DNA from: Azospirillaceae bacterium | GTDB lineage: Bacteria; Pseudomonadota; Alphaproteobacteria; Azospirillales; Azospirillaceae | Assembly: GCA_028283825.1 (NCBI GenBank) | Contig: JAPWJW010000004.1 | Location: 190,292-254,291 of the forward strand | Direction of reading: 5' to 3' | DNA: 64,000 bases | Shown: positions 1-64,000 of the stretch, piece by piece | How positions within the stretch are numbered: the stretch's first letter is position 1 | Layout: the number at the start of each line of letters is the position of its first letter | Notes under the pieces: model-generated | The model's database searches: none | What the model saw: only the letters and a program-made list of their open reading frames with translations | Told to the model about the DNA's origin: nothing | Translations under genes and position numbers: made by a program

Positions 1-790
1 GGGTGAAGGTCTGGGCGCCGCCCAGGGCTACCTTGCCCAGGCGGGCATGGATGACACCGGAGTTCTGGACGCTGGGCGCCACCAGGGCGGCCAGGCCGCT
101 GTCCTTGATGGTGATGTCGCCGGCGTTGACGATGGCGGCGTTGGGGTTGGTCGAGGCCTGGTTGAAGTTGTAGCGTCCGGCCAGGAAGTCGGCGTCGCTG
201 ATGTTGGCGGTGGTGGCGACCAGGCTGCCCACGTCGACGCGGCTGCCGGCGCCGAAGATCACGCCGTTGGGGTTGACCAGCATGACCGTGCCGTTGGCGG
301 TCAGCGTGCCGAAGATGCTGGACGGGTCGCTGCCGATGACCCGGTTCAGGATCACGCTGCTGCTGGACGGCTGCACGAAATTGACCGTCTCACCGGCGCC
401 GATGCTGAAGCTCTGCCAGTTGATGGCGGCCTTGTCGGTGCCCTGGGTGATGGTCAGGGTGTTGGGCTTGGACGCGTTGATGGTGGCCGCACCCACCGTC
501 ACCGTGCCGCCGGTGGGGTTGGCGTGCGCCTGCGACAGCAGGGCCGACAGGATGTAGGCGCCCAGCGTGCCGCCCACGGCCACGGCCGTGCGGCCGGCGC
601 GCCGGTTGCGGCGGCTGGCGCTCTTGGGCGCCGGCTTCAACAGGTTGGCGGCCGAGGCCAGCAGGGTGTCACGCAGGACATCGCGATGGCGCTGCGCGCC
701 CGGCAGGATGTCGGGCACCTGGCGGCCGACGTGACGGGTCACCTTGGCGTGGGCACCGGAACGCGGGCGGGAAAAGCTGTTGCTGCTCAT
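1..790 (-). CDS. Filamentous haemagglutinin-type exoprotein (TpsA), N-terminal part
   Basis: This is the secreted partner of a two-partner (type Vb) secretion system. Only the first 263 codons lie in the window; the gene continues past the left edge. The start is ATG at 790. The N-terminus is long and basic, followed by a hydrophobic segment ending in a SQAHA-like cleavage site near residue 90, as in extended signal peptides of large exoproteins. The mature part begins NPTGGTVTVG and contains MLVNPNGVIFG, matching the NPNGI motif of the TPS domain that docks on the POTRA domains of the partner. The gene starts 22 bp after the TpsB stop, so the two form an operon. Length, passenger repeats and function (adhesion, contact-dependent inhibition or other) cannot be judged from this fragment. 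Confidence 0.9.
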   Translation of the reverse strand, partial: MSSNSFSRPRSGAHAKVTRHVGRQVPDILPGAQRHRDVLRDTLLASAANLLKPAPKSASRRNRRAGRTAVAVGGTLGAYILSALLSQAHANPTGGTVTVGAATINASKPNTLTITQGTDKAAINWQSFSIGAGETVNFVQPSSSSVILNRVIGSDPSSIFGTLTANGTVMLVNPNGVIFGAGSRVDVGSLVATTANISDADFLAGRYNFNQASTNPNAAIVNAGDITIKDSGLAALVAPSVQNSGVIHARLGKVALGGAQTFT

Positions 791-812
791 GATTTCGTTC
801 TCCGCCTTGATC

Positions 813-2567
813 TCAGTAATGCGCCGTGATGCTGAAGAAGACCCGGGTCGACTTGTCGCCGTCGGTCTGGACCGGACGGTCCAGCGGGCGATCGACTTCC
901 AGGCTGGTGAACAGGTTTTCCGCCATGTTGATGCGGACGCCGCCGCCGGCCGACAGCACGCTCACGCGGCCGGTCTGGGCGTAGTTGGACAGGCTCCACA
1001 CCCGGCCGCCGTCGAACACGGCGTAGAACTGCAGCCCCTCGGGGAACAGTTCGGGGATCGAGGGCGTGTAGCGCACCTCCAGCGAGCCCGCCCAGCCGTT
1101 GTCGCCCGAGATCTCGCCCTCGTCATAGCCGCGGGCGTAGTTGGGGCCGCCCAGCGCGATCTGCTCGCTGGCCAGCAGCGGCGACAGGGACATCTGGGCG
1201 GTGGCGGTCGCCAGGACACTGAAGTTGGCGGGCAGTTGCTGCACCCGGGTCACGTCGATGGTGAACTTGGTGTAGTCGGCGTTGCCGCCCAGGCGTGAGG
1301 CCAGGGCGGACTTGGCCGGGGTCGCGTCCAGGATGTCCAGGCCCTGGTGCACGGTGCCGCGGATGGCGGTGATGCCGTCCCAGGTGTCGGTCCTGTCGTA
1401 GCTGAGGCCGGCCCGCAGGATGCGCAGATGGTCCTGGTTGAACGGGTCGTTGCCCAGGGTGGTGCGCACGTCGCGGTATTCGAACTCGCCAAAGGCGCGC
1501 AGGTTTTCCAGGCGGGAGCGGATGATGGGGTAGGTGACGGTCCCCATCTCCGACACCACGCGGCTGTGGACGTTCAGCTGGTCCAGTTCCTGCCCCGGGT
1601 TGGCGCGGGAGAAGGACGAGGTGAGGCCCGCCGTCAGGCCGTCGCTGCCGAAGGTGCCCTGATAGGCGCCCTGCACGAACCATTCGCGGCGCAAGGGCGC
1701 CGACACCTTGCTGGTCAGCGTCAGTCGGTCGGCGTTCTCACCGATGCTGTTGGCCGAGACCGTGCCCACCCATTCGAAGGCGCCGGTGTAGGGCGTGCCG
1801 CGGTTGTCAAAGGTCAGCGAGGCGTCGATGGCCTTGCGCTCGGACTTCACCACGATGATGGAGGCGCCCAGGATTGTGGGCGAGGGCTCCAGCGTCGCGC
1901 GCACCTTCAGGCCCGGCAGATCGTCGGCCAGCAGCAGGCGGCGCTCGATCTCGCCCACGCTGATGGGGGTGACGCCGCGCAGGGGGGCCAGCAGGCGCTC
2001 GATGGCGGCGCGCGCCGGGCCGATGTCGTCGTCGTAGCGGATGTCGGCGACGAAGCCCTCCACCACCTGGATGCGGAAACGGCCGCCGTCGATCGTCTGT
2101 TCCGGCACGATGACGCGGCTGGTGATGTAGCCGGCCTCGCGGTAGTGCACCTCGATGTCGTTGGCGACCTTGAACAGGTCGGCCACGGTCACCGTCTTGC
2201 CCACCAGACCGGCGTAGAAGCCCGCCAGCTCATCCGCCGGGAAGGCGGTCGCACCCTCCAGGGCCACGGAGGTCAGCGTGAAGCTGTAGCCCTCGGCACC
2301 CGCCGGCGCCTGTGCGGCCGGCGCCTTGGGCACGGTGATGGCACCGCCGGGCGTGCCGGGCATGGGCATCACCGGGCGCGGGGCCTCACGCCCCGGCTCG
2401 GCCGCCGACGGCAGGCGCGGCGCCTGCTGCGCCAGGGCGGGTGCGGAAAACGCCAGGGCGACGGTCGCCAGCGCCGCCGCGCGGAACGCGCGCAGGCGCA
2501 CCCCCGAACCATTTCCCAGGGACCGGGGGGCCAGACGCGAGAGGAGGGACGGGGCGTGCGTGGTCAT
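813..2567 (-). CDS. Two-partner secretion outer-membrane transporter (TpsB, ShlB/FhaC family)
   Basis: This outer-membrane beta-barrel exports the adjacent TpsA protein. The chosen start (MTTHAPSLL) gives about 584 residues, normal for the family, and places a signal peptide (AALATVALAFSAPALAQQ) near the N-terminus. An open reading frame continues upstream to 2702, but that stretch lacks a signal-peptide character. A proline-rich linker is followed by POTRA domains (SFTLTSVALEG onwards, including FRIQVVEGFV) and a 16-strand-type barrel. GGPNYARGYDEG matches the VRGY/F tip motif of the L6 loop, and YAVFDGGRVW a conserved late-barrel motif. It is the first gene of the tpsB-tpsA operon, and the AT-rich region upstream probably holds the promoter. 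Confidence 0.93.
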   Translation of the reverse strand: MTTHAPSLLSRLAPRSLGNGSGVRLRAFRAAALATVALAFSAPALAQQAPRLPSAAEPGREAPRPVMPMPGTPGGAITVPKAPAAQAPAGAEGYSFTLTSVALEGATAFPADELAGFYAGLVGKTVTVADLFKVANDIEVHYREAGYITSRVIVPEQTIDGGRFRIQVVEGFVADIRYDDDIGPARAAIERLLAPLRGVTPISVGEIERRLLLADDLPGLKVRATLEPSPTILGASIIVVKSERKAIDASLTFDNRGTPYTGAFEWVGTVSANSIGENADRLTLTSKVSAPLRREWFVQGAYQGTFGSDGLTAGLTSSFSRANPGQELDQLNVHSRVVSEMGTVTYPIIRSRLENLRAFGEFEYRDVRTTLGNDPFNQDHLRILRAGLSYDRTDTWDGITAIRGTVHQGLDILDATPAKSALASRLGGNADYTKFTIDVTRVQQLPANFSVLATATAQMSLSPLLASEQIALGGPNYARGYDEGEISGDNGWAGSLEVRYTPSIPELFPEGLQFYAVFDGGRVWSLSNYAQTGRVSVLSAGGGVRINMAENLFTSLEVDRPLDRPVQTDGDKSTRVFFSITAHY

Positions 2568-3166
2568 TTCCAGGGTCACCTTGGGGCTTAAAACGGCGGG
2601 CCGTGACAGACGGGAAACCAATGCAAAACGCCGACAACACAACGCCGGCCGCTTCAGGGAAGCGGTCGGCGCGGCGAGGAGGCGATTGGCAATCTGCATC
2701 AATCTCAGAAAGTCAACGGGTTTTTCGGGTATACGGTCTTAGGTTCAACCGGACAATGCGTGCCCATCTGCCAATAGTCAACACTTAGTCATAGACATAA
2801 TTGGCCGTTAATCTTTGCTTTACTGGATGTGAGAAGATGTGACGAGATGTGATTGAGTGTTTACGCGTCAATATCTTTAGAAATCGTGTAGAGACTGAAT
2901 TTTATAAATGGCAGTAATCTTGATTATTCGAATGCCAATTCCGATTGAACACAGGATTCTTTGCATAGACGTCAGATTGCTACATTGTTATGGCACTTGA
3001 TTTCAGATTGGATATCGACACCGTGGGTGTCGGAATTTCCCAGATATATACAAAATGGGTAGATGCGCCGCCGTCGGCGGAAGGGCGCGCAAGTGCCACG
3101 GCGGCAGGCCCGGAACAGGGCCACCACACTCTTGAAAAGCCGAATTATAATCGGAGGTTAACGGGC
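2568..3166. promoter_or_regulatory. AT-rich intergenic region upstream of the tpsBA operon
   Basis: About 600 bp without a convincing gene. The part from about 2,700 to 3,060 is much richer in A and T than the rest of the window. On the minus strand a plausible promoter is TTGTCC, 17 bp, TATACC (roughly 2755-2727), and another is TTGACT, 17 bp, CATTGT slightly upstream; neither is near consensus. The phased GATGTGA repeats lie further upstream. An inverted repeat CGGGCC/GGCCCG overlaps the stop codon of the neighbouring hydrolase gene and may help end its transcript, but there is no T-run. Confidence 0.5.
2826..2852. repeat. Three GATGTGA repeats phased at exactly 10 bp
   Basis: GATGTGA occurs at 2826, 2836 and 2846, one helical turn apart, followed by a weak fourth copy (GAGTGTT at 2856). 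They lie about 260 bp upstream of the TpsB start, in the AT-rich control region. Direct repeats with a 10-11 bp period are typical binding sites for OmpR/PhoB-type response regulators and some other activators. The identity of the binding protein is unknown. Confidence 0.55.
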
Positions 3167-4624
3167 CTATCGGCCGGCTTGGCCCGTCCAGACGACGGCG
3201 CCGTCCACGGCATAAGGCCGGCAGTCCTGATGTTTCGCCCCACAGTCGGCCAGCGCCCGCGCCTGCGGATCGGCAATGCCGGCGGCGAAATTCCAGCCGC
3301 CGTCGGGGGCGATGATGAAGGCCTTGGGCCGTGGCAAGGTCAGATAGCGGGCATAGGCGGCCCGGCCCTGGTCGTTGATATAGGGCAGGGCGGCCGCATC
3401 GGTGATGGCCGCGAAGCCGCTGGCCGGCGGCGCGGGCGTGGGGCGGGCCCAGACCACGTCGTTGTCCACCGCGTACAGTTGGCAGTCCTGGGACATCTTG
3501 CCGCAGGCCGCCATCCCCCGGGCAATGGGGTCAAACCCGCGGTCGAACCCGCCGGTGAAGCCACGGGGTGTCAGGATGAAGGCGCGCGGCAGCGGCTTGG
3601 CCAGGAATCGCCGGTACAACTCGCGCCCCTGGTCGTTCAGGTAGGGCACGGCCGCCACATCGTCCACGGCGGCATAGCCGCTGGGCGGCGGGAAGGGGGT
3701 CGGCAGATACTCCGGATGGATGGGCTGGTTGGGCAGGCCCAGCCTCCCCAGGAAGGCGTCGGCCTCGGGGATCCACAACACCAGGCCCTCGGCGTAGCTC
3801 AACAGTTCATGGGCGTTGTCCATGAAGGGGCCGACATCCACCACCCGGGCGTCGCCGCCCGCCTGGGTATAGCGCTCATGCATCAGGCGCCAGGTGGCCG
3901 GCGGGAACAGGCGGTCGTTGTCGCCATAGAACCACAGGCTGGGGATGTGGGTGGCGGCCCCCAACTGGGCGGCGCCCTTGGCCAGCGCCTCACGCCCGGC
4001 ACTGCAATCCCCTTCCAGCATGCCGCCGACGAAGTTGATCACGCCCTTGACCCCGGGCGGATTGAAGGCGGCCACGCCCAGGCTGTTCCAGCCGCCGAAG
4101 CTCTGCCCGGCGATGACGACGCGGGTGAAGTCCAGCCGCGCGTCGTCCTTCAAGGCGATGGCCGCCGCCAGGATATCGCGGGCGTCCTCCACCGCCGTGG
4201 CCGCGACGTTACAGCCGTTGGTCTTGACCTTGCCCTCCGACCCGGCGAACCCGCGCATCATGGGCAGCAGCACGGCATAGCCGCGCGACAGGAAATAATA
4301 GGAGGCGAAGGAGGCGGCGTAGCGCGGCATCTCCCGCGTCGGCTGATAGGGTTTGGCCGAGCCGTGGTTCATGATGGCCAGCGGGAAGGGGCCGGGGCCG
4401 TCAGGCGTCAGCAGGGTGACCTGCAGCTGGGCCGGCCGCTCCGGATCGCCCGGCACCATGGACACCTGCTCGTTCCAGGGGGCGGGCGGCAGCGCCCGCG
4501 TCTCGACCGCCGGTGCGGCATCCTCCGCCGCCCTTGCCGGAACCGAACCCGCCAGGATCAGCAGCGCGGCCAGGGCACCGGCCACGCCCCGTCGCCACGC
4601 GCGCGCGGCGGTTCCGGTGGGCAC
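3167..4624 (-). CDS. Secreted alpha/beta hydrolase with two C-terminal Cys-pair repeats
   Basis: A predicted exported hydrolase of the dienelactone-hydrolase/prolyl-oligopeptidase-like superfamily; substrate unknown. The start is uncertain. GTG at 4624 places a classic signal peptide (RRGVAGALAALLILAGSVPARA) at the N-terminus. GTG at 4636 or ATG at 4786 is also possible, but the latter would make the dispersed repeat element at 4638-4772 coding. No start has a clear ribosome site. The fold shows IMNHGSA (oxyanion region), nucleophile elbow GQSFGGWNS, an acid in GDNDRLFPP and a histidine in NAHELL. The C-terminal 160 residues are two tandem copies of about 80 residues (SGYAAVDDVAAVPYLNDQG and SGFAAITDAAALPYINDQG). 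Each carries a conserved cysteine pair and an LYAVD/PYAVD-x-VVW ending, suggesting a disulfide-stabilised binding module. Confidence 0.8.
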   Translation of the reverse strand: MPTGTAARAWRRGVAGALAALLILAGSVPARAAEDAAPAVETRALPPAPWNEQVSMVPGDPERPAQLQVTLLTPDGPGPFPLAIMNHGSAKPYQPTREMPRYAASFASYYFLSRGYAVLLPMMRGFAGSEGKVKTNGCNVAATAVEDARDILAAAIALKDDARLDFTRVVIAGQSFGGWNSLGVAAFNPPGVKGVINFVGGMLEGDCSAGREALAKGAAQLGAATHIPSLWFYGDNDRLFPPATWRLMHERYTQAGGDARVVDVGPFMDNAHELLSYAEGLVLWIPEADAFLGRLGLPNQPIHPEYLPTPFPPPSGYAAVDDVAAVPYLNDQGRELYRRFLAKPLPRAFILTPRGFTGGFDRGFDPIARGMAACGKMSQDCQLYAVDNDVVWARPTPAPPASGFAAITDAAALPYINDQGRAAYARYLTLPRPKAFIIAPDGGWNFAAGIADPQARALADCGAKHQDCRPYAVDGAVVWTGQAGR

Positions 4625-4637
4625 ATGGACGGACACC

Positions 4638-4772
4638 AGCGGCTTGAGACTTTGGCTCGCGCCGCTGGAGGCCAGCGACGGCTGGCCCCGCAGGGCGGAA
4701 GGAGGACAGCCAAGCCAGTGGATGCTGGCGCCCGGCGCTTGAGGGGGCCTTTGATCGGTCAAGATCAAAGGC
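4638..4772 (+). repeat. Dispersed structured element, copy 1
   Basis: Divergent member of a three-copy element (others at 41625 and 52043). Hairpin 1: AGCGGCTTGAG (4638-4648) with CTCGCGCCGCT (4656-4666), two internal mismatches. Hairpin 2: GGCCAGC-GACG-GCTGGCC (4670-4687), perfect. A linker ends in GGAGGACAGCCAAG. Hairpin 3: GCCAGT-GGAT-GCTGGC (4714-4729). It is followed by GCCTTTGATC/GATCAAAGGC (4747-4772), a perfect 10-bp stem specific to this copy. The stems differ from the other copies but remain paired, and the GGAT loop is kept. It lies immediately upstream of, or inside, the 5' end of the hydrolase gene. Confidence 0.7.
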
Positions 4773-4966
4773 TGCGCACATGACATCGCTGACGGACGCT
4801 GTATCACGGAACAGGCCCCATGCCTTGGAAATCGCGGGCGCGCATGTTCCCGCGCGCGGGGGTGCACCATCAACTTAAATAAACGGGTGGGCCGGCGTCC
4901 CCGACATTCACCCTGATTAATAAAATTTTAGTGCGCATGGCCCCATCAATTCGGGGACAGGCGCCG

Positions 4967-5329
4967 ATGGCGCGGCCGGTAACGCGATGGATGCGTGGGA
5001 CGTTGGGTACGCAGGGGGATGTTTTGGAAAGTTGGGCCGCCGATTACGTGGTGTTCGAAAAACACGATACCGGATACGGGAGCCTTCCCCTGGTGGTGGC
5101 GATCGAATGCTCACAGCTTTTCCTGGAACCGATGACCGGACCGTCGGGCAAACCGGGCCAGCGCATCACCATCGCCGGCGTGGGCACCGCCAGCCGGCAG
5201 ATCCTGGCCGGCCGGGCATTCGACAACATCGTGTTCAGCACCCCCGCCGGCGAACAGCAAAAGCAGGACGTGGACGCGGTGCAGTTCCTGGACGAAGACG
5301 CGCGCGCCATCATCGTCTACCTGCGCTAA
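4967..5329 (+). CDS. Hypothetical protein, about 120 residues
   Basis: No family recognised. The reading frame is open from a GTG at 4931; ATG at 4967 is chosen because GGGGACAGG lies just upstream, but 4937 and 4991 are also possible. The protein is mixed alpha/beta in appearance (VLESWAADYVVFEKHDTGYG, ITIAGVGTASRQIL, DEDARAIIVYLR), with no signal peptide or membrane segment. Codon third positions are GC-rich, as in neighbouring genes, and the antisense frame reads poorly, which supports it being real. Its 3' end overlaps the convergent transporter gene by 20 bp. Confidence 0.55.
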   Translation: MARPVTRWMRGTLGTQGDVLESWAADYVVFEKHDTGYGSLPLVVAIECSQLFLEPMTGPSGKPGQRITIAGVGTASRQILAGRAFDNIVFSTPAGEQQKQDVDAVQFLDEDARAIIVYLR

Positions 5330-6629
5330 GGCCCCCGCCTGGACGCACGCCCGGCCGCGTCTCCGGCGCCCGCGCGACAACCGGCAAAACTAGCAGTGCC
5401 ACCAGGGCGATCATGATTCCGGGAACCAGGGGCCAGCCGGTACGGTCCACCAACGCCTGGGCGATGAACGGCGCCAGCCCTCCGAACAGGGCGGTGGCAC
5501 CGGTCGCGCCCAGCGCCAGGCCTGTCAGTCGCCCCTCGCCGGGAAACTGCTCCGCCGTCGCCACCGCACCGACCGCGCTGACCCCGCCCGCCACGGCGGC
5601 CAGCACGATGGCCCCGACCAGGGCCTGGGCGGCGGACCCGCTGGCCATCAGCCGGAACAGGGGGATGGGCAGCAAGGCGCCACACAGGATAAGGCCCAGC
5701 AGCACCGGCTTGCGCCCCCAGCGGTCCGACAGGACGCCGAAAACCGGCGTGACCACGATGACCGCCACGGCGGCGGCGGTGGACAGCCACAGCGACATCC
5801 CCTCGCTCAACGATCCGGCCGAGGTCAGGAAGGCCGGCACATAGGTGATGCCGACATAGTAGGTGATCGACCCCAGGGCGGAGATGGCGAAGGACCGCAG
5901 GATGCCGGCCCGATGGTGCGCCAGGGCGTGGCGCAGGGGGTGGGATGGAACGGTGCCCGTCGCCGCCTGCCGTTCGAAATCCGGCGATTCCTCCATGGAC
6001 GAACGGGCAACCCAGACGCCCCCGGCCAAGGCGGCACCCACCAGGAAGGGAATGCGCCAGCCCCAGGTTTCCAGGTCGGCCGCATCCAGCAGATGCACGG
6101 TCGCCGCCGCGACCGCCACGGCCAGCAGGCCGCCGACCTCGCTGGCCGCCGAGGCGCAGGAGGTGACCAGGCCCCGCCGGCCGGGCGCCGCCCCCTCCAG
6201 CAGATAGGCGACGACGCCGGTGTATTCGCCGCCCACCGAGAAACTCATGACGCAACGCAACAGCAGCAACAGCCAGCCCGCCGCCATGCCGACGGCGCCA
6301 TAGGTGGGCAGCAGGGCGGTGGCCAGCATGGCCAGGCTCATCAGCGCCATCGACCACAGCATCATGCGCCGGCGGCCGAGCCGGTCCCCGACATGCCCGA
6401 ACACTACGGCCCCCAGCGGCCGCAGCAGATAGGCGACGGCGAACCCCGCCAGCGCCGTGGCCAGCGACGCCGCCGCCCCGCCGAAAAAGACACGGGCCAG
6501 CACCGTCGCGAAATAGAGGTAGAGGGTGAAGTCGTACCACTCCACCACCGTGGAAAACGCCGCGATGGCCATCGACCGGCGGGGAATGCCCCGCCGTTGC
6601 GCGACGGTCATAGCCTCTGCATGGTCCAT
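5310..6629 (-). CDS. MFS transporter, metabolite:proton symporter (MHS) type
   Basis: A 12-helix inner-membrane carrier that would import an organic acid or similar small metabolite with protons. The N-terminus has STVVEWYDFTLYLYFATVLA, a hallmark of the MHS family (ShiA, KgtP, ProP-like). The loop 2-3 motif GHVGDRLGRRRMM is present, repeated as GVLSDRWGRKPVLL in the second half. The start MDHAEAMTV at 6629 follows GAGGATGGGGCGGCG; the open frame extends 19 codons further without a better site. Length (about 439 residues) is normal. There is no adjacent catabolic gene on the same strand, so the substrate is not indicated by context. Confidence 0.88.
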   Translation of the reverse strand: MDHAEAMTVAQRRGIPRRSMAIAAFSTVVEWYDFTLYLYFATVLARVFFGGAAASLATALAGFAVAYLLRPLGAVVFGHVGDRLGRRRMMLWSMALMSLAMLATALLPTYGAVGMAAGWLLLLLRCVMSFSVGGEYTGVVAYLLEGAAPGRRGLVTSCASAASEVGGLLAVAVAAATVHLLDAADLETWGWRIPFLVGAALAGGVWVARSSMEESPDFERQAATGTVPSHPLRHALAHHRAGILRSFAISALGSITYYVGITYVPAFLTSAGSLSEGMSLWLSTAAAVAVIVVTPVFGVLSDRWGRKPVLLGLILCGALLPIPLFRLMASGSAAQALVGAIVLAAVAGGVSAVGAVATAEQFPGEGRLTGLALGATGATALFGGLAPFIAQALVDRTGWPLVPGIMIALVALLVLPVVARAPETRPGVRPGGGLSAGRR

Positions 6630-6945
6630 CGCCGCCCCATCCTCGCATCGCCGGCGCCCGGGAAAGAACGACCGCGCGGGCGACATCGCCCGACAGGGAC
6701 GATGCCCGCAATGCCGGGGGTAATCCAGCCTTTCAGGCCAACTCGTTGGAAATGTTTGATGATTCTTCGCTGAGCCAGAAAAGACCGGTAAGGATAATTA
6801 TGGAAATAATATAGCAACCCACCGGGATCAGGCTTACGGAATTAGCGCCCACGAGTAGGCGCCAACATAGGGATAGGGTGCCAGGAAAACGGAGCGAAGA
6901 CGCCCATGACGGAGGATTGGCGCGTTTTAGGCTTCCTCCCCAGAA
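6630..6945. other. AT-richer intergenic region upstream of the MHS transporter
   Basis: About 316 bp with no gene seen. GC drops clearly compared with both sides. ATTAT-GGAA-ATAAT (6797-6810) is a perfect short dyad, probably in the transporter promoter. GCGCC/GGCGC arms at about 6845-6861 could form a small hairpin. Nothing else could be supported. Confidence 0.4.
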
Positions 6946-7437
6946 TTAGTGGGCCTGTATTGCCATGAACATCCATAGAGTAAATGCGTAGCTTGATGAG
7001 GCGATCTGCCAATTTTGCATTCGGCCAGGGGGAAAATCACGAAGACCAAAAGCTAGCGCTTCGAAGAACGAAGCGTACTTCGCGATCAGTAAAAATCCAC
7101 TCCACGAACCAAATAAAATTCCCGATAGACTGAAACCCAAGAGTCCCGACGAAAATAATATCGTGGCCAAATATCCTTTACGAATAATTCCCCTGATTAA
7201 TTCAGCTATGCGCCCCGATAGCTTAGGTTCGATCATGAGGGCAAGGTTTGCTGCTATAAATATCGTCCAGAATTTTAAGTCCGGACCTACATACGCCGCA
7301 ACTGCGTCAACTACTTCACCTAGATGCCCCGCTTTCTCGCCGAGTTTAACAGCATCTGCGACAATCATACCAAAAAGCAAGGCGCAGCCGCGTTCCTTGA
7401 AGCACCAAGGGTCCTGGATGATGACACGGTCTTCCAC
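6946..7437 (-). CDS. Hypothetical inner-membrane protein in an AT-richer patch
   Basis: A 163-residue protein of no recognised family. GTG at 7437 is preceded by GGAGGGCCTC, a good ribosome site. About four hydrophobic segments are visible: FWTIFIAANLALMI, GYLATILFSSGLLGFSLSGILF, FLLIAKYASFFEALAFGL and SYAFTLWMFMAI. A polar, charged N-terminal 50 residues precedes the first. Base composition (many A/T-ending codons) differs strongly from surrounding genes, which suggests horizontal acquisition or a fast-evolving orphan. No mobile-element genes or flanking repeats were seen next to it. Confidence 0.55.
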   Translation of the reverse strand: MEDRVIIQDPWCFKERGCALLFGMIVADAVKLGEKAGHLGEVVDAVAAYVGPDLKFWTIFIAANLALMIEPKLSGRIAELIRGIIRKGYLATILFSSGLLGFSLSGILFGSWSGFLLIAKYASFFEALAFGLRDFPPGRMQNWQIASSSYAFTLWMFMAIQAH

Positions 7438-7664
7438 GAGGCCCTCCGGTCATTACGCCGCCACTTCAGATAAATGATCCGACAATTCGCCGCTAGTGAA
7501 AAGGTCTAATCAGCGGTGCCCCCCGTCTGGTCCCCTACCCCGCCTTTCTAACATCTGATAATTTCAGTTGTCGTTCCCCAAGGGAAAGCCTCCTTGACCG
7601 AACCATCAATCGCGCCAACATCACTGCCCGTTCAACACCTACGCCCGACCAAAGGAGCTGCGAT

Positions 7665-8057
7665 ATGGATTGCTTCACTGGTGGTTGCCTGTGCGGTGGC
7701 GTTCGAATTGTGGCGTCTGGGCGCCCGTATCGGGTCGGGCTTTGTCATTGCCTTGATTGCCGCAAGCATCATGGCGCCCTGTTTCACGCCTCGGCGGTGT
7801 TCCCTCAGGACGCGGTGACGGTCGAGGGCGAGACGCGCGACTATGCCGGGCGGTTTTTCTGTCCGCGCTGCGGTTCATCCGTCTTCTCACGCAGCGCCGA
7901 CGAAATCGAAGTCCACCTGGGGGCCCTGGACACCCCGGACCAGTTGGCACCAACCTACGAAAGCTGGATCATCCGCCGCGAGTCCTGGTTGCCACCGTTT
8001 CCGTTCACGCGACGGTACGAGCGTGACCGGGATGCTAGCAGCCGGCTGGAGGAGTAG
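7665..8057 (+). CDS. GFA/CENP-V family zinc-binding protein
   Basis: A small (130-residue) protein with the glutathione-dependent formaldehyde-activating enzyme fold. Zinc ligands are visible: C8 and C10 (GGCLCGGVR), C27, C29 and C32 (GLCHCLDCRKHHG), and C66 and C69 (FFCPRCGS). Family members bind glutathione adducts or have unknown roles; most are not formaldehyde enzymes, so the reaction is not assigned. ATG at 7665 follows AAAGGAGCTGCGAT. It is convergent with the kinase gene, 6 bp away. Confidence 0.88.
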   Translation: MDCFTGGCLCGGVRIVASGRPYRVGLCHCLDCRKHHGALFHASAVFPQDAVTVEGETRDYAGRFFCPRCGSSVFSRSADEIEVHLGALDTPDQLAPTYESWIIRRESWLPPFPFTRRYERDRDASSRLEE

Positions 8058-8063
8058 TCCCGC

Positions 8064-8867
8064 TCACGCGCCCAGCCGTCGCAGGTCGGCATCGACGGCG
8101 GCGGCGTAGCCTTGGCCGAACAGGCGCAGATGCACCAGCAGCGGCCACAGCCGATAGACCGGCAGGCGGTCGCGCCATCCGGGCTCCAGACTCAACGCGT
8201 CGAAGAAGGCGGCGGGCGGGTGGTCGAACAGGGTCAGCATGGCCACGTCCACCTCGCGATGGCCATGATAGCAGGCGGGATCGATCAGGGCCGAGACCCG
8301 CCGGCCGGAGACCAGGACGTTGCCACCCCAGAGGTCGCCGTGCAGCAGGGCCGCCGCCGGCCGTGCCGGCAGATGGTCCGCCAATTGATCGGCCAGCCGC
8401 TCGATGCGGGCGCCCAGAACGGCACCCACATGAGGGGCGTGGCAGCGCAAGCGATGCGCCGCCCAGAAGGCGGGCCAGTCATCGGCTTGCGGGCTGGGCA
8501 TGGCCACGGCGCCGAACCGATGGTCATGCGGCCAGCCATAAGGCGCCTGGGTGGCGGCGTGCAGGCGTTCGAGAACAGCCGCCAGGTCGTCCCAGGCCGT
8601 GGCCGGCCCGCCGTCGGACGCGACCCTCTCCATCACCAGCCAGCCGTCATCAACCGCCAGCACCCGGGGTGCCGGAACACCCTTGGCGGCGATGGCGCGC
8701 AGCATGGCGGCCTCCTGCCGCGCGGTGCCGCCCTTCTTGGCGATGGCCGGCGTACCGTCAACGAGCGCCAGTTCATAGACCAGCGACAGGTCGCCACCCG
8801 CCAGCCGGCGCAGGAACACCACCTCCTGGCCCAGCAGGATCGCCAGCGCGTCCTTCATCGGTTCCAT
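8064..8867 (-). CDS. Fructosamine kinase family protein
   Basis: A cytoplasmic kinase-fold protein of the ketosamine-3-kinase/APH group that phosphorylates fructosamine or ribulosamine adducts on proteins so they can be removed. HGDLWGGNVLV is the catalytic loop (Asp base), and IDPACYHGHREVDVAMLTLF the metal-binding segment characteristic of the family. The lysine of AIAKKGG would contact ATP. The start MEPMKDAL at 8867 follows GGGGGATGTGAC; seven more codons upstream are open. Length 267 residues, slightly short for the family (about 290). Confidence 0.85.
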   Translation of the reverse strand: MEPMKDALAILLGQEVVFLRRLAGGDLSLVYELALVDGTPAIAKKGGTARQEAAMLRAIAAKGVPAPRVLAVDDGWLVMERVASDGGPATAWDDLAAVLERLHAATQAPYGWPHDHRFGAVAMPSPQADDWPAFWAAHRLRCHAPHVGAVLGARIERLADQLADHLPARPAAALLHGDLWGGNVLVSGRRVSALIDPACYHGHREVDVAMLTLFDHPPAAFFDALSLEPGWRDRLPVYRLWPLLVHLRLFGQGYAAAVDADLRRLGA

Positions 8868-8898
8868 GTCACATCCCCCTATCGGCAATAGCGCCCCC

Positions 8899-9525
8899 TC
8901 ACCCCAGGCCCTTCAGGTAGGCGCAGAACATGTCGGCCATGGCGTCGGCGTAGGCCGCGATCTCCCCCGCCGTGCGCGGGCTTTCGGAGAAGTGCCGGCC
9001 CACCTCCGCCAGCGTGGTGGTGATGAGGTCGCCGGCAAGCCCCCGGGTCGCGTCGGTGGCGTGGGGCAGCACCGCCGCCATGAAGGCGCGGACGATCTTT
9101 TCCCCCGGCGCCATCGCGTCCTGCGCCTCGGGCGCGTCGCGGTAGAGGGGGGCCGCGTCGTTCAGGGCCACGCGCATCGCCGCCTCGTCACATTCGGACT
9201 TGAGGAAGGCATGGACCAGGGTGCGCAGCCGGTCCAGCGGCGGATGGCCGTCATCCTCCAGGATGCGGCGCAGCAGGTCGGTGGTCTGCCGCCATTCGTC
9301 GTGTTGCAGGCGGAACAGGATCGCCGCCTTGTTGGGGAAATACTGGTAGAGGGAGCCGACGCTGACCCCGGCCTTTTCCGCCACCCGCGCCGTGGTGAAC
9401 CGGGCCGCCCCCTCCGTCGCCAAAACCTGAACCGCCGCCTCCAGGATGGCGGCGACCAGGTCGGTGGAACGCGCCTGCTTGGGCTGTTTTCGCGAGGAAA
9501 TCGGCGCGTTTCGGCGGTCGGCCAT
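8899..9525 (-). CDS. TetR family transcriptional regulator
   Basis: A 208-residue regulator. The N-terminal HTH lies at residues 20-65 (AILEAAVQVLATEG, RVAEKAGVSVGSLYQYFPNK), with a helical ligand domain after it. The start MADRRNAP at 9525 is chosen because the frame upstream (to 10200) runs antisense to the methyltransferase gene and reads as noise. Divergent from the O-methyltransferase gene; the 99-bp gap contains a 20-bp dyad, so it probably represses that gene and itself. The ligand is unknown. Confidence 0.9.
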   Translation of the reverse strand: MADRRNAPISSRKQPKQARSTDLVAAILEAAVQVLATEGAARFTTARVAEKAGVSVGSLYQYFPNKAAILFRLQHDEWRQTTDLLRRILEDDGHPPLDRLRTLVHAFLKSECDEAAMRVALNDAAPLYRDAPEAQDAMAPGEKIVRAFMAAVLPHATDATRGLAGDLITTTLAEVGRHFSESPRTAGEIAAYADAMADMFCAYLKGLG

Positions 9526-9552
9526 CGGGGTTTCCGGCAATGCGAATAGGGA

Positions 9553-9572
9553 ATATGACGAATTAGTCGTAT
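9553..9572. promoter_or_regulatory. Probable TetR operator
   Basis: ATATGACGAATTAGTCGTAT is a 20-bp dyad with 8 of 10 positions symmetric, centred between the TetR start and the methyltransferase start. Size and position fit a TetR-family operator acting on both divergent promoters. Assigning it to this TetR is inference. Confidence 0.6.
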
Positions 9573-9624
9573 TTTCAGGGCCAACGCAAGACCGCATTCC
9601 CCAGACGCGACGGAGCCCACCCCC

Positions 9625-10296
9625 ATGACCACCGCCACCCTGGCCAGCGCCCCGCTGGCGCCCCTGCTGGACCGCCTGTTCGCGGAGGCCGGAACGATGT
9701 CGCCGGCGGCACGCGCCGCCGTGGCGGCCTTCAGCCCGGAGGACCGGGCCCGCATGATGCGCAGCAAGACGGAGTATCTGGACTTCTACGGGCAGTTGAA
9801 GGACCTGCCGCTGGCCGTGTCGCGCGAGACGGGCGCCCTGCTGTACATGCTGGCGCGGGGCGGCGGGGCGCGGACGATCGTGGAGTTCGGCACGTCCTTC
9901 GGCATCTCCACCCTGCACCTGGCGGCGGCCCTGCGGGACAATGGCGGCGGCCGCCTGATCACCAGCGAGTTCGAGGTGTCCAAGGTGGCCCGCGCCCGCG
10001 CCAACCTGGCGGCCGGCGGCCTGGCCGACCTGGTGGAGATCCGGGTGGGCGACGCCCTGAAGACCCTGCGGGTCGACATGCCGGACACCATCGACCTGCT
10101 GCTGCTGGATGGCGCCAAGGCGCTGTATCCGGACATCCTGGATCTGGTGGAAAGCCGCCTGCGCCCCGGCGCCTTCATCGTCGCCGACAATGCCGACCAC
10201 AGCCCGGATTATCTGGCGCGCGTGCGCGACCCCGCCAACGGCTATCTGTCGATCCCGTTCGGCGCGGATGTGGAACTGTCCATCCGCCTGGGCTGA
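9625..10296 (+). CDS. Class I SAM-dependent O-methyltransferase
   Basis: A 223-residue Rossmann-fold methyltransferase of the Methyltransf_24/catechol-OMT-like group. Motif I is IVEFGTSFGISTLHLA (about residues 90-105). An acidic motif follows in LITSEFEVSKVARARANL, then GDALKTL and IDLLLLDGAKALYPDIL. YLDFYGQLKDLPLAVSRETG is the N-terminal cap region. Substrate unknown; phenolics or other small molecules are likely. Transcribed divergently from the TetR gene and probably controlled by it. The 3' end is convergent with a LysR gene. Confidence 0.88.
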   Translation: MTTATLASAPLAPLLDRLFAEAGTMSPAARAAVAAFSPEDRARMMRSKTEYLDFYGQLKDLPLAVSRETGALLYMLARGGGARTIVEFGTSFGISTLHLAAALRDNGGGRLITSEFEVSKVARARANLAAGGLADLVEIRVGDALKTLRVDMPDTIDLLLLDGAKALYPDILDLVESRLRPGAFIVADNADHSPDYLARVRDPANGYLSIPFGADVELSIRLG

Positions 10297-10305
10297 CGGG
10301 AGGCG

Positions 10306-11220
10306 TCACGCCTGGCCGGCGTAAGTCGCCAGCCCCTCCTGCAACACCGCCAGCATCTGGTCGCGCATGGCGTCGTGGGTCCCGCCCACCCAGGACGCCG
10401 CCAGCGGCAAACGGCTCGATCCCCCCGCGCTCTCCGCCACCAGGGGGATGAAACGCACGGCCGGCGTCACCATGCGCGCGGTCCACCGGGGCACGATGGC
10501 CACGCCTAAGCCGGCGCCCACCAGGTTGATGATGGTCTGCTTCTCCTCCGCGTACTGGGTGATGCGGGGTGTCAGCCCGGCCTCCGCGAACAGCTTGATG
10601 GTCAGGTCGTGGCTGTGCGGGCGCGAGCGCCGTTCCGGCACGATCAGCGGCTGGTCCGCCAGGTCCGCCACCCGCACATGGTCGCGGCCGGCCAGGACGT
10701 GGTCGGCCGGCACCGCCACCACCACGCTCTCATGGAACAGGAACAGGAACTCCAGGCTCTTGTCCGCGCTTTCCGGCGGCCGCACGAAGGCCAGATCCAG
10801 CCGGCCGGACAGCAGGCGCGGCAACAGGCGGATGGTCTTGTCCTCCACCAGTTGCACCACCACGTCCGGGTGCCGTTCGCGGAAATCATGCAGCAGCATG
10901 GGCACCAGGCCGGCGGCGGCACTGTCGATGGCGCCCACGCGCAAGGTCGCCGCCCGCGAACGGCCCCGCGCCCGATAGCGCGCCGCCAGATCATCGGCCT
11001 GGGCCAGCAAGGCCCGCGCCTCATCCAGCAGGCCCGCCCCCTCCTCCGTCACCGCCACGTTGCGCGTGGTGCGGTTCAGCAGGCGGGTGCCCAAATCCTC
11101 CTCCAGCAGGCGCACCTGGCGCCCCAGGGCGGACGGCAGCATGGCCAGCCGCTGGGCCGCGTGACCGAAATGCAGTTCCTCCGCCACCGCGACGAAACAG
11201 CGAAGCTGGTGCAGGTCCAT
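10306..11220 (-). CDS. LysR family regulator, probable activator of the tartrate operon
   Basis: A 304-residue LysR protein. The N-terminal winged HTH is clear (MDLHQLRCFVAVAEELHFGHAAQRLAMLPSALGRQVRLLEEDLG), followed by a periplasmic-binding-like effector domain (LRVGAIDSAAAGLVPMLL onwards). ATG at 11220 follows GAGGAAAGGACGTTC. It is divergent from the transporter-ttuC-ttuD-pyk operon with a 198-bp AT-rich gap. The same arrangement is known for ttuA in the Agrobacterium vitis tartrate region, so a role as the tartrate-responsive activator is likely but inferred. Confidence 0.88.
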   Translation of the reverse strand: MDLHQLRCFVAVAEELHFGHAAQRLAMLPSALGRQVRLLEEDLGTRLLNRTTRNVAVTEEGAGLLDEARALLAQADDLAARYRARGRSRAATLRVGAIDSAAAGLVPMLLHDFRERHPDVVVQLVEDKTIRLLPRLLSGRLDLAFVRPPESADKSLEFLFLFHESVVVAVPADHVLAGRDHVRVADLADQPLIVPERRSRPHSHDLTIKLFAEAGLTPRITQYAEEKQTIINLVGAGLGVAIVPRWTARMVTPAVRFIPLVAESAGGSSRLPLAASWVGGTHDAMRDQMLAVLQEGLATYAGQA

Positions 11221-11418
11221 GAACGTCCTTTCCTCCCCCAATCGCGATTATATCACTTTTTTGTATAATCCGTTGCGAATTGACCAAATGCGGTCGGCCG
11301 AATGAAAGTCAGCGGACCGCGCCGAATACAAGCGCCAAAAATTAAAATCTTGAATAGACGCCCCGTCCCTGGCGCGCCCGCACAAGATTAAAAAATAACT
11401 TATGCGGAGGAAGTGGAC

Positions 11419-12716
11419 ATGGAAGACGCGCTCGAACTGCGCGTTCTGCGCAAAACGACCTTGCGTATCGTTCCGTTCATCATGTTTTTGTATCTCATCG
11501 CCTTTATCGACCGTGTGAACATCGGCTTCGCCGCGCTGACCATGAACCACGATCTGGGCTTCTCGCCCGGTGTGTTCGGTCTGGGCGCCGGCATCTTCTG
11601 GGCTATTTCCTGTTCGAGGTGCCGTCCAACCTGATCCTGCACAAGGTGGGCGCGCGGCTGTGGATCGCCCGGGTCATGGTCACCTGGGGCCTGGTGTCGG
11701 CCGGCATGGCCTTCATCCACGACCCCACCAGCTTCTACATCCTGCGCTTCCTGCTGGGCGTGGCGGAGGCCGGGTTCTTCCCCGGCATCATCCTGTACCT
11801 CAGCTACTGGTTCCCGGCGCGCCGCCGGGCGGCCGTCACCGCCCTGTTCATGGCCGCCGCCCCCCTGTCCACCGCAATCGGTTCCCCCATATCCGGCGCG
11901 CTGCTGGAACTGCACGGCCTGGCAGGCCTGAAGGGCTGGCAGTGGATGTTCCTGCTGGAATCCATCCCGGCCGTCCTGGCGGGCGTCGCGGTGCTGTTCT
12001 ACCTGACCGACCGGCCGGAAAAGGCCCAGTGGCTGAAGGAGGACGAGCGCGCCTGGCTGGTCAACGCCATGTGGGTGGAACAGGCGGGCAAGCCCGCCGC
12101 CGCCGGCCACAGCTTCTGGCGTGGCCTGGCCGACCTGCGGGTCCTGGCCCTGGCGCTGGTTTATTTCGGCACATCGGCCAGCCTGTACACGCTGGGCATC
12201 TGGGCGCCGCAGATCATCCGGGCCTTCGGCCTGACGCCGCTGCAGGTCGGGTTCCTGAACGCCATCCCCGCCATCCTGGCCGTCGTCGCCATGGTGCTGT
12301 GGGCCCGCCATTCCGACCGCACGGGGGAGCGCACCTGGCACGTGGTCGGCGCCTGCCTGGTGGCCGCCGTGGGCCTGGTCTTCGCCGGCAGCACCGCCAG
12401 CATCGCCCTGGTCCTGGTGGCCCTGACCCTGGTCAGCAGCGGCACCAGTGCCGCCAAGGCCCCGCTGTGGAGCATCCCGACCCAGTTCCTGTCCGGGTCG
12501 GCAGCGGCGGCCGGCATCGCCACCATCAATTCGGTGGGCAATCTGGGCGGCTTCGTCGGGCCCAGCCTGATCGGCTGGATCAAAGACACGACCGGCAGCT
12601 TTGAAGGGGGTCTTTACCTGGTGGCCGGCCTGCTGGTCATGTCGGCCGCCCTGACCCTGGTCCTGTCCCGCACCAGCCGCAAGCCGCCCCTGGCCGCCCC
12701 CGTGACCCAGCACTGA
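11419..12716 (+). pseudogene. ttuB: MFS transporter (ACS family, TtuB-like), frameshifted
   Basis: A proton-coupled anion carrier that would bring tartrate into the cell. ATG at 11419 follows GGAGGAAGTGGAC. The first frame reads LRIVPFIMFLYLIAFIDRVNIGFAALTMN to GLGAGIFW, then shifts and stops at about 11634. The second frame resumes at 11601 with GYFLFEVPSNLILHKVG and runs to 12716, giving the rest of a normal 12-helix ACS transporter. Family members read GIFFIGYFLFEVPSN here, so the sequence has lost one or four bases around 11596-11601. Either the gene is inactivated or the read has an indel error; all downstream codons look well conserved. It is the first gene of the tartrate operon. Confidence 0.85.
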
Positions 12717-12758
12717 CTTCAATCAATCGTCAAAATCCAACGCAAAGGCAGTTTCATC

Positions 12759-13832
12759 ATGCGCGAATACGCCATCGCCACCATCCCCGCCGACGGCATC
12801 GGGCCCGAGGTCATCGCCGCCGGCACCACCGTGCTTCAGGGCCTGGAGCGCTGGCTGGGCGACGTGAAGTTCAACTTCCGCAATTTCGACTGGGGGTCGG
12901 ACTACTACAAGAAGCACGGCGTGATGATGCCGGCCGATGGGCTTCAGACCCTGAAGCCGTTCGACGCCATCTATTTCGGCGCCGTCGGCGCGCCGGACGT
13001 GCCGGACCACATCACCCTGTGGGGCCTGCGCCTGCCCATCTGCCAGGGCTTCGACCAGTACGCCAACGTGCGCCCCACCAAGATCCTGCCGGGCATCACC
13101 TCGCCCCTGCGCAACGTCGGCACCGGCGACCTGGACTGGGTGATCGTGCGGGAGAATTCCGAAGGCGAGTATTCCGGCCACGGCGGCCGCGCCCACAAGG
13201 GCCTGCCGGAGGAAGTGGGGACGGAGGTCGCCATCTTCACCCGCGTCGGCGTCACCCGCATCATGCGCTACGCCTTCAAGCTGGCGCAGTCGCGGCCACG
13301 CAAGCTGCTGACCGTGGTGACCAAGTCCAACGCCCAGCGCCACGGCATGGTGATGTGGGATGAGATCGCGGCCGAGGTGGCGCAGGAATTCCCCGACGTC
13401 ACCTGGGACAAGATGCTGGTCGACGCCATGACCGTGCGCATGACCCTGAAGCCGCGGAGCCTGGATACCATCGTCGCCACCAACCTGCACGCCGACATCC
13501 TGTCGGACCTGGCGGGCGCCCTGGCCGGCAGCCTGGGCGTGGCCCCCACCGGCAACATCGACCCGGAACGCCGCTTCCCCTCGATGTTCGAGCCCATCCA
13601 CGGCTCCGCCTTCGACATCACCGGCAAGGGCATCGCCAATCCGGTGGCCTCGTTCTGGACGGCGGCGCAGATGCTGGACCATCTGGGCGAGACCGAGGGA
13701 TCCGCGCGCCTGATGCGGGCGGTGGAACAGGTGTGCGGCGCCGGCATCCTGACCCCGGATGTGGGCGGTAGCGCCACCACCAAGGAGGTCACGGCCGCCG
13801 TGCTGGACGCTATCCACAGCAGCAACGTCTGA
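12759..13832 (+). CDS. ttuC: Tartrate dehydrogenase/decarboxylase (D-malate dehydrogenase type)
   Basis: A cytoplasmic NAD-dependent beta-decarboxylating dehydrogenase of the isocitrate/isopropylmalate family, 357 residues. It oxidises tartrate to oxaloglycolate or hydroxypyruvate, or D-malate to pyruvate. Visible are the nucleotide-site start IATIPADGIGPEV, the substrate loop RPTKILPGITSPL with VIVRENSEGEYSG, the divalent metal aspartates around LHADILSDLAGAL, and the adenine-binding EPIHGSAFDITGKGIANPVA. ATG at 12759 follows AAAGGCAGTTTCATC. It lies 42 bp after the transporter and 15 bp before ttuD. The D-malate enzyme DmlA is a close alternative; context favours tartrate. Confidence 0.88.
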   Translation: MREYAIATIPADGIGPEVIAAGTTVLQGLERWLGDVKFNFRNFDWGSDYYKKHGVMMPADGLQTLKPFDAIYFGAVGAPDVPDHITLWGLRLPICQGFDQYANVRPTKILPGITSPLRNVGTGDLDWVIVRENSEGEYSGHGGRAHKGLPEEVGTEVAIFTRVGVTRIMRYAFKLAQSRPRKLLTVVTKSNAQRHGMVMWDEIAAEVAQEFPDVTWDKMLVDAMTVRMTLKPRSLDTIVATNLHADILSDLAGALAGSLGVAPTGNIDPERRFPSMFEPIHGSAFDITGKGIANPVASFWTAAQMLDHLGETEGSARLMRAVEQVCGAGILTPDVGGSATTKEVTAAVLDAIHSSNV

Positions 13833-13847
13833 GCGGGACCACGGGTG

Positions 13848-15122
13848 ATGATCAGCATCGTGAGTGACGAGAAGGCCCGGTCCGCCTTGCGGCAGGTGTT
13901 TGACGCCGCTGTGGCCAGCGCCGCCCCGGGGCCCGCGGTGCTGCGCCACCTGCCGGCCCGGCCAAAAGGTCGTTGCGTGGTGGTCGGGGCCGGCAAGGCC
14001 TCGGCCGCCATGGCGGCGGCGCTGGACGCGGCCTGGCCCAATGTCCCCCTGTCGGGCCTGGTCGTCACCCGCTACGGCCATGCCGTGCCCGCCGGCCGGA
14101 TCGAGATCGTGGAGGCCGCCCACCCCGTACCGGACGCCAACGGCGAACTGGCCGCCCGCCGCATCCTGGACAAGGTGCAGGGCCTGGGACCGGACGATCT
14201 GGTCATCGCCCTGATCTCCGGCGGCGGGTCGGCCCTGCTGCCCCTGCCGGCCCAGGGCATGACACTGGCCGACAAGCAGGCCGTGAACCAGGCCCTGCTG
14301 GCCAGCGGCGCCACGATCACGGAGATGAACGCGGTGCGCAAGCACCTGTCGGCCATCAAGGGCGGGCGCCTGGCCGCCGCGGCATCCCCCGCCCGCGTCG
14401 TCACCCTGGTGATCAGCGACGTGCCAGGCGACGATCCCGCCATCATCGCCTCCGGCCCCACCTTGCCCGACACCAGCACGGTGGCCGACGTGCGGGCCAT
14501 CGTGGCGCGTTACGGCATCGACCTGCCGCCGTCAGCATCCGCCGTGCTGGCGCGGGGGGAGGAGACGCCCAAGCCCGGCCAGATCGCCACGGACGTGCGC
14601 ATCATCGCCGCCCCGGCCATGGCCCTGGCGACGGCGGCCCGCAAGGCGCGCGGCATGGGCCTGACGCCCCTGATCCTGGGCGACGCGCTGGAGGGTGAGG
14701 CGCGGGAGATGGGCACCATCATGGCCGGCATCGCCCGGTCGGTGCGCGACCACGGGCTGCCCGTCCGCGCCCCAGCATTAATCCTTTCCGGCGGCGAAAC
14801 GACGGTCAGCATCGGCAAGGGTCCCGCCGGCCGGGGCGGCCGCAACACCGAATTCCTGCTGGGCTTCGCCGTGGCCATGGCCGGTGAATCCGGCGTCTGG
14901 GCCATTGCCGGCGACAGCGACGGCATCGACGGGACGGAGGATGCGGCCGGCGCCCTGGTGACGCCCGACACCCTGGCACGCGGCCGGGCGAAGGGCCTGG
15001 ACGCCCGGACTCTCCTGGACACCCACGACAGCTACACCTTCTTCCAGGGCATCGGCGACCTGGTCGTCACCGGCCCGACCCTGACCAACGTCAACGACAT
15101 CCGTGCCATCCTGGTCGCCTGA
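13848..15122 (+). CDS. ttuD: Glycerate 2-kinase/hydroxypyruvate reductase (MOFRL family)
   Basis: A 424-residue cytoplasmic enzyme of the glycerate kinase type-2 (GckA/TtuD) family, handling glycerate or hydroxypyruvate made from tartrate. The N-terminal domain has VVVGAGKASAAMAAAL and ALISGGGSALLPLP. The C-terminal MOFRL domain has LILSGGETTVSIGKGPAGRGGRN and WAIAGDSDGIDGTEDAAGA. A GTG at 13845 directly precedes the chosen ATG; the ribosome site (GCGGGACCACGG) is weak. The family was first named hydroxypyruvate reductase, and many members are glycerate 2-kinases; the sequence does not separate the two. Confidence 0.88.
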   Translation: MISIVSDEKARSALRQVFDAAVASAAPGPAVLRHLPARPKGRCVVVGAGKASAAMAAALDAAWPNVPLSGLVVTRYGHAVPAGRIEIVEAAHPVPDANGELAARRILDKVQGLGPDDLVIALISGGGSALLPLPAQGMTLADKQAVNQALLASGATITEMNAVRKHLSAIKGGRLAAAASPARVVTLVISDVPGDDPAIIASGPTLPDTSTVADVRAIVARYGIDLPPSASAVLARGEETPKPGQIATDVRIIAAPAMALATAARKARGMGLTPLILGDALEGEAREMGTIMAGIARSVRDHGLPVRAPALILSGGETTVSIGKGPAGRGGRNTEFLLGFAVAMAGESGVWAIAGDSDGIDGTEDAAGALVTPDTLARGRAKGLDARTLLDTHDSYTFFQGIGDLVVTGPTLTNVNDIRAILVA

Positions 15123-15129
15123 CGCGTTT

Positions 15130-15155
15130 CCCGATGATGGGAAGCCATCATCGGG
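15130..15155 (+). terminator. Strong hairpin between ttuD and pyruvate kinase
   Basis: CCCGATGATGG (15130-15140) and CCATCATCGGG (15145-15155) are a perfect 11-bp stem with a GAAG loop. It starts 8 bp after the ttuD stop and lies 35 bp before the pyruvate kinase start. No T-run follows, so it may be an attenuator, a processing or stability element, or a weak terminator inside the operon. Confidence 0.6.
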
Positions 15156-15189
15156 CCTTGGCATTCCCCCTTACCGGAACGTGAGATCC

Positions 15190-16611
15190 ATGCGTCGCCA
15201 CCGCCGAGCCAAGATCGTCGCCACCGTCGGCCCCGCCAGCAACACGCCGGAGAAGTTGAAGGCGCTGTTCCTGGCCGGGGTCGATACCTTCCGCCTGAAC
15301 TTCAGCCACGGCACGCATGAGGACCACGCCAAGGTCCATGCCGCCATCCGCGCGCTGGAAAAGGAAGTCGGGCGCCCCATCGGCATCCTGCAGGACCTGC
15401 AGGGCCCCAAGATCCGCGTCGGCACCATCAAGGACGGCAAGATCGTCGTCGCCGCCGGCGAGACCATCCGCTTCGTCCTGAAGGGTGTGGACGGCGACCG
15501 CGACGCCATCCCCCTGCCCCATCCGGAGATTTTCGCCGCCGTCCTGCCGGGCCACCACCTGCTGATCGATGACGGCCGCGTGCGGGTGAAGGTCACCAGC
15601 CTGGGCGACGACGTCATGACCGCCGAAGTGGTCGTCGGCGGCGTCATCTCCAACCGCAAGGGCGTCAACCTGCCGGGCACCCTGCTGAACCTGTCGCCCC
15701 TGACGGTGAAGGACCGCGCCGACCTGGAATTCGGCCTCAGCCTGGGCATGGACTGGGTGGCCCTGTCCTTCGTGCAGAAGCCCAGCGACATGATCGAGGC
15801 GCGCGGCCTGATCGGCGACCGCGCCGGCCTGATGGCCAAGATCGAGAAGCCCCAGGCGCTGGAGCAGATCGACGACATCATCCGCCTGTCCGACGGCATC
15901 ATGGTGGCCCGCGGCGATTTGGGCGTGGAAATCCCGCAGGATGAGGTGCCCGGCCGCCAGAAGGAACTGGTCCGCGCCTGCCGCCTGGCGGTGAAGCCGG
16001 TGATCGTCGCCACCCAGATGCTGGAAAGCATGGTCAACACCCCCACCCCCACCCGGGCCGAGGCGTCGGACGTGGCCACCGCCATCTATGACGGCGCCGA
16101 CGCCGTCATGCTGTCGGCGGAATCAGCCAGCGGCCAGTACCCGCTGGAAGCCGTGACCATGATGGACCGCATCATCGCCACCACCGAAAAGCACAAGCTG
16201 TACCATTCCCTCATCCGTGCCTCCGAACCAGGCGAGGAACAGACCCCGCCGCACGCCGTGGCCGCGGCCGCCGCCGACCTGGCGGAGGCGGTGCACGCCC
16301 CCGTCATCGTGGCCTTCACCTCCAGCGGCACCACCGCCGGCCGCATCGCCCGCAAGCGCCCGGAGGTGGCCATCCTGGCCATCACCTCCGACCAGGCGGT
16401 GTCGCGCCGCCTCTGCCTGCTGTGGGGCACCCACAGCTATCTGTCCGACGACATCCACAGCTACGAGCAGATGGTCCAGGTCGCCTCCACGGTCGCCCAG
16501 GCGACGGAGTTCGCCAAGCTGCACGACCAGATCATCGTCGTCGCCGGCATCCCCTTCGCCCAGGCCGGCACCACCAACAACCTGCGTCTGCTGCAAATCG
16601 ACCGATCCTGA
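15190..16611 (+). CDS. pyk: Pyruvate kinase (TtuE-like)
   Basis: A 473-residue enzyme converting phosphoenolpyruvate and ADP to pyruvate and ATP. MRRHRRAKIVATVGPASNTPEKL is the typical start; the open frame upstream is not used by family members. Present are FSHGTHEDH, LQDLQGPKIRVG, the K+ and substrate region SFVQKPSDM, the catalytic-lysine segment AKIEKPQALEQIDDII, and MVARGDLGVEIP, followed by the C-terminal domain (VIVAFTSSGTTAGRIARKRP). As last gene of the tartrate operon it matches ttuE of Agrobacterium vitis, where the 3-carbon product of tartrate enters lower glycolysis. It could also be the main pyruvate kinase of the cell. Confidence 0.93.
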   Translation: MRRHRRAKIVATVGPASNTPEKLKALFLAGVDTFRLNFSHGTHEDHAKVHAAIRALEKEVGRPIGILQDLQGPKIRVGTIKDGKIVVAAGETIRFVLKGVDGDRDAIPLPHPEIFAAVLPGHHLLIDDGRVRVKVTSLGDDVMTAEVVVGGVISNRKGVNLPGTLLNLSPLTVKDRADLEFGLSLGMDWVALSFVQKPSDMIEARGLIGDRAGLMAKIEKPQALEQIDDIIRLSDGIMVARGDLGVEIPQDEVPGRQKELVRACRLAVKPVIVATQMLESMVNTPTPTRAEASDVATAIYDGADAVMLSAESASGQYPLEAVTMMDRIIATTEKHKLYHSLIRASEPGEEQTPPHAVAAAAADLAEAVHAPVIVAFTSSGTTAGRIARKRPEVAILAITSDQAVSRRLCLLWGTHSYLSDDIHSYEQMVQVASTVAQATEFAKLHDQIIVVAGIPFAQAGTTNNLRLLQIDRS

Positions 16612-16623
16612 ACCCCGCCCGGA

Positions 16624-17910
16624 TCACACCGCCTGGAACAGGCGCTGGCCGATATACTCTCCCTTCGCTGCCCCGCCCGGGAAGGCGAACAGGCCGCCGC
16701 CGATATGGGTGACGAACTGGTTCATCATGTCGAACTTGGCCATGGTCTCGAAAATCTTGATGAAGCCGGTGCGCGGATCGCGCTGGTAACAGACGAAGAT
16801 CAGGCCGGCGTCGTATTCCATGCCCTGGTGCCAGGGTGGCCAGCGTTCGGCGGTGAAGCTGACGCCGTTGTTGTAGGAATAGGATCGCCGCAGGACCCGG
16901 GCCCCGTCATTGGTCGCCGCCGTCGCCAGCCGGACGTGGGAATTCTCGGCCAGTGCCGGATTGCCGTCGCCGTCCACGGCAGCCAGGTCGATCACCTCCG
17001 TCTCGCGTGTCTTGCCGATAGGCGCGCCGGAGTATTTGCGGCGGCCGAAGGTCTCCTCCTGGAAGGACACCTTCATGCGGTCCCAATGTTCCAGCGCCAT
17101 GCGGGTGCGGCGGAAGACGCCATAACTGCCGCCCCGCATCCAGGCCGGCCCCTCCTGCCCCACCCAGACCACCTCATCCATCGCGCGGGCGTCGCCGACG
17201 GTGGGGTTGCCGGTGCCGTCCTTGAAGCCCATCAGGTTGCGGGGCGTCTTGTCGGGGCCGAAGCCACCGATGAAGCCGACCTGGGCCCAGCGGATTTCCG
17301 CTACCTCATAGGCCAGGCGCACCAACTGGCGCACGGCGTGGAAGGCCACCTGCGTGTCGTCGGCGCAGGCCTGGACCAGCAGGTCGCCGCCGGTCAGCCC
17401 TTCCACCAGCTGGTCGCCGGTGAACTTGGGCAGGTCGACGAAAGCCGCCGGCCGCTGGGCGGCGAGGCCGAAGCGGTCCTGCCCATCCTTGACGAACAGG
17501 CCGGCGCCAAAGCCGAAGGTCACCGTCAGGCGGGCGGGCGGCAGATCCATCGCCTCGCCGCTATCGCGGCCGGGGGCGTTGATATCGGCACCCATTTCCT
17601 CCGCCGTGGCGCCCGCCGCCATGCGGGCGGCGGCATCGGTCCAGCGTTGCAGCAGGGCGACGACATCCTCACGCTTGGCCGACACGATGTCGAAGGCAAC
17701 CACATAGGTGTGGGCCTGGGCCGGGGTGATGATGCCGGCTTGGTGGGCGCCCCAGAAGGGCAACTTGTCGTCGACCGCAGGGGCCGGCTTGGCCGCCGCC
17801 ACAGCCGGGGCCGACAGGCCGGTGGCGGCGACCAGGCCGCCAGCCGCCGCCAGGAATCCCCGCCGCGTGGCGGCGGGGCTGTCCTTGGACTCGTCGTTCA
17901 CGACGCTCAT
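16624..17910 (-). CDS. DyP-type haem peroxidase, Tat-exported (EfeB-like)
   Basis: A 428-residue dye-decolourising peroxidase. A twin-arginine signal (TRRGFLAAAGG, residues 15-25) sends the folded, haem-loaded enzyme to the periplasm. The family signature GFKDGTGNP holds the distal aspartate D231; the proximal haem ligand is H325 (NSHVRLA), and the distal arginine lies in RRSYSYNNG (341-342). Size and signal match the EfeB/YcdB group, linked to haem and iron handling. ATG at 17910 overlaps the stop of the NHL gene by 4 bp (ATGA), so translation is coupled. Convergent with pyruvate kinase. Confidence 0.93.
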   Translation of the reverse strand: MSVVNDESKDSPAATRRGFLAAAGGLVAATGLSAPAVAAAKPAPAVDDKLPFWGAHQAGIITPAQAHTYVVAFDIVSAKREDVVALLQRWTDAAARMAAGATAEEMGADINAPGRDSGEAMDLPPARLTVTFGFGAGLFVKDGQDRFGLAAQRPAAFVDLPKFTGDQLVEGLTGGDLLVQACADDTQVAFHAVRQLVRLAYEVAEIRWAQVGFIGGFGPDKTPRNLMGFKDGTGNPTVGDARAMDEVVWVGQEGPAWMRGGSYGVFRRTRMALEHWDRMKVSFQEETFGRRKYSGAPIGKTRETEVIDLAAVDGDGNPALAENSHVRLATAATNDGARVLRRSYSYNNGVSFTAERWPPWHQGMEYDAGLIFVCYQRDPRTGFIKIFETMAKFDMMNQFVTHIGGGLFAFPGGAAKGEYIGQRLFQAV

Positions 17911-19070
17911 TTCGCCGTCGCCTCCATCAGGGTGTTGACGTCGTCCTCGACGTAATAAAAGCCCTTGCCATCCGGCTTCATGGCGATGCCGAACAAATCG
18001 CCGTTGCCGGGCGGTGACTGCGCCTGGTCGGAATCGATCCACTGGGCGTAGATCTGCTTGCCGGCGATGGGGTCCACCTCCACCACCTGGCCGTTGCGGC
18101 CGTTGCAGACCAGCAGGTGCCCCTCCGGCGTAGTGGCCAGGGCCAGGGGCCAGGCCAGCAGGCCGTTCTCCGTCACCAGCCGGCCCTTGCCGGCGCTGTC
18201 GGTCCGGGTCAGGGCGTCGGGGATGGCGGTGATCTGGTTGTCCATGCCGTCGGTCACGTAGAGGGAACCGTCGGGGCTGAGCGCCAGGCCGGTGGGGCCG
18301 AACAGGAAGTTGTCGCGGTCCGCCCGGTGGGAGAAACCGTCGCCCACCACCGTCTGGCTGGTCAGCGCCGGGGGCTTGCCCTCCGGGATGGTCAGTTCAA
18401 GCCGCAGCACGGTTGCCTTGTGCAGGGCCACCGGATAGCCGGTCGCCGGGTCGCGGACATCGGGCGACGGCATGTCGAAACCGGCCATGCTGATGAACAG
18501 GGTGGCGTGGTCGCCGTTGTCCACCACCGCCATGTTGCCCCAGGGGCCATTGATGGTGGGCCCGGACCAGACCGACACCACCTGGCCGTTGGCCGGATCC
18601 AGCACCAGCAGGCAGCCGTCGCCCTTGGTCTTGGTGGTGCCGTCGGTGCTGGGCGTGCTGCCCACGATCACCCAGCCGGTCTTCAGCATGGTCATGGCCG
18701 TGGTCAAGCCGATGCCGCCGGGGCATTGCGCCATATGCTGGGGCAATTGCGCGAACACGCTGGTCGTCTTGGTGACGGGGTTGTAGTCGACGATGCTGCC
18801 ACCCGTACCTTGCAGGTTCGACAAATTGTTGAAGTTGTCGACCAGCACGTCGTCCTTCTGGATGCGGCCGGCCGACACCGGCGCCACCACCACGGCGTAG
18901 GGGTTGAGGTCGCCGGCATCGGTGACGGTGGACGCCAGGGTGCGGTGCCGGCCGATGGTTTCCAGGAACCCGCGGGGGGCGTCGCCGGCCCAGGCGGTGG
19001 CGGTGGTGGCGGCCAGCAGCAGGGCGGCCGGGATCAGCGTCTTGAGGCGCATGGCATGGTCTTTTTTCAT
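17907..19070 (-). CDS. Secreted NHL-repeat beta-propeller protein
   Basis: A 387-residue protein with an N-terminal signal peptide (LIPAALLLAATTATAWAG) and no membrane anchor after it, so periplasmic. The mature part has propeller-blade repeats of NHL type, seen in FGPTGLALSPDGSLYVTDGMDNQITAI, LALATTPEGHLLVCNGRNGQVVEVDP and FGIAMKPDGKGFYYVEDDVNTL. No catalytic motif was recognised; these domains commonly bind ligands or proteins, or act as lactonase-like enzymes. It sits between the porin and the DyP peroxidase, 13 bp after the former and overlapping the latter, suggesting that all three act on one imported compound in the periplasm. Confidence 0.8.
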   Translation of the reverse strand: MKKDHAMRLKTLIPAALLLAATTATAWAGDAPRGFLETIGRHRTLASTVTDAGDLNPYAVVVAPVSAGRIQKDDVLVDNFNNLSNLQGTGGSIVDYNPVTKTTSVFAQLPQHMAQCPGGIGLTTAMTMLKTGWVIVGSTPSTDGTTKTKGDGCLLVLDPANGQVVSVWSGPTINGPWGNMAVVDNGDHATLFISMAGFDMPSPDVRDPATGYPVALHKATVLRLELTIPEGKPPALTSQTVVGDGFSHRADRDNFLFGPTGLALSPDGSLYVTDGMDNQITAIPDALTRTDSAGKGRLVTENGLLAWPLALATTPEGHLLVCNGRNGQVVEVDPIAGKQIYAQWIDSDQAQSPPGNGDLFGIAMKPDGKGFYYVEDDVNTLMEATAK

Positions 19071-19083
19071 GGATGGTTTCCCC

Positions 19084-20583
19084 CTAGAACAGGATGTTGG
19101 TCCGCAGGCCCAGCACGACCTCGTTGCCGATCCGCTGGTTGGGGGAATTGGGATCGGCGACGCCGCCCCCGGGGTTGAAGACGTATTGGATGTCCGGCTG
19201 CAACTGCCACCAGGGCCTGACCTGGTACTGGTAGGTCACCTCCACGAAGGTTTCCGTGTGGCGTACTGGGGTATAGGTGCCGTCATAGAGATACTGGTCG
19301 CGGTCCAGGGCGGCCGCCTGCTGGCTGACGTGGGTGTGGCCCACGCCAATGCCCAGCGTGTCCGTGTTGCGGTAGGGCAAGGGCTGGTGCAGGACGATGC
19401 CCGCGTTCAGGGAGAAGTCGATCAGGTTGCGGTCGCTCTGCGGCGTGCCCATGATGCGGCCGAAGACGCTGAGGTTGCGGTTGTTGTCATGGCTGTCGAC
19501 CCACACCATCTGGTCGGCCACGGCGTACAGCGCGAAGTCGCCATGGTGCTGGCGGGCGTTGCCGCTGCTGGCCGGATCCGCCAGGGACAGGCCGATGTCG
19601 TCATAGCGCAGATCGTCGAAATTCTCGGCGTCGTACCACACGCCCAGCTTATAGGTGCGGGCCAGCGGCGGGGTCTCATCGGGATAAACCACGCTGCCCA
19701 GGGCCGGGTAGGTGTACTGCACCTCGGCGATGGCCAGCTTGCCGCCATGGATGGGGAAGCTGGTGCCCGACGGGTTCAGCTGTTGCGGGTCGCCATTGTT
19801 GCTGGGCGCCGGGCTGCCGTTGAAGACACCGGCCAGGAAGGTCAGGTTGTCGGTGGGGCGCGCCCGGACGCGCACGCCCAGCGCCGACAGGGGATAGGCG
19901 GGGCCGCCGCCCGGCATGTCGGCCGAGGGCACCATGGGCCAGCCGAACATGGTGTTCACGAACAGCAGGGCGTTCTGGCTGACCATGAATTCCTGGTCCA
20001 GGCTCTGCTGTCCGATCTTCACGTCCAGCCGATCCTCTTCCAGGAATTTCTGCTGGTACCACAGTTCCCATAGACGCACGGAGCGGTCGGATTCGATGCC
20101 GCTGGCCGTCTGCAGGGTTTGCAGATTGTCGGTGCTGAGGTTGCGGCCGTGGAGGTAGAGGGCGCTGGCGTTGAAGGTGCCGCCGTACAGGCCGAACGCG
20201 CGGTTGGTGTCCATCTGCAGGGTCGCCGTGGTCAGCCCGTCATACTCGAAACCCTTGCGGCTGCCGCCGGTCACGTTGCCCAGGACCTCACTGGTCTCCT
20301 GGATGCCCAGCGACATGCCGTAACGGCTGAGGAAGGTGCGCAGACCCCACATGTCACCCAGCATGTAGTTGCTGCGCCCCAGCGTCTGGACGAAGGCGAA
20401 AGGGCCGCCGTCGGTCTGGCCGTTCTGGTAGGCGTCGGGATCCACCGGAATGACCATGGGCGGGGGTGCCGCCAGTGCGGCGCCGGCCAGCGTCGTCATC
20501 CAGGCGCCCACCGCCGTGCTGAAGGCATACGCCACCCTTCGGCGCCGGCAGGCCCGGCCGCGCCGCTTTGCATCCTTGTCCAT
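19084..20583 (-). CDS. OprB-family carbohydrate-selective porin
   Basis: A 499-residue outer-membrane barrel. The signal peptide is basic and ends TLAGAALAAPPP. The mature part shows the OprB pattern: LGDMWGLRTFLSRYGMSLGIQETSEVLGN near the start, FNASALYLHGRNLS, many alternating barrel strands, and a C-terminal strand GNEVVLGLRTNILF ending in phenylalanine. OprB porins pass sugars, but the operon (with NHL propeller and peroxidase) and the Fur-like box upstream suggest another substrate here. ATG at 20583 follows AGGGAACCTCAC. First gene of the three-gene operon. Confidence 0.9.
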   Translation of the reverse strand: MDKDAKRRGRACRRRRVAYAFSTAVGAWMTTLAGAALAAPPPMVIPVDPDAYQNGQTDGGPFAFVQTLGRSNYMLGDMWGLRTFLSRYGMSLGIQETSEVLGNVTGGSRKGFEYDGLTTATLQMDTNRAFGLYGGTFNASALYLHGRNLSTDNLQTLQTASGIESDRSVRLWELWYQQKFLEEDRLDVKIGQQSLDQEFMVSQNALLFVNTMFGWPMVPSADMPGGGPAYPLSALGVRVRARPTDNLTFLAGVFNGSPAPSNNGDPQQLNPSGTSFPIHGGKLAIAEVQYTYPALGSVVYPDETPPLARTYKLGVWYDAENFDDLRYDDIGLSLADPASSGNARQHHGDFALYAVADQMVWVDSHDNNRNLSVFGRIMGTPQSDRNLIDFSLNAGIVLHQPLPYRNTDTLGIGVGHTHVSQQAAALDRDQYLYDGTYTPVRHTETFVEVTYQYQVRPWWQLQPDIQYVFNPGGGVADPNSPNQRIGNEVVLGLRTNILF

Positions 20584-20611
20584 GTGAGGTTCCCTAATCT
20601 TTCTTAGTACG

Positions 20612-20630
20612 AATGACAGTCGTTCTCATT
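20612..20630 (-). promoter_or_regulatory. Fur-like box before the porin operon
   Basis: AATGAGAACGACTGTCATT on the minus strand matches the Fur-type pattern AATGAGAATGATTCTCATT at 15 of 19 positions and is 29 bp from the porin start. It would allow iron-dependent repression of the OprB-NHL-DyP operon. Alphaproteobacterial iron regulation often uses RirA or Irr instead, so this is a suggestion. Confidence 0.5.
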
Positions 20631-20894
20631 TGCGATTAGGGTTAGTCGCCGGCGGCAGGGCCGTCAATGGCAGGAACAAGTCACAGACTGCGGCGTAATG
20701 TCGCCATTACTGTCATATAATTAACAAATACTTTATAATCAAAATCGCAAACATGATTTGCCGCGCAATCATTCACCGTGATCACTTGGAATCGCGCGAC
20801 GAGTCTTTCATGGGGTGTTGGGGGAACCGGCCGCGATGGTGGGGAGTTTCCTGGGGTCGACACCCCTTCCCCCTGCGCAAGGAAGACCATCCCG
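20631..20894. promoter_or_regulatory. Intergenic region before ku
   Basis: With the Fur-like site, this forms the 311-bp gap between the divergent porin and ku genes. TAATG-TCGC-CATTA (about 20697-20710) is a short dyad. TATAAT at 20734-20739 on the plus strand is a consensus -10 with no good -35; it would give ku a leader of about 150 nt. No gene seen. Confidence 0.4.
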
Positions 20895-21701
20895 ATGGCG
20901 CCGCGTTCCTTCTGGAAAGGCTATCTCAAGCTGTCGCTGGTCACCTGCCAGGTGGCCATGGTGCCGGCCACGTCGGAGAACGGGAAGGTCCGCTTCCACA
21001 CCCTGAACCGCGCCACTGGCAACCGGGTGGTCAGCCGTTACGTCGATGCCGTCACCGGCAAACCGGTGGATGAGGATGACGAGGCCAAGGGTTATCCAAG
21101 GGGCGAAGACGATTACCTGATCCTGGAGGATGACGAACTGGACGCGGTGGCGCTGGAAAGCACCCGCACCATCGATATCGAGATGTTCGTGCCACACGAT
21201 GCGGTGGAATGGATCTGGTACGACACACCCCACTACCTGACCCCCGCCGACAAGGTGGGGGCGGAGGCGTTCAGCGTCATCCGCGACGCCATGGCGGCCA
21301 CGGGCAAGGTCGGTATTTCCCGCCTGGTGATGTACCGGCGGGAACGGGCGGTGATGCTGGAACCCCATGGGGCGGGCATCGTCGTCTGGACGTTGCGCTA
21401 TGGCGATGAGGTGCGTGATCCCGCCGGCTACTTCGGCGGCATCGGCGAAGAGAAGCCGGAGGGCAAGCTGCTGTCGCTGGTGAAGACCCTGATCGAGGAA
21501 CGCACCACCGGGTGGGATCCGGCCATGGTGACGGACCCTGTGCAGGACCGGTTGCTGGACATCATCGCCGCCAAGAAGAAGGGCCGCAAACGGCCGGCCA
21601 AGGCCAAGGTGGCCAAAGCGGATGAGGCGCCCAGCAACGTCATCAACATCATGGACGCCCTGAAGAAAAGCCTGGCCGCCGAGAAGTCGCGTCAGCTGTA
21701 G
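20895..21701 (+). CDS. ku: Ku protein (non-homologous end joining), copy 1
   Basis: A 268-residue prokaryotic Ku that forms a ring on DNA ends and recruits LigD. MAPRSFWKGYLKLSLVTCQVAM is the standard Ku N-terminus, and RFHTLNRATGNRV, PHYLTPADKVGAEAF and ISRLVMYRRERAVMLEPHG are family segments. A lysine-rich tail (AAKKKGRKRPAKAKVAK) may contact DNA or LigD. The start at 20895 is set by the conserved N-terminus; the frame is open for 39 codons upstream. Convergent with the GST gene (10-bp overlap). A second Ku gene lies 3 kb away. Confidence 0.95.
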   Translation: MAPRSFWKGYLKLSLVTCQVAMVPATSENGKVRFHTLNRATGNRVVSRYVDAVTGKPVDEDDEAKGYPRGEDDYLILEDDELDAVALESTRTIDIEMFVPHDAVEWIWYDTPHYLTPADKVGAEAFSVIRDAMAATGKVGISRLVMYRRERAVMLEPHGAGIVVWTLRYGDEVRDPAGYFGGIGEEKPEGKLLSLVKTLIEERTTGWDPAMVTDPVQDRLLDIIAAKKKGRKRPAKAKVAKADEAPSNVINIMDALKKSLAAEKSRQL

Positions 21702-22318
21702 GGCACGGCCTTGAATTCCGGCAGCGCTTCCGCCAGCCGCGACAGGCCGGCCAGGGCGGGGTGGTCCTCAGGACTGACCAGGTCGGCCACTATGTCCTGG
21801 GTGAAGTACCAGGCGACGGCGGCGGTGATGCCGGCCTGCGACGGCCGGCCGGGCCCGACCCACAAGGCGGCCTCCCCCGCTTCCGTTTCCAGTTCAGCTT
21901 CCAGCAGGCGATAGGCGGTCACCCCCTGGGCGCGCACCCGGTCGATCCAGGGCTGGTGGCGCCGTTCCTCCGGCCGCAGGTTCAGTTCATACATCACCTG
22001 CACCGTCTTCTCACACGCGGCGAGCGCCAGGCCGATGATGCGCTGGCCACGCAAGTAAGCGGCGGGATTGGTGGGCGTCAGGCGCCTGTCGGCCGGCACC
22101 AGGCGTTCCAGGTAGTCCAGGATCAGGGTGCTGTCCATCAGCACCGTGCCGTCGTCCAGCACCAGGGTGGGCGCCTTGACCACCGGGTTGATGGCGGCGA
22201 AGGCATCGTAATGCCGGAAGACGGACACCTGCTCATGGGTATAGGGCAGGCCCATCGCCGTCAGGGAGATGGCCACGCGGCGCGCATAGGGGGAGTCCGA
22301 CATTCCGATGAGGCGCAT
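21692..22318 (-). CDS. Glutathione S-transferase family protein
   Basis: A 208-residue GST. The N-terminal thioredoxin-like domain begins MRLIGMSDSPYARRVAISL, with the glutathione-contact segment VKAPTLVLDDGTVLMDSTLILDYLE (cis-Pro and SNAIL-like region). An all-helical C-terminal domain follows (ITAAVAWYFTQD). ATG at 22318 follows AAGGAACCGCCCC. It is 61 bp downstream of ligD on the same strand and may share its transcript, although a link to repair is not obvious. Confidence 0.9.
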   Translation of the reverse strand: MRLIGMSDSPYARRVAISLTAMGLPYTHEQVSVFRHYDAFAAINPVVKAPTLVLDDGTVLMDSTLILDYLERLVPADRRLTPTNPAAYLRGQRIIGLALAACEKTVQVMYELNLRPEERRHQPWIDRVRAQGVTAYRLLEAELETEAGEAALWVGPGRPSQAGITAAVAWYFTQDIVADLVSPEDHPALAGLSRLAEALPEFKAVPYS

Positions 22319-22379
22319 GGGGCGGTTCCTTGGTTCCAGTGTACCGCCATTCTGCCCGTACCGCCGTGGGTTGCAAGGA

Positions 22380-24890
22380 TCACCGCTTGCCGCGCGCAAC
22401 GCCCTTGTCCGCCAGCGGGCGGGCCGCCGCGCGAAAATCGGCCCAGGGGTCGGCCGCCAGGCTGTCCAGCCGGTTGGGCGCCGTCGCCACGGTGAAGAAA
22501 TTGGGCCCGATGGCCGGTCCCAACTCATCCCACGCCAGGGGCATGGCGACGGGGGCGCCCGGCCGCGCCCGGGTGGAATAGGGTGCCACCGCCATGGCGC
22601 CGCGCTGGTTGCGCAAATAGTCCACCAGGATGCGGCCATGCCGCTTGGACTTGGTGATGGTGGCGACGAAGCGGTCCGGGCTGTCGGCGGCCATGGCCGC
22701 CGCGATCCCCTTGGTGAAGGCTTTCGCCGCCGCCCAATCCGCCTTGGGCTTCAAGGGAGCCACCACGTGCAGGCCCTTGCCGCCGCTGGTCTTGACGAAG
22801 GCGGCCAGGCCCGCCGCCTCCAGCCTGTCCTTCGCCTCGCGCGCCGCTTCGATCACCGTTTCCCAGGCCACACCGTCGCCGGGGTCCAGATCCAGGGTTA
22901 TGGTGTCGGGCCGTTCCCAATCGGCCAGGGCGCAGCCCCAGGGGTGGATCTCCAGCACGGCCGCCTGCACCAGGCCGATCAGCCCGTCCAGATCGTTGAT
23001 GGCGATCAGCGCGCCTTCGTCCGCTGCCGCCGGATCCGGCACCTGGACGATGGCACGGTTCAGGCCCTTCCAGGCGTGCTTCTGGAAAAACATCTCCCCC
23101 GCCACCCCAGTCGGACAGCGCAGCAGGGCCAGCGGCCGGCCGACGATGTGGGGGGCGATGAAACGCCAGACCCGGGCGTAATAATCCGCCAGGCCTTCCT
23201 TGGTGACGCCGGCATCGGGCCAATACAGCCGGTCGGGATGGGTCAGCTTGACGGTGGTGGACGGCATGGCGGGCTTTCGGGCGGGTGCCCCGGCCGGGGC
23301 CTTGGCGGGCGCCTCGCGCTTCACGTCGCGGGGATCCTTGTCCTCGCGCAGGCCACGGAAGGCGGCATGGCGGATGTTGCCATCGCCGGTCCAACTGCGG
23401 AAGTCCACTTCCGCCACCAGATCCGGCTTCACATAGCGCACCTGGCGCCGTTCCTCCGCCGTCAGCGCGTCATCGAACGGGCTGGCCGACACGCGCATGG
23501 CATCCAGCCGGCGGAACAGATCCTCCGCCACCGCGGCGCTGTAGCCGGTGCCGACGCGCCCGACATGCATCAGCGCGTCACCGTCATAGACACCCAGGAC
23601 CAGGGACCCGATGGCGCGGCGCGCGGTGGTGGAGGGCACATACCCCGCCACCACGAATTCCTGGCGGTTGCCGCACTTGGACTTCACCCAGCCCTTGCCC
23701 CGGCCTGGGCGATAGGCGGCATCGCGCACCTTGGAGACGATGCCCTCCAGGCTCAGGCGGCAAGCGTGGCGCAGCACCAGGCCGCCGGCCTCATCGAAAT
23801 GTTCGCTGTAGTGCAGGATGCCGCCGTCCCCCTCTTCCGCCATCAGGTCGCGTAACGCGCCTTTCCGCTCCTCCAGCCCCAAGCCCGTCAAATCCCGGCC
23901 GTCCAGGTGCAGCAGGTCGAAGGCGTAGAAGGCGAAACGGTCGTTCCGTCCCGCGCTGAGGTCGGCTTGCAGGGCGGAGAAGTCGGTGGTGCCGGCCGCC
24001 GTTTCCACCACCAGTTCGCCGTCGATCAGCGCCGTCCTGGCCGGCAGGGCCTTCAGGGCGTCGGGCACCAATCGGCCGAACTTGCGGGTCCAGTCCAGCC
24101 CGGTACGGGTCAGCAGTGTGACCCGGCCGCCGTCGATGCGCGCCTGCAAGCGATAGCCGTCGAACTTGATCTCATGGACCCAGCGGTCGCCCGTGGGGGG
24201 CTTGGCCACCAGCGTGGCCAGGGCGGGTTCCACGAAGTCCGGCAGGACGCCGGCCTTGGCACCCTTCCCATGCGGTTTGTCTTCAGCTTTGCTGATCTTC
24301 CCGGTCTTGGACGACCAGCCCGGCGCCTCCCCCGCCACATCGGCGATCTGGCGCCCGGTTTTCACCGATTCCGGCCGGTCCTTCAGGATGTCGCTGTCGT
24401 CGGGCGTGCGCGCCGCCGCATCCTCCCCCTTGATCAGCAGCCAATTCTCGCGTTTCTCGCCCGGCCGGCCGTGCATGCGCACCAGATGCCAGTGACCGCC
24501 CAGCTTTTCCCCATGCAGTTCGAAATCCAGGTGGCCCTTGGCGTACCCCTTGGCGGCGTCGCCGATGGGTGTCCATTCCCCCCGGTCCCAGACGATGACG
24601 GTGCCGCCGCCATACTCGCCCTGCGGGATGGTGCCTTCGAAGTCGCCATAGTCCAGCGGGTGGTCCTCGACATGCACGGCCAGGCGCTTTTCGCCCGGCA
24701 CCAGGCTGGGGCCCCGCGTCACCGCCCAGCTTTTCAGCACGCCGTCCATCTCCAGCCGGAAATCGTAATGCAGGCGGCGGGCGTTGTGCTTCTGGATGAC
24801 GAAGCTGTGCCCCGCCTTGCGACCCTTGCGGCCCCTTGGTTCCGGCGTGGCCTTGAAGTCGCGCTTCTGGTGATAGGTCTCAAGCGCCAT
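22380..24890 (-). CDS. ligD: Multifunctional DNA ligase D (phosphoesterase-ligase-polymerase)
   Basis: The NHEJ end-processing and sealing enzyme, 836 residues. Residues 1-160 are the 3'-phosphoesterase (FVIQKHNARRLHYDFRLEMDG, HVEDHPLDYGDFEG). A linker leads to the ATP-dependent ligase at about 215-515, with the adenylated lysine K242 in EIKFDGYR, and EGIVSK and WVKSK motifs. Residues 545-836 are the primase-polymerase (LTHPDRLYWPDAGVTK), with metal aspartates D667 and D669 in LDLDPGDG and the TSGGKGLHV nucleotide motif. Order and length match rhizobial/pseudomonad LigD. It starts 4 bp after the stop of the second Ku gene, so the two are co-expressed. Confidence 0.97.
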   Translation of the reverse strand: MALETYHQKRDFKATPEPRGRKGRKAGHSFVIQKHNARRLHYDFRLEMDGVLKSWAVTRGPSLVPGEKRLAVHVEDHPLDYGDFEGTIPQGEYGGGTVIVWDRGEWTPIGDAAKGYAKGHLDFELHGEKLGGHWHLVRMHGRPGEKRENWLLIKGEDAAARTPDDSDILKDRPESVKTGRQIADVAGEAPGWSSKTGKISKAEDKPHGKGAKAGVLPDFVEPALATLVAKPPTGDRWVHEIKFDGYRLQARIDGGRVTLLTRTGLDWTRKFGRLVPDALKALPARTALIDGELVVETAAGTTDFSALQADLSAGRNDRFAFYAFDLLHLDGRDLTGLGLEERKGALRDLMAEEGDGGILHYSEHFDEAGGLVLRHACRLSLEGIVSKVRDAAYRPGRGKGWVKSKCGNRQEFVVAGYVPSTTARRAIGSLVLGVYDGDALMHVGRVGTGYSAAVAEDLFRRLDAMRVSASPFDDALTAEERRQVRYVKPDLVAEVDFRSWTGDGNIRHAAFRGLREDKDPRDVKREAPAKAPAGAPARKPAMPSTTVKLTHPDRLYWPDAGVTKEGLADYYARVWRFIAPHIVGRPLALLRCPTGVAGEMFFQKHAWKGLNRAIVQVPDPAAADEGALIAINDLDGLIGLVQAAVLEIHPWGCALADWERPDTITLDLDPGDGVAWETVIEAAREAKDRLEAAGLAAFVKTSGGKGLHVVAPLKPKADWAAAKAFTKGIAAAMAADSPDRFVATITKSKRHGRILVDYLRNQRGAMAVAPYSTRARPGAPVAMPLAWDELGPAIGPNFFTVATAPNRLDSLAADPWADFRAAARPLADKGVARGKR

Positions 24891-24894
24891 GGGC

Positions 24895-25725
24895 TCAGCC
24901 CGCTTTCCGCGTGGGTGCTACCGCCTTGCGGGGCTTGGCCTTGGATGCCCGGCCCAGCCCGGCGCTTTCGCGCAGGGCCGCCATCAGGTCGGTGGTCTTC
25001 TTCGGCGGGGCGCGCTTGCGGGTTGGCGGGGCCTTACCCTCCAGCTTGGCCTTCACCAGGTCGGCCAGCGCCGCCTCATAGCGGTCGTCGAAGTCCCTCG
25101 GGTCGAACGTGCCCTTCTTGGTGGCGATGATGTGCTTGGCCAGATCCAGCATCTCGCCCTTGATCTTCAAATCGTCGATGTCGCCGAACGCCTCCTGGGC
25201 CGACCGCACCTCATAATCGAAGTTCAGGGTGGTGGCGATCAGGCCGGGCCCGTGGGGGCGGATCAGGACGGTGCGCACGCGGCGGAACAGCACGGTGCTG
25301 GCCAGGGCAGCCACCTTCTTCAGGCGCATGCCCTCGCGGATCAGGGCGAAGGCCTCATCGGCATGGCGGTCGGCGGGGGTCAGGTAATAGGGCTTGTCGA
25401 AATACAGATCGTCGATGTCACCGCAGGGGATGAAGGCGGATATCTCCAGCGTCTTGTCGCTGTCGGGCAGGGCCGCCGCCACCTCTTCCGGTTCCAGGAC
25501 GACATAGTCGCCCTGCCCCACCTCATACCCCTTCACCTGGTCGTCCCGTTCCACCAGGCGGCCGGTGTCGCTGTCCACGAACTGGCGGTGCACCCGGTGG
25601 CCGGTCGCCCGGTTGACGGTGTGGAAGGCGATGCGCTCACTGGCCGAGGCGGCGGTGTGCAACGCCACCGGGCAGGTCACCTCACCCACCTTCAGGAACC
25701 CCTTCCAATTCGCCCTGGGTGCCAC
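24895..25725 (-). CDS. ku: Ku protein (non-homologous end joining), copy 2
   Basis: A 276-residue Ku homologue. The GTG start at 25725 follows AGGAGGACGGCGGC. MAPRANWKGFLKVGEVTCPVAL, AFHTVNRATGHRVHRQFVD, PYYLTPADRHADEAFALI and RTVLIRPHGPGL are family segments. The C-terminus is Lys/Arg-rich (APPTRKRAPPKKTTDLMAAL, SKAKPRKAVAPTRKAG). It is clearly diverged from copy 1. Having two Ku genes allows homodimers or heterodimers; in Sinorhizobium, several Ku genes serve different growth states. Operon with ligD; divergent from the metallopeptidase gene. Confidence 0.95.
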   Translation of the reverse strand: MAPRANWKGFLKVGEVTCPVALHTAASASERIAFHTVNRATGHRVHRQFVDSDTGRLVERDDQVKGYEVGQGDYVVLEPEEVAAALPDSDKTLEISAFIPCGDIDDLYFDKPYYLTPADRHADEAFALIREGMRLKKVAALASTVLFRRVRTVLIRPHGPGLIATTLNFDYEVRSAQEAFGDIDDLKIKGEMLDLAKHIIATKKGTFDPRDFDDRYEAALADLVKAKLEGKAPPTRKRAPPKKTTDLMAALRESAGLGRASKAKPRKAVAPTRKAG

Positions 25726-25751
25726 GCCGCCGTCCTCCTATCCTGGAACAG

Positions 25752-25790
25752 GCAGAACCGGGAACCGCCGGTCACGGTTCCCGGTTCTGC
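25752..25790. promoter_or_regulatory. Perfect 16-bp inverted repeat between ku and a metallopeptidase gene
   Basis: GCAGAACCGGGAACCG (25752-25767) and CGGTTCCCGGTTCTGC (25775-25790) are perfect complements around a 7-base centre. The whole divergent gap is only 98 bp, so the dyad must overlap both promoters or early leaders. It could be an operator for both genes, or form a strong hairpin in either transcript. Each arm holds AACCG twice. Confidence 0.65.
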
Positions 25791-25823
25791 TGGGCGCGCG
25801 AAAAGAACGACGGAGAAGCGACG

Positions 25824-26891
25824 GTGAAGCTGTTCAATTGCCAGGCTTGCGGACAGTTGCTGTATTTCGAGAACCGCGTCTGTGAACGCTGCGGCCACCC
25901 GCTGGGCTATCTGCCCGACGACGACAGGATGCACGCGCTGGAGGCGGAGGACGGCGCCTGGCATGCCCTGGGGGCGCCGGAACACCTCTACAAGTTCTGC
26001 GCCAATGCGGATCTCGACGCCTGCAACTGGCTGATCCCGGCGGGGCATGAGGAAACCTTGTGCGCCGCCTGCCGCCACAACCGCACCATCCCCGACGTGT
26101 CCGCCCCCGACAGCCTGGTGCGCTGGCGCAAGATCGAACTGGCCAAGCACCGGCTGTTCTACACCCTGATCAAGCTGCGCCTGCCGCTGGTCAACCGCGT
26201 GGACGATCCCGAGACCGGCCTGGCCTTCGACTTCCTGGAAGACCCACCTGATAGCGCTGTCATGACAGGACATGACAACGGCCTGATCACCCTGGCGCTG
26301 ACGGAGGCCGACGATGCGGAGCGGGAGGTGCGCCGCACCCGCCTGCACGAACCCTATCGCACCCTGCTGGGCCATTTCCGGCATGAGGTCGGCCATTATT
26401 ACTGGGACCGGCTGGTGCGCGATGAAGGCCGGCTGGACGCCTGCCGCGCCGTCTTCGGCGATGAGCGCGAGGATTATGGTGCCGCCTTGCAGCGCCATTA
26501 CGACCAGGGCGCGCCGGCCGGCTGGCAGCAGACCTACATCAGCGCCTATGCCACCTCCCATCCCTGGGAGGATTTCGCCGAGACCTGGGCGCATTACCTG
26601 CACATCGTCGACACCCTGGAAACGGCGCGCGCCTTCGGCATCCGCGTCCGGCCGGCGCAGGACCGCACCGGCGACCTGTCCACCCAGGTGGACTTCGACC
26701 CCTACCGCCACGGCACCATCGGGGCCATGGTGGACGCCTGGCTGCCCATCGCCTTCGCCGTCAACAACATCAACCGCAGCATGGGCCAGACCGACGTCTA
26801 CCCCTTCATCCTGACGGAGGCGGTGATCGCCAAGCTGGGCTTCATCCACGACCTGATCGGCGCCGACCGGACCGCGTCCCCTCTGTCCTGA
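25824..26891 (+). CDS. Putative zinc-binding metallopeptidase with zinc ribbon
   Basis: A 355-residue cytoplasmic protein. The GTG start at 25824 follows GGAGAAGCGAC and puts a zinc ribbon at the very N-terminus (C6, C9, C20, C23 in FNCQACGQ and VCERCGHPLGYLP). The C-terminal two thirds form a zincin-like peptidase domain with HEVGHYYWDRL, where H187, E188 and H191 are the metal-site and catalytic residues. A second acidic segment (SHPWEDFAETWAHYLHI) probably supplies the third ligand. This matches the family annotated as putative zinc-binding metallopeptidase; its substrates are unknown. Divergent from ku-ligD. Confidence 0.85.
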   Translation: MKLFNCQACGQLLYFENRVCERCGHPLGYLPDDDRMHALEAEDGAWHALGAPEHLYKFCANADLDACNWLIPAGHEETLCAACRHNRTIPDVSAPDSLVRWRKIELAKHRLFYTLIKLRLPLVNRVDDPETGLAFDFLEDPPDSAVMTGHDNGLITLALTEADDAEREVRRTRLHEPYRTLLGHFRHEVGHYYWDRLVRDEGRLDACRAVFGDEREDYGAALQRHYDQGAPAGWQQTYISAYATSHPWEDFAETWAHYLHIVDTLETARAFGIRVRPAQDRTGDLSTQVDFDPYRHGTIGAMVDAWLPIAFAVNNINRSMGQTDVYPFILTEAVIAKLGFIHDLIGADRTASPLS

Positions 26892-26955
26892 CAGGACAGA
26901 TGCAATTTTTTATTGTGTCTCGGCGATTGTCTTAAGGCCGTTCCCCGTATTAACT

Positions 26956-26967
26956 GACAAGGTTGTC
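26956..26967. promoter_or_regulatory. Palindrome GACAAGGTTGTC before the ROK regulator
   Basis: A perfect 12-bp palindrome 22 bp upstream of the ROK gene start, overlapping the expected promoter or leader. It is a candidate autoregulatory operator of the ROK protein. The assignment is inference. Confidence 0.45.
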
Positions 26968-26989
26968 GGAAAACGGGAGGGACCAGGAC

Positions 26990-28225
26990 ATGGCAGCGCC
27001 GGAGGGATACGCCCCAGCGGACCTGATGCAGGCCATCGCCCCCAGCCTGTCCGGCACCAACCTGGAACGGGCGGGCGATCACAACCAGCGCGTGACCCTG
27101 CAGGCCATCCGCGTCGGCGGCCAGACCACCCGCGCCGGCCTGGTGGAGGTGACGGGCCTGACGCCGCCCGCCATCGCCAACATCACCAAGCGCCTGCTGG
27201 CCGAGGGCCTGATCCTGGAGGCGGGCCGCCAGCACGGCGGGCGCGGCCAGCCGGCCATCGTGCTGGAGATGAACCCCGACGGCTGCTTTTCCATCGGCGT
27301 CAACATTGATCGCGACCACATCACCGTGCTGGCGCTGGACCTGCTGGGCAATGTCCGCGCCCGGTCGTCACGGGAGATCGACTTCGCCCCGCCGGAGGTG
27401 GTGGCCCGGTTCTTCCGGGAAGAGGTCACGGCCATGCTGGCGCGGCCGGACCTGCCGGCCGGGCGCTTCATCGGCATTGGCGTGGCGGTGCCGGACGACA
27501 TCGGCCGGGTCAACCTGGCCCGCTGGCCCGAGGCCTACGCCGCCTGGCGCGACGTCAATATCGCCAGCCTGTTCCGGGGCATGCTGCCCGTGCCCCTGCC
27601 GGTGTTCGTGGAGAACGACGCCACCGCCGCGGCGCTGGGCGAATTGCAGTTCGGCCACGGCCTGCGCCACCGCACCTTCTTCTACATCCTGATCAGCGGC
27701 GGGCTGGGCGGCGGCATCATCATCGACGGCGTCCATTTCCGCGGCGCCCGGGGCCGCAGCGGCGAGATCGGCTTCCTGCCCATCCGCTCCCCCCGCACCG
27801 ATGCCCGCACCTTGCAGGAGGCGGTGTCCCTGTCCGCCCTGTATGACCTGCTGGCCAAGGCCGGACATGCCGTGTCCCAGCCGGACCAGCTGGCGGCGTT
27901 GCGCGGCACGGCGGCGCAAGGCGTGGTGGACGGGTGGGTCGACCTGGCAGCCGATCTGATGACCGACCCGCTGATCGCCACCACCTGCCTGGTGAACCCC
28001 GACGCCATCTTCCTGGGCGGCCGGCTGCCCGCCGACCTGGTGGACAGGCTGGCCGCCGCCCTGAACCAGCGCCTGGGCCGGCATGTCGACGTCATTCCGG
28101 AAGTGGCACCCGTGCTGCGCGGCGCCATGGCGGCCGATGCCCCCGCCATCGGCGCCGGCATGCTGCCCTTCAACGACCGGCTGCTGCCCACCCGCAGCGC
28201 GCTGATGAAGACGGCCGAGGACTGA
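26990..28225 (+). CDS. ROK-family transcriptional regulator without the zinc motif
   Basis: A 411-residue NagC/XylR-type repressor. The N-terminal HTH is at about residues 30-85 (TLQAIRVGGQTTRAGLVEVTGLTPPAIANITKRLLAEGLI). The ROK sugar-kinase-like domain follows: IGVNIDRDHITVLALDLLGNV, FVENDATAAALGELQFG and SGGLGGGIIIDG. The usual ROK zinc site (CxCGxxGC) is absent after GRSGEIGFLPI, where no cysteines are found, so folding or sugar sensing is altered. ATG at 26990 follows GGGAGGGACCAGGAC; the nine codons upstream are unlikely to be used. It lies 85 bp before the carboxylesterase on the same strand. Confidence 0.88.
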   Translation: MAAPEGYAPADLMQAIAPSLSGTNLERAGDHNQRVTLQAIRVGGQTTRAGLVEVTGLTPPAIANITKRLLAEGLILEAGRQHGGRGQPAIVLEMNPDGCFSIGVNIDRDHITVLALDLLGNVRARSSREIDFAPPEVVARFFREEVTAMLARPDLPAGRFIGIGVAVPDDIGRVNLARWPEAYAAWRDVNIASLFRGMLPVPLPVFVENDATAAALGELQFGHGLRHRTFFYILISGGLGGGIIIDGVHFRGARGRSGEIGFLPIRSPRTDARTLQEAVSLSALYDLLAKAGHAVSQPDQLAALRGTAAQGVVDGWVDLAADLMTDPLIATTCLVNPDAIFLGGRLPADLVDRLAAALNQRLGRHVDVIPEVAPVLRGAMAADAPAIGAGMLPFNDRLLPTRSALMKTAED

Positions 28226-28254
28226 TCCCTGTCGCGTCTCTTTGTCATCCCTGG

Positions 28255-28270
28255 TTGACACCGCTGTCAG
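28255..28270. promoter_or_regulatory. LacI-type operator before the carboxylesterase
   Basis: TTGACACCGCTGTCAG, dyad arms TGACA/TGTCA around CCGC, is 40 bp upstream of the esterase start. It matches the site at 36832-36847 before the TonB receptor at 14 of 16 bases. The central CG and arm length are typical of LacI-family operators. Confidence 0.6.
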
Positions 28271-28310
28271 GCTTGCGGCTTGATGCGGCATAAGAAACGG
28301 GAGGATGGTC

Positions 28311-29837
28311 ATGGGTACGCGACTTCGTTCGATCCGACACGCTGCGGCATTGCTGGCCGGCGCCTGGCTGACGATGGCCCCCATGGTCCAGGCCGCTGAG
28401 GGCCCCACCGTCACCACGACCGGCGGCACGGTGCAGGGGGAAAGCCTGCAACACGGCGGCGCCCTGTTCCGGGGCATTCCCTTCGCCCAGCCGCCGGTGG
28501 CCAATTTGCGCTGGCAGCCGCCGCAGCCCATCCGCTGGACCGGCGTGCGCCCCGCCACCCAATCCGCCGTCCCCTGCCTGCAAAGCGCCTATGGCTGGAA
28601 CGACAAGGACGCCGCCCGCAGTGCGGAGGACTGCCTGTACCTGGACGTGCGCACCCCGGCCTTGACGCCGCCCAAGGCCCTGCCGGTCATGGTGTGGATC
28701 CACGGCGGCGCCAACCGCGCCGGCTCCGGCGGGGGATATTCCCTGTCCACCCTGACCGATCAGGGCGTGGTGCTGGTGACGGTGCAATACCGCCTGGACC
28801 TCTTCGGCTTCCTGTCGTTGCCGGAATTGACGGCGCAGTCGCCGGCCCACGCCTCGGGCAACTACGGCCTCATGGACCAGATCGCGGCCTTGCGCTGGGT
28901 GCGCGACAACATCGCCCGCTTCGGTGGCGACCCGGCCAACGTCACCATCTTCGGCGAATCCGCCGGCAGCCAGGACGTGGGCCTGCTGATGCTGTCGCCC
29001 CAGGCGCGCGGCCTGTTCACCAAGGCGATCGAACAGAGCGGCACGGCGGGATTTGGCGTCGCCCCCCGCACCCTGGCGGAGAATGAGGCCCTGGGCCGCG
29101 ATCTGCTGGCCAAGGCCGGCGCCAAGGATTTGGCGCAGTTGCGGGCCATGCCGGGCCGCGACCTGCTGAATGCTGCCGCCCCCCTGATCCCGCCCACACC
29201 GGACGCCAGTTTCATCTGGTTGCAGGCGGTGGTGGACGGCCAGGTGCTGACCGAAACCCCGGCCCAGGCGCTGGCCCAGGGCCACCAGGCGCCGGTCCCC
29301 CTGATGATCGGCGCCAACGCCCGCGAACTGGGCCTGCACGGCGGGCCGGAGGCGGTGGTGCCCACCATCCGCCGGGAATTCGGCACCAACGCCGACAGGG
29401 CGATGGCTTTCTATGGCATCAAGGACGGCCAGGTACCGGCGCCGGACCCGCGCCTGGGTGACACCGCCACGCAGTTGGCCAGCGACCTTACCTTCCGCTG
29501 CCCCTCACTGGCCGTCGCCACCTGGCAGGCGGCGACGGGCGTGCCGGTCTGGGTCTATCACTTCGACCATGACCCGGCGCAAGGGCCCGTCAGCCACGGC
29601 AGCGACCTGCCCTTCGTCTTCAGCGGCCAGCCCGCCGGCAAGCCGGGCGACGACCGCCCCACCCTGCCCCGCTACTGGGCCAACTTCGCCCGCACCGGCA
29701 ACCCGAACGGGACGGACCTGACGCCCTGGCCCGCCTTCGCCGCCGCCAAGGGTTACCTGGAGTTCAGCAACGCCGGCCCGGTCGCCAAGGCCGATTTGCG
29801 CGGCCCCATTTGCGGGCTGCTGACGCCCCGGGCGTGA
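28311..29837 (+). CDS. Secreted type-B carboxylesterase
   Basis: A 508-residue exported esterase. The signal peptide is AAALLAGAWLTMAPMVQA. Family marks are FRGIPFAQPPVANLRW, SEDCLYL-like AEDCLYLDVRTP, oxyanion WIHGGANRAGSGG, nucleophile S217 in FGESAGSQDVGLLML, and a likely catalytic histidine in SHGSDLPFVF. ATG at 28311 is preferred to the ATG at 28305 because GGGAGG ends immediately before 28305. It probably removes acyl groups from plant-derived carbohydrates or phenolic esters, given the sugar genes nearby; substrate unproven. Confidence 0.9.
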   Translation: MGTRLRSIRHAAALLAGAWLTMAPMVQAAEGPTVTTTGGTVQGESLQHGGALFRGIPFAQPPVANLRWQPPQPIRWTGVRPATQSAVPCLQSAYGWNDKDAARSAEDCLYLDVRTPALTPPKALPVMVWIHGGANRAGSGGGYSLSTLTDQGVVLVTVQYRLDLFGFLSLPELTAQSPAHASGNYGLMDQIAALRWVRDNIARFGGDPANVTIFGESAGSQDVGLLMLSPQARGLFTKAIEQSGTAGFGVAPRTLAENEALGRDLLAKAGAKDLAQLRAMPGRDLLNAAAPLIPPTPDASFIWLQAVVDGQVLTETPAQALAQGHQAPVPLMIGANARELGLHGGPEAVVPTIRREFGTNADRAMAFYGIKDGQVPAPDPRLGDTATQLASDLTFRCPSLAVATWQAATGVPVWVYHFDHDPAQGPVSHGSDLPFVFSGQPAGKPGDDRPTLPRYWANFARTGNPNGTDLTPWPAFAAAKGYLEFSNAGPVAKADLRGPICGLLTPRA

Positions 29838-29841
29838 GCCG

Positions 29842-30768
29842 CTATTTCGCCGCGAAACGATCCCCCGGCCCCGGACGCAATGCCTTCAACTGGACCGCCG
29901 CGGCCGTGTCACCCAGCAGGGTGGCCCGCCAGAACAGGGCGGTGGCCCGGGTGATCGTCTCCACCATCCCGGGCGAGGGGGTGGCCTGGGGCCGTTCCAG
30001 CGTCTGCCCGTTCAGCATCATGTGGGTGGCGCCGTCGATGATCAGCAGGTCCTTGCCCCCAGCCGGCATCGCCGCATAGGGCCTGAGCCTGTCTTGCGCG
30101 GTGGCACCGTTGAGCGACGGCACCGCATCCCGCGTGCCGGTGACGGTGAAGAAGGGGATCCCGATGCCGCCAAAGGCCGTGGCGTCATCCACCCCCTGTG
30201 ACGGCTGGGGGCTGAATGCGATCGACGCCTTGATCCGGGGATCCCGCATCACGGGCGCGCCGGCGTATACCCCGCCGGAGACGGCCAAGGTCGTCTGGGC
30301 GCCGAAGCTGTGGCCCGACATGCCGACCTTGCCCATATCGGCGCGGCCAAGATCGCACGGGCCGACGTGGCCGCCCATGGCGATGCGGTCCAGCACGAAA
30401 TGCACATCGCCGGCGCGGGCCTGAAGCTGTTCCACGTTCATGCCGCCCCGCATCGCCAGCAGGGGTCGCGCCTGGCCCCTCCAGAGCGCCGTATCGCTGC
30501 CGGCGTGCTGGATGTTGACGGTGATGAAGCCTGCAACGGCCCAAGCATCCACCCAATCGGTGCCGGAATCCAGCGAACCGCCCAGGCCGTGGCTGAACAG
30601 GATGACCGGCGCCTTGTCGGCACCCACCGGCATGCGGATACGGACGGGGACCGATCGGCCGCCGCGGCCCGGATCGGTCCAGGTCGCCTCGCAAATCTGG
30701 ACGGTCGGAGCCGCCTGGGCGGCAACAGGGAGAAGAAGCAGGAAGAGGAAAGCGAAGGCGCGGACCAT
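29842..30768 (-). CDS. Secreted alpha/beta hydrolase (PAF-acetylhydrolase/chlorophyllase-like)
   Basis: A 308-residue exported hydrolase. The signal peptide is FAFLFLLLLPVAAQA. It shows VILFSHGLGG (oxyanion region), nucleophile S154 in VGMSGHSFGAQTTL, a TGTRDAVPSL acid region and a histidine in DGATHMML. ATG at 30768 fits the signal peptide. Convergent with the carboxylesterase, 4 bp apart, so esterases from both strands bracket the same spot. Substrate not predictable. Confidence 0.85.
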   Translation of the reverse strand: MVRAFAFLFLLLLPVAAQAAPTVQICEATWTDPGRGGRSVPVRIRMPVGADKAPVILFSHGLGGSLDSGTDWVDAWAVAGFITVNIQHAGSDTALWRGQARPLLAMRGGMNVEQLQARAGDVHFVLDRIAMGGHVGPCDLGRADMGKVGMSGHSFGAQTTLAVSGGVYAGAPVMRDPRIKASIAFSPQPSQGVDDATAFGGIGIPFFTVTGTRDAVPSLNGATAQDRLRPYAAMPAGGKDLLIIDGATHMMLNGQTLERPQATPSPGMVETITRATALFWRATLLGDTAAAVQLKALRPGPGDRFAAK

Positions 30769-30835
30769 GACCGGTTCCCTGGATCGGATGACACCGTCTA
30801 TAGTACGCACCAACCCGGCCATCGGTTCCGCGTCC

Positions 30836-31141
30836 CTAACCCCGGCGGTCGCGCCAGGGGAACAGCGGTTCCACCGTCGCGGCCTCCGTCGTCCGGGTGC
30901 GGCTGATGCGCGCCAGTCCGCGTCCGGCAAGGTGGCGCAACGCATCCTGCACCGCCCGCTTGGACAGGCCCGTGCGTTCCGCCATTTCGGCGTGGCTCAG
31001 CATGACACGGCCACCAGCGGCGTCGGCCACCAGCGCCAGATAGACCAGATAGGCGGACGGACGGTGGTCGTGGCCCACCAGGTCGCGCATCAGCGTATCC
31101 AGGATATAACGGTCGATCTCAGTCACGGCATCCATTGCCAT
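30836..31141 (-). CDS. Small winged-helix regulator
   Basis: A 101-residue DNA-binding protein. The helix-turn-helix is LSHAEMAERTGLSKRAVQDALRHLAGRGLARISR (about residues 48-82), of MarR/GntR-like winged type, with a short N-terminal helix and no ligand domain. ATG at 31141 or 31135 could start it. Upstream of the alpha/beta hydrolase on the same strand (67-bp gap) and divergent from the VOC gene, so it may regulate either. Confidence 0.75.
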   Translation of the reverse strand: MAMDAVTEIDRYILDTLMRDLVGHDHRPSAYLVYLALVADAAGGRVMLSHAEMAERTGLSKRAVQDALRHLAGRGLARISRTRTTEAATVEPLFPWRDRRG

Positions 31142-31222
31142 AGCAATGCCTGCTTATCTACCCGCATTCAAGCGGCACATGTTTTAGTGGTGAAACCACC
31201 ACCAGGACGGAAGGCAACGGGC

Positions 31223-31585
31223 ATGATCAGGCATCTGAAATTCGTCGGAATTCCCACCGGGGACCAGGACCGCGCCCTGGCGTTCTGGACGGAAAAGATG
31301 GGCTTCAAGGTCGCGACCGACCAGCCGATGGGCCCTCAGCGCTGGATCGAGCTGACCATCCCCGGGGCGCAGACGGGGGTGGTCCTGTTCACGCCGGAGG
31401 GGCATGAGGATCGCGTGGGCACCTTCTTCAACGGCAGCTTCCATTGCGACGACCTGGACTACACCTATGCCAAGCTGGTGGAACGGGGCGTGACCTTCCT
31501 GTCCGGCATCGAAAAACAGCCGTGGGGAAGTTACGCCCGGTTCCAGGATCCGGACGGCAACACCTTCGTGCTGTCCAGCCGCTGA
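31223..31585 (+). CDS. VOC family (glyoxalase-like) protein
   Basis: A 120-residue protein of the vicinal oxygen chelate fold: MIRHLKFVGIPTGDQDRALAFWTEKMGFKV, then two beta-alpha-beta-beta-beta units ending YARFQDPDGNTFVLSSR. Family members bind a metal through His/Glu; candidates here are in the first strand and final QDPDGN segment. The reaction cannot be told from sequence. Convergent with the sugar porter, 4 bp apart. Confidence 0.85.
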   Translation: MIRHLKFVGIPTGDQDRALAFWTEKMGFKVATDQPMGPQRWIELTIPGAQTGVVLFTPEGHEDRVGTFFNGSFHCDDLDYTYAKLVERGVTFLSGIEKQPWGSYARFQDPDGNTFVLSSR

Positions 31586-31589
31586 CCAC

Positions 31590-32894
31590 TCAGGTCTCCA
31601 GCCTTTCCGCCATTTCCTCCAGCGAGACGCGTTTGGTCTCGGGGAAGAAGGCCAGCACGACGACGAACTGCAATGCCATCATGGCGGCGAACAGGAAGAA
31701 GGGCGCACCCTTGGAATACTGCGCCACCAGGGGGAAGGTGCCCGACAGCACGGCGTTGGCCAGCCAGTGGGTGGCGCTGCCCAGGCTTTGCCCCCGGGCG
31801 CGGACGGGTGTGGGGAAAATCTCCGCGATATAGACCCAGATGACGGCCCCCTGGCTGAACGCGAAGGAGGCGATGAAACCCAGCAGGGCCCAGATCAGCC
31901 AGGCGCCCTGGCCCAGGCCGGACAGGATCAGGGCGGCCCCCACCAGGCTGGCGGTCATGCCCACCGCCCCCACCAGCAGCAGGGTACGGCGCCCCGCCCG
32001 GTCGATCACCGTCATGGCGATACCGGTGAACAACAGGTTGGTGGCGCCCACCGCCACCGATTGCAAATCGGCCGAGACCTTGCCGAAACCCGCCGCCGCG
32101 AAGATGTCGTTCAGGTAATAGAGGATGGCGTTGATGCCGCTCAACTGGTTGAACAGCGCCAGGCTGACGGCCAGCAGGATGGGCCGGCGGTGATGGCGCC
32201 AGGACAGGCGTCCCTCACCTTCGACACCCGCCTGGGCCAGACTGCGCAAGGTGGTGTCCGGATCGGCCACGCCCATGCGCGCCAGGACCCCGGCCGCCTC
32301 GTTCAGGCGGCCCTTGGCGGCCAGCCAACGGGGGCTGTTCGGGATGATGACCAGCAGGCTGAGGAACACGGCGGACGGCACGGCCGTCACCGCCAGCTTC
32401 CACCGCCATTCGGCGTCGCCCAGCCCCAGGCCACCCACCAGGTAGTTGCTGAGATAGGCCACCAGGATGCCCAGCACGATGTTCATCTGGAACAGGCCGA
32501 CCAGGGCGCCGCGCCGGCGCGGCGGCGCGATCTCCGCGATATAGACGGGTGCCAGCACCGACGACCCGCCGATGCCCAGGCCGCCGATGAAGCGGAAGAA
32601 GACCAGCGACGGCCAATCCCAGGCCATGGCCGACCCCACGCCCGAGATAAGGTACAGCAGCGCCATCACCCGCAGGCAGTCACGGCTGCCGTACCGGTCG
32701 CCCGGCCGGCCGGCGCCCAGCGCCCCGATGCAGGTGCCGACAAGCGCGCTGGACACGGTGATGCCCACGGCCCCCGGCGACAGGCCCATCAGCGTGCGCA
32801 AATCGCCGGTGACGCCGGCGATGACCGCGGTGTCGAAGCCGAACAGCAAGCCGGCCAAGGCCGCGGTTGCGATACTGATGAACAAAAATGCCAT
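31590..32894 (-). CDS. MFS sugar porter (XylE/GalP type)
   Basis: A 12-helix proton-coupled sugar importer of about 434 residues. Family motifs are FGFDTAVIAGV in helix 1, GRPGDRYGSRD (loop 2-3), PNSPRWLAAKG after helix 6, FNQLSGINAILYYLNDIF in helix 7, DRAGRRTLLL and FPETKRVSLEEM at the end. ATG at 32894 follows GGGAGGATCAACCAG; the frame upstream is open to 32927. Located head-to-head with the GH2 enzyme gene, it could take up the monosaccharide released by that enzyme. Confidence 0.92.
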   Translation of the reverse strand: MAFLFISIATAALAGLLFGFDTAVIAGVTGDLRTLMGLSPGAVGITVSSALVGTCIGALGAGRPGDRYGSRDCLRVMALLYLISGVGSAMAWDWPSLVFFRFIGGLGIGGSSVLAPVYIAEIAPPRRRGALVGLFQMNIVLGILVAYLSNYLVGGLGLGDAEWRWKLAVTAVPSAVFLSLLVIIPNSPRWLAAKGRLNEAAGVLARMGVADPDTTLRSLAQAGVEGEGRLSWRHHRRPILLAVSLALFNQLSGINAILYYLNDIFAAAGFGKVSADLQSVAVGATNLLFTGIAMTVIDRAGRRTLLLVGAVGMTASLVGAALILSGLGQGAWLIWALLGFIASFAFSQGAVIWVYIAEIFPTPVRARGQSLGSATHWLANAVLSGTFPLVAQYSKGAPFFLFAAMMALQFVVVLAFFPETKRVSLEEMAERLET

Positions 32895-32921
32895 CTGGTT
32901 GATCCTCCCTCTTTTTTCTTT

Positions 32922-32934
32922 AAACAATTTGTTT
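32922..32934. promoter_or_regulatory. AAACAA-T-TTGTTT palindrome before the sugar porter
   Basis: A perfect 6+6 dyad in a short AT-rich stretch 28 bp upstream of the porter start, on the side shared with the GH2 gene. Possible operator; the cognate regulator is unknown. Confidence 0.4.
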
Positions 32935-33077
32935 TAATAAATGATCGGAGCGCTTGTGTCGATACGCCATGAAACGGCGGAACCGCAGGACGTTCAAGGG
33001 GATGGCCCAGTAGGGTACCATCGCCGATGATAAGAAAAGGGGCGGCCGATGCCGTCACCGCCAGGGAGGGCGTTAGG

Positions 33078-36000
33078 ATGCGTGCACCGATGAATGCTGG
33101 CCGCCGACTGCTGTGGGCGTCGCTGATGATGTCCGCCGCGATGACCGGGCCGCTGGCCGCCGCCGCCGATACGCCCGCTTATGGCCCCTATAACGCCGCC
33201 ATCGCCGCCGGTGGTGACGGCCTGGCCAAGCCCCTGAACGGCGCCAGCCTGCCGGCGGACGGCCCCTGGACCCTGTCCGGCTGGTTCCAGGCGGATGAGT
33301 TGGGCAAGGGCATCGCCTTGATCGCGGGCGTGGGCGACGCGGTGAACGGCCGTTACCTGGCCTTGAACGACGGCCGCCTCAGCCTGCGCACCGGCAACGG
33401 CGCACCCCTGTCCGGCGGATCGGCGGTGAAGCCGGGCACCTGGCACCACGCGCTGGCCAGCTTCGACGGCAAGACCGCGCGCCTGTACCTGGATGGGGCG
33501 GAGGTGGCGCGCGGCACCCCGGCATCCGGCATCGTCACCCCCACGGTGGGCCTGGCCCCCCGCACCGCCACCACCAATGCCTTCGCCGGCGACATCGCGG
33601 GCTTCACCGTGCGGGCCGGCGCCGTTGGCGCCGATGAGGCCAAGGCGGAGGCCGGCCATCAGCCGGACGCCAGCCTGATCAATTTCGAAGCCGGCAGCCC
33701 CACCTGGCCCGTGCAGGTGAAGCAGATCATGATGGGCCAGGTGACGCCGCAGGATCCCTGGACCCTGCCCAAGAGCGGTGCGTCCTATTCCAAGCCGGTG
33801 GCCCAGCCCCTGCCCCCCGCCGGCCCGGCGCTGACGGCCGATGGCGCCGACGCCTGGACGGTGGGCGGCTGGCGCCTGGCGGAGGGGCCCAGCGTGCAGG
33901 TCGACGGCGCGCACGTGTCGCAGCCGGGCTTCGACACCAAATCCTGGTATGTGGCGACAGTGCCCGGCACGGTGCTGACCACCCTGGTCGACCGGGGCGT
34001 CTATCCCGACCCCGATTATGGCCTGAACAACCTGGCCATCCCGGAAAAGCTGAACCGCCAGGATTACTGGTACCGGACGGAGTTCGACGTGCCGGCCACC
34101 CTGGACGGCCGCCACCCGCTGCTGACCTTCAAGGGCATCAACTACGCCGCCGAGGTCTGGCTGAACGGCAAGCGCCTGGGCGCGGTGCGCGGCGCCTTCA
34201 TCCGCGGGCAGTTCGACGTCACCGGCCATTTGCGCCCGGGGCAGAAGAACGTGCTGGCGGTCAAGATCGCCCCGCCGCCCCATCCCGGCGTGCCGCATGA
34301 GCAATCCATCGCCGCCGGCGTGGGTGAGAACGGCGGCATGCAGGCGCTGGACGGCCCCACCTTCATCGCCAGCGAGGGCTGGGACTGGATCCCGGCGGTG
34401 CGCGACCGCAACACCGGCCTGTGGCAGGACGTGGTGCTGACCGCCACCGGCCCAGTGCGCATCGGCGACACCCAAGTGGTGACCAAGCTGCCCCTGCCCG
34501 ACACCTCCAAGGCCGATATCACCATCACCGTGCCGGTGGAAAACCTGACGGCCCAGCCGGTGCAGACGGAGATCCGCGCCGCCTTCGACGACGTCACCGT
34601 CACCAAGACGGTGACCCTGGCGCCGGGTGCCGGCAGCGTCACGCTGTCCCCATCGGAATTCCCGCAGCTGAGCGTGAAGAAGCCCGCGCTGTGGTGGCCC
34701 AACGGCCTGGGTGAGCCCACCCTGCACAACCTCACCTTGGCCGCCGCCGCCGGTGGTGCCAAATCGGATGAGAAGCACACCCGCTTCGGCATCCGTGAGG
34801 TGTCGTATGAGCTGTCGCTGATGGACAGCACCCAGCACCTGCGCCGGGTGGAGGTGGACCCCACCGCCGCCTTCCAGCGGGGCGAGCGCGTGGTGGATGG
34901 CAGCCACACCGGCATCCACAAGATCGCCGGCGGCTGGGTGTCGTCCCTGCTGCCGGGCGCGGAAAAATCACCGGCGGTGACGCCGGTGGCCGACGAGCGC
35001 CTGGCGCCCTACCTGATCCTGAAGGTCAACGGCGTGCGGGTGCCCGCGCGCGGCGGCAGCTGGGGCACCGACGATTGGCGCAAGCGCGTGTCGCGCGACC
35101 GGCTGGAACCCTTCTTCCGCCTGCATCGCGAGGCCCACGTCAACATCATCCGCAACTGGGTGGGCCAGAACACCGAGGATGTGTTCTTCGACCTGGCCGA
35201 CGAATACGGCCTGATGGTGCTGAACGATTTCTGGGAAAGCACCCAGGATTACAACATCGAGGCCGAGGACGTGCCGTTGTTCCTGGACAACGCCGCCGAC
35301 GTCATCCGCCGCTATCGCAACCACCCGTCCATCGTCATGTGGTTCGGCCGCAACGAGGGCGTGCCCCAGCCGGTGCTGAACGAGGGGCTGGAGAACCTGA
35401 TCGCCACCCTGGACGGCACCCGTTACTACAGCGGCAGTTCCAACCGCGTGAACCTGCAGGACAGCGGCCCCTACGACTATCGCGACCCGTCGCTGTACTT
35501 CACCAAGTTCTCGCGCGGCTTCGCGGTGGAGGTGGGCACCCCCTCCTTCCCCACGCTGGAGGCGTTCCAGGCGGCGGTGCCGGCGGCCGACCGCTGGCCG
35601 GTCAGCGACAATTGGGCCTATCACGACTGGCACCAGAGCGGCAACGGCGACACCCACGGCTTCATGAAGGCCCTGGAAAGCCGGTTCGGCCCCGCCACCA
35701 GCCTGGCGGACTTCGAACGCAAGGCCCAGATGATGAACTACGAAAGCCACCGGGCCATTTTCGAGGGCATGAACGCCGGCCTGTGGACGGTGAACAGCGG
35801 CCGCCTGCTGTGGATGACCCAGCCGGCCTGGCCCAGCACCAACTGGCAGATCATGAGCCACGACTACGACACCCACGGCGCCTTCTACGGCGTGCAGAAG
35901 GCGGCGGAGCCCTTGCACGTGCAGTTGAACCTGCCGGACAACGGGATCACCGTCGTCAACAACACCCGCGAGGCCCGCAAGGGCCTGAGCTTGCGCACCC

Positions 36001-36524
36001 GGGCCTACACGGTCGAGGGCAAGCAACTGCTGGACAAGTCCCAGGCCGTGGACGCCCCGGCCGACGCCGCCACCCTGGTGCAGCACCTGGATCTGGCCGC
36101 CGACATCCAGGCCAACGGCCTGGTCATGGTGGAACTGCTGCTGTCGGACGCCAACGGCACCCTGTCGCAGAACGTCTACTGGCGGGCCAACGACGATGCC
36201 GGCAACCGCCGCCTGAACGATTTGTCGCCCCAGCCGGTGACGATTGCCGCCACGACGGAGAAGGCGGGTGAGGAGGTGCGGGTGCGCGTCACCCTGGCCA
36301 ACACCGGCGGCGTCCCGGCCCTGATGGGCAAGCTGACCCTGCTGAACGCCGACGGCACCCGCCTGCTGCCGGCCTACGCCAGCGACAATTACATCTCCCT
36401 GATGCCGGGTGAACAGCGGCAGGTCACCATCGCCTATCCGGCGGCGGCGGCCCACGGCCAACCGCAGGTGGCCTTGCGCGGCTGGAACATCCAGCCCGCC
36501 ACGGCGCCGGTCACGGGGCAATAA
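33078..36524 (+). CDS. Secreted glycoside hydrolase family 2 enzyme with N-terminal LamG-like domain
   Basis: A 1,148-residue exported glycosidase, likely of the beta-mannosidase/exo-glucosaminidase branch. ATG at 33078 starts a signal peptide (LLWASLMMSAAMTGPLAAAA). Residues about 35-220 form a concanavalin/LamG-like jelly roll (WTLSGWFQADELGKGIALIAGVGD, WHHALASFDGKTARLYLDG). GH2 sugar-binding, immunoglobulin-like and TIM-barrel domains follow: YWYRTEFDVP, NYAAEVWLNGKRLG, NTGLWQDVVLTATGPV, NIIRNWVGQNTEDVFFDLADEYGL. The acid/base glutamate is E760 in WFGRNEGVP. It lies head-to-head with the sugar porter and upstream of a TonB receptor, as in a polysaccharide utilisation locus. Exact linkage unknown. 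Confidence 0.92.
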   Translation: MRAPMNAGRRLLWASLMMSAAMTGPLAAAADTPAYGPYNAAIAAGGDGLAKPLNGASLPADGPWTLSGWFQADELGKGIALIAGVGDAVNGRYLALNDGRLSLRTGNGAPLSGGSAVKPGTWHHALASFDGKTARLYLDGAEVARGTPASGIVTPTVGLAPRTATTNAFAGDIAGFTVRAGAVGADEAKAEAGHQPDASLINFEAGSPTWPVQVKQIMMGQVTPQDPWTLPKSGASYSKPVAQPLPPAGPALTADGADAWTVGGWRLAEGPSVQVDGAHVSQPGFDTKSWYVATVPGTVLTTLVDRGVYPDPDYGLNNLAIPEKLNRQDYWYRTEFDVPATLDGRHPLLTFKGINYAAEVWLNGKRLGAVRGAFIRGQFDVTGHLRPGQKNVLAVKIAPPPHPGVPHEQSIAAGVGENGGMQALDGPTFIASEGWDWIPAVRDRNTGLWQDVVLTATGPVRIGDTQVVTKLPLPDTSKADITITVPVENLTAQPVQTEIRAAFDDVTVTKTVTLAPGAGSVTLSPSEFPQLSVKKPALWWPNGLGEPTLHNLTLAAAAGGAKSDEKHTRFGIREVSYELSLMDSTQHLRRVEVDPTAAFQRGERVVDGSHTGIHKIAGGWVSSLLPGAEKSPAVTPVADERLAPYLILKVNGVRVPARGGSWGTDDWRKRVSRDRLEPFFRLHREAHVNIIRNWVGQNTEDVFFDLADEYGLMVLNDFWESTQDYNIEAEDVPLFLDNAADVIRRYRNHPSIVMWFGRNEGVPQPVLNEGLENLIATLDGTRYYSGSSNRVNLQDSGPYDYRDPSLYFTKFSRGFAVEVGTPSFPTLEAFQAAVPAADRWPVSDNWAYHDWHQSGNGDTHGFMKALESRFGPATSLADFERKAQMMNYESHRAIFEGMNAGLWTVNSGRLLWMTQPAWPSTNWQIMSHDYDTHGAFYGVQKAAEPLHVQLNLPDNGITVVNNTREARKGLSLRTRAYTVEGKQLLDKSQAVDAPADAATLVQHLDLAADIQANGLVMVELLLSDANGTLSQNVYWRANDDAGNRRLNDLSPQPVTIAATTEKAGEEVRVRVTLANTGGVPALMGKLTLLNADGTRLLPAYASDNYISLMPGEQRQVTIAYPAAAAHGQPQVALRGWNIQPATAPVTGQ

Positions 36525-36540
36525 ACCCCAAGCTCACCTC

Positions 36541-36573
36541 GGGGCCGTGCCGCAGTGGTCGCGGCACGGCCCC
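36541..36573 (+). terminator. 13-bp hairpin after the GH2 gene
   Basis: GGGGCCGTGCCGC (36541-36553) and GCGGCACGGCCCC (36561-36573) pair perfectly, starting 17 bp after the stop codon. The following sequence is GATTGCATTC with no T-run, so it is either a non-canonical terminator or a 3'-end stabilising hairpin. Confidence 0.65.
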
Positions 36574-36831
36574 GATTGCATTCAAGGGTTGCCGCAACGC
36601 TCACACCCCCAGCGGGATGAGTCCGGTGATTTCACCCAACAAGGCCTCCACCCGGCCCCTTCCGCATGGGCATAATTTATGCGAAATCCCTAATAAGATC
36701 AGGCCCAATATTCAATTTATTTCAACCGTTTAGGAGATAAGGCGCGGTGCGACTTGCCGTTCACCACGCCGGACGCCCACCTTATACCCAGAAGATAGTT
36801 GTGATTAAAAAAACCAAAAAGGAGAATTAAG

Positions 36832-36847
36832 TTGACAACGCTGTCAA
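36832..36847. promoter_or_regulatory. LacI-type operator before the TonB receptor
   Basis: TTGACAACGCTGTCAA has perfect 6-bp arms (TTGACA/TGTCAA) around ACGC. The left arm can also serve as a -35 box, so a bound repressor would block RNA polymerase. It matches the site at 28255 in all but two bases. The LacI-family gene downstream of the receptor is the likely regulator. Confidence 0.65.
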
Positions 36848-37018
36848 CACAACTGCTAATAACATCGCTGACATAAACGCCAACCGCAGGATCCATCGTC
36901 GGTCTAGAAGCGATGGGGTTCCTGGCAATGGGGTATGAGCACCCTGGCGGGCGTTGAGCGGCGGAGCCTTCGGTGCGGCTTCAAGTAAATAATAATATTC
37001 CTCGGGAGGATGAGAGAC

Positions 37019-37096
37019 ATGAGCGCAAGAGCACTCTGCCCTGCCTGTCACACAGAAAACCCTTATCGATTGAAGCGGCCGATCCACTCCACCTAA
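37019..37096 (+). CDS. Possible 25-residue leader peptide
   Basis: A short frame, MSARALCPACHTENPYRLKR plus five residues, with GGGAGGATGAGAGAC just upstream, as good a ribosome site as any in the window. An in-frame ATG at 37010 could add three residues. It lies in the long leader of the TonB receptor gene and ends 205 bp before it. CPACHTE resembles half of a zinc ribbon. It may be a regulatory uORF, a true small protein, or chance. Confidence 0.35.
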   Translation: MSARALCPACHTENPYRLKRPIHST

Positions 37097-37301
37097 GCGG
37101 AGGGATGCGGGCGTAGCCGGCTGTCAGATCGGCACGTTCCCGCACGTCGGCACGCAAGTGTCGGCACGCAAGTAAAGCATCGCGACCGGACAGCATCGCT
37201 GCGCCGAACCCTGTCTTGCGCCCGCATTGCCGGGCGCCGGCGGGGGCGGACGGGCGGTGGCCGGACCCGCGTACCCACGAGAACCCGTAGGGAGGGAAAT
37301 C

Positions 37302-40300
37302 ATGCACGGAGAGTTGAAGATTTTGCGGCGGCTGTTGATGGGCGCCGCCTCCATCGCCATCCTGGCGGCCGGCGCCGCCTCGGCCCAGACCGCCGCCCCC
37401 GCCGCCGACCCGCAGGCGGCCGTCGATCCCCAGGCGGCCCCGGCCCCGTCGGGCGCGCCGGATGAGATCATCGTCACCGGTTTCCGCCGCTCGCTGGCCG
37501 ACGCCCTGGAAAACAAGCGCCAGTCCAACCTGATCATTGAATCGGTCACGGCCGAGGACATGGGCAAGATGCCCGACCAGGACATCGCGGAATCGCTGCA
37601 GCGCCTGTCGGGCATCCAGATCGACCGCGCCAACGGCGAAGGCACCAAGGTGCGCATCCGCGGCCTGGACCAGAACATCACCCTGCTGAACGGCGAGCCC
37701 TTCCTGTCCGGCCTTGAGGCCTACGCCACCGGTGAAGGCTCGGGCGGCGGCGGCGGCACCGCCACCAACTCGCTGGAAGCCATCCCGGCCGACCTGATCG
37801 CCGGCGTCGACGTCTACAAGACGCCCAACGCCCAGCTGGTGGACGGCGGCATGGGCGGCGTCATCAACCTGAAGACCCGCTCGGCCCTGGACACCCCGCA
37901 GGGCTGGACCGTGGGCGGCAACTTCCGCATGACCAACGGCCAGAACGCCCGCATGGACAGCTGGACACCGGTGGGCGCCATCGTCGGCAGCTATAACTTC
38001 AACAACAAGATCGGCGTGACGGCGGCGTTCTCCTACTCGCAGACCGACACCCATTCGGACGTGATGCAGGGCCAGAACCGCGGCGGCTGGGCCATCGAGC
38101 CGGCGGCGGGCACGGCCGCCGGGGCCGGCAACCCCATGGCCACCATCCCCGTGTCCTACATCTCGCCGGAACTGCTGTACTACACCGACCGCGATACCGA
38201 GCGCACCCGCATCAGCAGCCAGCTGGGCATCGACTACGCCGCCACCGATAGCCTGACCTTCAACGCCGACTGGCTGCATTCCACCTACGACATCCTGACC
38301 CAGGAAGCGTCGAACAAGGTGTGGTTCAACAGCAACGGCTTAGGGTTGGGTATCGACCCCACCAAGCCCTATGAGATCGACAGCAACGGCGTCATCAAGT
38401 CCGCCACCATCCAGGCCCTGGGCGCGGAGGGCGACAGCGATGTGCAGAACGTCCATGTCACCGCCGACAACTTCCATTTCGGCGGCAAGTGGGACAATGG
38501 CGGCCCGCTCCGCGGCAGCTTCAAGGTGTCCTACGCCCGGTCGGAATATAATTCCGACAGCGCCCAGCAGGACGTGGAATATTCGCAGTACAACGCCTCG
38601 GTCGCCTGCGCCACCAGCCCCACCGGCTATTGCGCCCAGCCGCTGAACCCGTCGGCCCCCGGCGGCAGCAGCCCGATCAGCCACGGGCCCGCCTATTCCT
38701 TCACCTATGTGAACAATGGCACGCTGCCGACCATCAGCTACAACGCGCCCTATGCCAACCTGATCAGCGACCCGAACAACGCGGTGTTCAAGTCGGCCTG
38801 GGCCTGGAACATCCATTCCAAGGACGATGTCTGGTCCGGCCATGCCGACGCCGAATACGATCCGGAATTCATCAAGGCGATCAAGACCACCATCTCCGCC
38901 GGCATCCGCTTCACCGACAACAAGATCAACTACAGCCTGTCGCACTTCGAACTGGACAAGTCGTCAGGTGGCCAGCAGGCCTATTGCAGTAACGGCACCT
39001 GCTACGGCACCTACGGCTATTACATGGACCCGGGCATCCTGAACGAAGGGGCCGCGGGCTTCGGCGGCAACAACGCCGTGGGCGCCACCGGCACCGCGAC
39101 CACGCCCCCCGTCATCGTCGTCGGCACCGCCCAGTCCGCCCCCAACCGCGCCCAGACCATCAGCAATTTCTTCCCCAGCGGCAGTGCCGGCGGCGCCCTG
39201 CTGGTGCAGAACCTGTCGCAGATGCAGAACCCGGTGCAGTGGCTGCAGAGCCTGTTCCCCAACTTCCCGGGCCAGATGGTGCGCGACCCGGTCAATTCCT
39301 TCATCGTGGAAAGCAAGCAGACGTCCGGCTATGTCATGGCCGACTTCGGCGGCAAGGAGGATCGCTTCCACGTGAACGCGGGCGCCCGCCTGGTTGACAC
39401 CCGCCAGACGGTGACGGCCGGCGCCCTGCCCGCCAACCCCATCTACCTGTCGGACGAGTCCTGGGACGGCTCCAACGCCATCACCAACCCCAACACGGTC
39501 ACGCGTGAGCGGGATTACACCGACATCCTGCCCAGCCTGAACATCGTGCTGGACCTGACCGAAGACCAGAAGGTGCGCTTCAGCACCGCCCGCGTGATGT
39601 CCGCGCCCAGCCCCTACCAGCTGGGCACCGGCGCGCAGTACAACTTCACCCGCTACACCGACGCCGCCACCGGCAAGCAGGGCTTCCAGTTCACCGGCGG
39701 CAGCGGCGGCAACCCGGACCTGGATCCCTTCCGCGCCACGCAGCTGGACCTCAGCTACGAATACTACTTCGGCAGCCAGGGTGCGGTGACGGTGGGCGGC
39801 TTCTACAAGTCCATCGACACCTTCATCCAGACGCAGACCACCTCCATCACCGTGATGGACGATTTCGGCGGCACGGCCGGCGGCTTCACCGCCCCCAGCA
39901 ACGGCACCGGCGGCAGCATCAAGGGTTTTGAACTGGGCGCCCAGTACGCCTTCGACATGGGGTTGGGCTTCAACGCCAACTACACCTACTCCCTGTCGTC
40001 GTCGTCGACCTCCACCTCGTTCGTGAACCGCCTGCCCATCCCGGGCGTGTCGCTGCACGCCCTGACGGGGCAGGCCTATTACGAGCATGGCGGCCTGGAG
40101 GCGCGCGTGTCCTACAGCTGGCGGTCCAGCTCGGTGAACGGCGACGCCATCGGGTCCACCTTCGCCTTCACCGACGCCACCACCGGCAAGACGGTGACCT
40201 ACGGCGTGTTCAGCCGGCCCTACGGCCAGTTGGACGCCCAGTTGGCCTACCAGTTCACGCCGGAGTTCGGCGTCACCTTCGAGGCCATCAACCTGACGGA

Positions 40301-40403
40301 CGAGGCCCAGGAGACCTACCTGCAGTTCAAGAGCCAGCCCTTCACCTACATGAACTCGGGCCGCCGATTCATGCTGGGTGGCCGGTTCAAGTTCGGCGCC
40401 TGA
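37302..40403 (+). CDS. TonB-dependent receptor (Xanthomonas/Caulobacter oligosaccharide type)
   Basis: A 1,033-residue outer-membrane receptor importing a large ligand with TonB energy. ATG at 37302 follows AGGGAGGGAAATC. The signal peptide is LLMGAASIAILAAGAASAQ. A TonB-box-like DEIIVTGFRRSLADALENKR leads into the plug (AEDMGKMPDQDIAESLQRLSGIQIDR, VRIRGLDQNITLLNGEP, GGVINLKTR). The large barrel ends YMNSGRRFMLGGRFKFGA with a C-terminal aromatic region. This subclass in sphingomonads, Caulobacter and Xanthomonas takes up plant oligosaccharides. With GH2, sugar porter and LacI beside it, carbohydrate uptake is likely. Confidence 0.93.
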   Translation: MHGELKILRRLLMGAASIAILAAGAASAQTAAPAADPQAAVDPQAAPAPSGAPDEIIVTGFRRSLADALENKRQSNLIIESVTAEDMGKMPDQDIAESLQRLSGIQIDRANGEGTKVRIRGLDQNITLLNGEPFLSGLEAYATGEGSGGGGGTATNSLEAIPADLIAGVDVYKTPNAQLVDGGMGGVINLKTRSALDTPQGWTVGGNFRMTNGQNARMDSWTPVGAIVGSYNFNNKIGVTAAFSYSQTDTHSDVMQGQNRGGWAIEPAAGTAAGAGNPMATIPVSYISPELLYYTDRDTERTRISSQLGIDYAATDSLTFNADWLHSTYDILTQEASNKVWFNSNGLGLGIDPTKPYEIDSNGVIKSATIQALGAEGDSDVQNVHVTADNFHFGGKWDNGGPLRGSFKVSYARSEYNSDSAQQDVEYSQYNASVACATSPTGYCAQPLNPSAPGGSSPISHGPAYSFTYVNNGTLPTISYNAPYANLISDPNNAVFKSAWAWNIHSKDDVWSGHADAEYDPEFIKAIKTTISAGIRFTDNKINYSLSHFELDKSSGGQQAYCSNGTCYGTYGYYMDPGILNEGAAGFGGNNAVGATGTATTPPVIVVGTAQSAPNRAQTISNFFPSGSAGGALLVQNLSQMQNPVQWLQSLFPNFPGQMVRDPVNSFIVESKQTSGYVMADFGGKEDRFHVNAGARLVDTRQTVTAGALPANPIYLSDESWDGSNAITNPNTVTRERDYTDILPSLNIVLDLTEDQKVRFSTARVMSAPSPYQLGTGAQYNFTRYTDAATGKQGFQFTGGSGGNPDLDPFRATQLDLSYEYYFGSQGAVTVGGFYKSIDTFIQTQTTSITVMDDFGGTAGGFTAPSNGTGGSIKGFELGAQYAFDMGLGFNANYTYSLSSSSTSTSFVNRLPIPGVSLHALTGQAYYEHGGLEARVSYSWRSSSVNGDAIGSTFAFTDATTGKTVTYGVFSRPYGQLDAQLAYQFTPEFGVTFEAINLTDEAQETYLQFKSQPFTYMNSGRRFMLGGRFKFGA

Positions 40404-40579
40404 TCCACTTATCCCGGATCGGGCATCGGGGGCGGCCCCAGCGCATCGGGGCCATCTCATCAGTACCCTCGTTTTACTTTCCCTTCTTGACGCATGCCCT
40501 CTCCCCGGGGTCTCTGCGTCCACTATGGGGCGGCATGATGGTATTGTGCCGCCCTTCTTTTTTGTCAGGAGCCGATTCC

Positions 40580-41617
40580 ATGGGGGCCGACGCCCGTAAG
40601 CCGACGATCATCGATGTCGCCCGACAGTCGGGCGTGTCGATCAAGACCGTGTCCCGGGTGTTGAATGGCGAGCCCTATGTCAACCGGGCCACGCTGGACC
40701 GCGTGACCCAAGCCATCAAGGATCTGGGCTATCAGCCCAATATGTCGGCGCGCACCCTGGCCGGCAAACGCTCATACCTGCTGGCCCATCTCTACGGCGA
40801 CCCGGCCGGCCCCTACACCATGGAGATCCAGGCGGGCCTGCTGAACCGTTGCCGCGCCCTGGGCTATCACTTGCTGATCGAGGAGATCGACTACCGCGGC
40901 GATGACGTGGAACAGCGGGTGCGCGCCGTGCTGGATTGGCTGCGCCCCGACGGCGTGGTGCTGACGGCCCCCATCACCGACAACCCGGCCGTGCTGTCCG
41001 TGCTGGCGGGGAAAAGCGTACCGGTGGTGCGGGTGACGCCGGAACCGGGGGGGGAGGTATCCTCCTCCGTCTGGATAGACGAGCGCCAGGCGGCGGCGGC
41101 CATGACCCGCCATCTGCTGGCGCTGGGCCACCGGCGCATCGGCCTGATCAAGGGGCCCGGCAACCACGCGGCCACCGACCGGCGCCACCAGGGCTATCAC
41201 GACGCGCTGGCGGAGGTGGGGATCGCGGAGGATCCGGCGCTGGTGGAACAGGGGGCCTTCACCTTTCCCTCGGCCTTGCCCTGCGCCGACCGCCTGCTGG
41301 GTTTGAGCGACCGGCCCACCGCCATCTTCGCCTGCAATGACGAGATGGCGGCCGGCGTCATCGTGGCGGCCCAGGCGCGGGGCCTCAAGCTGCCGGACGA
41401 TCTGTCGGTGGCGGGCTTCGATGATTGCCCCATCGCCTCCATGACCTGGCCGGCCCTGACCACGGTGCGCCAGCCCATGAAGCAGCTGGGGGAGGAAGCG
41501 GCCGACCTGCTGATCGCCCGCCTGACGGAACGGCGCAACAACGGCGCCGTCCCCCACCGCCTGGTGCCGCATGAGATGGTGGTGCGCGCCTCCACCGCGC
41601 CCACACCGGCGCGGTAG
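40580..41617 (+). CDS. LacI family transcriptional regulator
   Basis: A 345-residue repressor. The HTH and hinge are clear (TIIDVARQSGVSIKTVSRVLNGEPYVNRATLDRV, YQPNMSARTLAG), followed by a sugar-binding-protein-like domain (IFACNDEMAAGVIVAAQARG, VAGFDDCPIASMTWPALTTVRQP). ATG at 40580 follows CAGGAGCCGATTCC. Next to the TonB receptor on the same strand, it is the best candidate to bind the TTGACA-N4-TGTCA operators at 28255 and 36832. The inducer is probably an oligosaccharide taken up by the receptor. Confidence 0.93.
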   Translation: MGADARKPTIIDVARQSGVSIKTVSRVLNGEPYVNRATLDRVTQAIKDLGYQPNMSARTLAGKRSYLLAHLYGDPAGPYTMEIQAGLLNRCRALGYHLLIEEIDYRGDDVEQRVRAVLDWLRPDGVVLTAPITDNPAVLSVLAGKSVPVVRVTPEPGGEVSSSVWIDERQAAAAMTRHLLALGHRRIGLIKGPGNHAATDRRHQGYHDALAEVGIAEDPALVEQGAFTFPSALPCADRLLGLSDRPTAIFACNDEMAAGVIVAAQARGLKLPDDLSVAGFDDCPIASMTWPALTTVRQPMKQLGEEAADLLIARLTERRNNGAVPHRLVPHEMVVRASTAPTPAR

Positions 41618-41624
41618 GTTTTCG

Positions 41625-41756
41625 GCGGCATGAGTTCCCCCTCATGCCGCTAGGCCGCGACTGCGGTCGCCGGAAGTTTTTGGGGAGCGTAGCGGACTGA
41701 AAACTGAGGATAGCCAAGGGCCGGATGGCCCGCCGGCGCTTGAAGCGACCTAAAAA
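41625..41756 (+). repeat. Dispersed structured element, copy 2
   Basis: Hairpin 1: GCGGCATGAG-TTCCCC-CTCATGCCGC (41625-41650), perfect 10-bp stem. Hairpin 2: GCGAC-TGCG-GTCGC (41657-41670). The linker has GCCGGAAGTTTTTGGGGAGC and CTGAGGATAGCCAAG. Hairpin 3: GGGCC-GGAT-GGCCC (41718-41731). The element ends in CCTAAAAAC, within which lies the stop codon (TAG on the minus strand) of the autotransporter. It begins 8 bp after the LacI stop, filling the gap between two convergent genes. It may end transcription from both sides. Confidence 0.75.
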
Positions 41757-44700
41757 CTCCAGCTGGCGCGCAGCACCCCGGAATGGCTCTGGTAGTCGCG
41801 GCGCAGCTCGCCGGCATATTCCAGGCGCAGGGTGAGACCATCGCCGTGGTCCAGGGTGGCGCCCAGGCCCAGGGCCAGACCGTCGGCGGCCAACTGGCCG
41901 GTGCTGCTGACGAAACCGACGCCACCCAGTTCGCCGGTGGTGGCGACGGGGCCGTTGAGGTAGTCGTGCACCCAGGCCACCCGCACATCGGGGCGCAGGC
42001 GGCCCACACCGGTGTCGAGGGCGGTGTCCAGGCGCACGCCCAACTCCTGCGTCAGATTGTCGGTCTTGAGCGCGCCGACGGCCAGGCCAGCCACGCCGGC
42101 GTCATGTTCATCATAGGCGTGGTTGGTCAGGCGCACGGCGCGCAGGCCAAATTCCGGCGTCAGGGTCAGGGCGCCCTGCACGGGCAGGGCGTACCCCACC
42201 GTCAGCTTGCCCACATATTGCTCCCCGCCATAGTTGGCGTTGGCGCGGGCACCCAGGAAATCGATCCAGCGGCGCTGGTCGTAATGGTTGTAGCCGAACG
42301 CCACCTGGCCCTCGACCGACAGGCGCTGGTCGGCGAAGTCGGGCCGCCAGACGCTGTAGGCCGTCAGCTGATAGGTCGCGACGCGCGTCAGGCTGCCAGC
42401 CGTGACACCCTGGCCGACGGCGGCACCGTTCAGCCAGCTGAACGCCAAGCCCGCCATGACCTGGCTGTCGGCATACCAGTCGCCGCCCAGCACCAGGCCG
42501 GCGCTGCTGGCACGATAGCCCGCCGCCTGCGGGCTGTCGCCGCGCAGGGCGCCACCACCCAGGACCTCCCCCCAGATCGTGCCCTGCCCACCGGCCGACC
42601 CGCTGCCGGCACCAGGCCCCCCATCGGCCATCACGGTCGCCGCCGTGCGCTGATGCTGGCTGATGGCGGTGGTGGTCGGGCTGACCGACAGGGCCACGGA
42701 CTGGGCGGTCAATTGGCTGGGCGAAAGCTGCGCCACCGCCGCCTGGCGGGCGGCGCCGATCAGGCTGTCCAGGGGCGCCAGCACGGCCAACTGGACGGCC
42801 TGCGCTGCCGTGCCGCCACTGGCCGCGATGATGTCCAAGGCGGCGCCCGTGCCCATGGCCGCCCCGCCAGCAGCCCGGCCCACGGCGGCGTAGTTAGTGC
42901 CAGGCCTGGTTGGCGTCGTGCCCCCACCCGTCCCAACGTCCCCACCGCCGCCATTGCCACCGCCCGTCGCCCCCCCATCGCCACCCGTGGTTCCGGTGCT
43001 GGCCGTGTTCAGGGTCAGCACCAGGTCGGTCCTGCCGCCGCTGGTGATGGTGGAACTGGTCACGGTGTAGCCGGCGGCCGTCAGCACCAGGTTGCTGGTG
43101 GCAAGGCCGCCACTGGCCGCGACGATGGTGTAGCTGCCGGCCGACAGGGAACCGCTGGTGGCCTTCAGCGTGACACTGCCGCCGGTCAGGCTGGCCGATC
43201 CGCTGATCACCAGGCTGCCGTAGCTGCCGGTGCTGCTGACGCCGACCACCAGGTTGCCCGCCCTCTGGCTGTAGCTGCCGGTGATGTTGATGGCGCTGTT
43301 CACCAGCAGGGTCGCCCCGCTGTTGATCACGCTATGGCTGCCGACATTGATGTTGTCGTTCAGTAGCAGCGTGCCGGACGCGAAGCGCAGGTTGGCCAGG
43401 GTGTTGGTGATCTGGCCGACACCACCGTTGGTTCCCGTCAGCGTGCCCGGCGCCGCGTCCGTGCCGCCACTGATGGACAGGTCGGTGCTGGAATAGTTGG
43501 CGATATCGCCGACGATGGCGCCGGTGACCGACAGGGCGCCCAGGGTACCCGTGCTGGCGATGTACAGCGCCGTGGCGCCGCCGGCGGTGTTGGTCAGCGT
43601 GCCGGTGACGTTCAGCGTATCCAGCGTGCCGCCGATATAGTCGTTGGCGGCGCTGGCCAGCAGGGTGTTGCCGCTGACCGAACCGGTGGCATCCAGGCCG
43701 GTGATGCCGCTGGTGACGGTGGCCCCTGAGTAGCTGGAGCCCGCCCCACCCTGCACCAGGGCGACGCTATCGCCCACGAAGTAGTTGGCGACGCCCGACA
43801 GGCCGGCATTGACCGTGCCGCCGGTGATGTTGGCCGCCCCGCTGACGCTCAGCACATGGCCGGCGACATTCAGGCTGCCGCCGGTCTGGCTGTAGTTGCC
43901 CGTTACCGTCCCGTCGCCCGCCAGGGCCAGGCTGGCCCCGGTGTTGGTGACCGTGTGGCTGCCGACGTTGATGGCGTCGCCCAGGCTGAGGTCGCCCGAG
44001 GCGAACACCAGGTTGGCCTGCGTGTTGCTGATGGTGCCGCCGGTGAAGACACCCACCGTGCCGTTGGACCCGCCGGTCACCACCAAATCATTGGCGCCGT
44101 TGTTCACCACGTTGCCGATGATGGTGCCGCTGTTGGCGAGCGTGCCTAGCGTACCGGTCGGGGCGACATACAGCGCCGTGGCGCCACCGGCCGTGTTGGC
44201 CAGGGTGCCGGTGACCGCCAGGCTGTCCAGGCTGCCGCCAATGTAGTCGTTGGCGGCATTCGCCAGCAGGCTGGTGCCGCTGGTGGATGCCGTGGCGTCC
44301 AGGCCGGTAATGCCGCTGGTGACGGTGGCACCACCGTAGCTGGACCCCGCGCCGCCGCTGACCAGCGTGGCGCTGTCGCCCACCAGGTAGTTGGCAGTGG
44401 CGGACAGGCCGGCATTGACCACACCGCCGGTGATGCTGGCCGCACCGCTGATGCTCAGCACATGGCCATTGACGCCCAGGATGCCGGCCGACTGGCTGTA
44501 ATTGCCGGTAACCGCCACATTGCTGGCCAGCGCCAGGTTGGCCCCGGCATTGGTCACCGTGTGGCTGCCGACGTCGATGGCGTCGCCCAGGCTGAGGTCG
44601 CCCGAAGCGAAGGTCAGGTTGGCCTGGGTGTTGCTGATGGTACCGCCGGTGAAGACGCCCACCGTGCCGTTGGAGCCACCGGTGATCACCAGATCATTGG

Positions 44701-47700
44701 CGCTGCTGTTGAGCACATTGCCGATGATGGTGCCGGTGTTGGAAAGATTGCCGACGTTGCCGCTGCCGGTGATGTTGACCGCCGTGACGGCGGACAGCGT
44801 GCCGCTGTTGGTCAGGGTGCCCAGGGTGCCGCTGACGTAATCGCTGACCAGGGTCAGGACCAGGTCGGTGGCGCTGCCACCGGCGACCGTGCCCAGGGTG
44901 GCGGTGAAGCCGCTGGCCGCCGCCGTCAGGCCGCTGGCCGACAGGCTGCCGCCGGCCTCGACGATGGTGTAGCTGTCGCCGGCCAGCAGGTTGGCGCCCG
45001 CCAGGGCGGTGACGGCCACGGTGCCGCCCGTCAGGCTGGCCGAACCGCTGACCACCAGTTCGCCGGCCGTACCACTGCCGATGCCGGCGGCCAGGGTGCC
45101 GCCCGTCTGGCTGTAGTTGCCCGTCACGCTGACGCTGCTGGCCAGCAGCACGGATGCGCCGTTGTTGACCAGCGTGCCGGTGCCGACGTTGACCGCGTCG
45201 CTGATCGCCACGTTGCCGGACGCCAGCACGACATTGGCGCCGGTGCTGGTGATGGTGCCGCCGGTCAGGCTGCCCGTCACCGAACCGCTGCCGCCGGTGA
45301 TGCTGAGGGCGTTGGACGACAGGTTGACGATGTTGCCGCTGATGGTGCCGCTGTTGGCCAGGCTGCCCAGGCTGCCCGCGGCGTCCACCCGGATGGCATT
45401 GGCGCCCCCCACCAGGCTGCCGGTATTGACTAGTGTGCCCAGTGAACCGCCCGCCGCCACGTTCACGGCCGTCGCGGCGGTGAGGGCGCCGGTATTGGCC
45501 AGGGTGCCCAGGGTGCCACCGATATAGTCGCTGACCACCGTCAGCAGCAGGGCGGTGGCGCCGCCGTTGGTGGCGGTGCCCAGGGTGGCGCTGAAGCCCG
45601 TGACCATCGCCACCACATCTGTCGCCGCCAGCACCCCACCCACCTGGGCGAGGGTGTAGGCCTGCCCCGCGATCAGGTTGGTACCCGCCAGGGCGGAGAC
45701 AGCGACGGTGCCACCCGTCAGTGCCGCACTGCCGCTGACCACCAGTTCACCTGCGCCGGCGCCACCCAGGCCAGCCACCAGGGTGCCGGCGACCTGGGCG
45801 TAATTGCCGGTGACGCTGACCGATCCGGTCAGCAGCACTGACGCCCCGGTGTTGACCAGTGTGCCGGCGCCGACGTTGACATCATCGTTCAGGGCCAAGT
45901 TGCCGGACGCCAGCACGACGTTGGCGAGCGTGCTGGTGATCGTGCCCTTTTGGCCGGCGGTGTAACCGGTCAGCGTACCGACGGCAACGCCGGAACCGCC
46001 GGTGATGCTGAGCGCCTCGCCCGACAGGTTGAGGATGTCGCCGGCGATGGTGCCGCTGTTGGCCAAGGTGCCCAACCGGCCGCCATTTTCCACCAGGATG
46101 GCGGTCGGCGCCGCGATCACGCCGCTGTTGGACAGGTATCCGATGGTGCCGGCGTTATAGACGCCGTAGGTCGCCCCCACCAGGGTACCGGCGTTCAGCA
46201 CCGTGCCGATGCTGCCGATGTTGTAGAGGCCGGCGGCCGTGGGCGCGCCGGCGTCGATGATCCGGCCGTCATTGACCAGCACGTCGATGGTGCCGGCGTT
46301 GTAAAGCGCCAGCGGCGCCTGCACCACGCCGCTGTTGCTGAGCGTGCCGATATGGGCGCCGGCGTAGTTGCCGATGCCGGTCACCCCGCCGGTGATCGTA
46401 CCGCCATTGTCCAGCGTGCCGACGGCACCCAGGTTGGCGACACCGGCGACGGTGCCCTGCAGGGTGCCGATATTGGTAAGGGTGCCGACGCTGCCGGCGG
46501 TGCCGACATAGACGGCGGTGTCGGCGCTGACCACGCCGCTGTTGCCCAGCGTGGCGGTGGTGCCGCCGATATAGTTGTTGGCCACCGTGGCCACCAGTTC
46601 CACCAGGCCGCCGATGGTGACGGTGGCGACCGCGGCCGTCAGGCCGGGCACCGTCACCTCGGTCAACACACCGCTGTAGCTGGACGCACCGCCACCGATC
46701 ACCAGGGTGCCCAGCACGGCACCGGCCAACTGGGTGCCGCCGGCCGCCAGGTTGGCCGTCACCGTGCCGCCGCTGAGCAACGCCGCGCCGCTGACCACCA
46801 GCTGACTGGCGCCCAGCGCCAGGGTGCCGCCGGTCTGGGTATAGTTGCCGGTGATGGACAGGGTGGTGCCCAGCACCAGGCTGGCTCCGCTGTTCAGCAC
46901 CGTGTGGGCGCCCACGTCGATGCCCGCGTTCACCAGCAGGCCACCGCCCCCGAACACCACGTCGCCGCCCCGGCTGCGCAGCAGGCCCACTCCACCGCCC
47001 AGGCCGATCAGGGTACCCAGCGCACCGCCGGTGGCCCCGGTGATGGTCAGGCCGGAGGTGCTGTCATTCAGGATGGCGCCAGCGATGACGCCGCTGTTGG
47101 AAAGAGTACCCAGCGTGCCGGTGGCGGCGACATACACCGCCGTCGCCGCCGTCAGGGTGCCGGTGTTGGCCAGCATGGGCAGGCTGCCGCCGACATAGTC
47201 GTTGGCCGCCGCCAGGACCAGGTCGGTCCCGTCCACCCGCCCGGTGGCCGCCAGGCCGGCAACACCGGCGACAACGGTGACGCCGGTATAGCTGGACCCC
47301 GCACCACCCTGCACCAGGGTGCCGGCGGCATCGCCCGCCAGATAGTTGGCGGTGGCGGACACGTGCCCCACCACCGTGCCGCCGGTCAGCGCGGCGGCGT
47401 CGCTGACCGCCAGCCAGGCGGTGCCGGGCGTGACCTCAAGGCTGCCCCGGGTCTGGGTGTAGCCGCCGGCGATGCTGACCACCCCGGACAGGGCCAGGGC
47501 GGCTCCGTTGTTCACCACCGCATGGCCGGTGACGTCCACCGCGTCGTTCAGCAGCAGGGCGCCGGGGCCGAACACCAGATCGCCCACGGTATGGCTGATG
47601 GTGGCCTGGGCGCCTGCGACACCCGTTAGCGTGCCCGGCACCGTGCCGCCGGCGATGGTCATGGCCTCGGCCGACAGGTTCACGATGTTGCCGATGATGG

Positions 47701-48979
47701 TGCCCTGGTTGACCAGGGCCGCCAGGGTGGCGCCGCTGTTCAGGCGCAGGGCGGTGGGGCCGCTGATCACGCCGCTGTTGCTGATGGTTCCGGTGGCGCC
47801 GGACAGGTCGATGCCGAAGCCGGTGCCCTTGATGACGCCGCTGTTGCTGACCGACCCCAGGATGGTGGCGTTGGCCAAGCCCTTGTAGCCACTGATGGTG
47901 CCGGCATTGTCCAGCAGGGTCAGCACGCCCTGGCCGTTGTAGACACCCTCCCCCCGGCTGGTGATGAGGCCGGTGTTGCTGACCGTGCCCAAGGTGCCCC
48001 AGTTCACCAGCGCCACGCTGCGCCCGGTGATGGTGCCGCTGTTGCTGACCGTGCCCAGCGTGCCCAGATTGTAGAGGCCGGACAGAAGGGCGCTGATGGT
48101 GCCGGCATTGTCCACCAGGCCGAAGGCGGCGCGGTTCAGCACCGCCGCCAGGGTGCCACCGGTGATGTTGCCGGTCAGGGAATTGATCAGCGTGCCGATC
48201 GTGCCCTCGTTCAACACACCCGACAGGCCCCCGATCAGGCCGCTGTTGTTCAGGATGCCCAGGCTGCCGATGGTGTGGACGTACAGGGCGGTGTTGGCGG
48301 CGTTGAGGGTGCCGCTGTTGGCCAGCACGCCGATGGTGCCCTTGTTGAACACCGCCACGCTGAAGCCCAGCACGGCGTTGGTGTTCACCAGCATGTCCAG
48401 CCGTCCGACATTCACCAATCCGCCGGCGGCACCATTCAGCACGCCGTTATTGATGAAGGTGCCGATGACACCGTCGTTATAGATGGCGAACTGGCTGCCG
48501 GCGATGCCGTCGCCGATGGTGCCGCTGTTGACCAGCGTGCCGACGGTGCCGCTGGTGTAGAACGCCGTGGTGGCGGCCGTCAGGTGGGCATGGGCGCCGA
48601 TGGAAACGGTGTCGATGCTGCCCTGGTTCAGCAGGGCGACCGGCCCGCCGACGATGACGCCATCCTCCAGCAGCAGGCCGATGCTGCCCTGGTTGCGCAG
48701 GCCGAAGGTGCCGGTGATGCTGCCGTCATTGCTCAGCGTGGCGATGACACCGGTGTTGGCGACACCCGTTGCGCTGCCGCCCGCGACAATGCCGGTTCCG
48801 GTCACGACCAGGCTGTTGAGGGTGCCGGCGTTGGCATACCCGATGGTGGCGCCTGTCAGCGTCACGTCCTGCGCCCGCACGTCGGAAGGGGCCAGAACCA
48901 CCCCCAGGATCAGCAGCGAGGTGCCCGCCAGCAGTCCGCCCGATGCCGGCATGCCGGCGACCTTGGCGCCTTTCACCAT
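41750..48979 (-). CDS. Giant type Va autotransporter with seven-fold passenger repeat
   Basis: A protein of about 2,409 residues. ATG at 48979 follows GGGGAGGACGCGTG and a signal peptide (GGLLAGTSLLILGVVLAPSDVRAQ). Roughly residues 30-430 carry short units of 18-22 residues of the form xGTLxNxGxIxG, typical of a beta-helix. Then come seven units of about 202 residues. A Gly/Thr-rich linker (STGTTGGDGGATGGG region) and an alpha-helical segment lead to the C-terminal autotransporter barrel (about 290 residues, ending GELRRDYQSHSGVLRASWSF with terminal Phe). No protease or lipase motif was seen, so an adhesin or surface-layer role is likely. Convergent with lacI. Confidence 0.92.
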   Translation of the reverse strand: MVKGAKVAGMPASGGLLAGTSLLILGVVLAPSDVRAQDVTLTGATIGYANAGTLNSLVVTGTGIVAGGSATGVANTGVIATLSNDGSITGTFGLRNQGSIGLLLEDGVIVGGPVALLNQGSIDTVSIGAHAHLTAATTAFYTSGTVGTLVNSGTIGDGIAGSQFAIYNDGVIGTFINNGVLNGAAGGLVNVGRLDMLVNTNAVLGFSVAVFNKGTIGVLANSGTLNAANTALYVHTIGSLGILNNSGLIGGLSGVLNEGTIGTLINSLTGNITGGTLAAVLNRAAFGLVDNAGTISALLSGLYNLGTLGTVSNSGTITGRSVALVNWGTLGTVSNTGLITSRGEGVYNGQGVLTLLDNAGTISGYKGLANATILGSVSNSGVIKGTGFGIDLSGATGTISNSGVISGPTALRLNSGATLAALVNQGTIIGNIVNLSAEAMTIAGGTVPGTLTGVAGAQATISHTVGDLVFGPGALLLNDAVDVTGHAVVNNGAALALSGVVSIAGGYTQTRGSLEVTPGTAWLAVSDAAALTGGTVVGHVSATANYLAGDAAGTLVQGGAGSSYTGVTVVAGVAGLAATGRVDGTDLVLAAANDYVGGSLPMLANTGTLTAATAVYVAATGTLGTLSNSGVIAGAILNDSTSGLTITGATGGALGTLIGLGGGVGLLRSRGGDVVFGGGGLLVNAGIDVGAHTVLNSGASLVLGTTLSITGNYTQTGGTLALGASQLVVSGAALLSGGTVTANLAAGGTQLAGAVLGTLVIGGGASSYSGVLTEVTVPGLTAAVATVTIGGLVELVATVANNYIGGTTATLGNSGVVSADTAVYVGTAGSVGTLTNIGTLQGTVAGVANLGAVGTLDNGGTITGGVTGIGNYAGAHIGTLSNSGVVQAPLALYNAGTIDVLVNDGRIIDAGAPTAAGLYNIGSIGTVLNAGTLVGATYGVYNAGTIGYLSNSGVIAAPTAILVENGGRLGTLANSGTIAGDILNLSGEALSITGGSGVAVGTLTGYTAGQKGTITSTLANVVLASGNLALNDDVNVGAGTLVNTGASVLLTGSVSVTGNYAQVAGTLVAGLGGAGAGELVVSGSAALTGGTVAVSALAGTNLIAGQAYTLAQVGGVLAATDVVAMVTGFSATLGTATNGGATALLLTVVSDYIGGTLGTLANTGALTAATAVNVAAGGSLGTLVNTGSLVGGANAIRVDAAGSLGSLANSGTISGNIVNLSSNALSITGGSGSVTGSLTGGTITSTGANVVLASGNVAISDAVNVGTGTLVNNGASVLLASSVSVTGNYSQTGGTLAAGIGSGTAGELVVSGSASLTGGTVAVTALAGANLLAGDSYTIVEAGGSLSASGLTAAASGFTATLGTVAGGSATDLVLTLVSDYVSGTLGTLTNSGTLSAVTAVNITGSGNVGNLSNTGTIIGNVLNSSANDLVITGGSNGTVGVFTGGTISNTQANLTFASGDLSLGDAIDVGSHTVTNAGANLALASNVAVTGNYSQSAGILGVNGHVLSISGAASITGGVVNAGLSATANYLVGDSATLVSGGAGSSYGGATVTSGITGLDATASTSGTSLLANAANDYIGGSLDSLAVTGTLANTAGGATALYVAPTGTLGTLANSGTIIGNVVNNGANDLVVTGGSNGTVGVFTGGTISNTQANLVFASGDLSLGDAINVGSHTVTNTGASLALAGDGTVTGNYSQTGGSLNVAGHVLSVSGAANITGGTVNAGLSGVANYFVGDSVALVQGGAGSSYSGATVTSGITGLDATGSVSGNTLLASAANDYIGGTLDTLNVTGTLTNTAGGATALYIASTGTLGALSVTGAIVGDIANYSSTDLSISGGTDAAPGTLTGTNGGVGQITNTLANLRFASGTLLLNDNINVGSHSVINSGATLLVNSAINITGSYSQRAGNLVVGVSSTGSYGSLVISGSASLTGGSVTLKATSGSLSAGSYTIVAASGGLATSNLVLTAAGYTVTSSTITSGGRTDLVLTLNTASTGTTGGDGGATGGGNGGGGDVGTGGGTTPTRPGTNYAAVGRAAGGAAMGTGAALDIIAASGGTAAQAVQLAVLAPLDSLIGAARQAAVAQLSPSQLTAQSVALSVSPTTTAISQHQRTAATVMADGGPGAGSGSAGGQGTIWGEVLGGGALRGDSPQAAGYRASSAGLVLGGDWYADSQVMAGLAFSWLNGAAVGQGVTAGSLTRVATYQLTAYSVWRPDFADQRLSVEGQVAFGYNHYDQRRWIDFLGARANANYGGEQYVGKLTVGYALPVQGALTLTPEFGLRAVRLTNHAYDEHDAGVAGLAVGALKTDNLTQELGVRLDTALDTGVGRLRPDVRVAWVHDYLNGPVATTGELGGVGFVSSTGQLAADGLALGLGATLDHGDGLTLRLEYAGELRRDYQSHSGVLRASWSF
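43000..47691 (-). repeat. Seven internal repeats of about 606-615 bp in the autotransporter gene
   Basis: Each unit starts with an N-I/V-xN-xSxxxL-xI-xGG motif, contains G-N-Y-x-Q-xxGxL and LTGGTV, and mostly ends near DYIGGTLGTLxNTGTL. Plus-strand positions of unit starts are about 47691, 47079, 46043, 45337, 44722, 44116 and 43510. Spacings are 612, 1036, 706, 615, 606 and 606 bp; the long one contains an insertion of short GTLxN repeats. Units 5 and 6 share long near-identical stretches (TVGVFTGGTISNTQANL), indicating recent duplication or conversion. Confidence 0.85.
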
Positions 48980-49089
48980 CACGCGTCCTCCCCACCCTCG
49001 TCGGTCCCTTTGCCCGGCGTTAGATCGCCAGTGCCTTTACCAAGCGCAGTTGTGGCGGTGTTGCCCGTGACCAAACGGTGACCGTCGGA

Positions 49090-49155
49090 AAAATGCGAAG
49101 ATTAACCGCAATAAAATCGGCTGATTTCCAGAACTTGGGCCTTTGTTCGCATTTT
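49090..49155. promoter_or_regulatory. Widely spaced inverted repeat upstream of the autotransporter
   Basis: AAAATGCGAA (49090-49099) and TTCGCATTTT (49146-49155) are perfect 10-bp complements 46 bp apart in the AT-richer gap upstream of the autotransporter gene. They may be two half-sites for a looping or dimeric regulator, or the base of an RNA stem. The rest of the 206-bp gap shows nothing clear. Confidence 0.4.
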
Positions 49156-49185
49156 ATGGATATTTTGGGGAAGGGCCCGCCCGCC

Positions 49186-49743
49186 TCAAAAACCGATGGC
49201 GCCGGTCGGCAGCACCTGGGCGAAGGGGCCGGCCAGGGTCTGGTTGTGGTGGCGGATGATGGCGGCGGCGGACAGGGCCGGCGTATCCACCGTGGTGTGG
49301 GCATCAGCGGCCAGCACGGCCTCGAACCCTAAGTCGCGGGCCGCCCGGCACGACGCGTCCACGCAATATTCCGTCTTCATGCCGGCCAGCACCAGGCGCC
49401 CCACCCCATGGTCGCGCAGCAACGCGGCCAAATCGGTGCCGGCGAACACGCTGGGCCGCGTCTTGCGCAGCACCACGTCGCCCGAACAGGGCGCCAGTTC
49501 CTCCACCAATTGCCAGTCGGCGGCACCGGGGGCGGCGGGCGACCCGGCGGGGCCGTCATGCTGGACCAGCACCACCAGGCCGCCGGCGGCCCGGGCGCGG
49601 AACGCCAGATCCCGGATGCGAGAGACGACGACCGCCCCGCCGTGCGCCGGCGTGGACCCATGCACCAGGCCAACCTGCATGTCGATGACCAGCAGGGCGG
49701 CCCGTGAAGGCGATGACGGGGATCTGGAAGGATTGCTGCTCAT
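49186..49743 (-). CDS. Isochorismatase-family cysteine hydrolase
   Basis: A 185-residue cytoplasmic hydrolase. ATG at 49743 follows GGAGACATCCC. The catalytic triad is visible: D21 in AALLVIDMQVG, a lysine in LRKTRPSVFAGTDL, and cysteine in GMKTEYCVDASCRAA. Members act on amides and related compounds (nicotinamide, carbamoylsarcosine, isochorismate); the substrate is not clear. It lies 222 bp after the MocR-type regulator on the same strand. Confidence 0.9.
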   Translation of the reverse strand: MSSNPSRSPSSPSRAALLVIDMQVGLVHGSTPAHGGAVVVSRIRDLAFRARAAGGLVVLVQHDGPAGSPAAPGAADWQLVEELAPCSGDVVLRKTRPSVFAGTDLAALLRDHGVGRLVLAGMKTEYCVDASCRAARDLGFEAVLAADAHTTVDTPALSAAAIIRHHNQTLAGPFAQVLPTGAIGF

Positions 49744-49965
49744 GGGATGTCTCCGTTCGATCAGGGGGAACGGAGGGGCATCCACAGTGTCCTCCCCCGT
49801 CCCGAAGGGCGGGGGATGCGGAACGACCTGGCCTTTACGCCGGCAAGCCCATTCCACACGCCCCGCCGGTGGCGGTCGTGGTGGTCTGGGTAGTGGTTTT
49901 GGCAACCACGGCAGTGAGGAACAGGGCGTTCATGGGGCGCAGGATGGGCAGGACCGGGCGCGCCG

Positions 49966-51411
49966 TCAAGCCCGCGATGGCGGGGCGGATGAATTGCCGG
50001 CCACCAGATGGACCAGGCGGTCGCAGTCGGCCGCCAGCCGGCGCTCATTCAGGTTGGTGACGCCCAGCAGCAGGCCATGCGCCACCTCCGTCCCGTACCA
50101 GGGCGACAGCGGCACTGGCGCCATGCCGTAGGCCAGGGCCTGCACCGCCACGGCCTGGTCGTCCGTGCCCGGCGGCAGGTCGACCACCAGCGACAGGCCG
50201 GCGGTAGCCCGTACCGCCAGCCGGCCGCGCAGCGCCTGGGCCAGCGCGGCCCGGCGGGCGGCGTAAAGGCGCTTCATGCGGCGCAGATGGCGCAAATAAT
50301 GCCCATCGCGCAGGAAGGCGGCGACGGCGCGCTGCACCGGCGCAGCCGGGGCGGGCGCCAGGCAGGCGGCCACGTCGCCGAAATGGCCGGCCAGCGCCGG
50401 CGGCACCACCAGGAAACCCAGGCGCAAGGCGGGGCTCAGGGTCTTGCTGAAGGTGCCGGCGTGCAGCACCCGGCCGTCGCCGCCGGCGGCATGGTCCACC
50501 GCCGCCAGGGCCGGGGCCGCCCGCCCGGCCAGTTGCAGCTCGCTCAGGTAATCATCCTCCAGCACCCAGGCGCCGGTCCGCCGCGCCCAGTCCAGCAGGG
50601 CGACACGGCGCGGCAGCGACAGGGCCACGCCCAAGGGCGCCTGCTGCCCCGGCGTCACCACCGCCAGCGCGGCATCGGGGGCCGCCCTGATGCCGGCGGC
50701 GACATCGATCCCCTGCCCGTCCACCGGCACAGGGGCCGGCATCATGCCGGCGAAGGTCAGCGCCAGACGCGTCAAGGGGAAGCCCGGTTCCTCCATCCAC
50801 GCCGCCTTGCCCTCCAGCCGCAGGGCGCGGATGACCAGGCCGATGGTGGCGCTGAATCCGGACGTCACCAGCACCTGGGCCGGGGCGCAGCGGATGCCGC
50901 GCGCGATGGCGAGATATGCGGCGATCTCCGCCCGCAACTCGGCATGACCACGCGGGTCGGGATACCCCACCGGCGCCGCCGCGGCGACCCGCGCGCCCTG
51001 CGTCAGAACCCGGGACCACAGGGTAAAGGGAAAGGCGTCCTGCGCCGGCACGCCCATCTGGAAGGCCAGGGGCGGCACCTCGAAATCAGGGAAGAAGGCC
51101 GGCAACGGCCCGGTCTCGGACGTCGGCGCCAATACCGGGGCTTCGGCCACGGGCCAGCGCGCCACGCGGGTGCCCGCCGCCCCCATGCCCACGGCCAACT
51201 GCTCATCAACCAGCCGTTCATAGGCCACGCGCACAGTGCCGCGCGCGACACCCAGCTGTGCCGCCAGGTCGCGCCACGACGGCAGGCGGGCACCGGCGGC
51301 CAAACGCCCGTCCAGGATGGCCCGGCGCAGGGTGGCGTGGATCTGGGCCGCCAGCGGCGTGCCGGCGGCCCGGTCGACATGGAAGGAAAGGTCGGCGTCC
51401 ATGGGCATCAT
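49966..51411 (-). CDS. MocR/PdxR-type regulator (GntR HTH fused to aminotransferase fold)
   Basis: A 481-residue protein. The N-terminal GntR winged HTH is at about residues 15-80 (LAAQIHATLRRAILDGRLAAGARLPSWRDLAAQLGVARGTVRVAYERLVDEQ). The fold-type I aminotransferase-like domain holds YPDPRGHAELRAEIAAYLAIARG, LVTSGFSATIGLV, LEDDYLSEL and the PLP-lysine segment HAGTFSKTLSPALRLGF. Such proteins sense PLP or an amino compound. ATGs at 51411, 51408 and 51402 lie together with no clear ribosome site, so a leaderless start is possible. Divergent from the AhpD-like gene, its likely target. Confidence 0.92.
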   Translation of the reverse strand: MMPMDADLSFHVDRAAGTPLAAQIHATLRRAILDGRLAAGARLPSWRDLAAQLGVARGTVRVAYERLVDEQLAVGMGAAGTRVARWPVAEAPVLAPTSETGPLPAFFPDFEVPPLAFQMGVPAQDAFPFTLWSRVLTQGARVAAAAPVGYPDPRGHAELRAEIAAYLAIARGIRCAPAQVLVTSGFSATIGLVIRALRLEGKAAWMEEPGFPLTRLALTFAGMMPAPVPVDGQGIDVAAGIRAAPDAALAVVTPGQQAPLGVALSLPRRVALLDWARRTGAWVLEDDYLSELQLAGRAAPALAAVDHAAGGDGRVLHAGTFSKTLSPALRLGFLVVPPALAGHFGDVAACLAPAPAAPVQRAVAAFLRDGHYLRHLRRMKRLYAARRAALAQALRGRLAVRATAGLSLVVDLPPGTDDQAVAVQALAYGMAPVPLSPWYGTEVAHGLLLGVTNLNERRLAADCDRLVHLVAGNSSAPPSRA

Positions 51412-51434
51412 GGTACAGCATTTTTGATCATTCT

Positions 51435-51454
51435 TGGGTCTATTCGCTGACCCA
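51435..51454. promoter_or_regulatory. Inverted repeat TGGGTC-N8-GACCCA before the MocR gene
   Basis: Six-base perfect arms (51435-51440 and 51449-51454) in the 171-bp divergent gap between the MocR-type regulator and the AhpD-like gene, 24 bp from the MocR start. Candidate binding site of the regulator; MocR sites are often direct repeats, so this is uncertain. Confidence 0.4.
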
Positions 51455-51582
51455 TGGGTGGCGCATCCTCTGGTCATCAAACATGGCGGCCGGCCGAAAT
51501 CGTTGCCCCGGACGCAGCGTCCCCACACCCGGCCACCGTCAACGTTACGATGTTCCACCCCTGACCCGAAGGAACCCCGATC

Positions 51583-52036
51583 ATGAGCCTACGTCTCGAC
51601 TACGCCGCCGCCGCCCCCGCCGGCATGAAGGCCCTGGGCGGCGTCTATGGCTACATCAGCCAGTGCGGCCTGCCGGCCCAATTGGTTGACCTGGTCTATC
51701 TGCGCACCTCGCAGATCAACGGCTGCGCCTTATTGCATCGACATGCATTCCCGCGACCTGCTGAAGGGCGGGCTGACCGTGGAAAAGCTGGTGCTGGTGT
51801 CCGTCTGGCATGAGGCGGGCGCGCTGTTCACGGAAAAGGAACAGGCCGCCCTGCGCTGGGCCGAAACCGTGACCCGCGTGGCCGACACCGCCGTGCCGGA
51901 CGCGGAATTCCAGGCCGCCCGCGCCCACTTCACCGACAAGGAACTGTCGGATCTCACCATCGCCATCGGTTTGATGAACGCCTACAACCGCCTGGCCATC
52001 AGCTTCCGCGCCGTGCCGGCGGCGGCGAAGGTCTGA
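51583..52036 (+). pseudogene. AhpD-like carboxymuconolactone decarboxylase family gene, frameshifted at the CxxC
   Basis: A small alkylhydroperoxidase-like protein of about 150 residues if repaired. ATG at 51583 follows GAAGGAACCCCGATC. The first frame reads MSLRLDYAAAAPAGMKALGG to LRTSQINGCA and then goes wrong. The second frame gives YCIDMHSRDLLKGGLTVEKL to the stop at 52036. The expected INGCAYCIDMHS needs GCCTATTGC where the sequence has GCCTTATTGC, so one T is extra at 51730-51731, exactly between the two cysteines of the redox CxxC. Otherwise codons and conservation look intact. Either a recent null mutation or a sequencing indel. Confidence 0.88.
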
Positions 52037-52042
52037 GCCCCC

Positions 52043-52177
52043 AGCGGCATGAGTTGATGCTCATGCCGCTGTAGCCCCCGACTGGGGGCGCCGGAGATTT
52101 TAGGGCGCTGACGCTGCCCTTGAATCGAGGACAAGGCAAGCGGCCGGATGGCCGCGCCCGCCATCTGTGGGCGTCTA
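52043..52177 (+). repeat. Dispersed structured element, copy 3
   Basis: Hairpin 1: AGCGGCATGAG-TTGATG-CTCATGCCGCT (52043-52070), perfect 11-bp stem. Hairpin 2: CCCCC-GACT-GGGGG (52075-52088), different bases from copies 1 and 2 but paired. The linker has GCCGGAGATTTTAGGG and CGAGGACAAGGCAAG. Hairpin 3: GCGGCC-GGAT-GGCCGC (52140-52155). A final stem CGCCC/GGGCG follows and the element ends CTATAAAC, supplying the TAG stop of the minus-strand binding-protein gene. It starts 7 bp after the stop of the AhpD-like gene: again a convergent gap completely filled by the element. Confidence 0.75.
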
Positions 52178-53122
52178 TAAACTTACTTCGAACGCCGGCC
52201 GGACGTCGACACCGTCGCCGCCCAGGCCGGCCTGGGCGAACAGGTCGACGATGCCCTGCTGCGCCGTGATGACATCGTCGGCGATGGGCACGGGGCGGAA
52301 GTTGGTGCGGCGGATCATCAGGGCCGCCGCGTCCTTGGGCACGCCGGTTTGCTCGGCGAAGACGGCGACGTAACTGTCGGGCTGGGCCGCCGTGAATTCC
52401 CGCGCCCGGTTGATGCGGCCGACGAAGTCGCGCACCAGGTCGCGGCGCTGGTCCAGGGCGGCCGGCGTCGCCAGCAGGTAGGACAGGCCGGGCATGCGCC
52501 CCTCCGAATCCACCAGCACACGCAGGCCGTCATGCAACTGGCCCAGGGCGGTATAGGGGTCCCAGGTGGACCAAGCGTCCACGCTGCCGGCGATCAGGGC
52601 GGCCTTGGCATCGTTGGGCGTCAGGAAGACGATGTTGGCCTTGTCCGCCACGCCGGCTTCCGCCAAGGCGCGCAGCACCAGGAAATGGCCGATGGACCCC
52701 TTGCTGGTGGCAACCTGCCGGCCGGCCAGGTCGGCGATACCCTGGACCGGGCCGTCGGGCTTCACCAGCACGGCGGTGCCGTGCCCGCTGGAGCGGTAGG
52801 CCGCCACCGCCTTGATGCGCGCCTTGCCGGCCAGGCCGAAGCCGAAGGGCGCGTCGCCCACGGGGCCCAGATCCACCGCCTCGGCGTTCAGCGCCTCGAT
52901 CACCGGGGCGGCGTTGGCGAACTGCGCCCATTCGATGCGATAGGACAAACCGGCCTTGTCATCGGGAAAGGAGCTGAGCAGCGCCTGCAACCCGCCGCGC
53001 TGGTCGCCGACGCGCAGCACGGCCTCGGCCGGGGCCTTCTTGCCGCAGGCGGCCAGCAGGGCCATGCCCGCCCCCGCCCCGATCATCCCGCGCCGCGTCA
53101 GCCCACCGCCTGCAACAACCAT
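52175..53122 (-). CDS. NitT/TauT-type substrate-binding lipoprotein
   Basis: A 315-residue ABC-transporter binding protein of the SsuA/TauA class (sulfonates, nitrate, taurine). The signal is Tat-like plus lipobox: LTRRGMIGAGAGMALLAACGKK, with the cysteine as lipid anchor. The mature part has LRVGDQRGGLQALLSSF, EALNAEAVDLGPVGDAPF, KGSIGHFLVLRALAEAG and GSVDAWSTWDPY. ATG at 53122 follows GAGGCGGCG; an ATG at 53140 has no ribosome site. No permease or ATPase gene lies beside it. It is a paralogue of the protein at 61091-62035. Divergent from the class II aldolase gene. Confidence 0.9.
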   Translation of the reverse strand: MVVAGGGLTRRGMIGAGAGMALLAACGKKAPAEAVLRVGDQRGGLQALLSSFPDDKAGLSYRIEWAQFANAAPVIEALNAEAVDLGPVGDAPFGFGLAGKARIKAVAAYRSSGHGTAVLVKPDGPVQGIADLAGRQVATSKGSIGHFLVLRALAEAGVADKANIVFLTPNDAKAALIAGSVDAWSTWDPYTALGQLHDGLRVLVDSEGRMPGLSYLLATPAALDQRRDLVRDFVGRINRAREFTAAQPDSYVAVFAEQTGVPKDAAALMIRRTNFRPVPIADDVITAQQGIVDLFAQAGLGGDGVDVRPAFEVSL

Positions 53123-53330
53123 CGCCGCCTCACGTCCCATTCATTCAAGGGCGCCCATCCTAACCAGCCGCCGGGGCGGGGAACGTTTAGTTATCTTCAA
53201 CACGGCCTTGAGCATCGTTAATACATTCCGCGCCCAATATTCCCTTTAATTACCTTCAATTGACGCGCGCGCTCCGCCAGGGGAATCCTGACATCCGCAT
53301 AATGTTCGCGCAGTGAAGGAGTGATCAATC

Positions 53331-54122
53331 ATGGCCGACGGGTCCTATCTCGGCATCCAGTCCCTGAAGGGGCGCGTCAGTGAAGAGGAATGGCAGGTCC
53401 GGGTGGAATTGGCGGCGCTGTACCGCCTGGTGGCGCTGTTCGGCTGGACCGACCTGATCTACACCCACATCTCCGCCCGCGTGCCGGGCCCGGATGAACA
53501 TTTCCTGATCAATCCCTTCGGCCTCTATTTCGATGAGATCACGGCCAGCAGCCTGGTGAAGGTCGATCTGGACGGCAAGATCCTGCAAGCGCCAGTGTGG
53601 GAGGATACCGAATACGGCATCAACCCGGCGGGATTCACCATCCATTCCGCCATCCACGGCGCCCGGCACGACGCCCGGTTCGTCATCCACCTGCACACCG
53701 CCGACGGCATCGCCGTGTCGTCACACAAGGAAGGCCTGCTGCCCCTGAACCAGCATTCGCTGACCGTCATCCCTCGCCTGGCCTATCACGACTATGAAGG
53801 CATCGCCCTGAACCTGGATGAGCGGGAGCGGCTGGTGGCCGATCTGGGCGACAAAAGCCTGCTGCTGCTGCGCAACCACGGCACCCTGGCCTTGGGGCCG
53901 ACCGCCGCCCACGCCTTCCTGGGCATCCATTCCCTGGAGCGGTCGGCCACCCTGCAGGTCCGCACCCTCAGCGCCGGGCGCGACGGCATCCTGCTGGCGC
54001 CGGAGCATGCGCAGGAAGAGGTGCGCCAGCAGGTGGCCAATCACCGCCCCGACCATGCCAAGCTGCCCTGGGCCGGCCTGCTGCGCCGCCTGGCCCGGGA
54101 ATCGCCGGGGTACGACGCTTAA
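53331..54122 (+). CDS. Class II aldolase/adducin family protein
   Basis: A 263-residue zinc aldolase-like protein. The N-terminus has RVELAALYRLVALFGWTDLIYTHISARVPG; the metal-site histidines are in VIHLHTADGIAVSS and later LLLLRNHGTLALG, with the glutamate region near NPFGLYFDEITASS. ATG at 53331 follows GAAGGAGTGATCAATC. Members cleave sugar phosphates such as fuculose-1-phosphate or act as decarboxylases; many are uncharacterised. The stop overlaps the convergent GST gene by 4 bp. Confidence 0.9.
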   Translation: MADGSYLGIQSLKGRVSEEEWQVRVELAALYRLVALFGWTDLIYTHISARVPGPDEHFLINPFGLYFDEITASSLVKVDLDGKILQAPVWEDTEYGINPAGFTIHSAIHGARHDARFVIHLHTADGIAVSSHKEGLLPLNQHSLTVIPRLAYHDYEGIALNLDERERLVADLGDKSLLLLRNHGTLALGPTAAHAFLGIHSLERSATLQVRTLSAGRDGILLAPEHAQEEVRQQVANHRPDHAKLPWAGLLRRLARESPGYDA

Positions 54123-54703
54123 GTGAGCCCCTCCTCGGCCAGCGCCCGCGCGACCGACGGCACGTGCTTCAGTTGGGCGGCGTAAGTCCGCAATTCTTCC
54201 GGCACATCGATCTCGTGCCGGGCCGCCCACAGCAGCATCACGAACAGATAGGCGTCGGCGATCGTCATCCGGTCGCCGACCAGGAACGGCCCGCCACCCA
54301 GCTCGTCCGCCAAGGTGGCGAAGTGCCGGAGCAGCAACGCCCGTGACCTGTCCTTCTCCGCGTCAGGCGCCTTTTTCCAGAACGGCTTGAAATTGCCGTG
54401 GACCTCCGTCGCCATGAAGGACAGGGCCTCCAGCACCTTCCAGCGGCCGAAGCCCTCGCGGGGCAGCAGGATGCCGGCCTGATCGGCGATGTAAGTGAGG
54501 ATGGCCAGGGATTCGGCCAATACCGCGCCATCATCCAGTTCCAGCGCCGGGATGAATCCCTTGGGATTGATCGCCCGGAAATCGCGCCCGTCGCTGGTCC
54601 GCTTTTCCATGTCGATGGTCACCAGCCGGTAGGACATGCCCGCCTCGGCAAGGGCGATATGGGAGGCGAGGCTGCACGCACCGGGAAAATAAAACAGGTT
54701 CAT
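54119..54703 (-). CDS. Glutathione S-transferase family protein
   Basis: A 194-residue GST. MNLFYFPGACSLASHIALAEAG is the beta-class-like N-terminus (PGACSL, where Cys can act on glutathione), followed by INPKGFIPALELDDGAVLAESLAILTYI. The helical domain has FLVGDRMTIADAYLFVMLLWA. ATG at 54703 marks the conserved start. Divergent from an HxlR regulator with a 131-bp gap, so probably under its control. Confidence 0.92.
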   Translation of the reverse strand: MNLFYFPGACSLASHIALAEAGMSYRLVTIDMEKRTSDGRDFRAINPKGFIPALELDDGAVLAESLAILTYIADQAGILLPREGFGRWKVLEALSFMATEVHGNFKPFWKKAPDAEKDRSRALLLRHFATLADELGGGPFLVGDRMTIADAYLFVMLLWAARHEIDVPEELRTYAAQLKHVPSVARALAEEGLT

Positions 54704-54834
54704 GGGAAGTCCCCTACTGGCCGACCGCTCGGGACGGCCGAAGCCGGCCTGAGGTGGTCTATAAAGTTGACCAGCACCAAATAGGTGACTATAGGCTGGA
54801 CCCACAAGAACGCATATTTTTGGGACCAGGTCAT

Positions 54835-55215
54835 ATGGATGTGCCCACGTCAGCCGAGGTTCCCCCCGATGCGCCCAGGGATTGCCGGGGAGTGAGCGAG
54901 GTGCTCAACCGTGTCGGTGACAAATGGACGGTGCAGGTGGTGGTGGCGCTGCGTGAGCAGCCGCGGCGCTTCAACGACATCAAGCGCCAGGTGGCCGGCA
55001 TCTCCCAGCAGATGCTGACCCGCACGCTCAAGACCTTGGAGCGTGACGGCATGGTGTCGCGCACGGTCTGCCCCACCACGCCGCCACAGGTGGAATACGC
55101 GCTGACGGCGCTGGGACAGTCCCTGGCCGTGCCGGTGCGCCAGTTGGCGGAATGGGCCCGCGCCAACCTCGCGGCCATCCATGACAATCGCGTGCGGTAC
55201 GATTCAGGGGAATAG
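54835..55215 (+). CDS. HxlR family transcriptional regulator
   Basis: A 126-residue winged-helix regulator. The core is EVLNRVGDKWTVQVVVALREQPRRFNDIKRQVAGISQQMLTRTLKTLERDGMVSRTVCPTTPPQVEYALTALGQSL, diagnostic of the family; HxlR proteins sense aldehydes, quinones or redox state. A cysteine sits in RTVCPTTPP, outside the usual N-terminal redox position; another is in RDCRGVSEVL, which is the usual one. ATG at 54835 is preceded by CCAGGTCAT. Divergent from the GST gene, its likely target. Confidence 0.92.
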   Translation: MDVPTSAEVPPDAPRDCRGVSEVLNRVGDKWTVQVVVALREQPRRFNDIKRQVAGISQQMLTRTLKTLERDGMVSRTVCPTTPPQVEYALTALGQSLAVPVRQLAEWARANLAAIHDNRVRYDSGE

Positions 55216-55255
55216 TCCCGACCCGAAGCATCATGGCCTGACAGAAGACGCCAGT

Positions 55256-55284
55256 TTGACGCCTTCAATTTCCAGCCTTACAAT
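55256..55284 (+). promoter_or_regulatory. Sigma-70 promoter for the small gene at 55312
   Basis: TTGACG (55256-55261), a 17-bp spacer and TACAAT (55279-55284) match the housekeeping consensus in 5 of 6 positions each. The expected start of transcription is near 55291, giving a leader of about 20 nt before ATG at 55312. It is the best promoter match seen in the window. Confidence 0.7.
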
Positions 55285-55311
55285 GTCAGGATAGTATTTG
55301 AGGACAGCCGC

Positions 55312-55602
55312 ATGGCACCCGCCAAGACCACATTGGAAGTAGACGTGGGCAAGCTGAACGAAGCGGCCGTACAGGCCGGGTTCCAGCAGGGGCGGTGCGT
55401 GCGTGTGTCCATCGAATACGTGGATGCAGGCGATGCGCGCAAGGTGACGGCCCGCCGTCTACGCCCCGCGCTGGACAAGCTTCCCATTCCAGCAGAGACG
55501 TCCGGCATGACCGACGCGGAGATTATCGAATACGCCGTTCGCCTGACGGATGAGGCGCGGGGCGCGCACCGCAAGCGGCAGAACGATACCCATTCCTGCT
55601 GA
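55312..55602 (+). CDS. Small hypothetical protein (96 residues)
   Basis: No family recognised. The protein starts MAPAKTTLEVDVGKLNEAAVQAG, has a short beta-rich middle (CVRVSIEYVDAGDARKVTARRL) and ends in a charged helix (TDAEIIEYAVRLTDEARGAHRKRQ). Its size and layout recall antitoxin-like or small regulatory proteins, but no toxin gene follows; the next gene is on the other strand. It has its own strong promoter and ends 13 bp from the convergent oxygenase gene. Function unknown. Confidence 0.65.
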   Translation: MAPAKTTLEVDVGKLNEAAVQAGFQQGRCVRVSIEYVDAGDARKVTARRLRPALDKLPIPAETSGMTDAEIIEYAVRLTDEARGAHRKRQNDTHSC

Positions 55603-55614
55603 CCCTATCGCCCA

Positions 55615-56268
55615 TCACCGCCAGGCGTAATTGAAGCTGAGGGAGATGCGTTCCTCATCCGCGCGGTTCAGCGCCACCTCGTGCCGCAGCCAGCTTTCCC
55701 ACATCAGCAGGGTGCCGGCCTGGGGTATCAGGGCGATGGTGGGCTGTAGCGACCGGTCGGCCTTGGCCTTGCGCGGCGGGGCCGCCATCATCAGGGCCAG
55801 GCGCGGATCCTCGAACTTCAGGACCGAAGCGCCGGCCGGCACCTGGACATAGTAGGTGCCGCTGATCACGCTGTTGGGATGGATGTGCGATCCGTGGAAG
55901 CCGCCCGGATCCAGCACGTTGATCCACAGGGAATCCAGTTCCAGCTTGCGGCCGCCCAGGTCCCATTCCTGCACCTTGGCGAAGGCCTTGGCGTGGCGGT
56001 CCAACTGGGTCTTCAGGCCCTTCAGCACGGGGAAGCGCCAGATCAGGTCGTCCAGCGAGGCGTAACTGGTATAGCCGGTGTAGCCATGCTTGTCCGACCA
56101 GCGCCGGCCGGCACCGTCGTCCTCCGCCGCACTGACACAGCAGGCGGCGATTTCCTCATTCGCGGGCATCAGATCGGTCAGTTCGGCCCGGTAGATGCGG
56201 GTGGCGAACAGGGTTTCGATCTGGGTCGTGGCGGCACCCTGGGCCGCATTAGGGGGCGTGTCGGTCAT
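55615..56268 (-). CDS. 2-oxoglutarate/Fe(II) oxygenase-like protein
   Basis: A 217-residue protein of the putative 2OG-Fe(II) oxygenase family often seen next to TonB receptors. Iron ligands are probably in GFHGSHIHPNSVISGTYYVQVP and the later LLMWESWLRHEVALN; the 2OG-binding arginine is in EERISLSFNYAW. An N-terminal IETLFATRIYRAEL matches family members. ATG at 56268 is chosen; it sits directly after a perfect hairpin. A TTG at 56304 could start a version with 12 more residues. The gene follows the LysR gene on the same strand. Confidence 0.82.
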   Translation of the reverse strand: MTDTPPNAAQGAATTQIETLFATRIYRAELTDLMPANEEIAACCVSAAEDDGAGRRWSDKHGYTGYTSYASLDDLIWRFPVLKGLKTQLDRHAKAFAKVQEWDLGGRKLELDSLWINVLDPGGFHGSHIHPNSVISGTYYVQVPAGASVLKFEDPRLALMMAAPPRKAKADRSLQPTIALIPQAGTLLMWESWLRHEVALNRADEERISLSFNYAWR

Positions 56269-56290
56269 GCCCCGGGCTTTAACCCGGGGC
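56269..56290 (-). promoter_or_regulatory. Hairpin abutting the start codon of the oxygenase gene
   Basis: GCCCCGGG and CCCGGGGC (8-bp perfect arms, 6-base loop) end right at the ATG of the oxygenase gene and occupy the place of its ribosome-binding site. In RNA this would hinder translation unless opened, or mark termination after the LysR gene 14 bp upstream. Confidence 0.45.
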
Positions 56291-56304
56291 GAGGGGAACG
56301 TCAA

Positions 56305-57177
56305 TCACGCCGCGTCCGCCTGGGGCTCTTCCTCTTCCCCCTCCTCCTGGTCCGCCACGGCCTGGCGCACCAGGTCGATCAGGCTGGCGATGGATTCCGT
56401 CGGGTTGGGACGATGGGCCAGGATGACACTGACCGGCGCCAAGGGTGGCAGCACATCGGCCGGCAGGGGCGGCAGCGGGTCGAAGGCCATGGCGCGGCAG
56501 GTCAGGCCCAGGCCGGCCCGCACGGCGGCCCGCAGGCTGGACAGGTTGGGGGTTTCCACCACGATGCGGTAGGGCCGGCCGATGCGATCCAGGGCGCTGA
56601 TCGCCGCCTCGCGGAAGCGGCAGGGCGTTTCCAGCACCACCAGCGGCAGCACGTCGGCCGCCAGCAGTTCCGGATTGCCCATCCAGCGCACCGCCGCCGT
56701 CAGCACCCCGTTGGGGTCGCCGGCCGGGCCGAAGCCCGCCACCACGTCCAGTTTGTCGGTGGTCAACTGGTCCAGCAGTTCCGCCGTGCCGGCGATGCGG
56801 GCGTGCAACTGCGCCTTGGGATGGATCTGGGCATAGCTGGCCAGCACGCCGGTCAGCAGCGTGTCGGTCATGTCCTGCACCATGCCCACGCGCACAGGTC
56901 CGGCGAAGGCCCCGGCGGTGACGGCACTGACCGCCTGTTCATTCATGTCCAGGATCTTGCGCGCGAAACCCAACAGGGTCACGCCGGCCGGCGCCAGGGT
57001 CAGGCGGCGACCTTCACGCAGGAACAGCTGGGTCTGCAGCAAATCCTCCAGCCGCTTGATCTGCAGGCTGAGGGCCGACTGGGTCAGGAAGATGCGCTCC
57101 GTCGCCTTTTGCAAGGTGCCGGCATCCACGATGGCGACAAAGGTGCGCAGCAACTCGGTGGGCAGATTGGGGGGCAC
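56305..57177 (-). CDS. LysR family regulator
   Basis: A 290-residue regulator. The HTH is LLRTFVAIVDAGTLQKATERIFLTQSALSLQIKRLEDLLQTQLFLREGRRLTLAPAG. The effector domain follows (VRVGMVQDMTDTLLTGVLASYA), and an acidic tail (DQEEGEEEEPQ) ends the protein. The GTG start at 57177 follows GGAGGACGATCCCC. Divergent from the TonB receptor and the organosulfur-type cluster, it is the likely regulator of both. The ligand is unknown; a sulfur-status signal is one possibility. Confidence 0.9.
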   Translation of the reverse strand: MPPNLPTELLRTFVAIVDAGTLQKATERIFLTQSALSLQIKRLEDLLQTQLFLREGRRLTLAPAGVTLLGFARKILDMNEQAVSAVTAGAFAGPVRVGMVQDMTDTLLTGVLASYAQIHPKAQLHARIAGTAELLDQLTTDKLDVVAGFGPAGDPNGVLTAAVRWMGNPELLAADVLPLVVLETPCRFREAAISALDRIGRPYRIVVETPNLSSLRAAVRAGLGLTCRAMAFDPLPPLPADVLPPLAPVSVILAHRPNPTESIASLIDLVRQAVADQEEGEEEEPQADAA

Positions 57178-57540
57178 GGGGATCGTCCTCCGCTGTCCTG
57201 AGGTTTCTCGTTAGCCATATTTACACACGCGGGTGATGCCTGCGGCAACCTGACTCTGCAACATATCGATGTACAATATATCGCATAGCTCATTATTTAG
57301 CAGTTAAATTTTGTGTTTTTAATTCAAGGCGTGGGCTGGATTGCCATTTCGCCCTGCATCCGAAGCCATAAGCCGGATGCGCCAAAATTCGGCCATCTCA
57401 TAAGTTACTCAAGGATAAGTCAATTTACGGCCCATCCCACCGTCCTGTCTAAAAACCCGGCCACATCATTCCACAGCAAAGAAGCCCGGTCCGGGAAACA
57501 GGCGGATGCCGCCCCGAAAGATTGGGACGAAGGGATTTAC
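57178..57540. promoter_or_regulatory. Divergent control region between LysR and TonB receptor genes
   Basis: A 363-bp gap, AT-rich from 57200 to 57440. ATATCG occurs at 57263-57268 and 57278-57283, 15 bp apart, around TGTACA, a plausible LysR-type binding block. The ATAAGT-like element appears twice near 57400-57420. GGACGAAGGG before 57541 is the receptor ribosome site. No gene seen. Confidence 0.45.
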
Positions 57541-60030
57541 ATGCGCGCCACGTTCATTCACCGCCGGCACCGGGCCCTGCTGCTGGCGACCGCCCTGGTC
57601 CTGCCGATGGCGGCCCAGGCCGCCGACCAGCCGGCACCCGTCACCGACGCCGCGGCCCCCGATACCGCCCCGGTGGATGAGTTGGTGGTGACCGGCCTGC
57701 GCGGTGGCGAACGCAAGGCCGCCATCGACAGCCCCAGCCCGATCGATGTGGTGGGGGCGGACCAGCTGGCGGCCACCGGCAAGGTCGGCCTGAAGGAACT
57801 GCTGAACGAGCTGGTGCCGTCCTTCAACCTGCCCGGCGTCAACGGCGGCGGCACGTCGTGGACCGTGCGTTCCACCACCATGCGCGGCCTGAACGGCGAC
57901 CAGGTGCTGGTCCTGGTCAATGGCAAGCGCCGGCACAACACCGCCCTGATCAACAACCTGGCACGCATCGCCAATGGCGGCGTGCCGGTGGATCTGGACC
58001 TGATCCCTGTCGCCTCCATCGACCATATCGAGGTGCTGCGCGATGGGGCCGCCGCCCAGTACGGGTCGGACGCCATCGCCGGCGTCATCAACGTCATCCT
58101 GAAGGAGGGTGGCGACAGCGGATCGGTGGAAAGCAGCCTGGGCCAGAACTACGGCGGCGACGGCTTCACCAAGCACGTGGCCGCGGACTATGGCTTCGAC
58201 CTGCCGCAACAGGGTTTCGTCAACCTGGCCGCCGACTACAAGGACAATCAGTCGGCCAGCCGCGCCGCGCCCACCAGCGTCGCCCGGCTGTACAACCCCC
58301 TGGCCAACGGCCAGCCCGACCCGCGTGAGGCCACGGCCGACCGCACCTTCTACGGCGGCGGCTACGGCCCGGGACAGGAAACCATCTACAGCGGGTCGTA
58401 CAACGCCGAACTGCCGGTGGGCGACGACGTCACGCTGTATTCCTTTTCCACCGTCTCAAAGCGGCGGTCGCGCAAGAACACCGGCAGCTTCCTGCCCAAC
58501 AACATCAACTCCCTGCCGGAGATCTACCCCGACGGCTTCAACGCCCTGCGCCGCATCTACGAGACCGACTTCCAGGCCACGGTGGGCGGCCGTGGCACCA
58601 TCGGCCCCTGGGCCTGGGACCTCAGCACCACCTACGGCCGCGACGACGCCAAGCTGGACGGCGAGAACACGCTGAACGCCACGCTGGGCCCCGACAGCCC
58701 AACCTACTTCCACCTGGCCGACCAGATCTTCGACCAGGTGACCACCGACCTGGATGTCAGCCGTCCCCTGGATGTGGGCCTCTCCGCCCCCGTCACCCTG
58801 GCCTGGGGCCTGGAACACCGGTACGAGCGGTATGAGATCGACCCCGGCGACCCCGCCAGCTACGCCATCGGCAACTACGTCATCCCCACGGGATATTACG
58901 CCGGCCAGCATCCGCAGCCGGGCCTGGCCTCCTACAGCGGCACCTCGCCGGCCGACAGCGGCGCCATCGCCCGCAACAACGGGGCGGCGTATATCGACCT
59001 GTCCACCAACCTGACCCCCGCCTGGTCGGTGGATGCCGCCGGCCGGGTGGAACATTACAGCGGCGACGTGGGCGACACCGCCAGCGGCAAGCTGGCCACG
59101 CGGTATGAGATCGCCCCCGGCTACGCCCTGCGCGGCACGGTCAGCAACGGCTTCCGCGCGCCCTCGCTGGCGCAGAGCATCTTCGCATCCTCCACCTTCA
59201 CCGGCACGGTGGACGCGGCCGGCAACTACATCACCCTGCCGGTCAAGGTGCTGCCCGCCACCTCGGGCGAGGCCAAGGCCCTGGGCGCCACGCCGCTGAC
59301 GCCGGAGAAATCCACCAACTACAGCGTGGGGTTCACGGCTGAACCGGTGCACGGCCTGGAATTCACATTGGACGCCTATCGCATCGACATCACCGACCGC
59401 ATCGTGGAAACCGGATTGCTGACCGGGACGGCGGTGTCGTCCGTGCTGCAGGCCGCCGGCTTCGCGCCCGGCCTGTCGGCGCAGTATTACACCAACGCCG
59501 CCGATACCCGGACGGACGGCATGGATGCCGTCGCCCATTATTTGGTGGATTTGGACCAGGCCGGCGACCTGCGCCTGGGCGCGGCCTATAGCTGGAACCG
59601 CACCTACATCACCAGCTTGAAACCCACGCCGACCCAGCTGTCATCCCTGGGCTACGCCCTGTTCGACCGGCAGAAACAGGCCGATCTGACCGACGGCACG
59701 CCACGCGGCAAGGCCATCTTCTCCGCCGACTGGCACTGGGACCGCCTGCATGTCGGCACGCGCCTGACCCGCTATGGCAGCTATACCGAGGCCGGCACCG
59801 TGGCCGCCAACGACCGCACCTACAGCGCCAAGTGGATCACCGACCTGGACGTCGGCGTGGACGTGACAGACCGCGTCAGCCTCAGCGTCGGCGCCAACAA
59901 CCTGTTCGACGTCTATCCCGACACCATCGGCATCGTCGACGCCAAGACCGGCCTGAACAAGTACGGCCTATTCTCCCCCTTCGGCATCACCGGCGGCTAT
60001 TACTACACCCGCGTGGGCGTGAAGTTCTGA
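57541..60030 (+). CDS. TonB-dependent receptor of the presumed organosulfur cluster
   Basis: An 829-residue outer-membrane receptor. ATG at 57541 starts a signal peptide (ALLLATALVLPMAAQA). The plug has DELVVTGLRGGERKAAIDSPSPIDVVGADQL, VRSTTMRGLNGDQVLVLVNGKRRHNTALIN and EVLRDGAAAQYGSDAIAGVINVILK. The barrel ends GGYYYTRVGVKF. It is a typical cobalamin/siderophore-like receptor in length, but genes after it (TauD, NitT/TauT binding protein, FAD enzyme) suggest that it imports a sulfur-containing organic compound. Likely controlled by the divergent LysR protein. Confidence 0.92.
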   Translation: MRATFIHRRHRALLLATALVLPMAAQAADQPAPVTDAAAPDTAPVDELVVTGLRGGERKAAIDSPSPIDVVGADQLAATGKVGLKELLNELVPSFNLPGVNGGGTSWTVRSTTMRGLNGDQVLVLVNGKRRHNTALINNLARIANGGVPVDLDLIPVASIDHIEVLRDGAAAQYGSDAIAGVINVILKEGGDSGSVESSLGQNYGGDGFTKHVAADYGFDLPQQGFVNLAADYKDNQSASRAAPTSVARLYNPLANGQPDPREATADRTFYGGGYGPGQETIYSGSYNAELPVGDDVTLYSFSTVSKRRSRKNTGSFLPNNINSLPEIYPDGFNALRRIYETDFQATVGGRGTIGPWAWDLSTTYGRDDAKLDGENTLNATLGPDSPTYFHLADQIFDQVTTDLDVSRPLDVGLSAPVTLAWGLEHRYERYEIDPGDPASYAIGNYVIPTGYYAGQHPQPGLASYSGTSPADSGAIARNNGAAYIDLSTNLTPAWSVDAAGRVEHYSGDVGDTASGKLATRYEIAPGYALRGTVSNGFRAPSLAQSIFASSTFTGTVDAAGNYITLPVKVLPATSGEAKALGATPLTPEKSTNYSVGFTAEPVHGLEFTLDAYRIDITDRIVETGLLTGTAVSSVLQAAGFAPGLSAQYYTNAADTRTDGMDAVAHYLVDLDQAGDLRLGAAYSWNRTYITSLKPTPTQLSSLGYALFDRQKQADLTDGTPRGKAIFSADWHWDRLHVGTRLTRYGSYTEAGTVAANDRTYSAKWITDLDVGVDVTDRVSLSVGANNLFDVYPDTIGIVDAKTGLNKYGLFSPFGITGGYYYTRVGVKF

Positions 60031-60210
60031 CGTCCGAACTTGTGAGCCCCAATGCATGCGCCGGGCAAAAGTCATTCAGCATTATTTCTAAAATTTTTGG
60101 TTGAACACCCCGCGCTATACTTCCAGCCGGCCAGCCTTTCATCCCACCCCTTGGTGCCCACGGCAGCCCCTTGTCCCGTGAACGCCCTTCCCTTGGCCTG
60201 GAGACATGAC

Positions 60211-61104
60211 ATGAGCGTGATCAGCCTGAAGCAGACCGTGACCAACAGCCAGGACGGCGCGTTGGCCATCCGCCCGCTGCAACCCACCATCGGGGCGGAA
60301 ATCAGCGGCGTGGATTTGAGCCAACCCCTGGACGATGCCGCGCGCGACGCCATCAGGGCCGCCGTGCTGCGGCACAAGGTGGTGTTCTTCCGCGACCAGG
60401 ACATCACCCGCGACCAGCAGCTGGTGTTCGCCCGGCGCTTCGGCCCCATCTACACCCACCCCACCACCGCCGGGGTGGATGGCCATCCCCAGATCCACGG
60501 GATCACGGCGGCCGAGTTCGCCAAGCATGAACAGGCCAAGCGCGAGGCGGCGGCCAAGGCCGGCCGGGTCGACACCACGCATGAGGAGAAGTTCCACACC
60601 GATACCAGCTGGCGCCTGGTGCCGGCCTGGGGGGCCGTGCTGCGCGGCGTGACCATACCCGAGGTTGGCGGCGACACCATCTGGGTGGATGCGGAGGCCG
60701 CGTACAACGGCCTGCCCGAGGACGTGAAGCGCCGGCTGGATGGCCTGCACGTCACCCACGACTTCCGCGACGCCCTGAACAAGGTGGGGAAGGACTATCC
60801 CATCGTGGCCCACCCGGTGGCCCGCCGCCATCCGGAGACGGGCGCCACCATCCTGTGGGTCAACTACTCGCAAAAGCCGCAGATACTGGGCCTGGAACTG
60901 GCGGAAAGCCGCGAACTGCTGGCCATCATCCTGAACCAGTACAAGCGCCCGGAATACCAGGTGCGGTTCCAGTGGCGGCCAAATTCCGTCGCCTTCTGGG
61001 ACAACCGCGCCGCCGTGCATTACGCCGTGCGCAACTACGGCGACTTCCCCCGCGTGGTGGAACGCGTGCTGATCGCCGACCAGGCCCACCATGCGGACCT
61101 TTAA
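60211..61104 (+). CDS. TauD/TfdA family 2-oxoglutarate dioxygenase
   Basis: A 297-residue Fe(II)/2OG enzyme. ATG at 60211 follows GGAGACATGAC. The facial triad is H129 and D131 (KFHTDTSW) and H270 (RAAVHYAV), and the 2OG-binding arginine is R281 (FPRVVERV). N-terminal IRPLQPTIGAEISGVDLSQPL is the family signature. Such enzymes release sulfite from taurine or alkylsulfonates, sulfate from alkyl sulfates, or cleave 2,4-D-like ethers. The next gene encodes a sulfonate-type binding protein, overlapping by 14 bp, so a sulfur substrate is favoured. Confidence 0.93.
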   Translation: MSVISLKQTVTNSQDGALAIRPLQPTIGAEISGVDLSQPLDDAARDAIRAAVLRHKVVFFRDQDITRDQQLVFARRFGPIYTHPTTAGVDGHPQIHGITAAEFAKHEQAKREAAAKAGRVDTTHEEKFHTDTSWRLVPAWGAVLRGVTIPEVGGDTIWVDAEAAYNGLPEDVKRRLDGLHVTHDFRDALNKVGKDYPIVAHPVARRHPETGATILWVNYSQKPQILGLELAESRELLAIILNQYKRPEYQVRFQWRPNSVAFWDNRAAVHYAVRNYGDFPRVVERVLIADQAHHADL

Positions 61105-62035
61105 ACGCCTGGCAGCACTCGCCGCCGCCGCCCTGTCCTTATGGGTCGGCGGCGCACATGCCGCCGACCTGGCGCCTTTGCGCGTGGGCGACCAGCGGGG
61201 TGCCGTCCAGGTGCTGCTGAAGGCCGCCGGCGAGCTTGAGAACGTGCCCTATCGCATCGAATGGGCCCTGTTTCCGGTGGGGGCGCCGCTGGTTGAGGCC
61301 TTGAACGCCGACGCCATCGACTTCGGCTATGTCGGCGACGCCACCACCACCTTCGCCCTGGCGGCCGGCGCCCGGCTGAAGACCATCAACGTCTGGGAGT
61401 TCGGCCAAGGGGGCAGCGCCATCGTGGTGCCGGAGGCCGCCCCTTACCGCATCGCCGCCGATTTGCGGGGCCACCGCATCGGCCTGGTGCGGGGGTCGCC
61501 GGGGCACCTGCTGGTGGTGGCGGCCTTGAAGCAGGCGGGCGTGCCGCTATCCGATGTCACGCTGGTCTATCTGTCGGCGGCCGATGCCAAGGCGGCGCTG
61601 GGCAGCGGGTCCATCGACGCCTGGGCCATCTGGGACCCGTACGTCGCCGCCGCCCAGTTGCAGGACCACATGCGCATCCTGGTGAACGGTAAGGGCGTGG
61701 TGAGCGAGGTTGAGTGTGGTGTCGCCAGCGATGGCGTCATCGCCGCCAAGCGGACCCAGCTGGTTGACTTCATCGGCCGCGTCCGCCGCGCCTATCAATG
61801 GGCGGAAACCCACAGACAAGAACAGGCGGAGGCCTACGCCCGCGACACCGGCACCCCCATCGAGGTGGCGACCCTGACCTTCAGCCGCCATGAGGTGGCG
61901 GTGCTGCCCGCCGTGACCGACGCCGCCATCGCCACCCACCAGGCCGTGGCCGATCTGTATTTCGAGGCGGGTGTCATCCCCCGCCGGGTGGAGGTCGCCC
62001 AGACCTACGACCGCAGCTTCACGCTCAGCCCCTGA
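61091..62035 (+). CDS. NitT/TauT-type periplasmic substrate-binding protein
   Basis: A 314-residue binding protein of the SsuA class. The signal peptide is RLAALAAAALSLWVGGAHAA, with no lipobox. The mature part has LRVGDQRGAVQVLLKAAG, YRIEWALFPVGAPLVEALNADAIDFGYVGDAT, LVRGSPGHLLVVAALKQAG and GSIDAWAIWDPYVAAAQL. It is a paralogue of the lipoprotein at 52175. The ABC permease and ATPase are not in the window; they may follow the right edge. Co-transcribed with tauD-like gene and nitroreductase. Confidence 0.92.
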   Translation: MRTFKRLAALAAAALSLWVGGAHAADLAPLRVGDQRGAVQVLLKAAGELENVPYRIEWALFPVGAPLVEALNADAIDFGYVGDATTTFALAAGARLKTINVWEFGQGGSAIVVPEAAPYRIAADLRGHRIGLVRGSPGHLLVVAALKQAGVPLSDVTLVYLSAADAKAALGSGSIDAWAIWDPYVAAAQLQDHMRILVNGKGVVSEVECGVASDGVIAAKRTQLVDFIGRVRRAYQWAETHRQEQAEAYARDTGTPIEVATLTFSRHEVAVLPAVTDAAIATHQAVADLYFEAGVIPRRVEVAQTYDRSFTLSP

Positions 62036-62060
62036 TACCCAGCCCTGAAGGAGATGACCC

Positions 62061-62945
62061 ATGACGCTCGCCGCCATCGTCCCCGCCTTCCGCCCTCGGG
62101 TGGAAACCCAATCGCACCCGGCGGCAAGCCTGCTGGCCCGCCGTTATGCCGCCGACCTGCCGCTGGATGCCGACGAACTGGGCCCCGACCAGTGGAATGA
62201 GGTGCTGACCGGCCTGCTGTCGCACAAGTCGGTGCGGGCCTATCGCCCCGATCCGCTGCCCGAGGGCACGCTGGAGACCCTGGTGGCGGCGGCACAATCG
62301 GCCCCCACCTCCAGCAACTTGCAGGCCTGGAGCGTGGTGGCGGTCACCGACCCGGCGCGCAAGGCCAGGTTCGCCGCCCTATCGCAGAACCAGGCGCACA
62401 TCGAACAGGCGCCCCTGTTCCTGATCTGGCTGGCCGACCTGTCGCGCCTGGACGCGCTGGGCAAGGCCCGGGCGGGCGAGGCGGAGGGGTTGGACTATCT
62501 GGAAACCCTGATCGTCGGCGTGACCGACGCCACCATGGCGGCGCAAAACGCGGTGGTGGCGGCGGAATCGCTGGGCCTGGGCACCGTCTACATCGGCGCC
62601 CTGCGCAACCGGACGGAGGAAGTGGTGGCGGAACTGAACCTGCCGCCCAAGGTGCTGCCCCTGTTCGGCCTGTGCGTGGGTTATCCCGACCCGGCCAAGG
62701 CGACGGGGGTCAAGCCGCGCCTGCCGCAGGGCGTGGTGCTGCACCATGACCGCTATGGCACGCAGGACCAATGGCCGGCCATCACCGCCTATGACGGCCA
62801 TGTCCGCGCCTTTTACACGGCGCAAGGCATCACCGCCCCGGACTGGAGCGACACGGTGGTCAATCGGGTGCGCGGGCCCGCCGCCCTGACCGGCCGCCAT
62901 CGCCTGCGCCAGATCCTGGTGGATCTGGGCTTCCCCTTGCGCTGA
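62061..62945 (+). CDS. Nitroreductase-family FMN oxidoreductase (NfsA/FRP-like)
   Basis: A 294-residue flavin enzyme. LLSHKSVRAYRPDPLPEGTLETLVAAAQSAPTSSNLQAWSVVAV is the FMN site; NAVVAAESLGLGTVYIGALRN and LPLFGLCVGYPDPAKATGVKPRLP are typical of the NADPH-dependent NfsA/FRP branch. In a sulfur cluster it could supply reduced flavin to a desulfurising enzyme or reduce the substrate itself. ATG at 62061 follows GAAGGAGATGACCC. It lies 25 bp after the binding protein and 14 bp before the FAD enzyme, in one operon. Confidence 0.9.
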   Translation: MTLAAIVPAFRPRVETQSHPAASLLARRYAADLPLDADELGPDQWNEVLTGLLSHKSVRAYRPDPLPEGTLETLVAAAQSAPTSSNLQAWSVVAVTDPARKARFAALSQNQAHIEQAPLFLIWLADLSRLDALGKARAGEAEGLDYLETLIVGVTDATMAAQNAVVAAESLGLGTVYIGALRNRTEEVVAELNLPPKVLPLFGLCVGYPDPAKATGVKPRLPQGVVLHHDRYGTQDQWPAITAYDGHVRAFYTAQGITAPDWSDTVVNRVRGPAALTGRHRLRQILVDLGFPLR

Positions 62946-62959
62946 AAGACCGGACGTCG

Positions 62960-64000
62960 ATGTCGCTTCAACTGGAAACCGACGTGCTGATCATCGGCGG
63001 CGGCCTGGCCGGGTGCTGGGCCGCCATCGCCGCCGCGCAGGCGGGTGCCGATACCATCCTGGCCGACAAGGGCTATTGCGGCACCAGTGGCGTCACCGCC
63101 ACCGCCGGGCCCAACCACTGGTGGGTGCCGCCCGACCCGGAGAAGCGGGCCCAGGCGGTGAGCGAGCGCAACAATCGCGCCCTGGGCCTGGCCGATCCGC
63201 GCTGGATGGCGCGCATCATCGACACCACCTGGCGCACCCTGCCCACCCTGGCCGATTATTATCAGCATTCCATCACCACCGATGGCGTGCCGCACTACCA
63301 GTCGCTGCGCGGGCCGGAATACCTGCGGGCCCTGCGCCGTTATGCCGAGGCGGCGGGCGTGCGCATCCTGGACCATAGCCCCGCCCTGGAACTGCTGCTG
63401 CACGCCGACGGATCGGTGGCGGGTGCCCGGGGCCTGCGCCGCCAGGTGAACCCGCCGGCGGGCCAGGACTGGACCGTGCGCGCCGGCGGGGTGGTGCTGG
63501 CCACCGGCGGCTGCGCCTTCCTGTCCAAGCTGCTGGGCAGCCGCAACAACACCGGCGACGGTCATCTGATGGCGGCGGAGGCCGGCGCCCGGCTGTCGGG
63601 CATGGAGTTTTCCACATACCACACGGTGGCGGAGCGGCACTCCACCCAGACCCGCTCCGCCTCCTACGCCTTCGCCGACTATTTCGATGCCGACGGACGG
63701 CAGATCGACACCGGGCCGGATACGGATGTGACCTTGCCCTTGGCCCGCGCCCTGCTGGCCGGGCCGGTCTACGCCACGCTGGCGCGCATGCCGCCGGACC
63801 TGCGGGCGATCTTGCCTCAGATCCAGCCGGCCATCCTGCTGCCCTTCCAACGCCAGGGCATCGACCCCTTCACCCAGCGCTTCGCCATCACCCTGCATGG
63901 CGAGGGCACGGTGCGAGGCACCGGCGGCCTGCGTCTGGCCGACGACGATTGCCAGACCGACGTGCCCGGCCTCTACGCCGCCGGCGACGCGGCCACCCGC
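62960..64000 (+). CDS. FAD-dependent oxidoreductase, fumarate reductase/AprA-like, 5' part
   Basis: The gene runs past the right edge; 347 codons are present. MSLQLETDVLIIGGGLAGCWAAIAAAQAGADTILADKG is the dinucleotide-binding N-terminus. TSGVTATAGPNHWW, GPEYLRALRRYAEAAGVRIL, AGGVVLATGGCAF and the C-terminal LYAAGDAATR match flavoproteins of the succinate dehydrogenase/fumarate reductase/adenylylsulfate reductase alpha group. The substrate is unknown; a ferredoxin-like partner and ABC genes might follow outside the window. Last visible gene of the LysR-linked cluster. Confidence 0.88.
   Translation, partial: MSLQLETDVLIIGGGLAGCWAAIAAAQAGADTILADKGYCGTSGVTATAGPNHWWVPPDPEKRAQAVSERNNRALGLADPRWMARIIDTTWRTLPTLADYYQHSITTDGVPHYQSLRGPEYLRALRRYAEAAGVRILDHSPALELLLHADGSVAGARGLRRQVNPPAGQDWTVRAGGVVLATGGCAFLSKLLGSRNNTGDGHLMAAEAGARLSGMEFSTYHTVAERHSTQTRSASYAFADYFDADGRQIDTGPDTDVTLPLARALLAGPVYATLARMPPDLRAILPQIQPAILLPFQRQGIDPFTQRFAITLHGEGTVRGTGGLRLADDDCQTDVPGLYAAGDAATR

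What the first reader, a model, noticed from the sequence alone, without database searches (positions are those of the whole stretch)
4638..52177. Dispersed structured element with covarying hairpins (three copies)
Copies at 4638-4772, 41625-41756 and 52043-52177 share the same order: hairpin 1 (GCGGCATGAG type), hairpin 2, a linker with GGA and GAGGA(C/T)A then CAAG, and hairpin 3 with a constant GGAT loop. The stems change sequence yet stay paired: hairpin 2 is GCGAC/GTCGC, CCCCC/GGGGG or GGCCAGC/GCTGGCC; hairpin 3 is GGGCC/GGCCC, GCGGCC/GGCCGC or GCCAGT/GCTGGC. Such compensatory change is what selection on RNA structure produces. All copies have the same orientation. Two fill gaps between convergent genes and supply the stop codon of the minus-strand gene. 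It could be a new intergenic RNA or repeat family acting as a bidirectional terminator, or a non-autonomous mobile element.
Basis: seen in the sequence. Interest (0 to 1): 0.78.

Follow-up and report, generated by a model that had tools for sequence, protein, structure and literature searches.

The report
Shuffled-hairpin mobile repeat of Alphaproteobacteria
A short, non-coding piece of DNA that can fold into several hairpins is scattered many times through this bacterium and its distant relatives, mostly right behind genes; it has jumped between places, and its hairpins keep pairing although their letters change from copy to copy.

Summary
The window lies in a Nitrospirillum genome with at least 150 copies (cap reached; scaling suggests about 440). 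The core is P2 (loop GACY), P3, GAGGAYA, a small helix P5, P4 (loop GGAT), then CYTGAGG. Over 29 copies 99.2% of pair cells are standard, and G-T exceeds A-C mismatches, so one strand is the folded one. Homologues occur patchily in Alphaproteobacteria; no Rfam family fits.

In Azospirillum and Niveispirillum the core sits inside a 146-170 bp element with TACC...GGTA ends and a 3-bp TNA target duplication (identical in 19 of 24 copies with TNA on both sides; shuffled mean 7.5); one clean empty site was found. In 12 of 30 copies a flanking TNA is itself a neighbour's stop codon, which helps explain the hugging of gene ends. It is thus a MITE-like mobile element whose inner fold is more conserved than its ends.

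The terminator idea is not supported (no U-tract behind the core in 143 of 143 copies on the folding strand; even orientations). Caveats: copies B and C, like most Nitrospirillum copies tested, lack the TACC ends; the mobilising enzyme is unknown; exchange of whole hairpins may explain part of the covariation.

The parts
4636..4773 (+). Copy A: looks like a decayed full-length form (hairpin 1, P2, shortened P3, GAGGACA, P5, P4, hairpin 5 of the GATCGGTCA..GATC type)
   Evidence: same layout as L009, L014, L015, L018, L028, L045, L046, L050
4636..4668 (+). Copy A hairpin 1
   Evidence: fold
4670..4687 (+). Copy A P2, GGCCAGC-GACG-GCTGGCC
4702..4714 (+). Copy A linker GAGGACAGCCAAG (holds the 5' strand of P5, 4709-4711; partner 4734-4736)
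4714..4729 (+). Copy A P4, loop GGAT
4746..4773 (+). Copy A hairpin 5 (GGCCTTTGATCGGTCAAGATCAAAGGCT)
41624..41651 (+). Copy B hairpin 1 (GGCGGCATGAG type), variable between copies
41651..41745 (+). Copy B core (100.5 bits)
41653..41668 (+). Copy B P2, GGCCGC-GACT-GCGGTC
41675..41705 (+). Copy B P3, long form with GGA/GGA internal loop and a G-T pair conserved in the family
41706..41718 (+). Copy B linker GAGGATAGCCAAG (P5 5' strand 41713-41715, partner 41735-41737)
41718..41731 (+). Copy B P4, GGGCC-GGAT-GGCCC
52042..52071 (+). Copy C hairpin 1
52072..52170 (+). Copy C core (74.1 bits)
52074..52089 (+). Copy C P2, loop GACT
52127..52140 (+). Copy C linker GAGGACAAGGCAAG; P5 strand GGC 52135-52137 faces GCC 52160-52162 (double change against the consensus GCC/GGC)
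52140..52155 (+). Copy C P4, GCGGCC-GGAT-GGCCGC

Best explanation
It is a non-autonomous, MITE-like mobile element of Alphaproteobacteria that carries a conserved folded core. Shown by sequence comparison: the full-length form (in Azospirillum sp. RU38E, Niveispirillum and others, and in a minority of Nitrospirillum copies) is about 146-170 bp, has TACC...GGTA ends and duplicates a 3-bp TNA target. Shown for Azospirillum: a flanking TNA is often a gene's stop codon (TAA or TGA, or TTA/TCA read from the other strand), so such an insertion leaves a stop on the gene side. Inferred: this target choice, together with loss of insertions that break genes or promoters, is why copies sit directly behind genes in either orientation. 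Shown by covariation and mismatch bias, not by experiment: one strand of the core folds into P2, P3 and P4 plus the small helix P5, with fixed loops (GACY, GGAT) and linkers and free but complementary stems. Shown for Azospirillum: hairpin types reassort between copies. Inferred: something encoded in trans, most likely the transposase or another nucleic-acid-binding protein, recognises the folded single strand (RNA or displaced DNA). Inferred: most Nitrospirillum copies, including B and C, are a derived core-only form or old insertions that lost their ends. The mobilising enzyme is not identified.
For: Copy number: >=150 in the own genome, worst listed E 4e-15, cap reached; 68, 37 and 38 copies in 400-kb stretches, largely syntenic, of three species. 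Structure: 26 pairs, 742 cells, 99.2% standard, 14 pairs with double changes, covariation score 0.442 against 0.134 shuffled and at most 0.093 slid; 94 matches in loci outside Nitrospirillum 97.4%, 22 of 26 pairs (alignment fitted to the model); anchored test without a model, P4 pairs 2-5: 85-91% Watson-Crick against 37-42% shuffled in 139 places. Strand: G-T 42 against A-C 4 in A3, 85 against 10 in A4; without the one conserved G-T pair 19 against 4 and 32 against 10. Mobility: 30 of at least 41 RU38E copies examined, 24 with TNA on both sides, identical in 19 of these, shuffled mean 7.5, 0 of 10000 as high; clean empty site for a 146-bp element with TCA/TCA in L169; at 58 sites of the own genome relative G006 had an R1 hit at 10, none at 23, 25 not alignable; G002 15, 24, 19. 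Position: 61 convergent, 77 codirectional, 4 divergent, against a census of 133, 477 and 208 gaps; 123 of 142 next to a stop codon; a flanking TNA is the stop codon of an ORF of 80 codons or more in 12 of 30 copies, 9 of them with identical duplicates. TNA as target of IS1031-group transposases is in print (PMC12016507, passage).
Against: In the three Nitrospirillum stretches, of 143 R1 hits 9 have ATACC within 75 nt on the left, 11 have SGTAT within 75 nt on the right, 1 has both, and that one has no duplication; so mobility of the core-only form rests on presence/absence (which cannot tell gain from loss) and tandem copies. No transposase with matching ends was found: none of 15 PF01609 loci in three host genomes has such ends around it, and a scan of 2.29 Mb of fetched DNA for longer TACC...GGTA elements gave 2 pairs, neither with matching TNA, one made of ends of known copies; their ORFs were not identified. 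The empty site reads CCA where the two duplicates read TCA. No control was run for how often a TNA is a stop codon by chance. P5 varies in few rows, and in A4 5 of 68 rows fail at one of its pairs. No expression data; recognition of the folded strand is inferred.
Confidence: 0.75

Rival explanations
1. The hairpins carry no selected function. Stems stay paired because whole hairpins are exchanged between copies and because imperfect palindromes are corrected by template switching; the element is an ordinary MITE with palindromic filling.
For: Hairpin types assort independently in RU38E: hp1 x P3 mutual information 0.73 against 0.85 shuffled, 10 of 60 four-type quartets complete. Units of one tandem array differ largely by paired changes in P2, P3 and P4 in otherwise similar sequence, though one unit has an unpaired position in P4 (site 141174).
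Against: Strand asymmetry of mismatches (G-T more than A-C) is not expected from palindrome correction of double-stranded DNA. In A3 reassortment is less clear (p 0.05-0.14 for dependence between stems, 4 of 405 quartets complete). Loops and linkers are among the most conserved positions across the class, and the core is found without the ends.
Confidence: 0.15
2. A cis-acting 3' UTR RNA (terminator or RNA stabiliser) kept by host selection.
For: 123 of 142 copies lie next to stop codons; some sites hold the element in all three species compared.
Against: No orientation preference in codirectional gaps (37 same, 40 opposite); no U-tract behind the core (0 and 6 of 143); at most alignable sites the relatives have no hit (23 of 33 and 24 of 39).
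Confidence: 0.07
3. A REP/BIME family moved by a RAYT (Y1 tyrosine transposase) through single-stranded hairpins.
For: High copy number, extragenic, next to stop codons, TAG before P2 in many copies, tandem and inverted clusters.
Against: No PF01797 match in the 7.16 Mb own genome, while 5 of 14 control genomes ring; a 3-bp duplication is not expected of Y1 transposition (recalled).
Confidence: 0.03

Closest known systems
MITEs, in particular of the IS5 family / IS1031 group
   Same: Short, non-coding, short inverted ends, TNA 3-bp duplication, intergenic, high copy number (TNA rule of the IS1031 group: PMC12016507, one passage seen)
   Different: No IS with matching TACC/GGTA ends found in what was searched; inner multi-hairpin core more conserved than the ends and found alone
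BOX, RUP and SPRITE repeats of Streptococcus pneumoniae (PMC3049150, passages seen)
   Same: Small structured repeats; all three over-represented between convergent genes; BOX is modular; BOX and RUP have TIR and TSD
   Different: In BOX and RUP the ends pair with each other; SPRITE has a U-rich tract; those families are of streptococci
CIR repeats of Caulobacter and related Alphaproteobacteria (review PMC2229807, passages seen; primary paper not held)
   Same: About 110 bp, intergenic, Alphaproteobacteria, proposed RNA fold of hairpins
   Different: CIRs are described as two arms and a linker with GANTC at a terminal loop; here 3-5 hairpins, and GANTC in 1 of 30 RU38E copies, 3 of 143 Nitrospirillum cores (29 of 143 with 50 nt added on each side; copy C has one at 52122) and 0 of 94 other cores. 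Sequences not compared, so kinship is not excluded
REP with GTAG or CGTC tag (PMC3733652, abstract start and one passage seen)
   Same: Extragenic palindromes close to coding regions; ends of GTAG REPs often supply TAG
   Different: 20-40 bp; RAYT as mover is recalled and is absent from the own genome

Membership tests
MITE | terminal inverted repeats | tested here: met
   TACC...GGTA ends in full-length copies; but both ends in only 1 of 143 core hits of three Nitrospirillum stretches
MITE | target site duplication | tested here: met
   TNA, identical in 19 of 24 copies with TNA on both sides, 30 examined; empty site
MITE | autonomous partner with the same ends | tested here: inconclusive
   none among 15 PF01609 loci of three genomes or in 2.29 Mb of fetched DNA; whole genomes not scanned for other transposase families
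REP moved by RAYT | Y1 transposase in the genome | tested here: not met
   PF01797: 0 in own genome
CIR | GANTC in a terminal loop | tested here: not met
   1 of 30, 3 of 143, 0 of 94 (presence anywhere counted)
CIR | sequence similarity to CIR1-4 | not tested
   paper not held; no named Caulobacter genome was searched with the models
intrinsic terminator | hairpin followed by a U-tract | tested here: not met
   TTTT within 14 nt of the core: 0 of 143 and, on the other strand, 6 of 143
any Rfam 15 family | score at or above the gathering cut-off | tested here: not met
   0 in the window; 3 matches in 10 other loci, none on an element; permissive search of 5 loci: 5 matches, best E 0.12, all below cut-off
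IS5/IS1031-mobilised element | transposase shown to act on it | not testable with these tools
   needs an experiment

The most novel reading that the evidence does not exclude
A new sort of mobile element in which the mobilising machinery reads a folded single strand (transcript or displaced DNA strand) rather than only double-stranded ends: hairpins act as exchangeable cassettes, stems are free to drift as long as they pair, and insertion at TNA uses stop codons as safe harbours. The core alone may suffice for spread in Nitrospirillum.
Probability: 0.3. Interest if true: 0.88.

Novelty: new variant of a known kind. Interest (0 to 1): 0.72.

Why it matters
A repeat family spread over Alphaproteobacteria, with well over a hundred copies in one genome, not in Rfam 15 and not seen in the listings of the paper searches made here (an open-licence library only), offers very many natural variants of one fold. 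That makes it directly testable whether a fold-reading machinery moves DNA in these bacteria. The stop-codon target gives a simple mechanistic reason, beyond selection, why small repeats cluster behind genes. It also warns that covariation in a dispersed repeat can come from hairpin exchange.

Tried and rejected
A guide-RNA or other known RNA family: no Rfam match on an element. The long insert in two copies looked like an autonomous version but carries IS110-family transposase domains (tested on L052 only) and lies at the same point in both. An outer helix GCCG/CGGC was considered and dropped because L006, L012 and copy C break it, whereas GCC/GGC (P5) is kept. Empty sites between Nitrospirillum species could not be read to the base because intergenic DNA has diverged; a closer pair was used. 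L112 and L147 against three genomes gave no informative site for this element; a 102-nt stretch missing from one relative there is another palindrome. Plasmids: 3 records matched the RU38E element, none matched copy B; phages: none. The phylum-level search returned 12 of 299 genomes, own included, all of the same class, but every genome whose kinship was listed was of that class, so it says nothing about other classes.

Class search: 24 of 289 genomes, own included, at E<=1e-5 with 17 candidates scored per genome, hence a lower bound. In one search a site is a cluster of copies and 'present' means any R1 hit between the anchors; orientation differs from the own genome in 1 of 10 (G006) and 3 of 15 (G002). 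Gene calls are from my own script. A3 holds 29 long-form copies chosen from the 53; A2 held 45. RU38E: 30 loci of at least 41 copies. The 11 copies were found by a pattern that fixes ATACC and GGTAT; two of them recur among the 30 of RU38E. L112-L231 include a few Nitrospirillum loci; the sources do not. Anchored P2 in that set is weaker (52-73% Watson-Crick against 34-66% shuffled), and P4 pair 1 is nearly invariant (89% against 83%).
Full report
WHAT IS THERE. The three copies exist. With a covariance model (R1; 29 copies, 98 positions, 26 pairs) and filters off, the window holds these three and nothing else above 13.2 bits. The window is G000:C4:190292-254291 of a 7.16 Mb genome in 5 contigs. 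The genus is Nitrospirillum: genome G006, of the same genus, has a contig of 2,945,703 bases, the length of N. viridazoti CBAmc chromosome 1. The linker motif GAGGAYARSCAAG has 53 matches, control 0. R1 finds at least 150 copies, the cap. Since 23 of those 150 lie in a 400-kb stretch that holds 68 copies when searched on its own, about 440 is my estimate.

ANATOMY. Reading the strand with GAGGAYAGCCAAG: a variable hairpin 1; mostly TAG; P2 with loop GACY; GCCG(G/C)A; P3; GAGGAYA; GCC; AA; P4 with loop GGAT; CGCC; GGC; GCCTGAGG. P3 has a long form with a GGA/GGA internal loop and a short form. GCC/GGC can form helix P5, which reverses to GGC/GCC in L006, L012 and copy C; it varies in few rows, and in A4 5 of 68 rows fail at one of its pairs. 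Some copies, including A, have a fifth hairpin with TGATCGGTCACGATCA or similar at its tip.

COVARIATION. On the MAFFT alignment A3 (29 distinct rows, 742 cells): 99.2% standard pairs, 14 of 26 pairs with double changes, score 0.442 against 0.134 shuffled; slid structures reach at most 47.6% paired. On 94 matches (91 distinct rows) in loci outside Nitrospirillum: 97.4%, 22 of 26 pairs, 0.290 against 0.063 (that alignment was fitted to the model). A test that does not use the model, anchored on the GGAT loop, gives 85-91% Watson-Crick for P4 pairs 2-5 against 37-42% shuffled in 139 places of L112-L231, and 77-80% against 37-43% in 107 places of Nitrospirillum; pair 1 is nearly invariant, and P2 in L112-L231 is weaker, 52-73% against 34-66% (the loose anchor admits chance places). 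Departures are strand-biased: G-T 42, A-C 4 in A3; 85 and 10 in the 68 copies of A4; without one conserved G-T pair 19 and 4, 32 and 10. On the other strand these G-T pairs would be A-C mismatches. So the strand as given is the folded one. This does not tell RNA from single-stranded DNA.

HAIRPINS REASSORT. In Azospirillum RU38E the same P3 types occur with different hairpin 1 types: mutual information 0.73 against 0.85 shuffled, p 0.88, 10 of 60 quartets complete. In A3 the dependence between stems is weak (p 0.05-0.14), but only 4 of 405 quartets are complete. At one shared site the three species have arrays of 1, 4 and 3 plus-strand units, whose units differ largely by paired changes in otherwise similar sequence; one unit has an unpaired position in P4. 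Part of the covariation may therefore reflect exchange of whole hairpins.

MOBILITY. Eleven full-length copies loci show ATACC...GGTAT ends (fixed by the pattern used); I read 8 of the 11 as having the same TNA on both sides. In RU38E, found without that pattern, 30 of at least 41 copies were examined: 24 have TNA on both sides and 19 of these are identical; shuffled mean 7.5, none of 10000 as high. A close pair, a Niveispirillum MAG and strain AAP38 (92-95% identical around the site), gives a clean empty site: in L169 a 146-bp element (5428-5573) lies between TCA and TCA, and AAP38 has a single CCA there, inside what looks like the loop of the upstream gene's terminator. In Nitrospirillum, 58 sites of the own genome were compared with G006 and G002: an R1 hit at 10 and 15, none at 23 and 24, not alignable 25 and 19; this does not tell gain from loss. 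Against this: of 143 core hits in the three Nitrospirillum stretches only 1 has both ends, and without a duplication. Ten A-type copies of the own genome were read by eye: TAA/TAA in L009, TCA/TCA in L015, TGA/TGA in L028 and TCA/TCA in L050 agree; L014, L018, L045 and L046 do not; L044 and copy A could not be read.

POSITION. Of 143 copies in three 400-kb stretches, 61 lie between convergent genes, 77 between codirectional and 4 between divergent genes, 1 at an edge; the census of gaps of 30 nt or more is 133, 477 and 208. In codirectional gaps the orientation is even: 37 same, 40 opposite. In 123 of 142 a stop codon lies within 50 nt of the 3' end or 80 nt of the 5' end. In RU38E a flanking TNA is itself the stop codon of an ORF of 80 codons or more in 12 of 30 copies, 9 of them with identical duplicates (no chance control). 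TAA and TGA are TNA; in a GC-rich genome TNA is otherwise scarce (inference), so a TNA-targeting enzyme will often hit stop codons and leave a stop on the gene side.

NOT A TERMINATOR BY SEQUENCE. TTTT within 14 nt behind the core: 0 of 143 on the folding strand, 6 of 143 on the other. Sequence beyond those 14 nt was not tested.

WHO MOVES IT. RAYT (PF01797) is absent from the own genome; 5 of 14 control genomes ring. IS1031-group transposases choose TNA and make 3-bp repeats (PMC12016507, passage), but none of 15 PF01609 loci in three hosts has TACC/GGTA ends around it. The mobiliser is unknown.

DISTRIBUTION. A wider model R2 hits 24 of 289 genomes of the class, own included, patchily.

KNOWN RELATIVES. 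Rfam 15 has no match on an element in what was searched. CIR repeats of Caulobacter are the nearest in host and size, but their GANTC loop is missing here and their sequences could not be compared. BOX, RUP and SPRITE share position and, for BOX, modularity (passages). I file it as MITE-like on ends and duplication, with the partner enzyme unproven; what sets it apart is a widely conserved inner fold with exchangeable hairpins.

Noticed in passing
L052 (G000:C3:1943000-1948500) and L053 (G000:C3:1553000-1560000): An IS110-family element sits at the same point, between GCCAAG and P4, in two copies, so it uses the repeat as a landing site. The shared stretch is 1,251 nt at 98.7% identity, part of the repeat included; PF01548 and PF02371 were found in L052, where the gene is frameshifted.
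   Followed up: partly
window 41750-48982 (-): A 2410-aa open reading frame with no Pfam match at E 0.001.
   Followed up: no
L147:4384-4485: Another dispersed palindrome, present in AAP38 and largely missing at the same place in a close MAG.
   Followed up: no
L316, and G059:C37:65040-65365: Copies that abut another copy and share the TNA between them, as if a new copy inserts into the target duplication of an older one, making head-to-tail arrays.
   Followed up: partly
L150:1671-1893: In Jiella a copy lies about 37 nt upstream of a 5S rRNA gene, same strand.
   Followed up: no
L162:3845-3919: A group II intron match about 310 nt from a full-length copy at 4233-4383.
   Followed up: no
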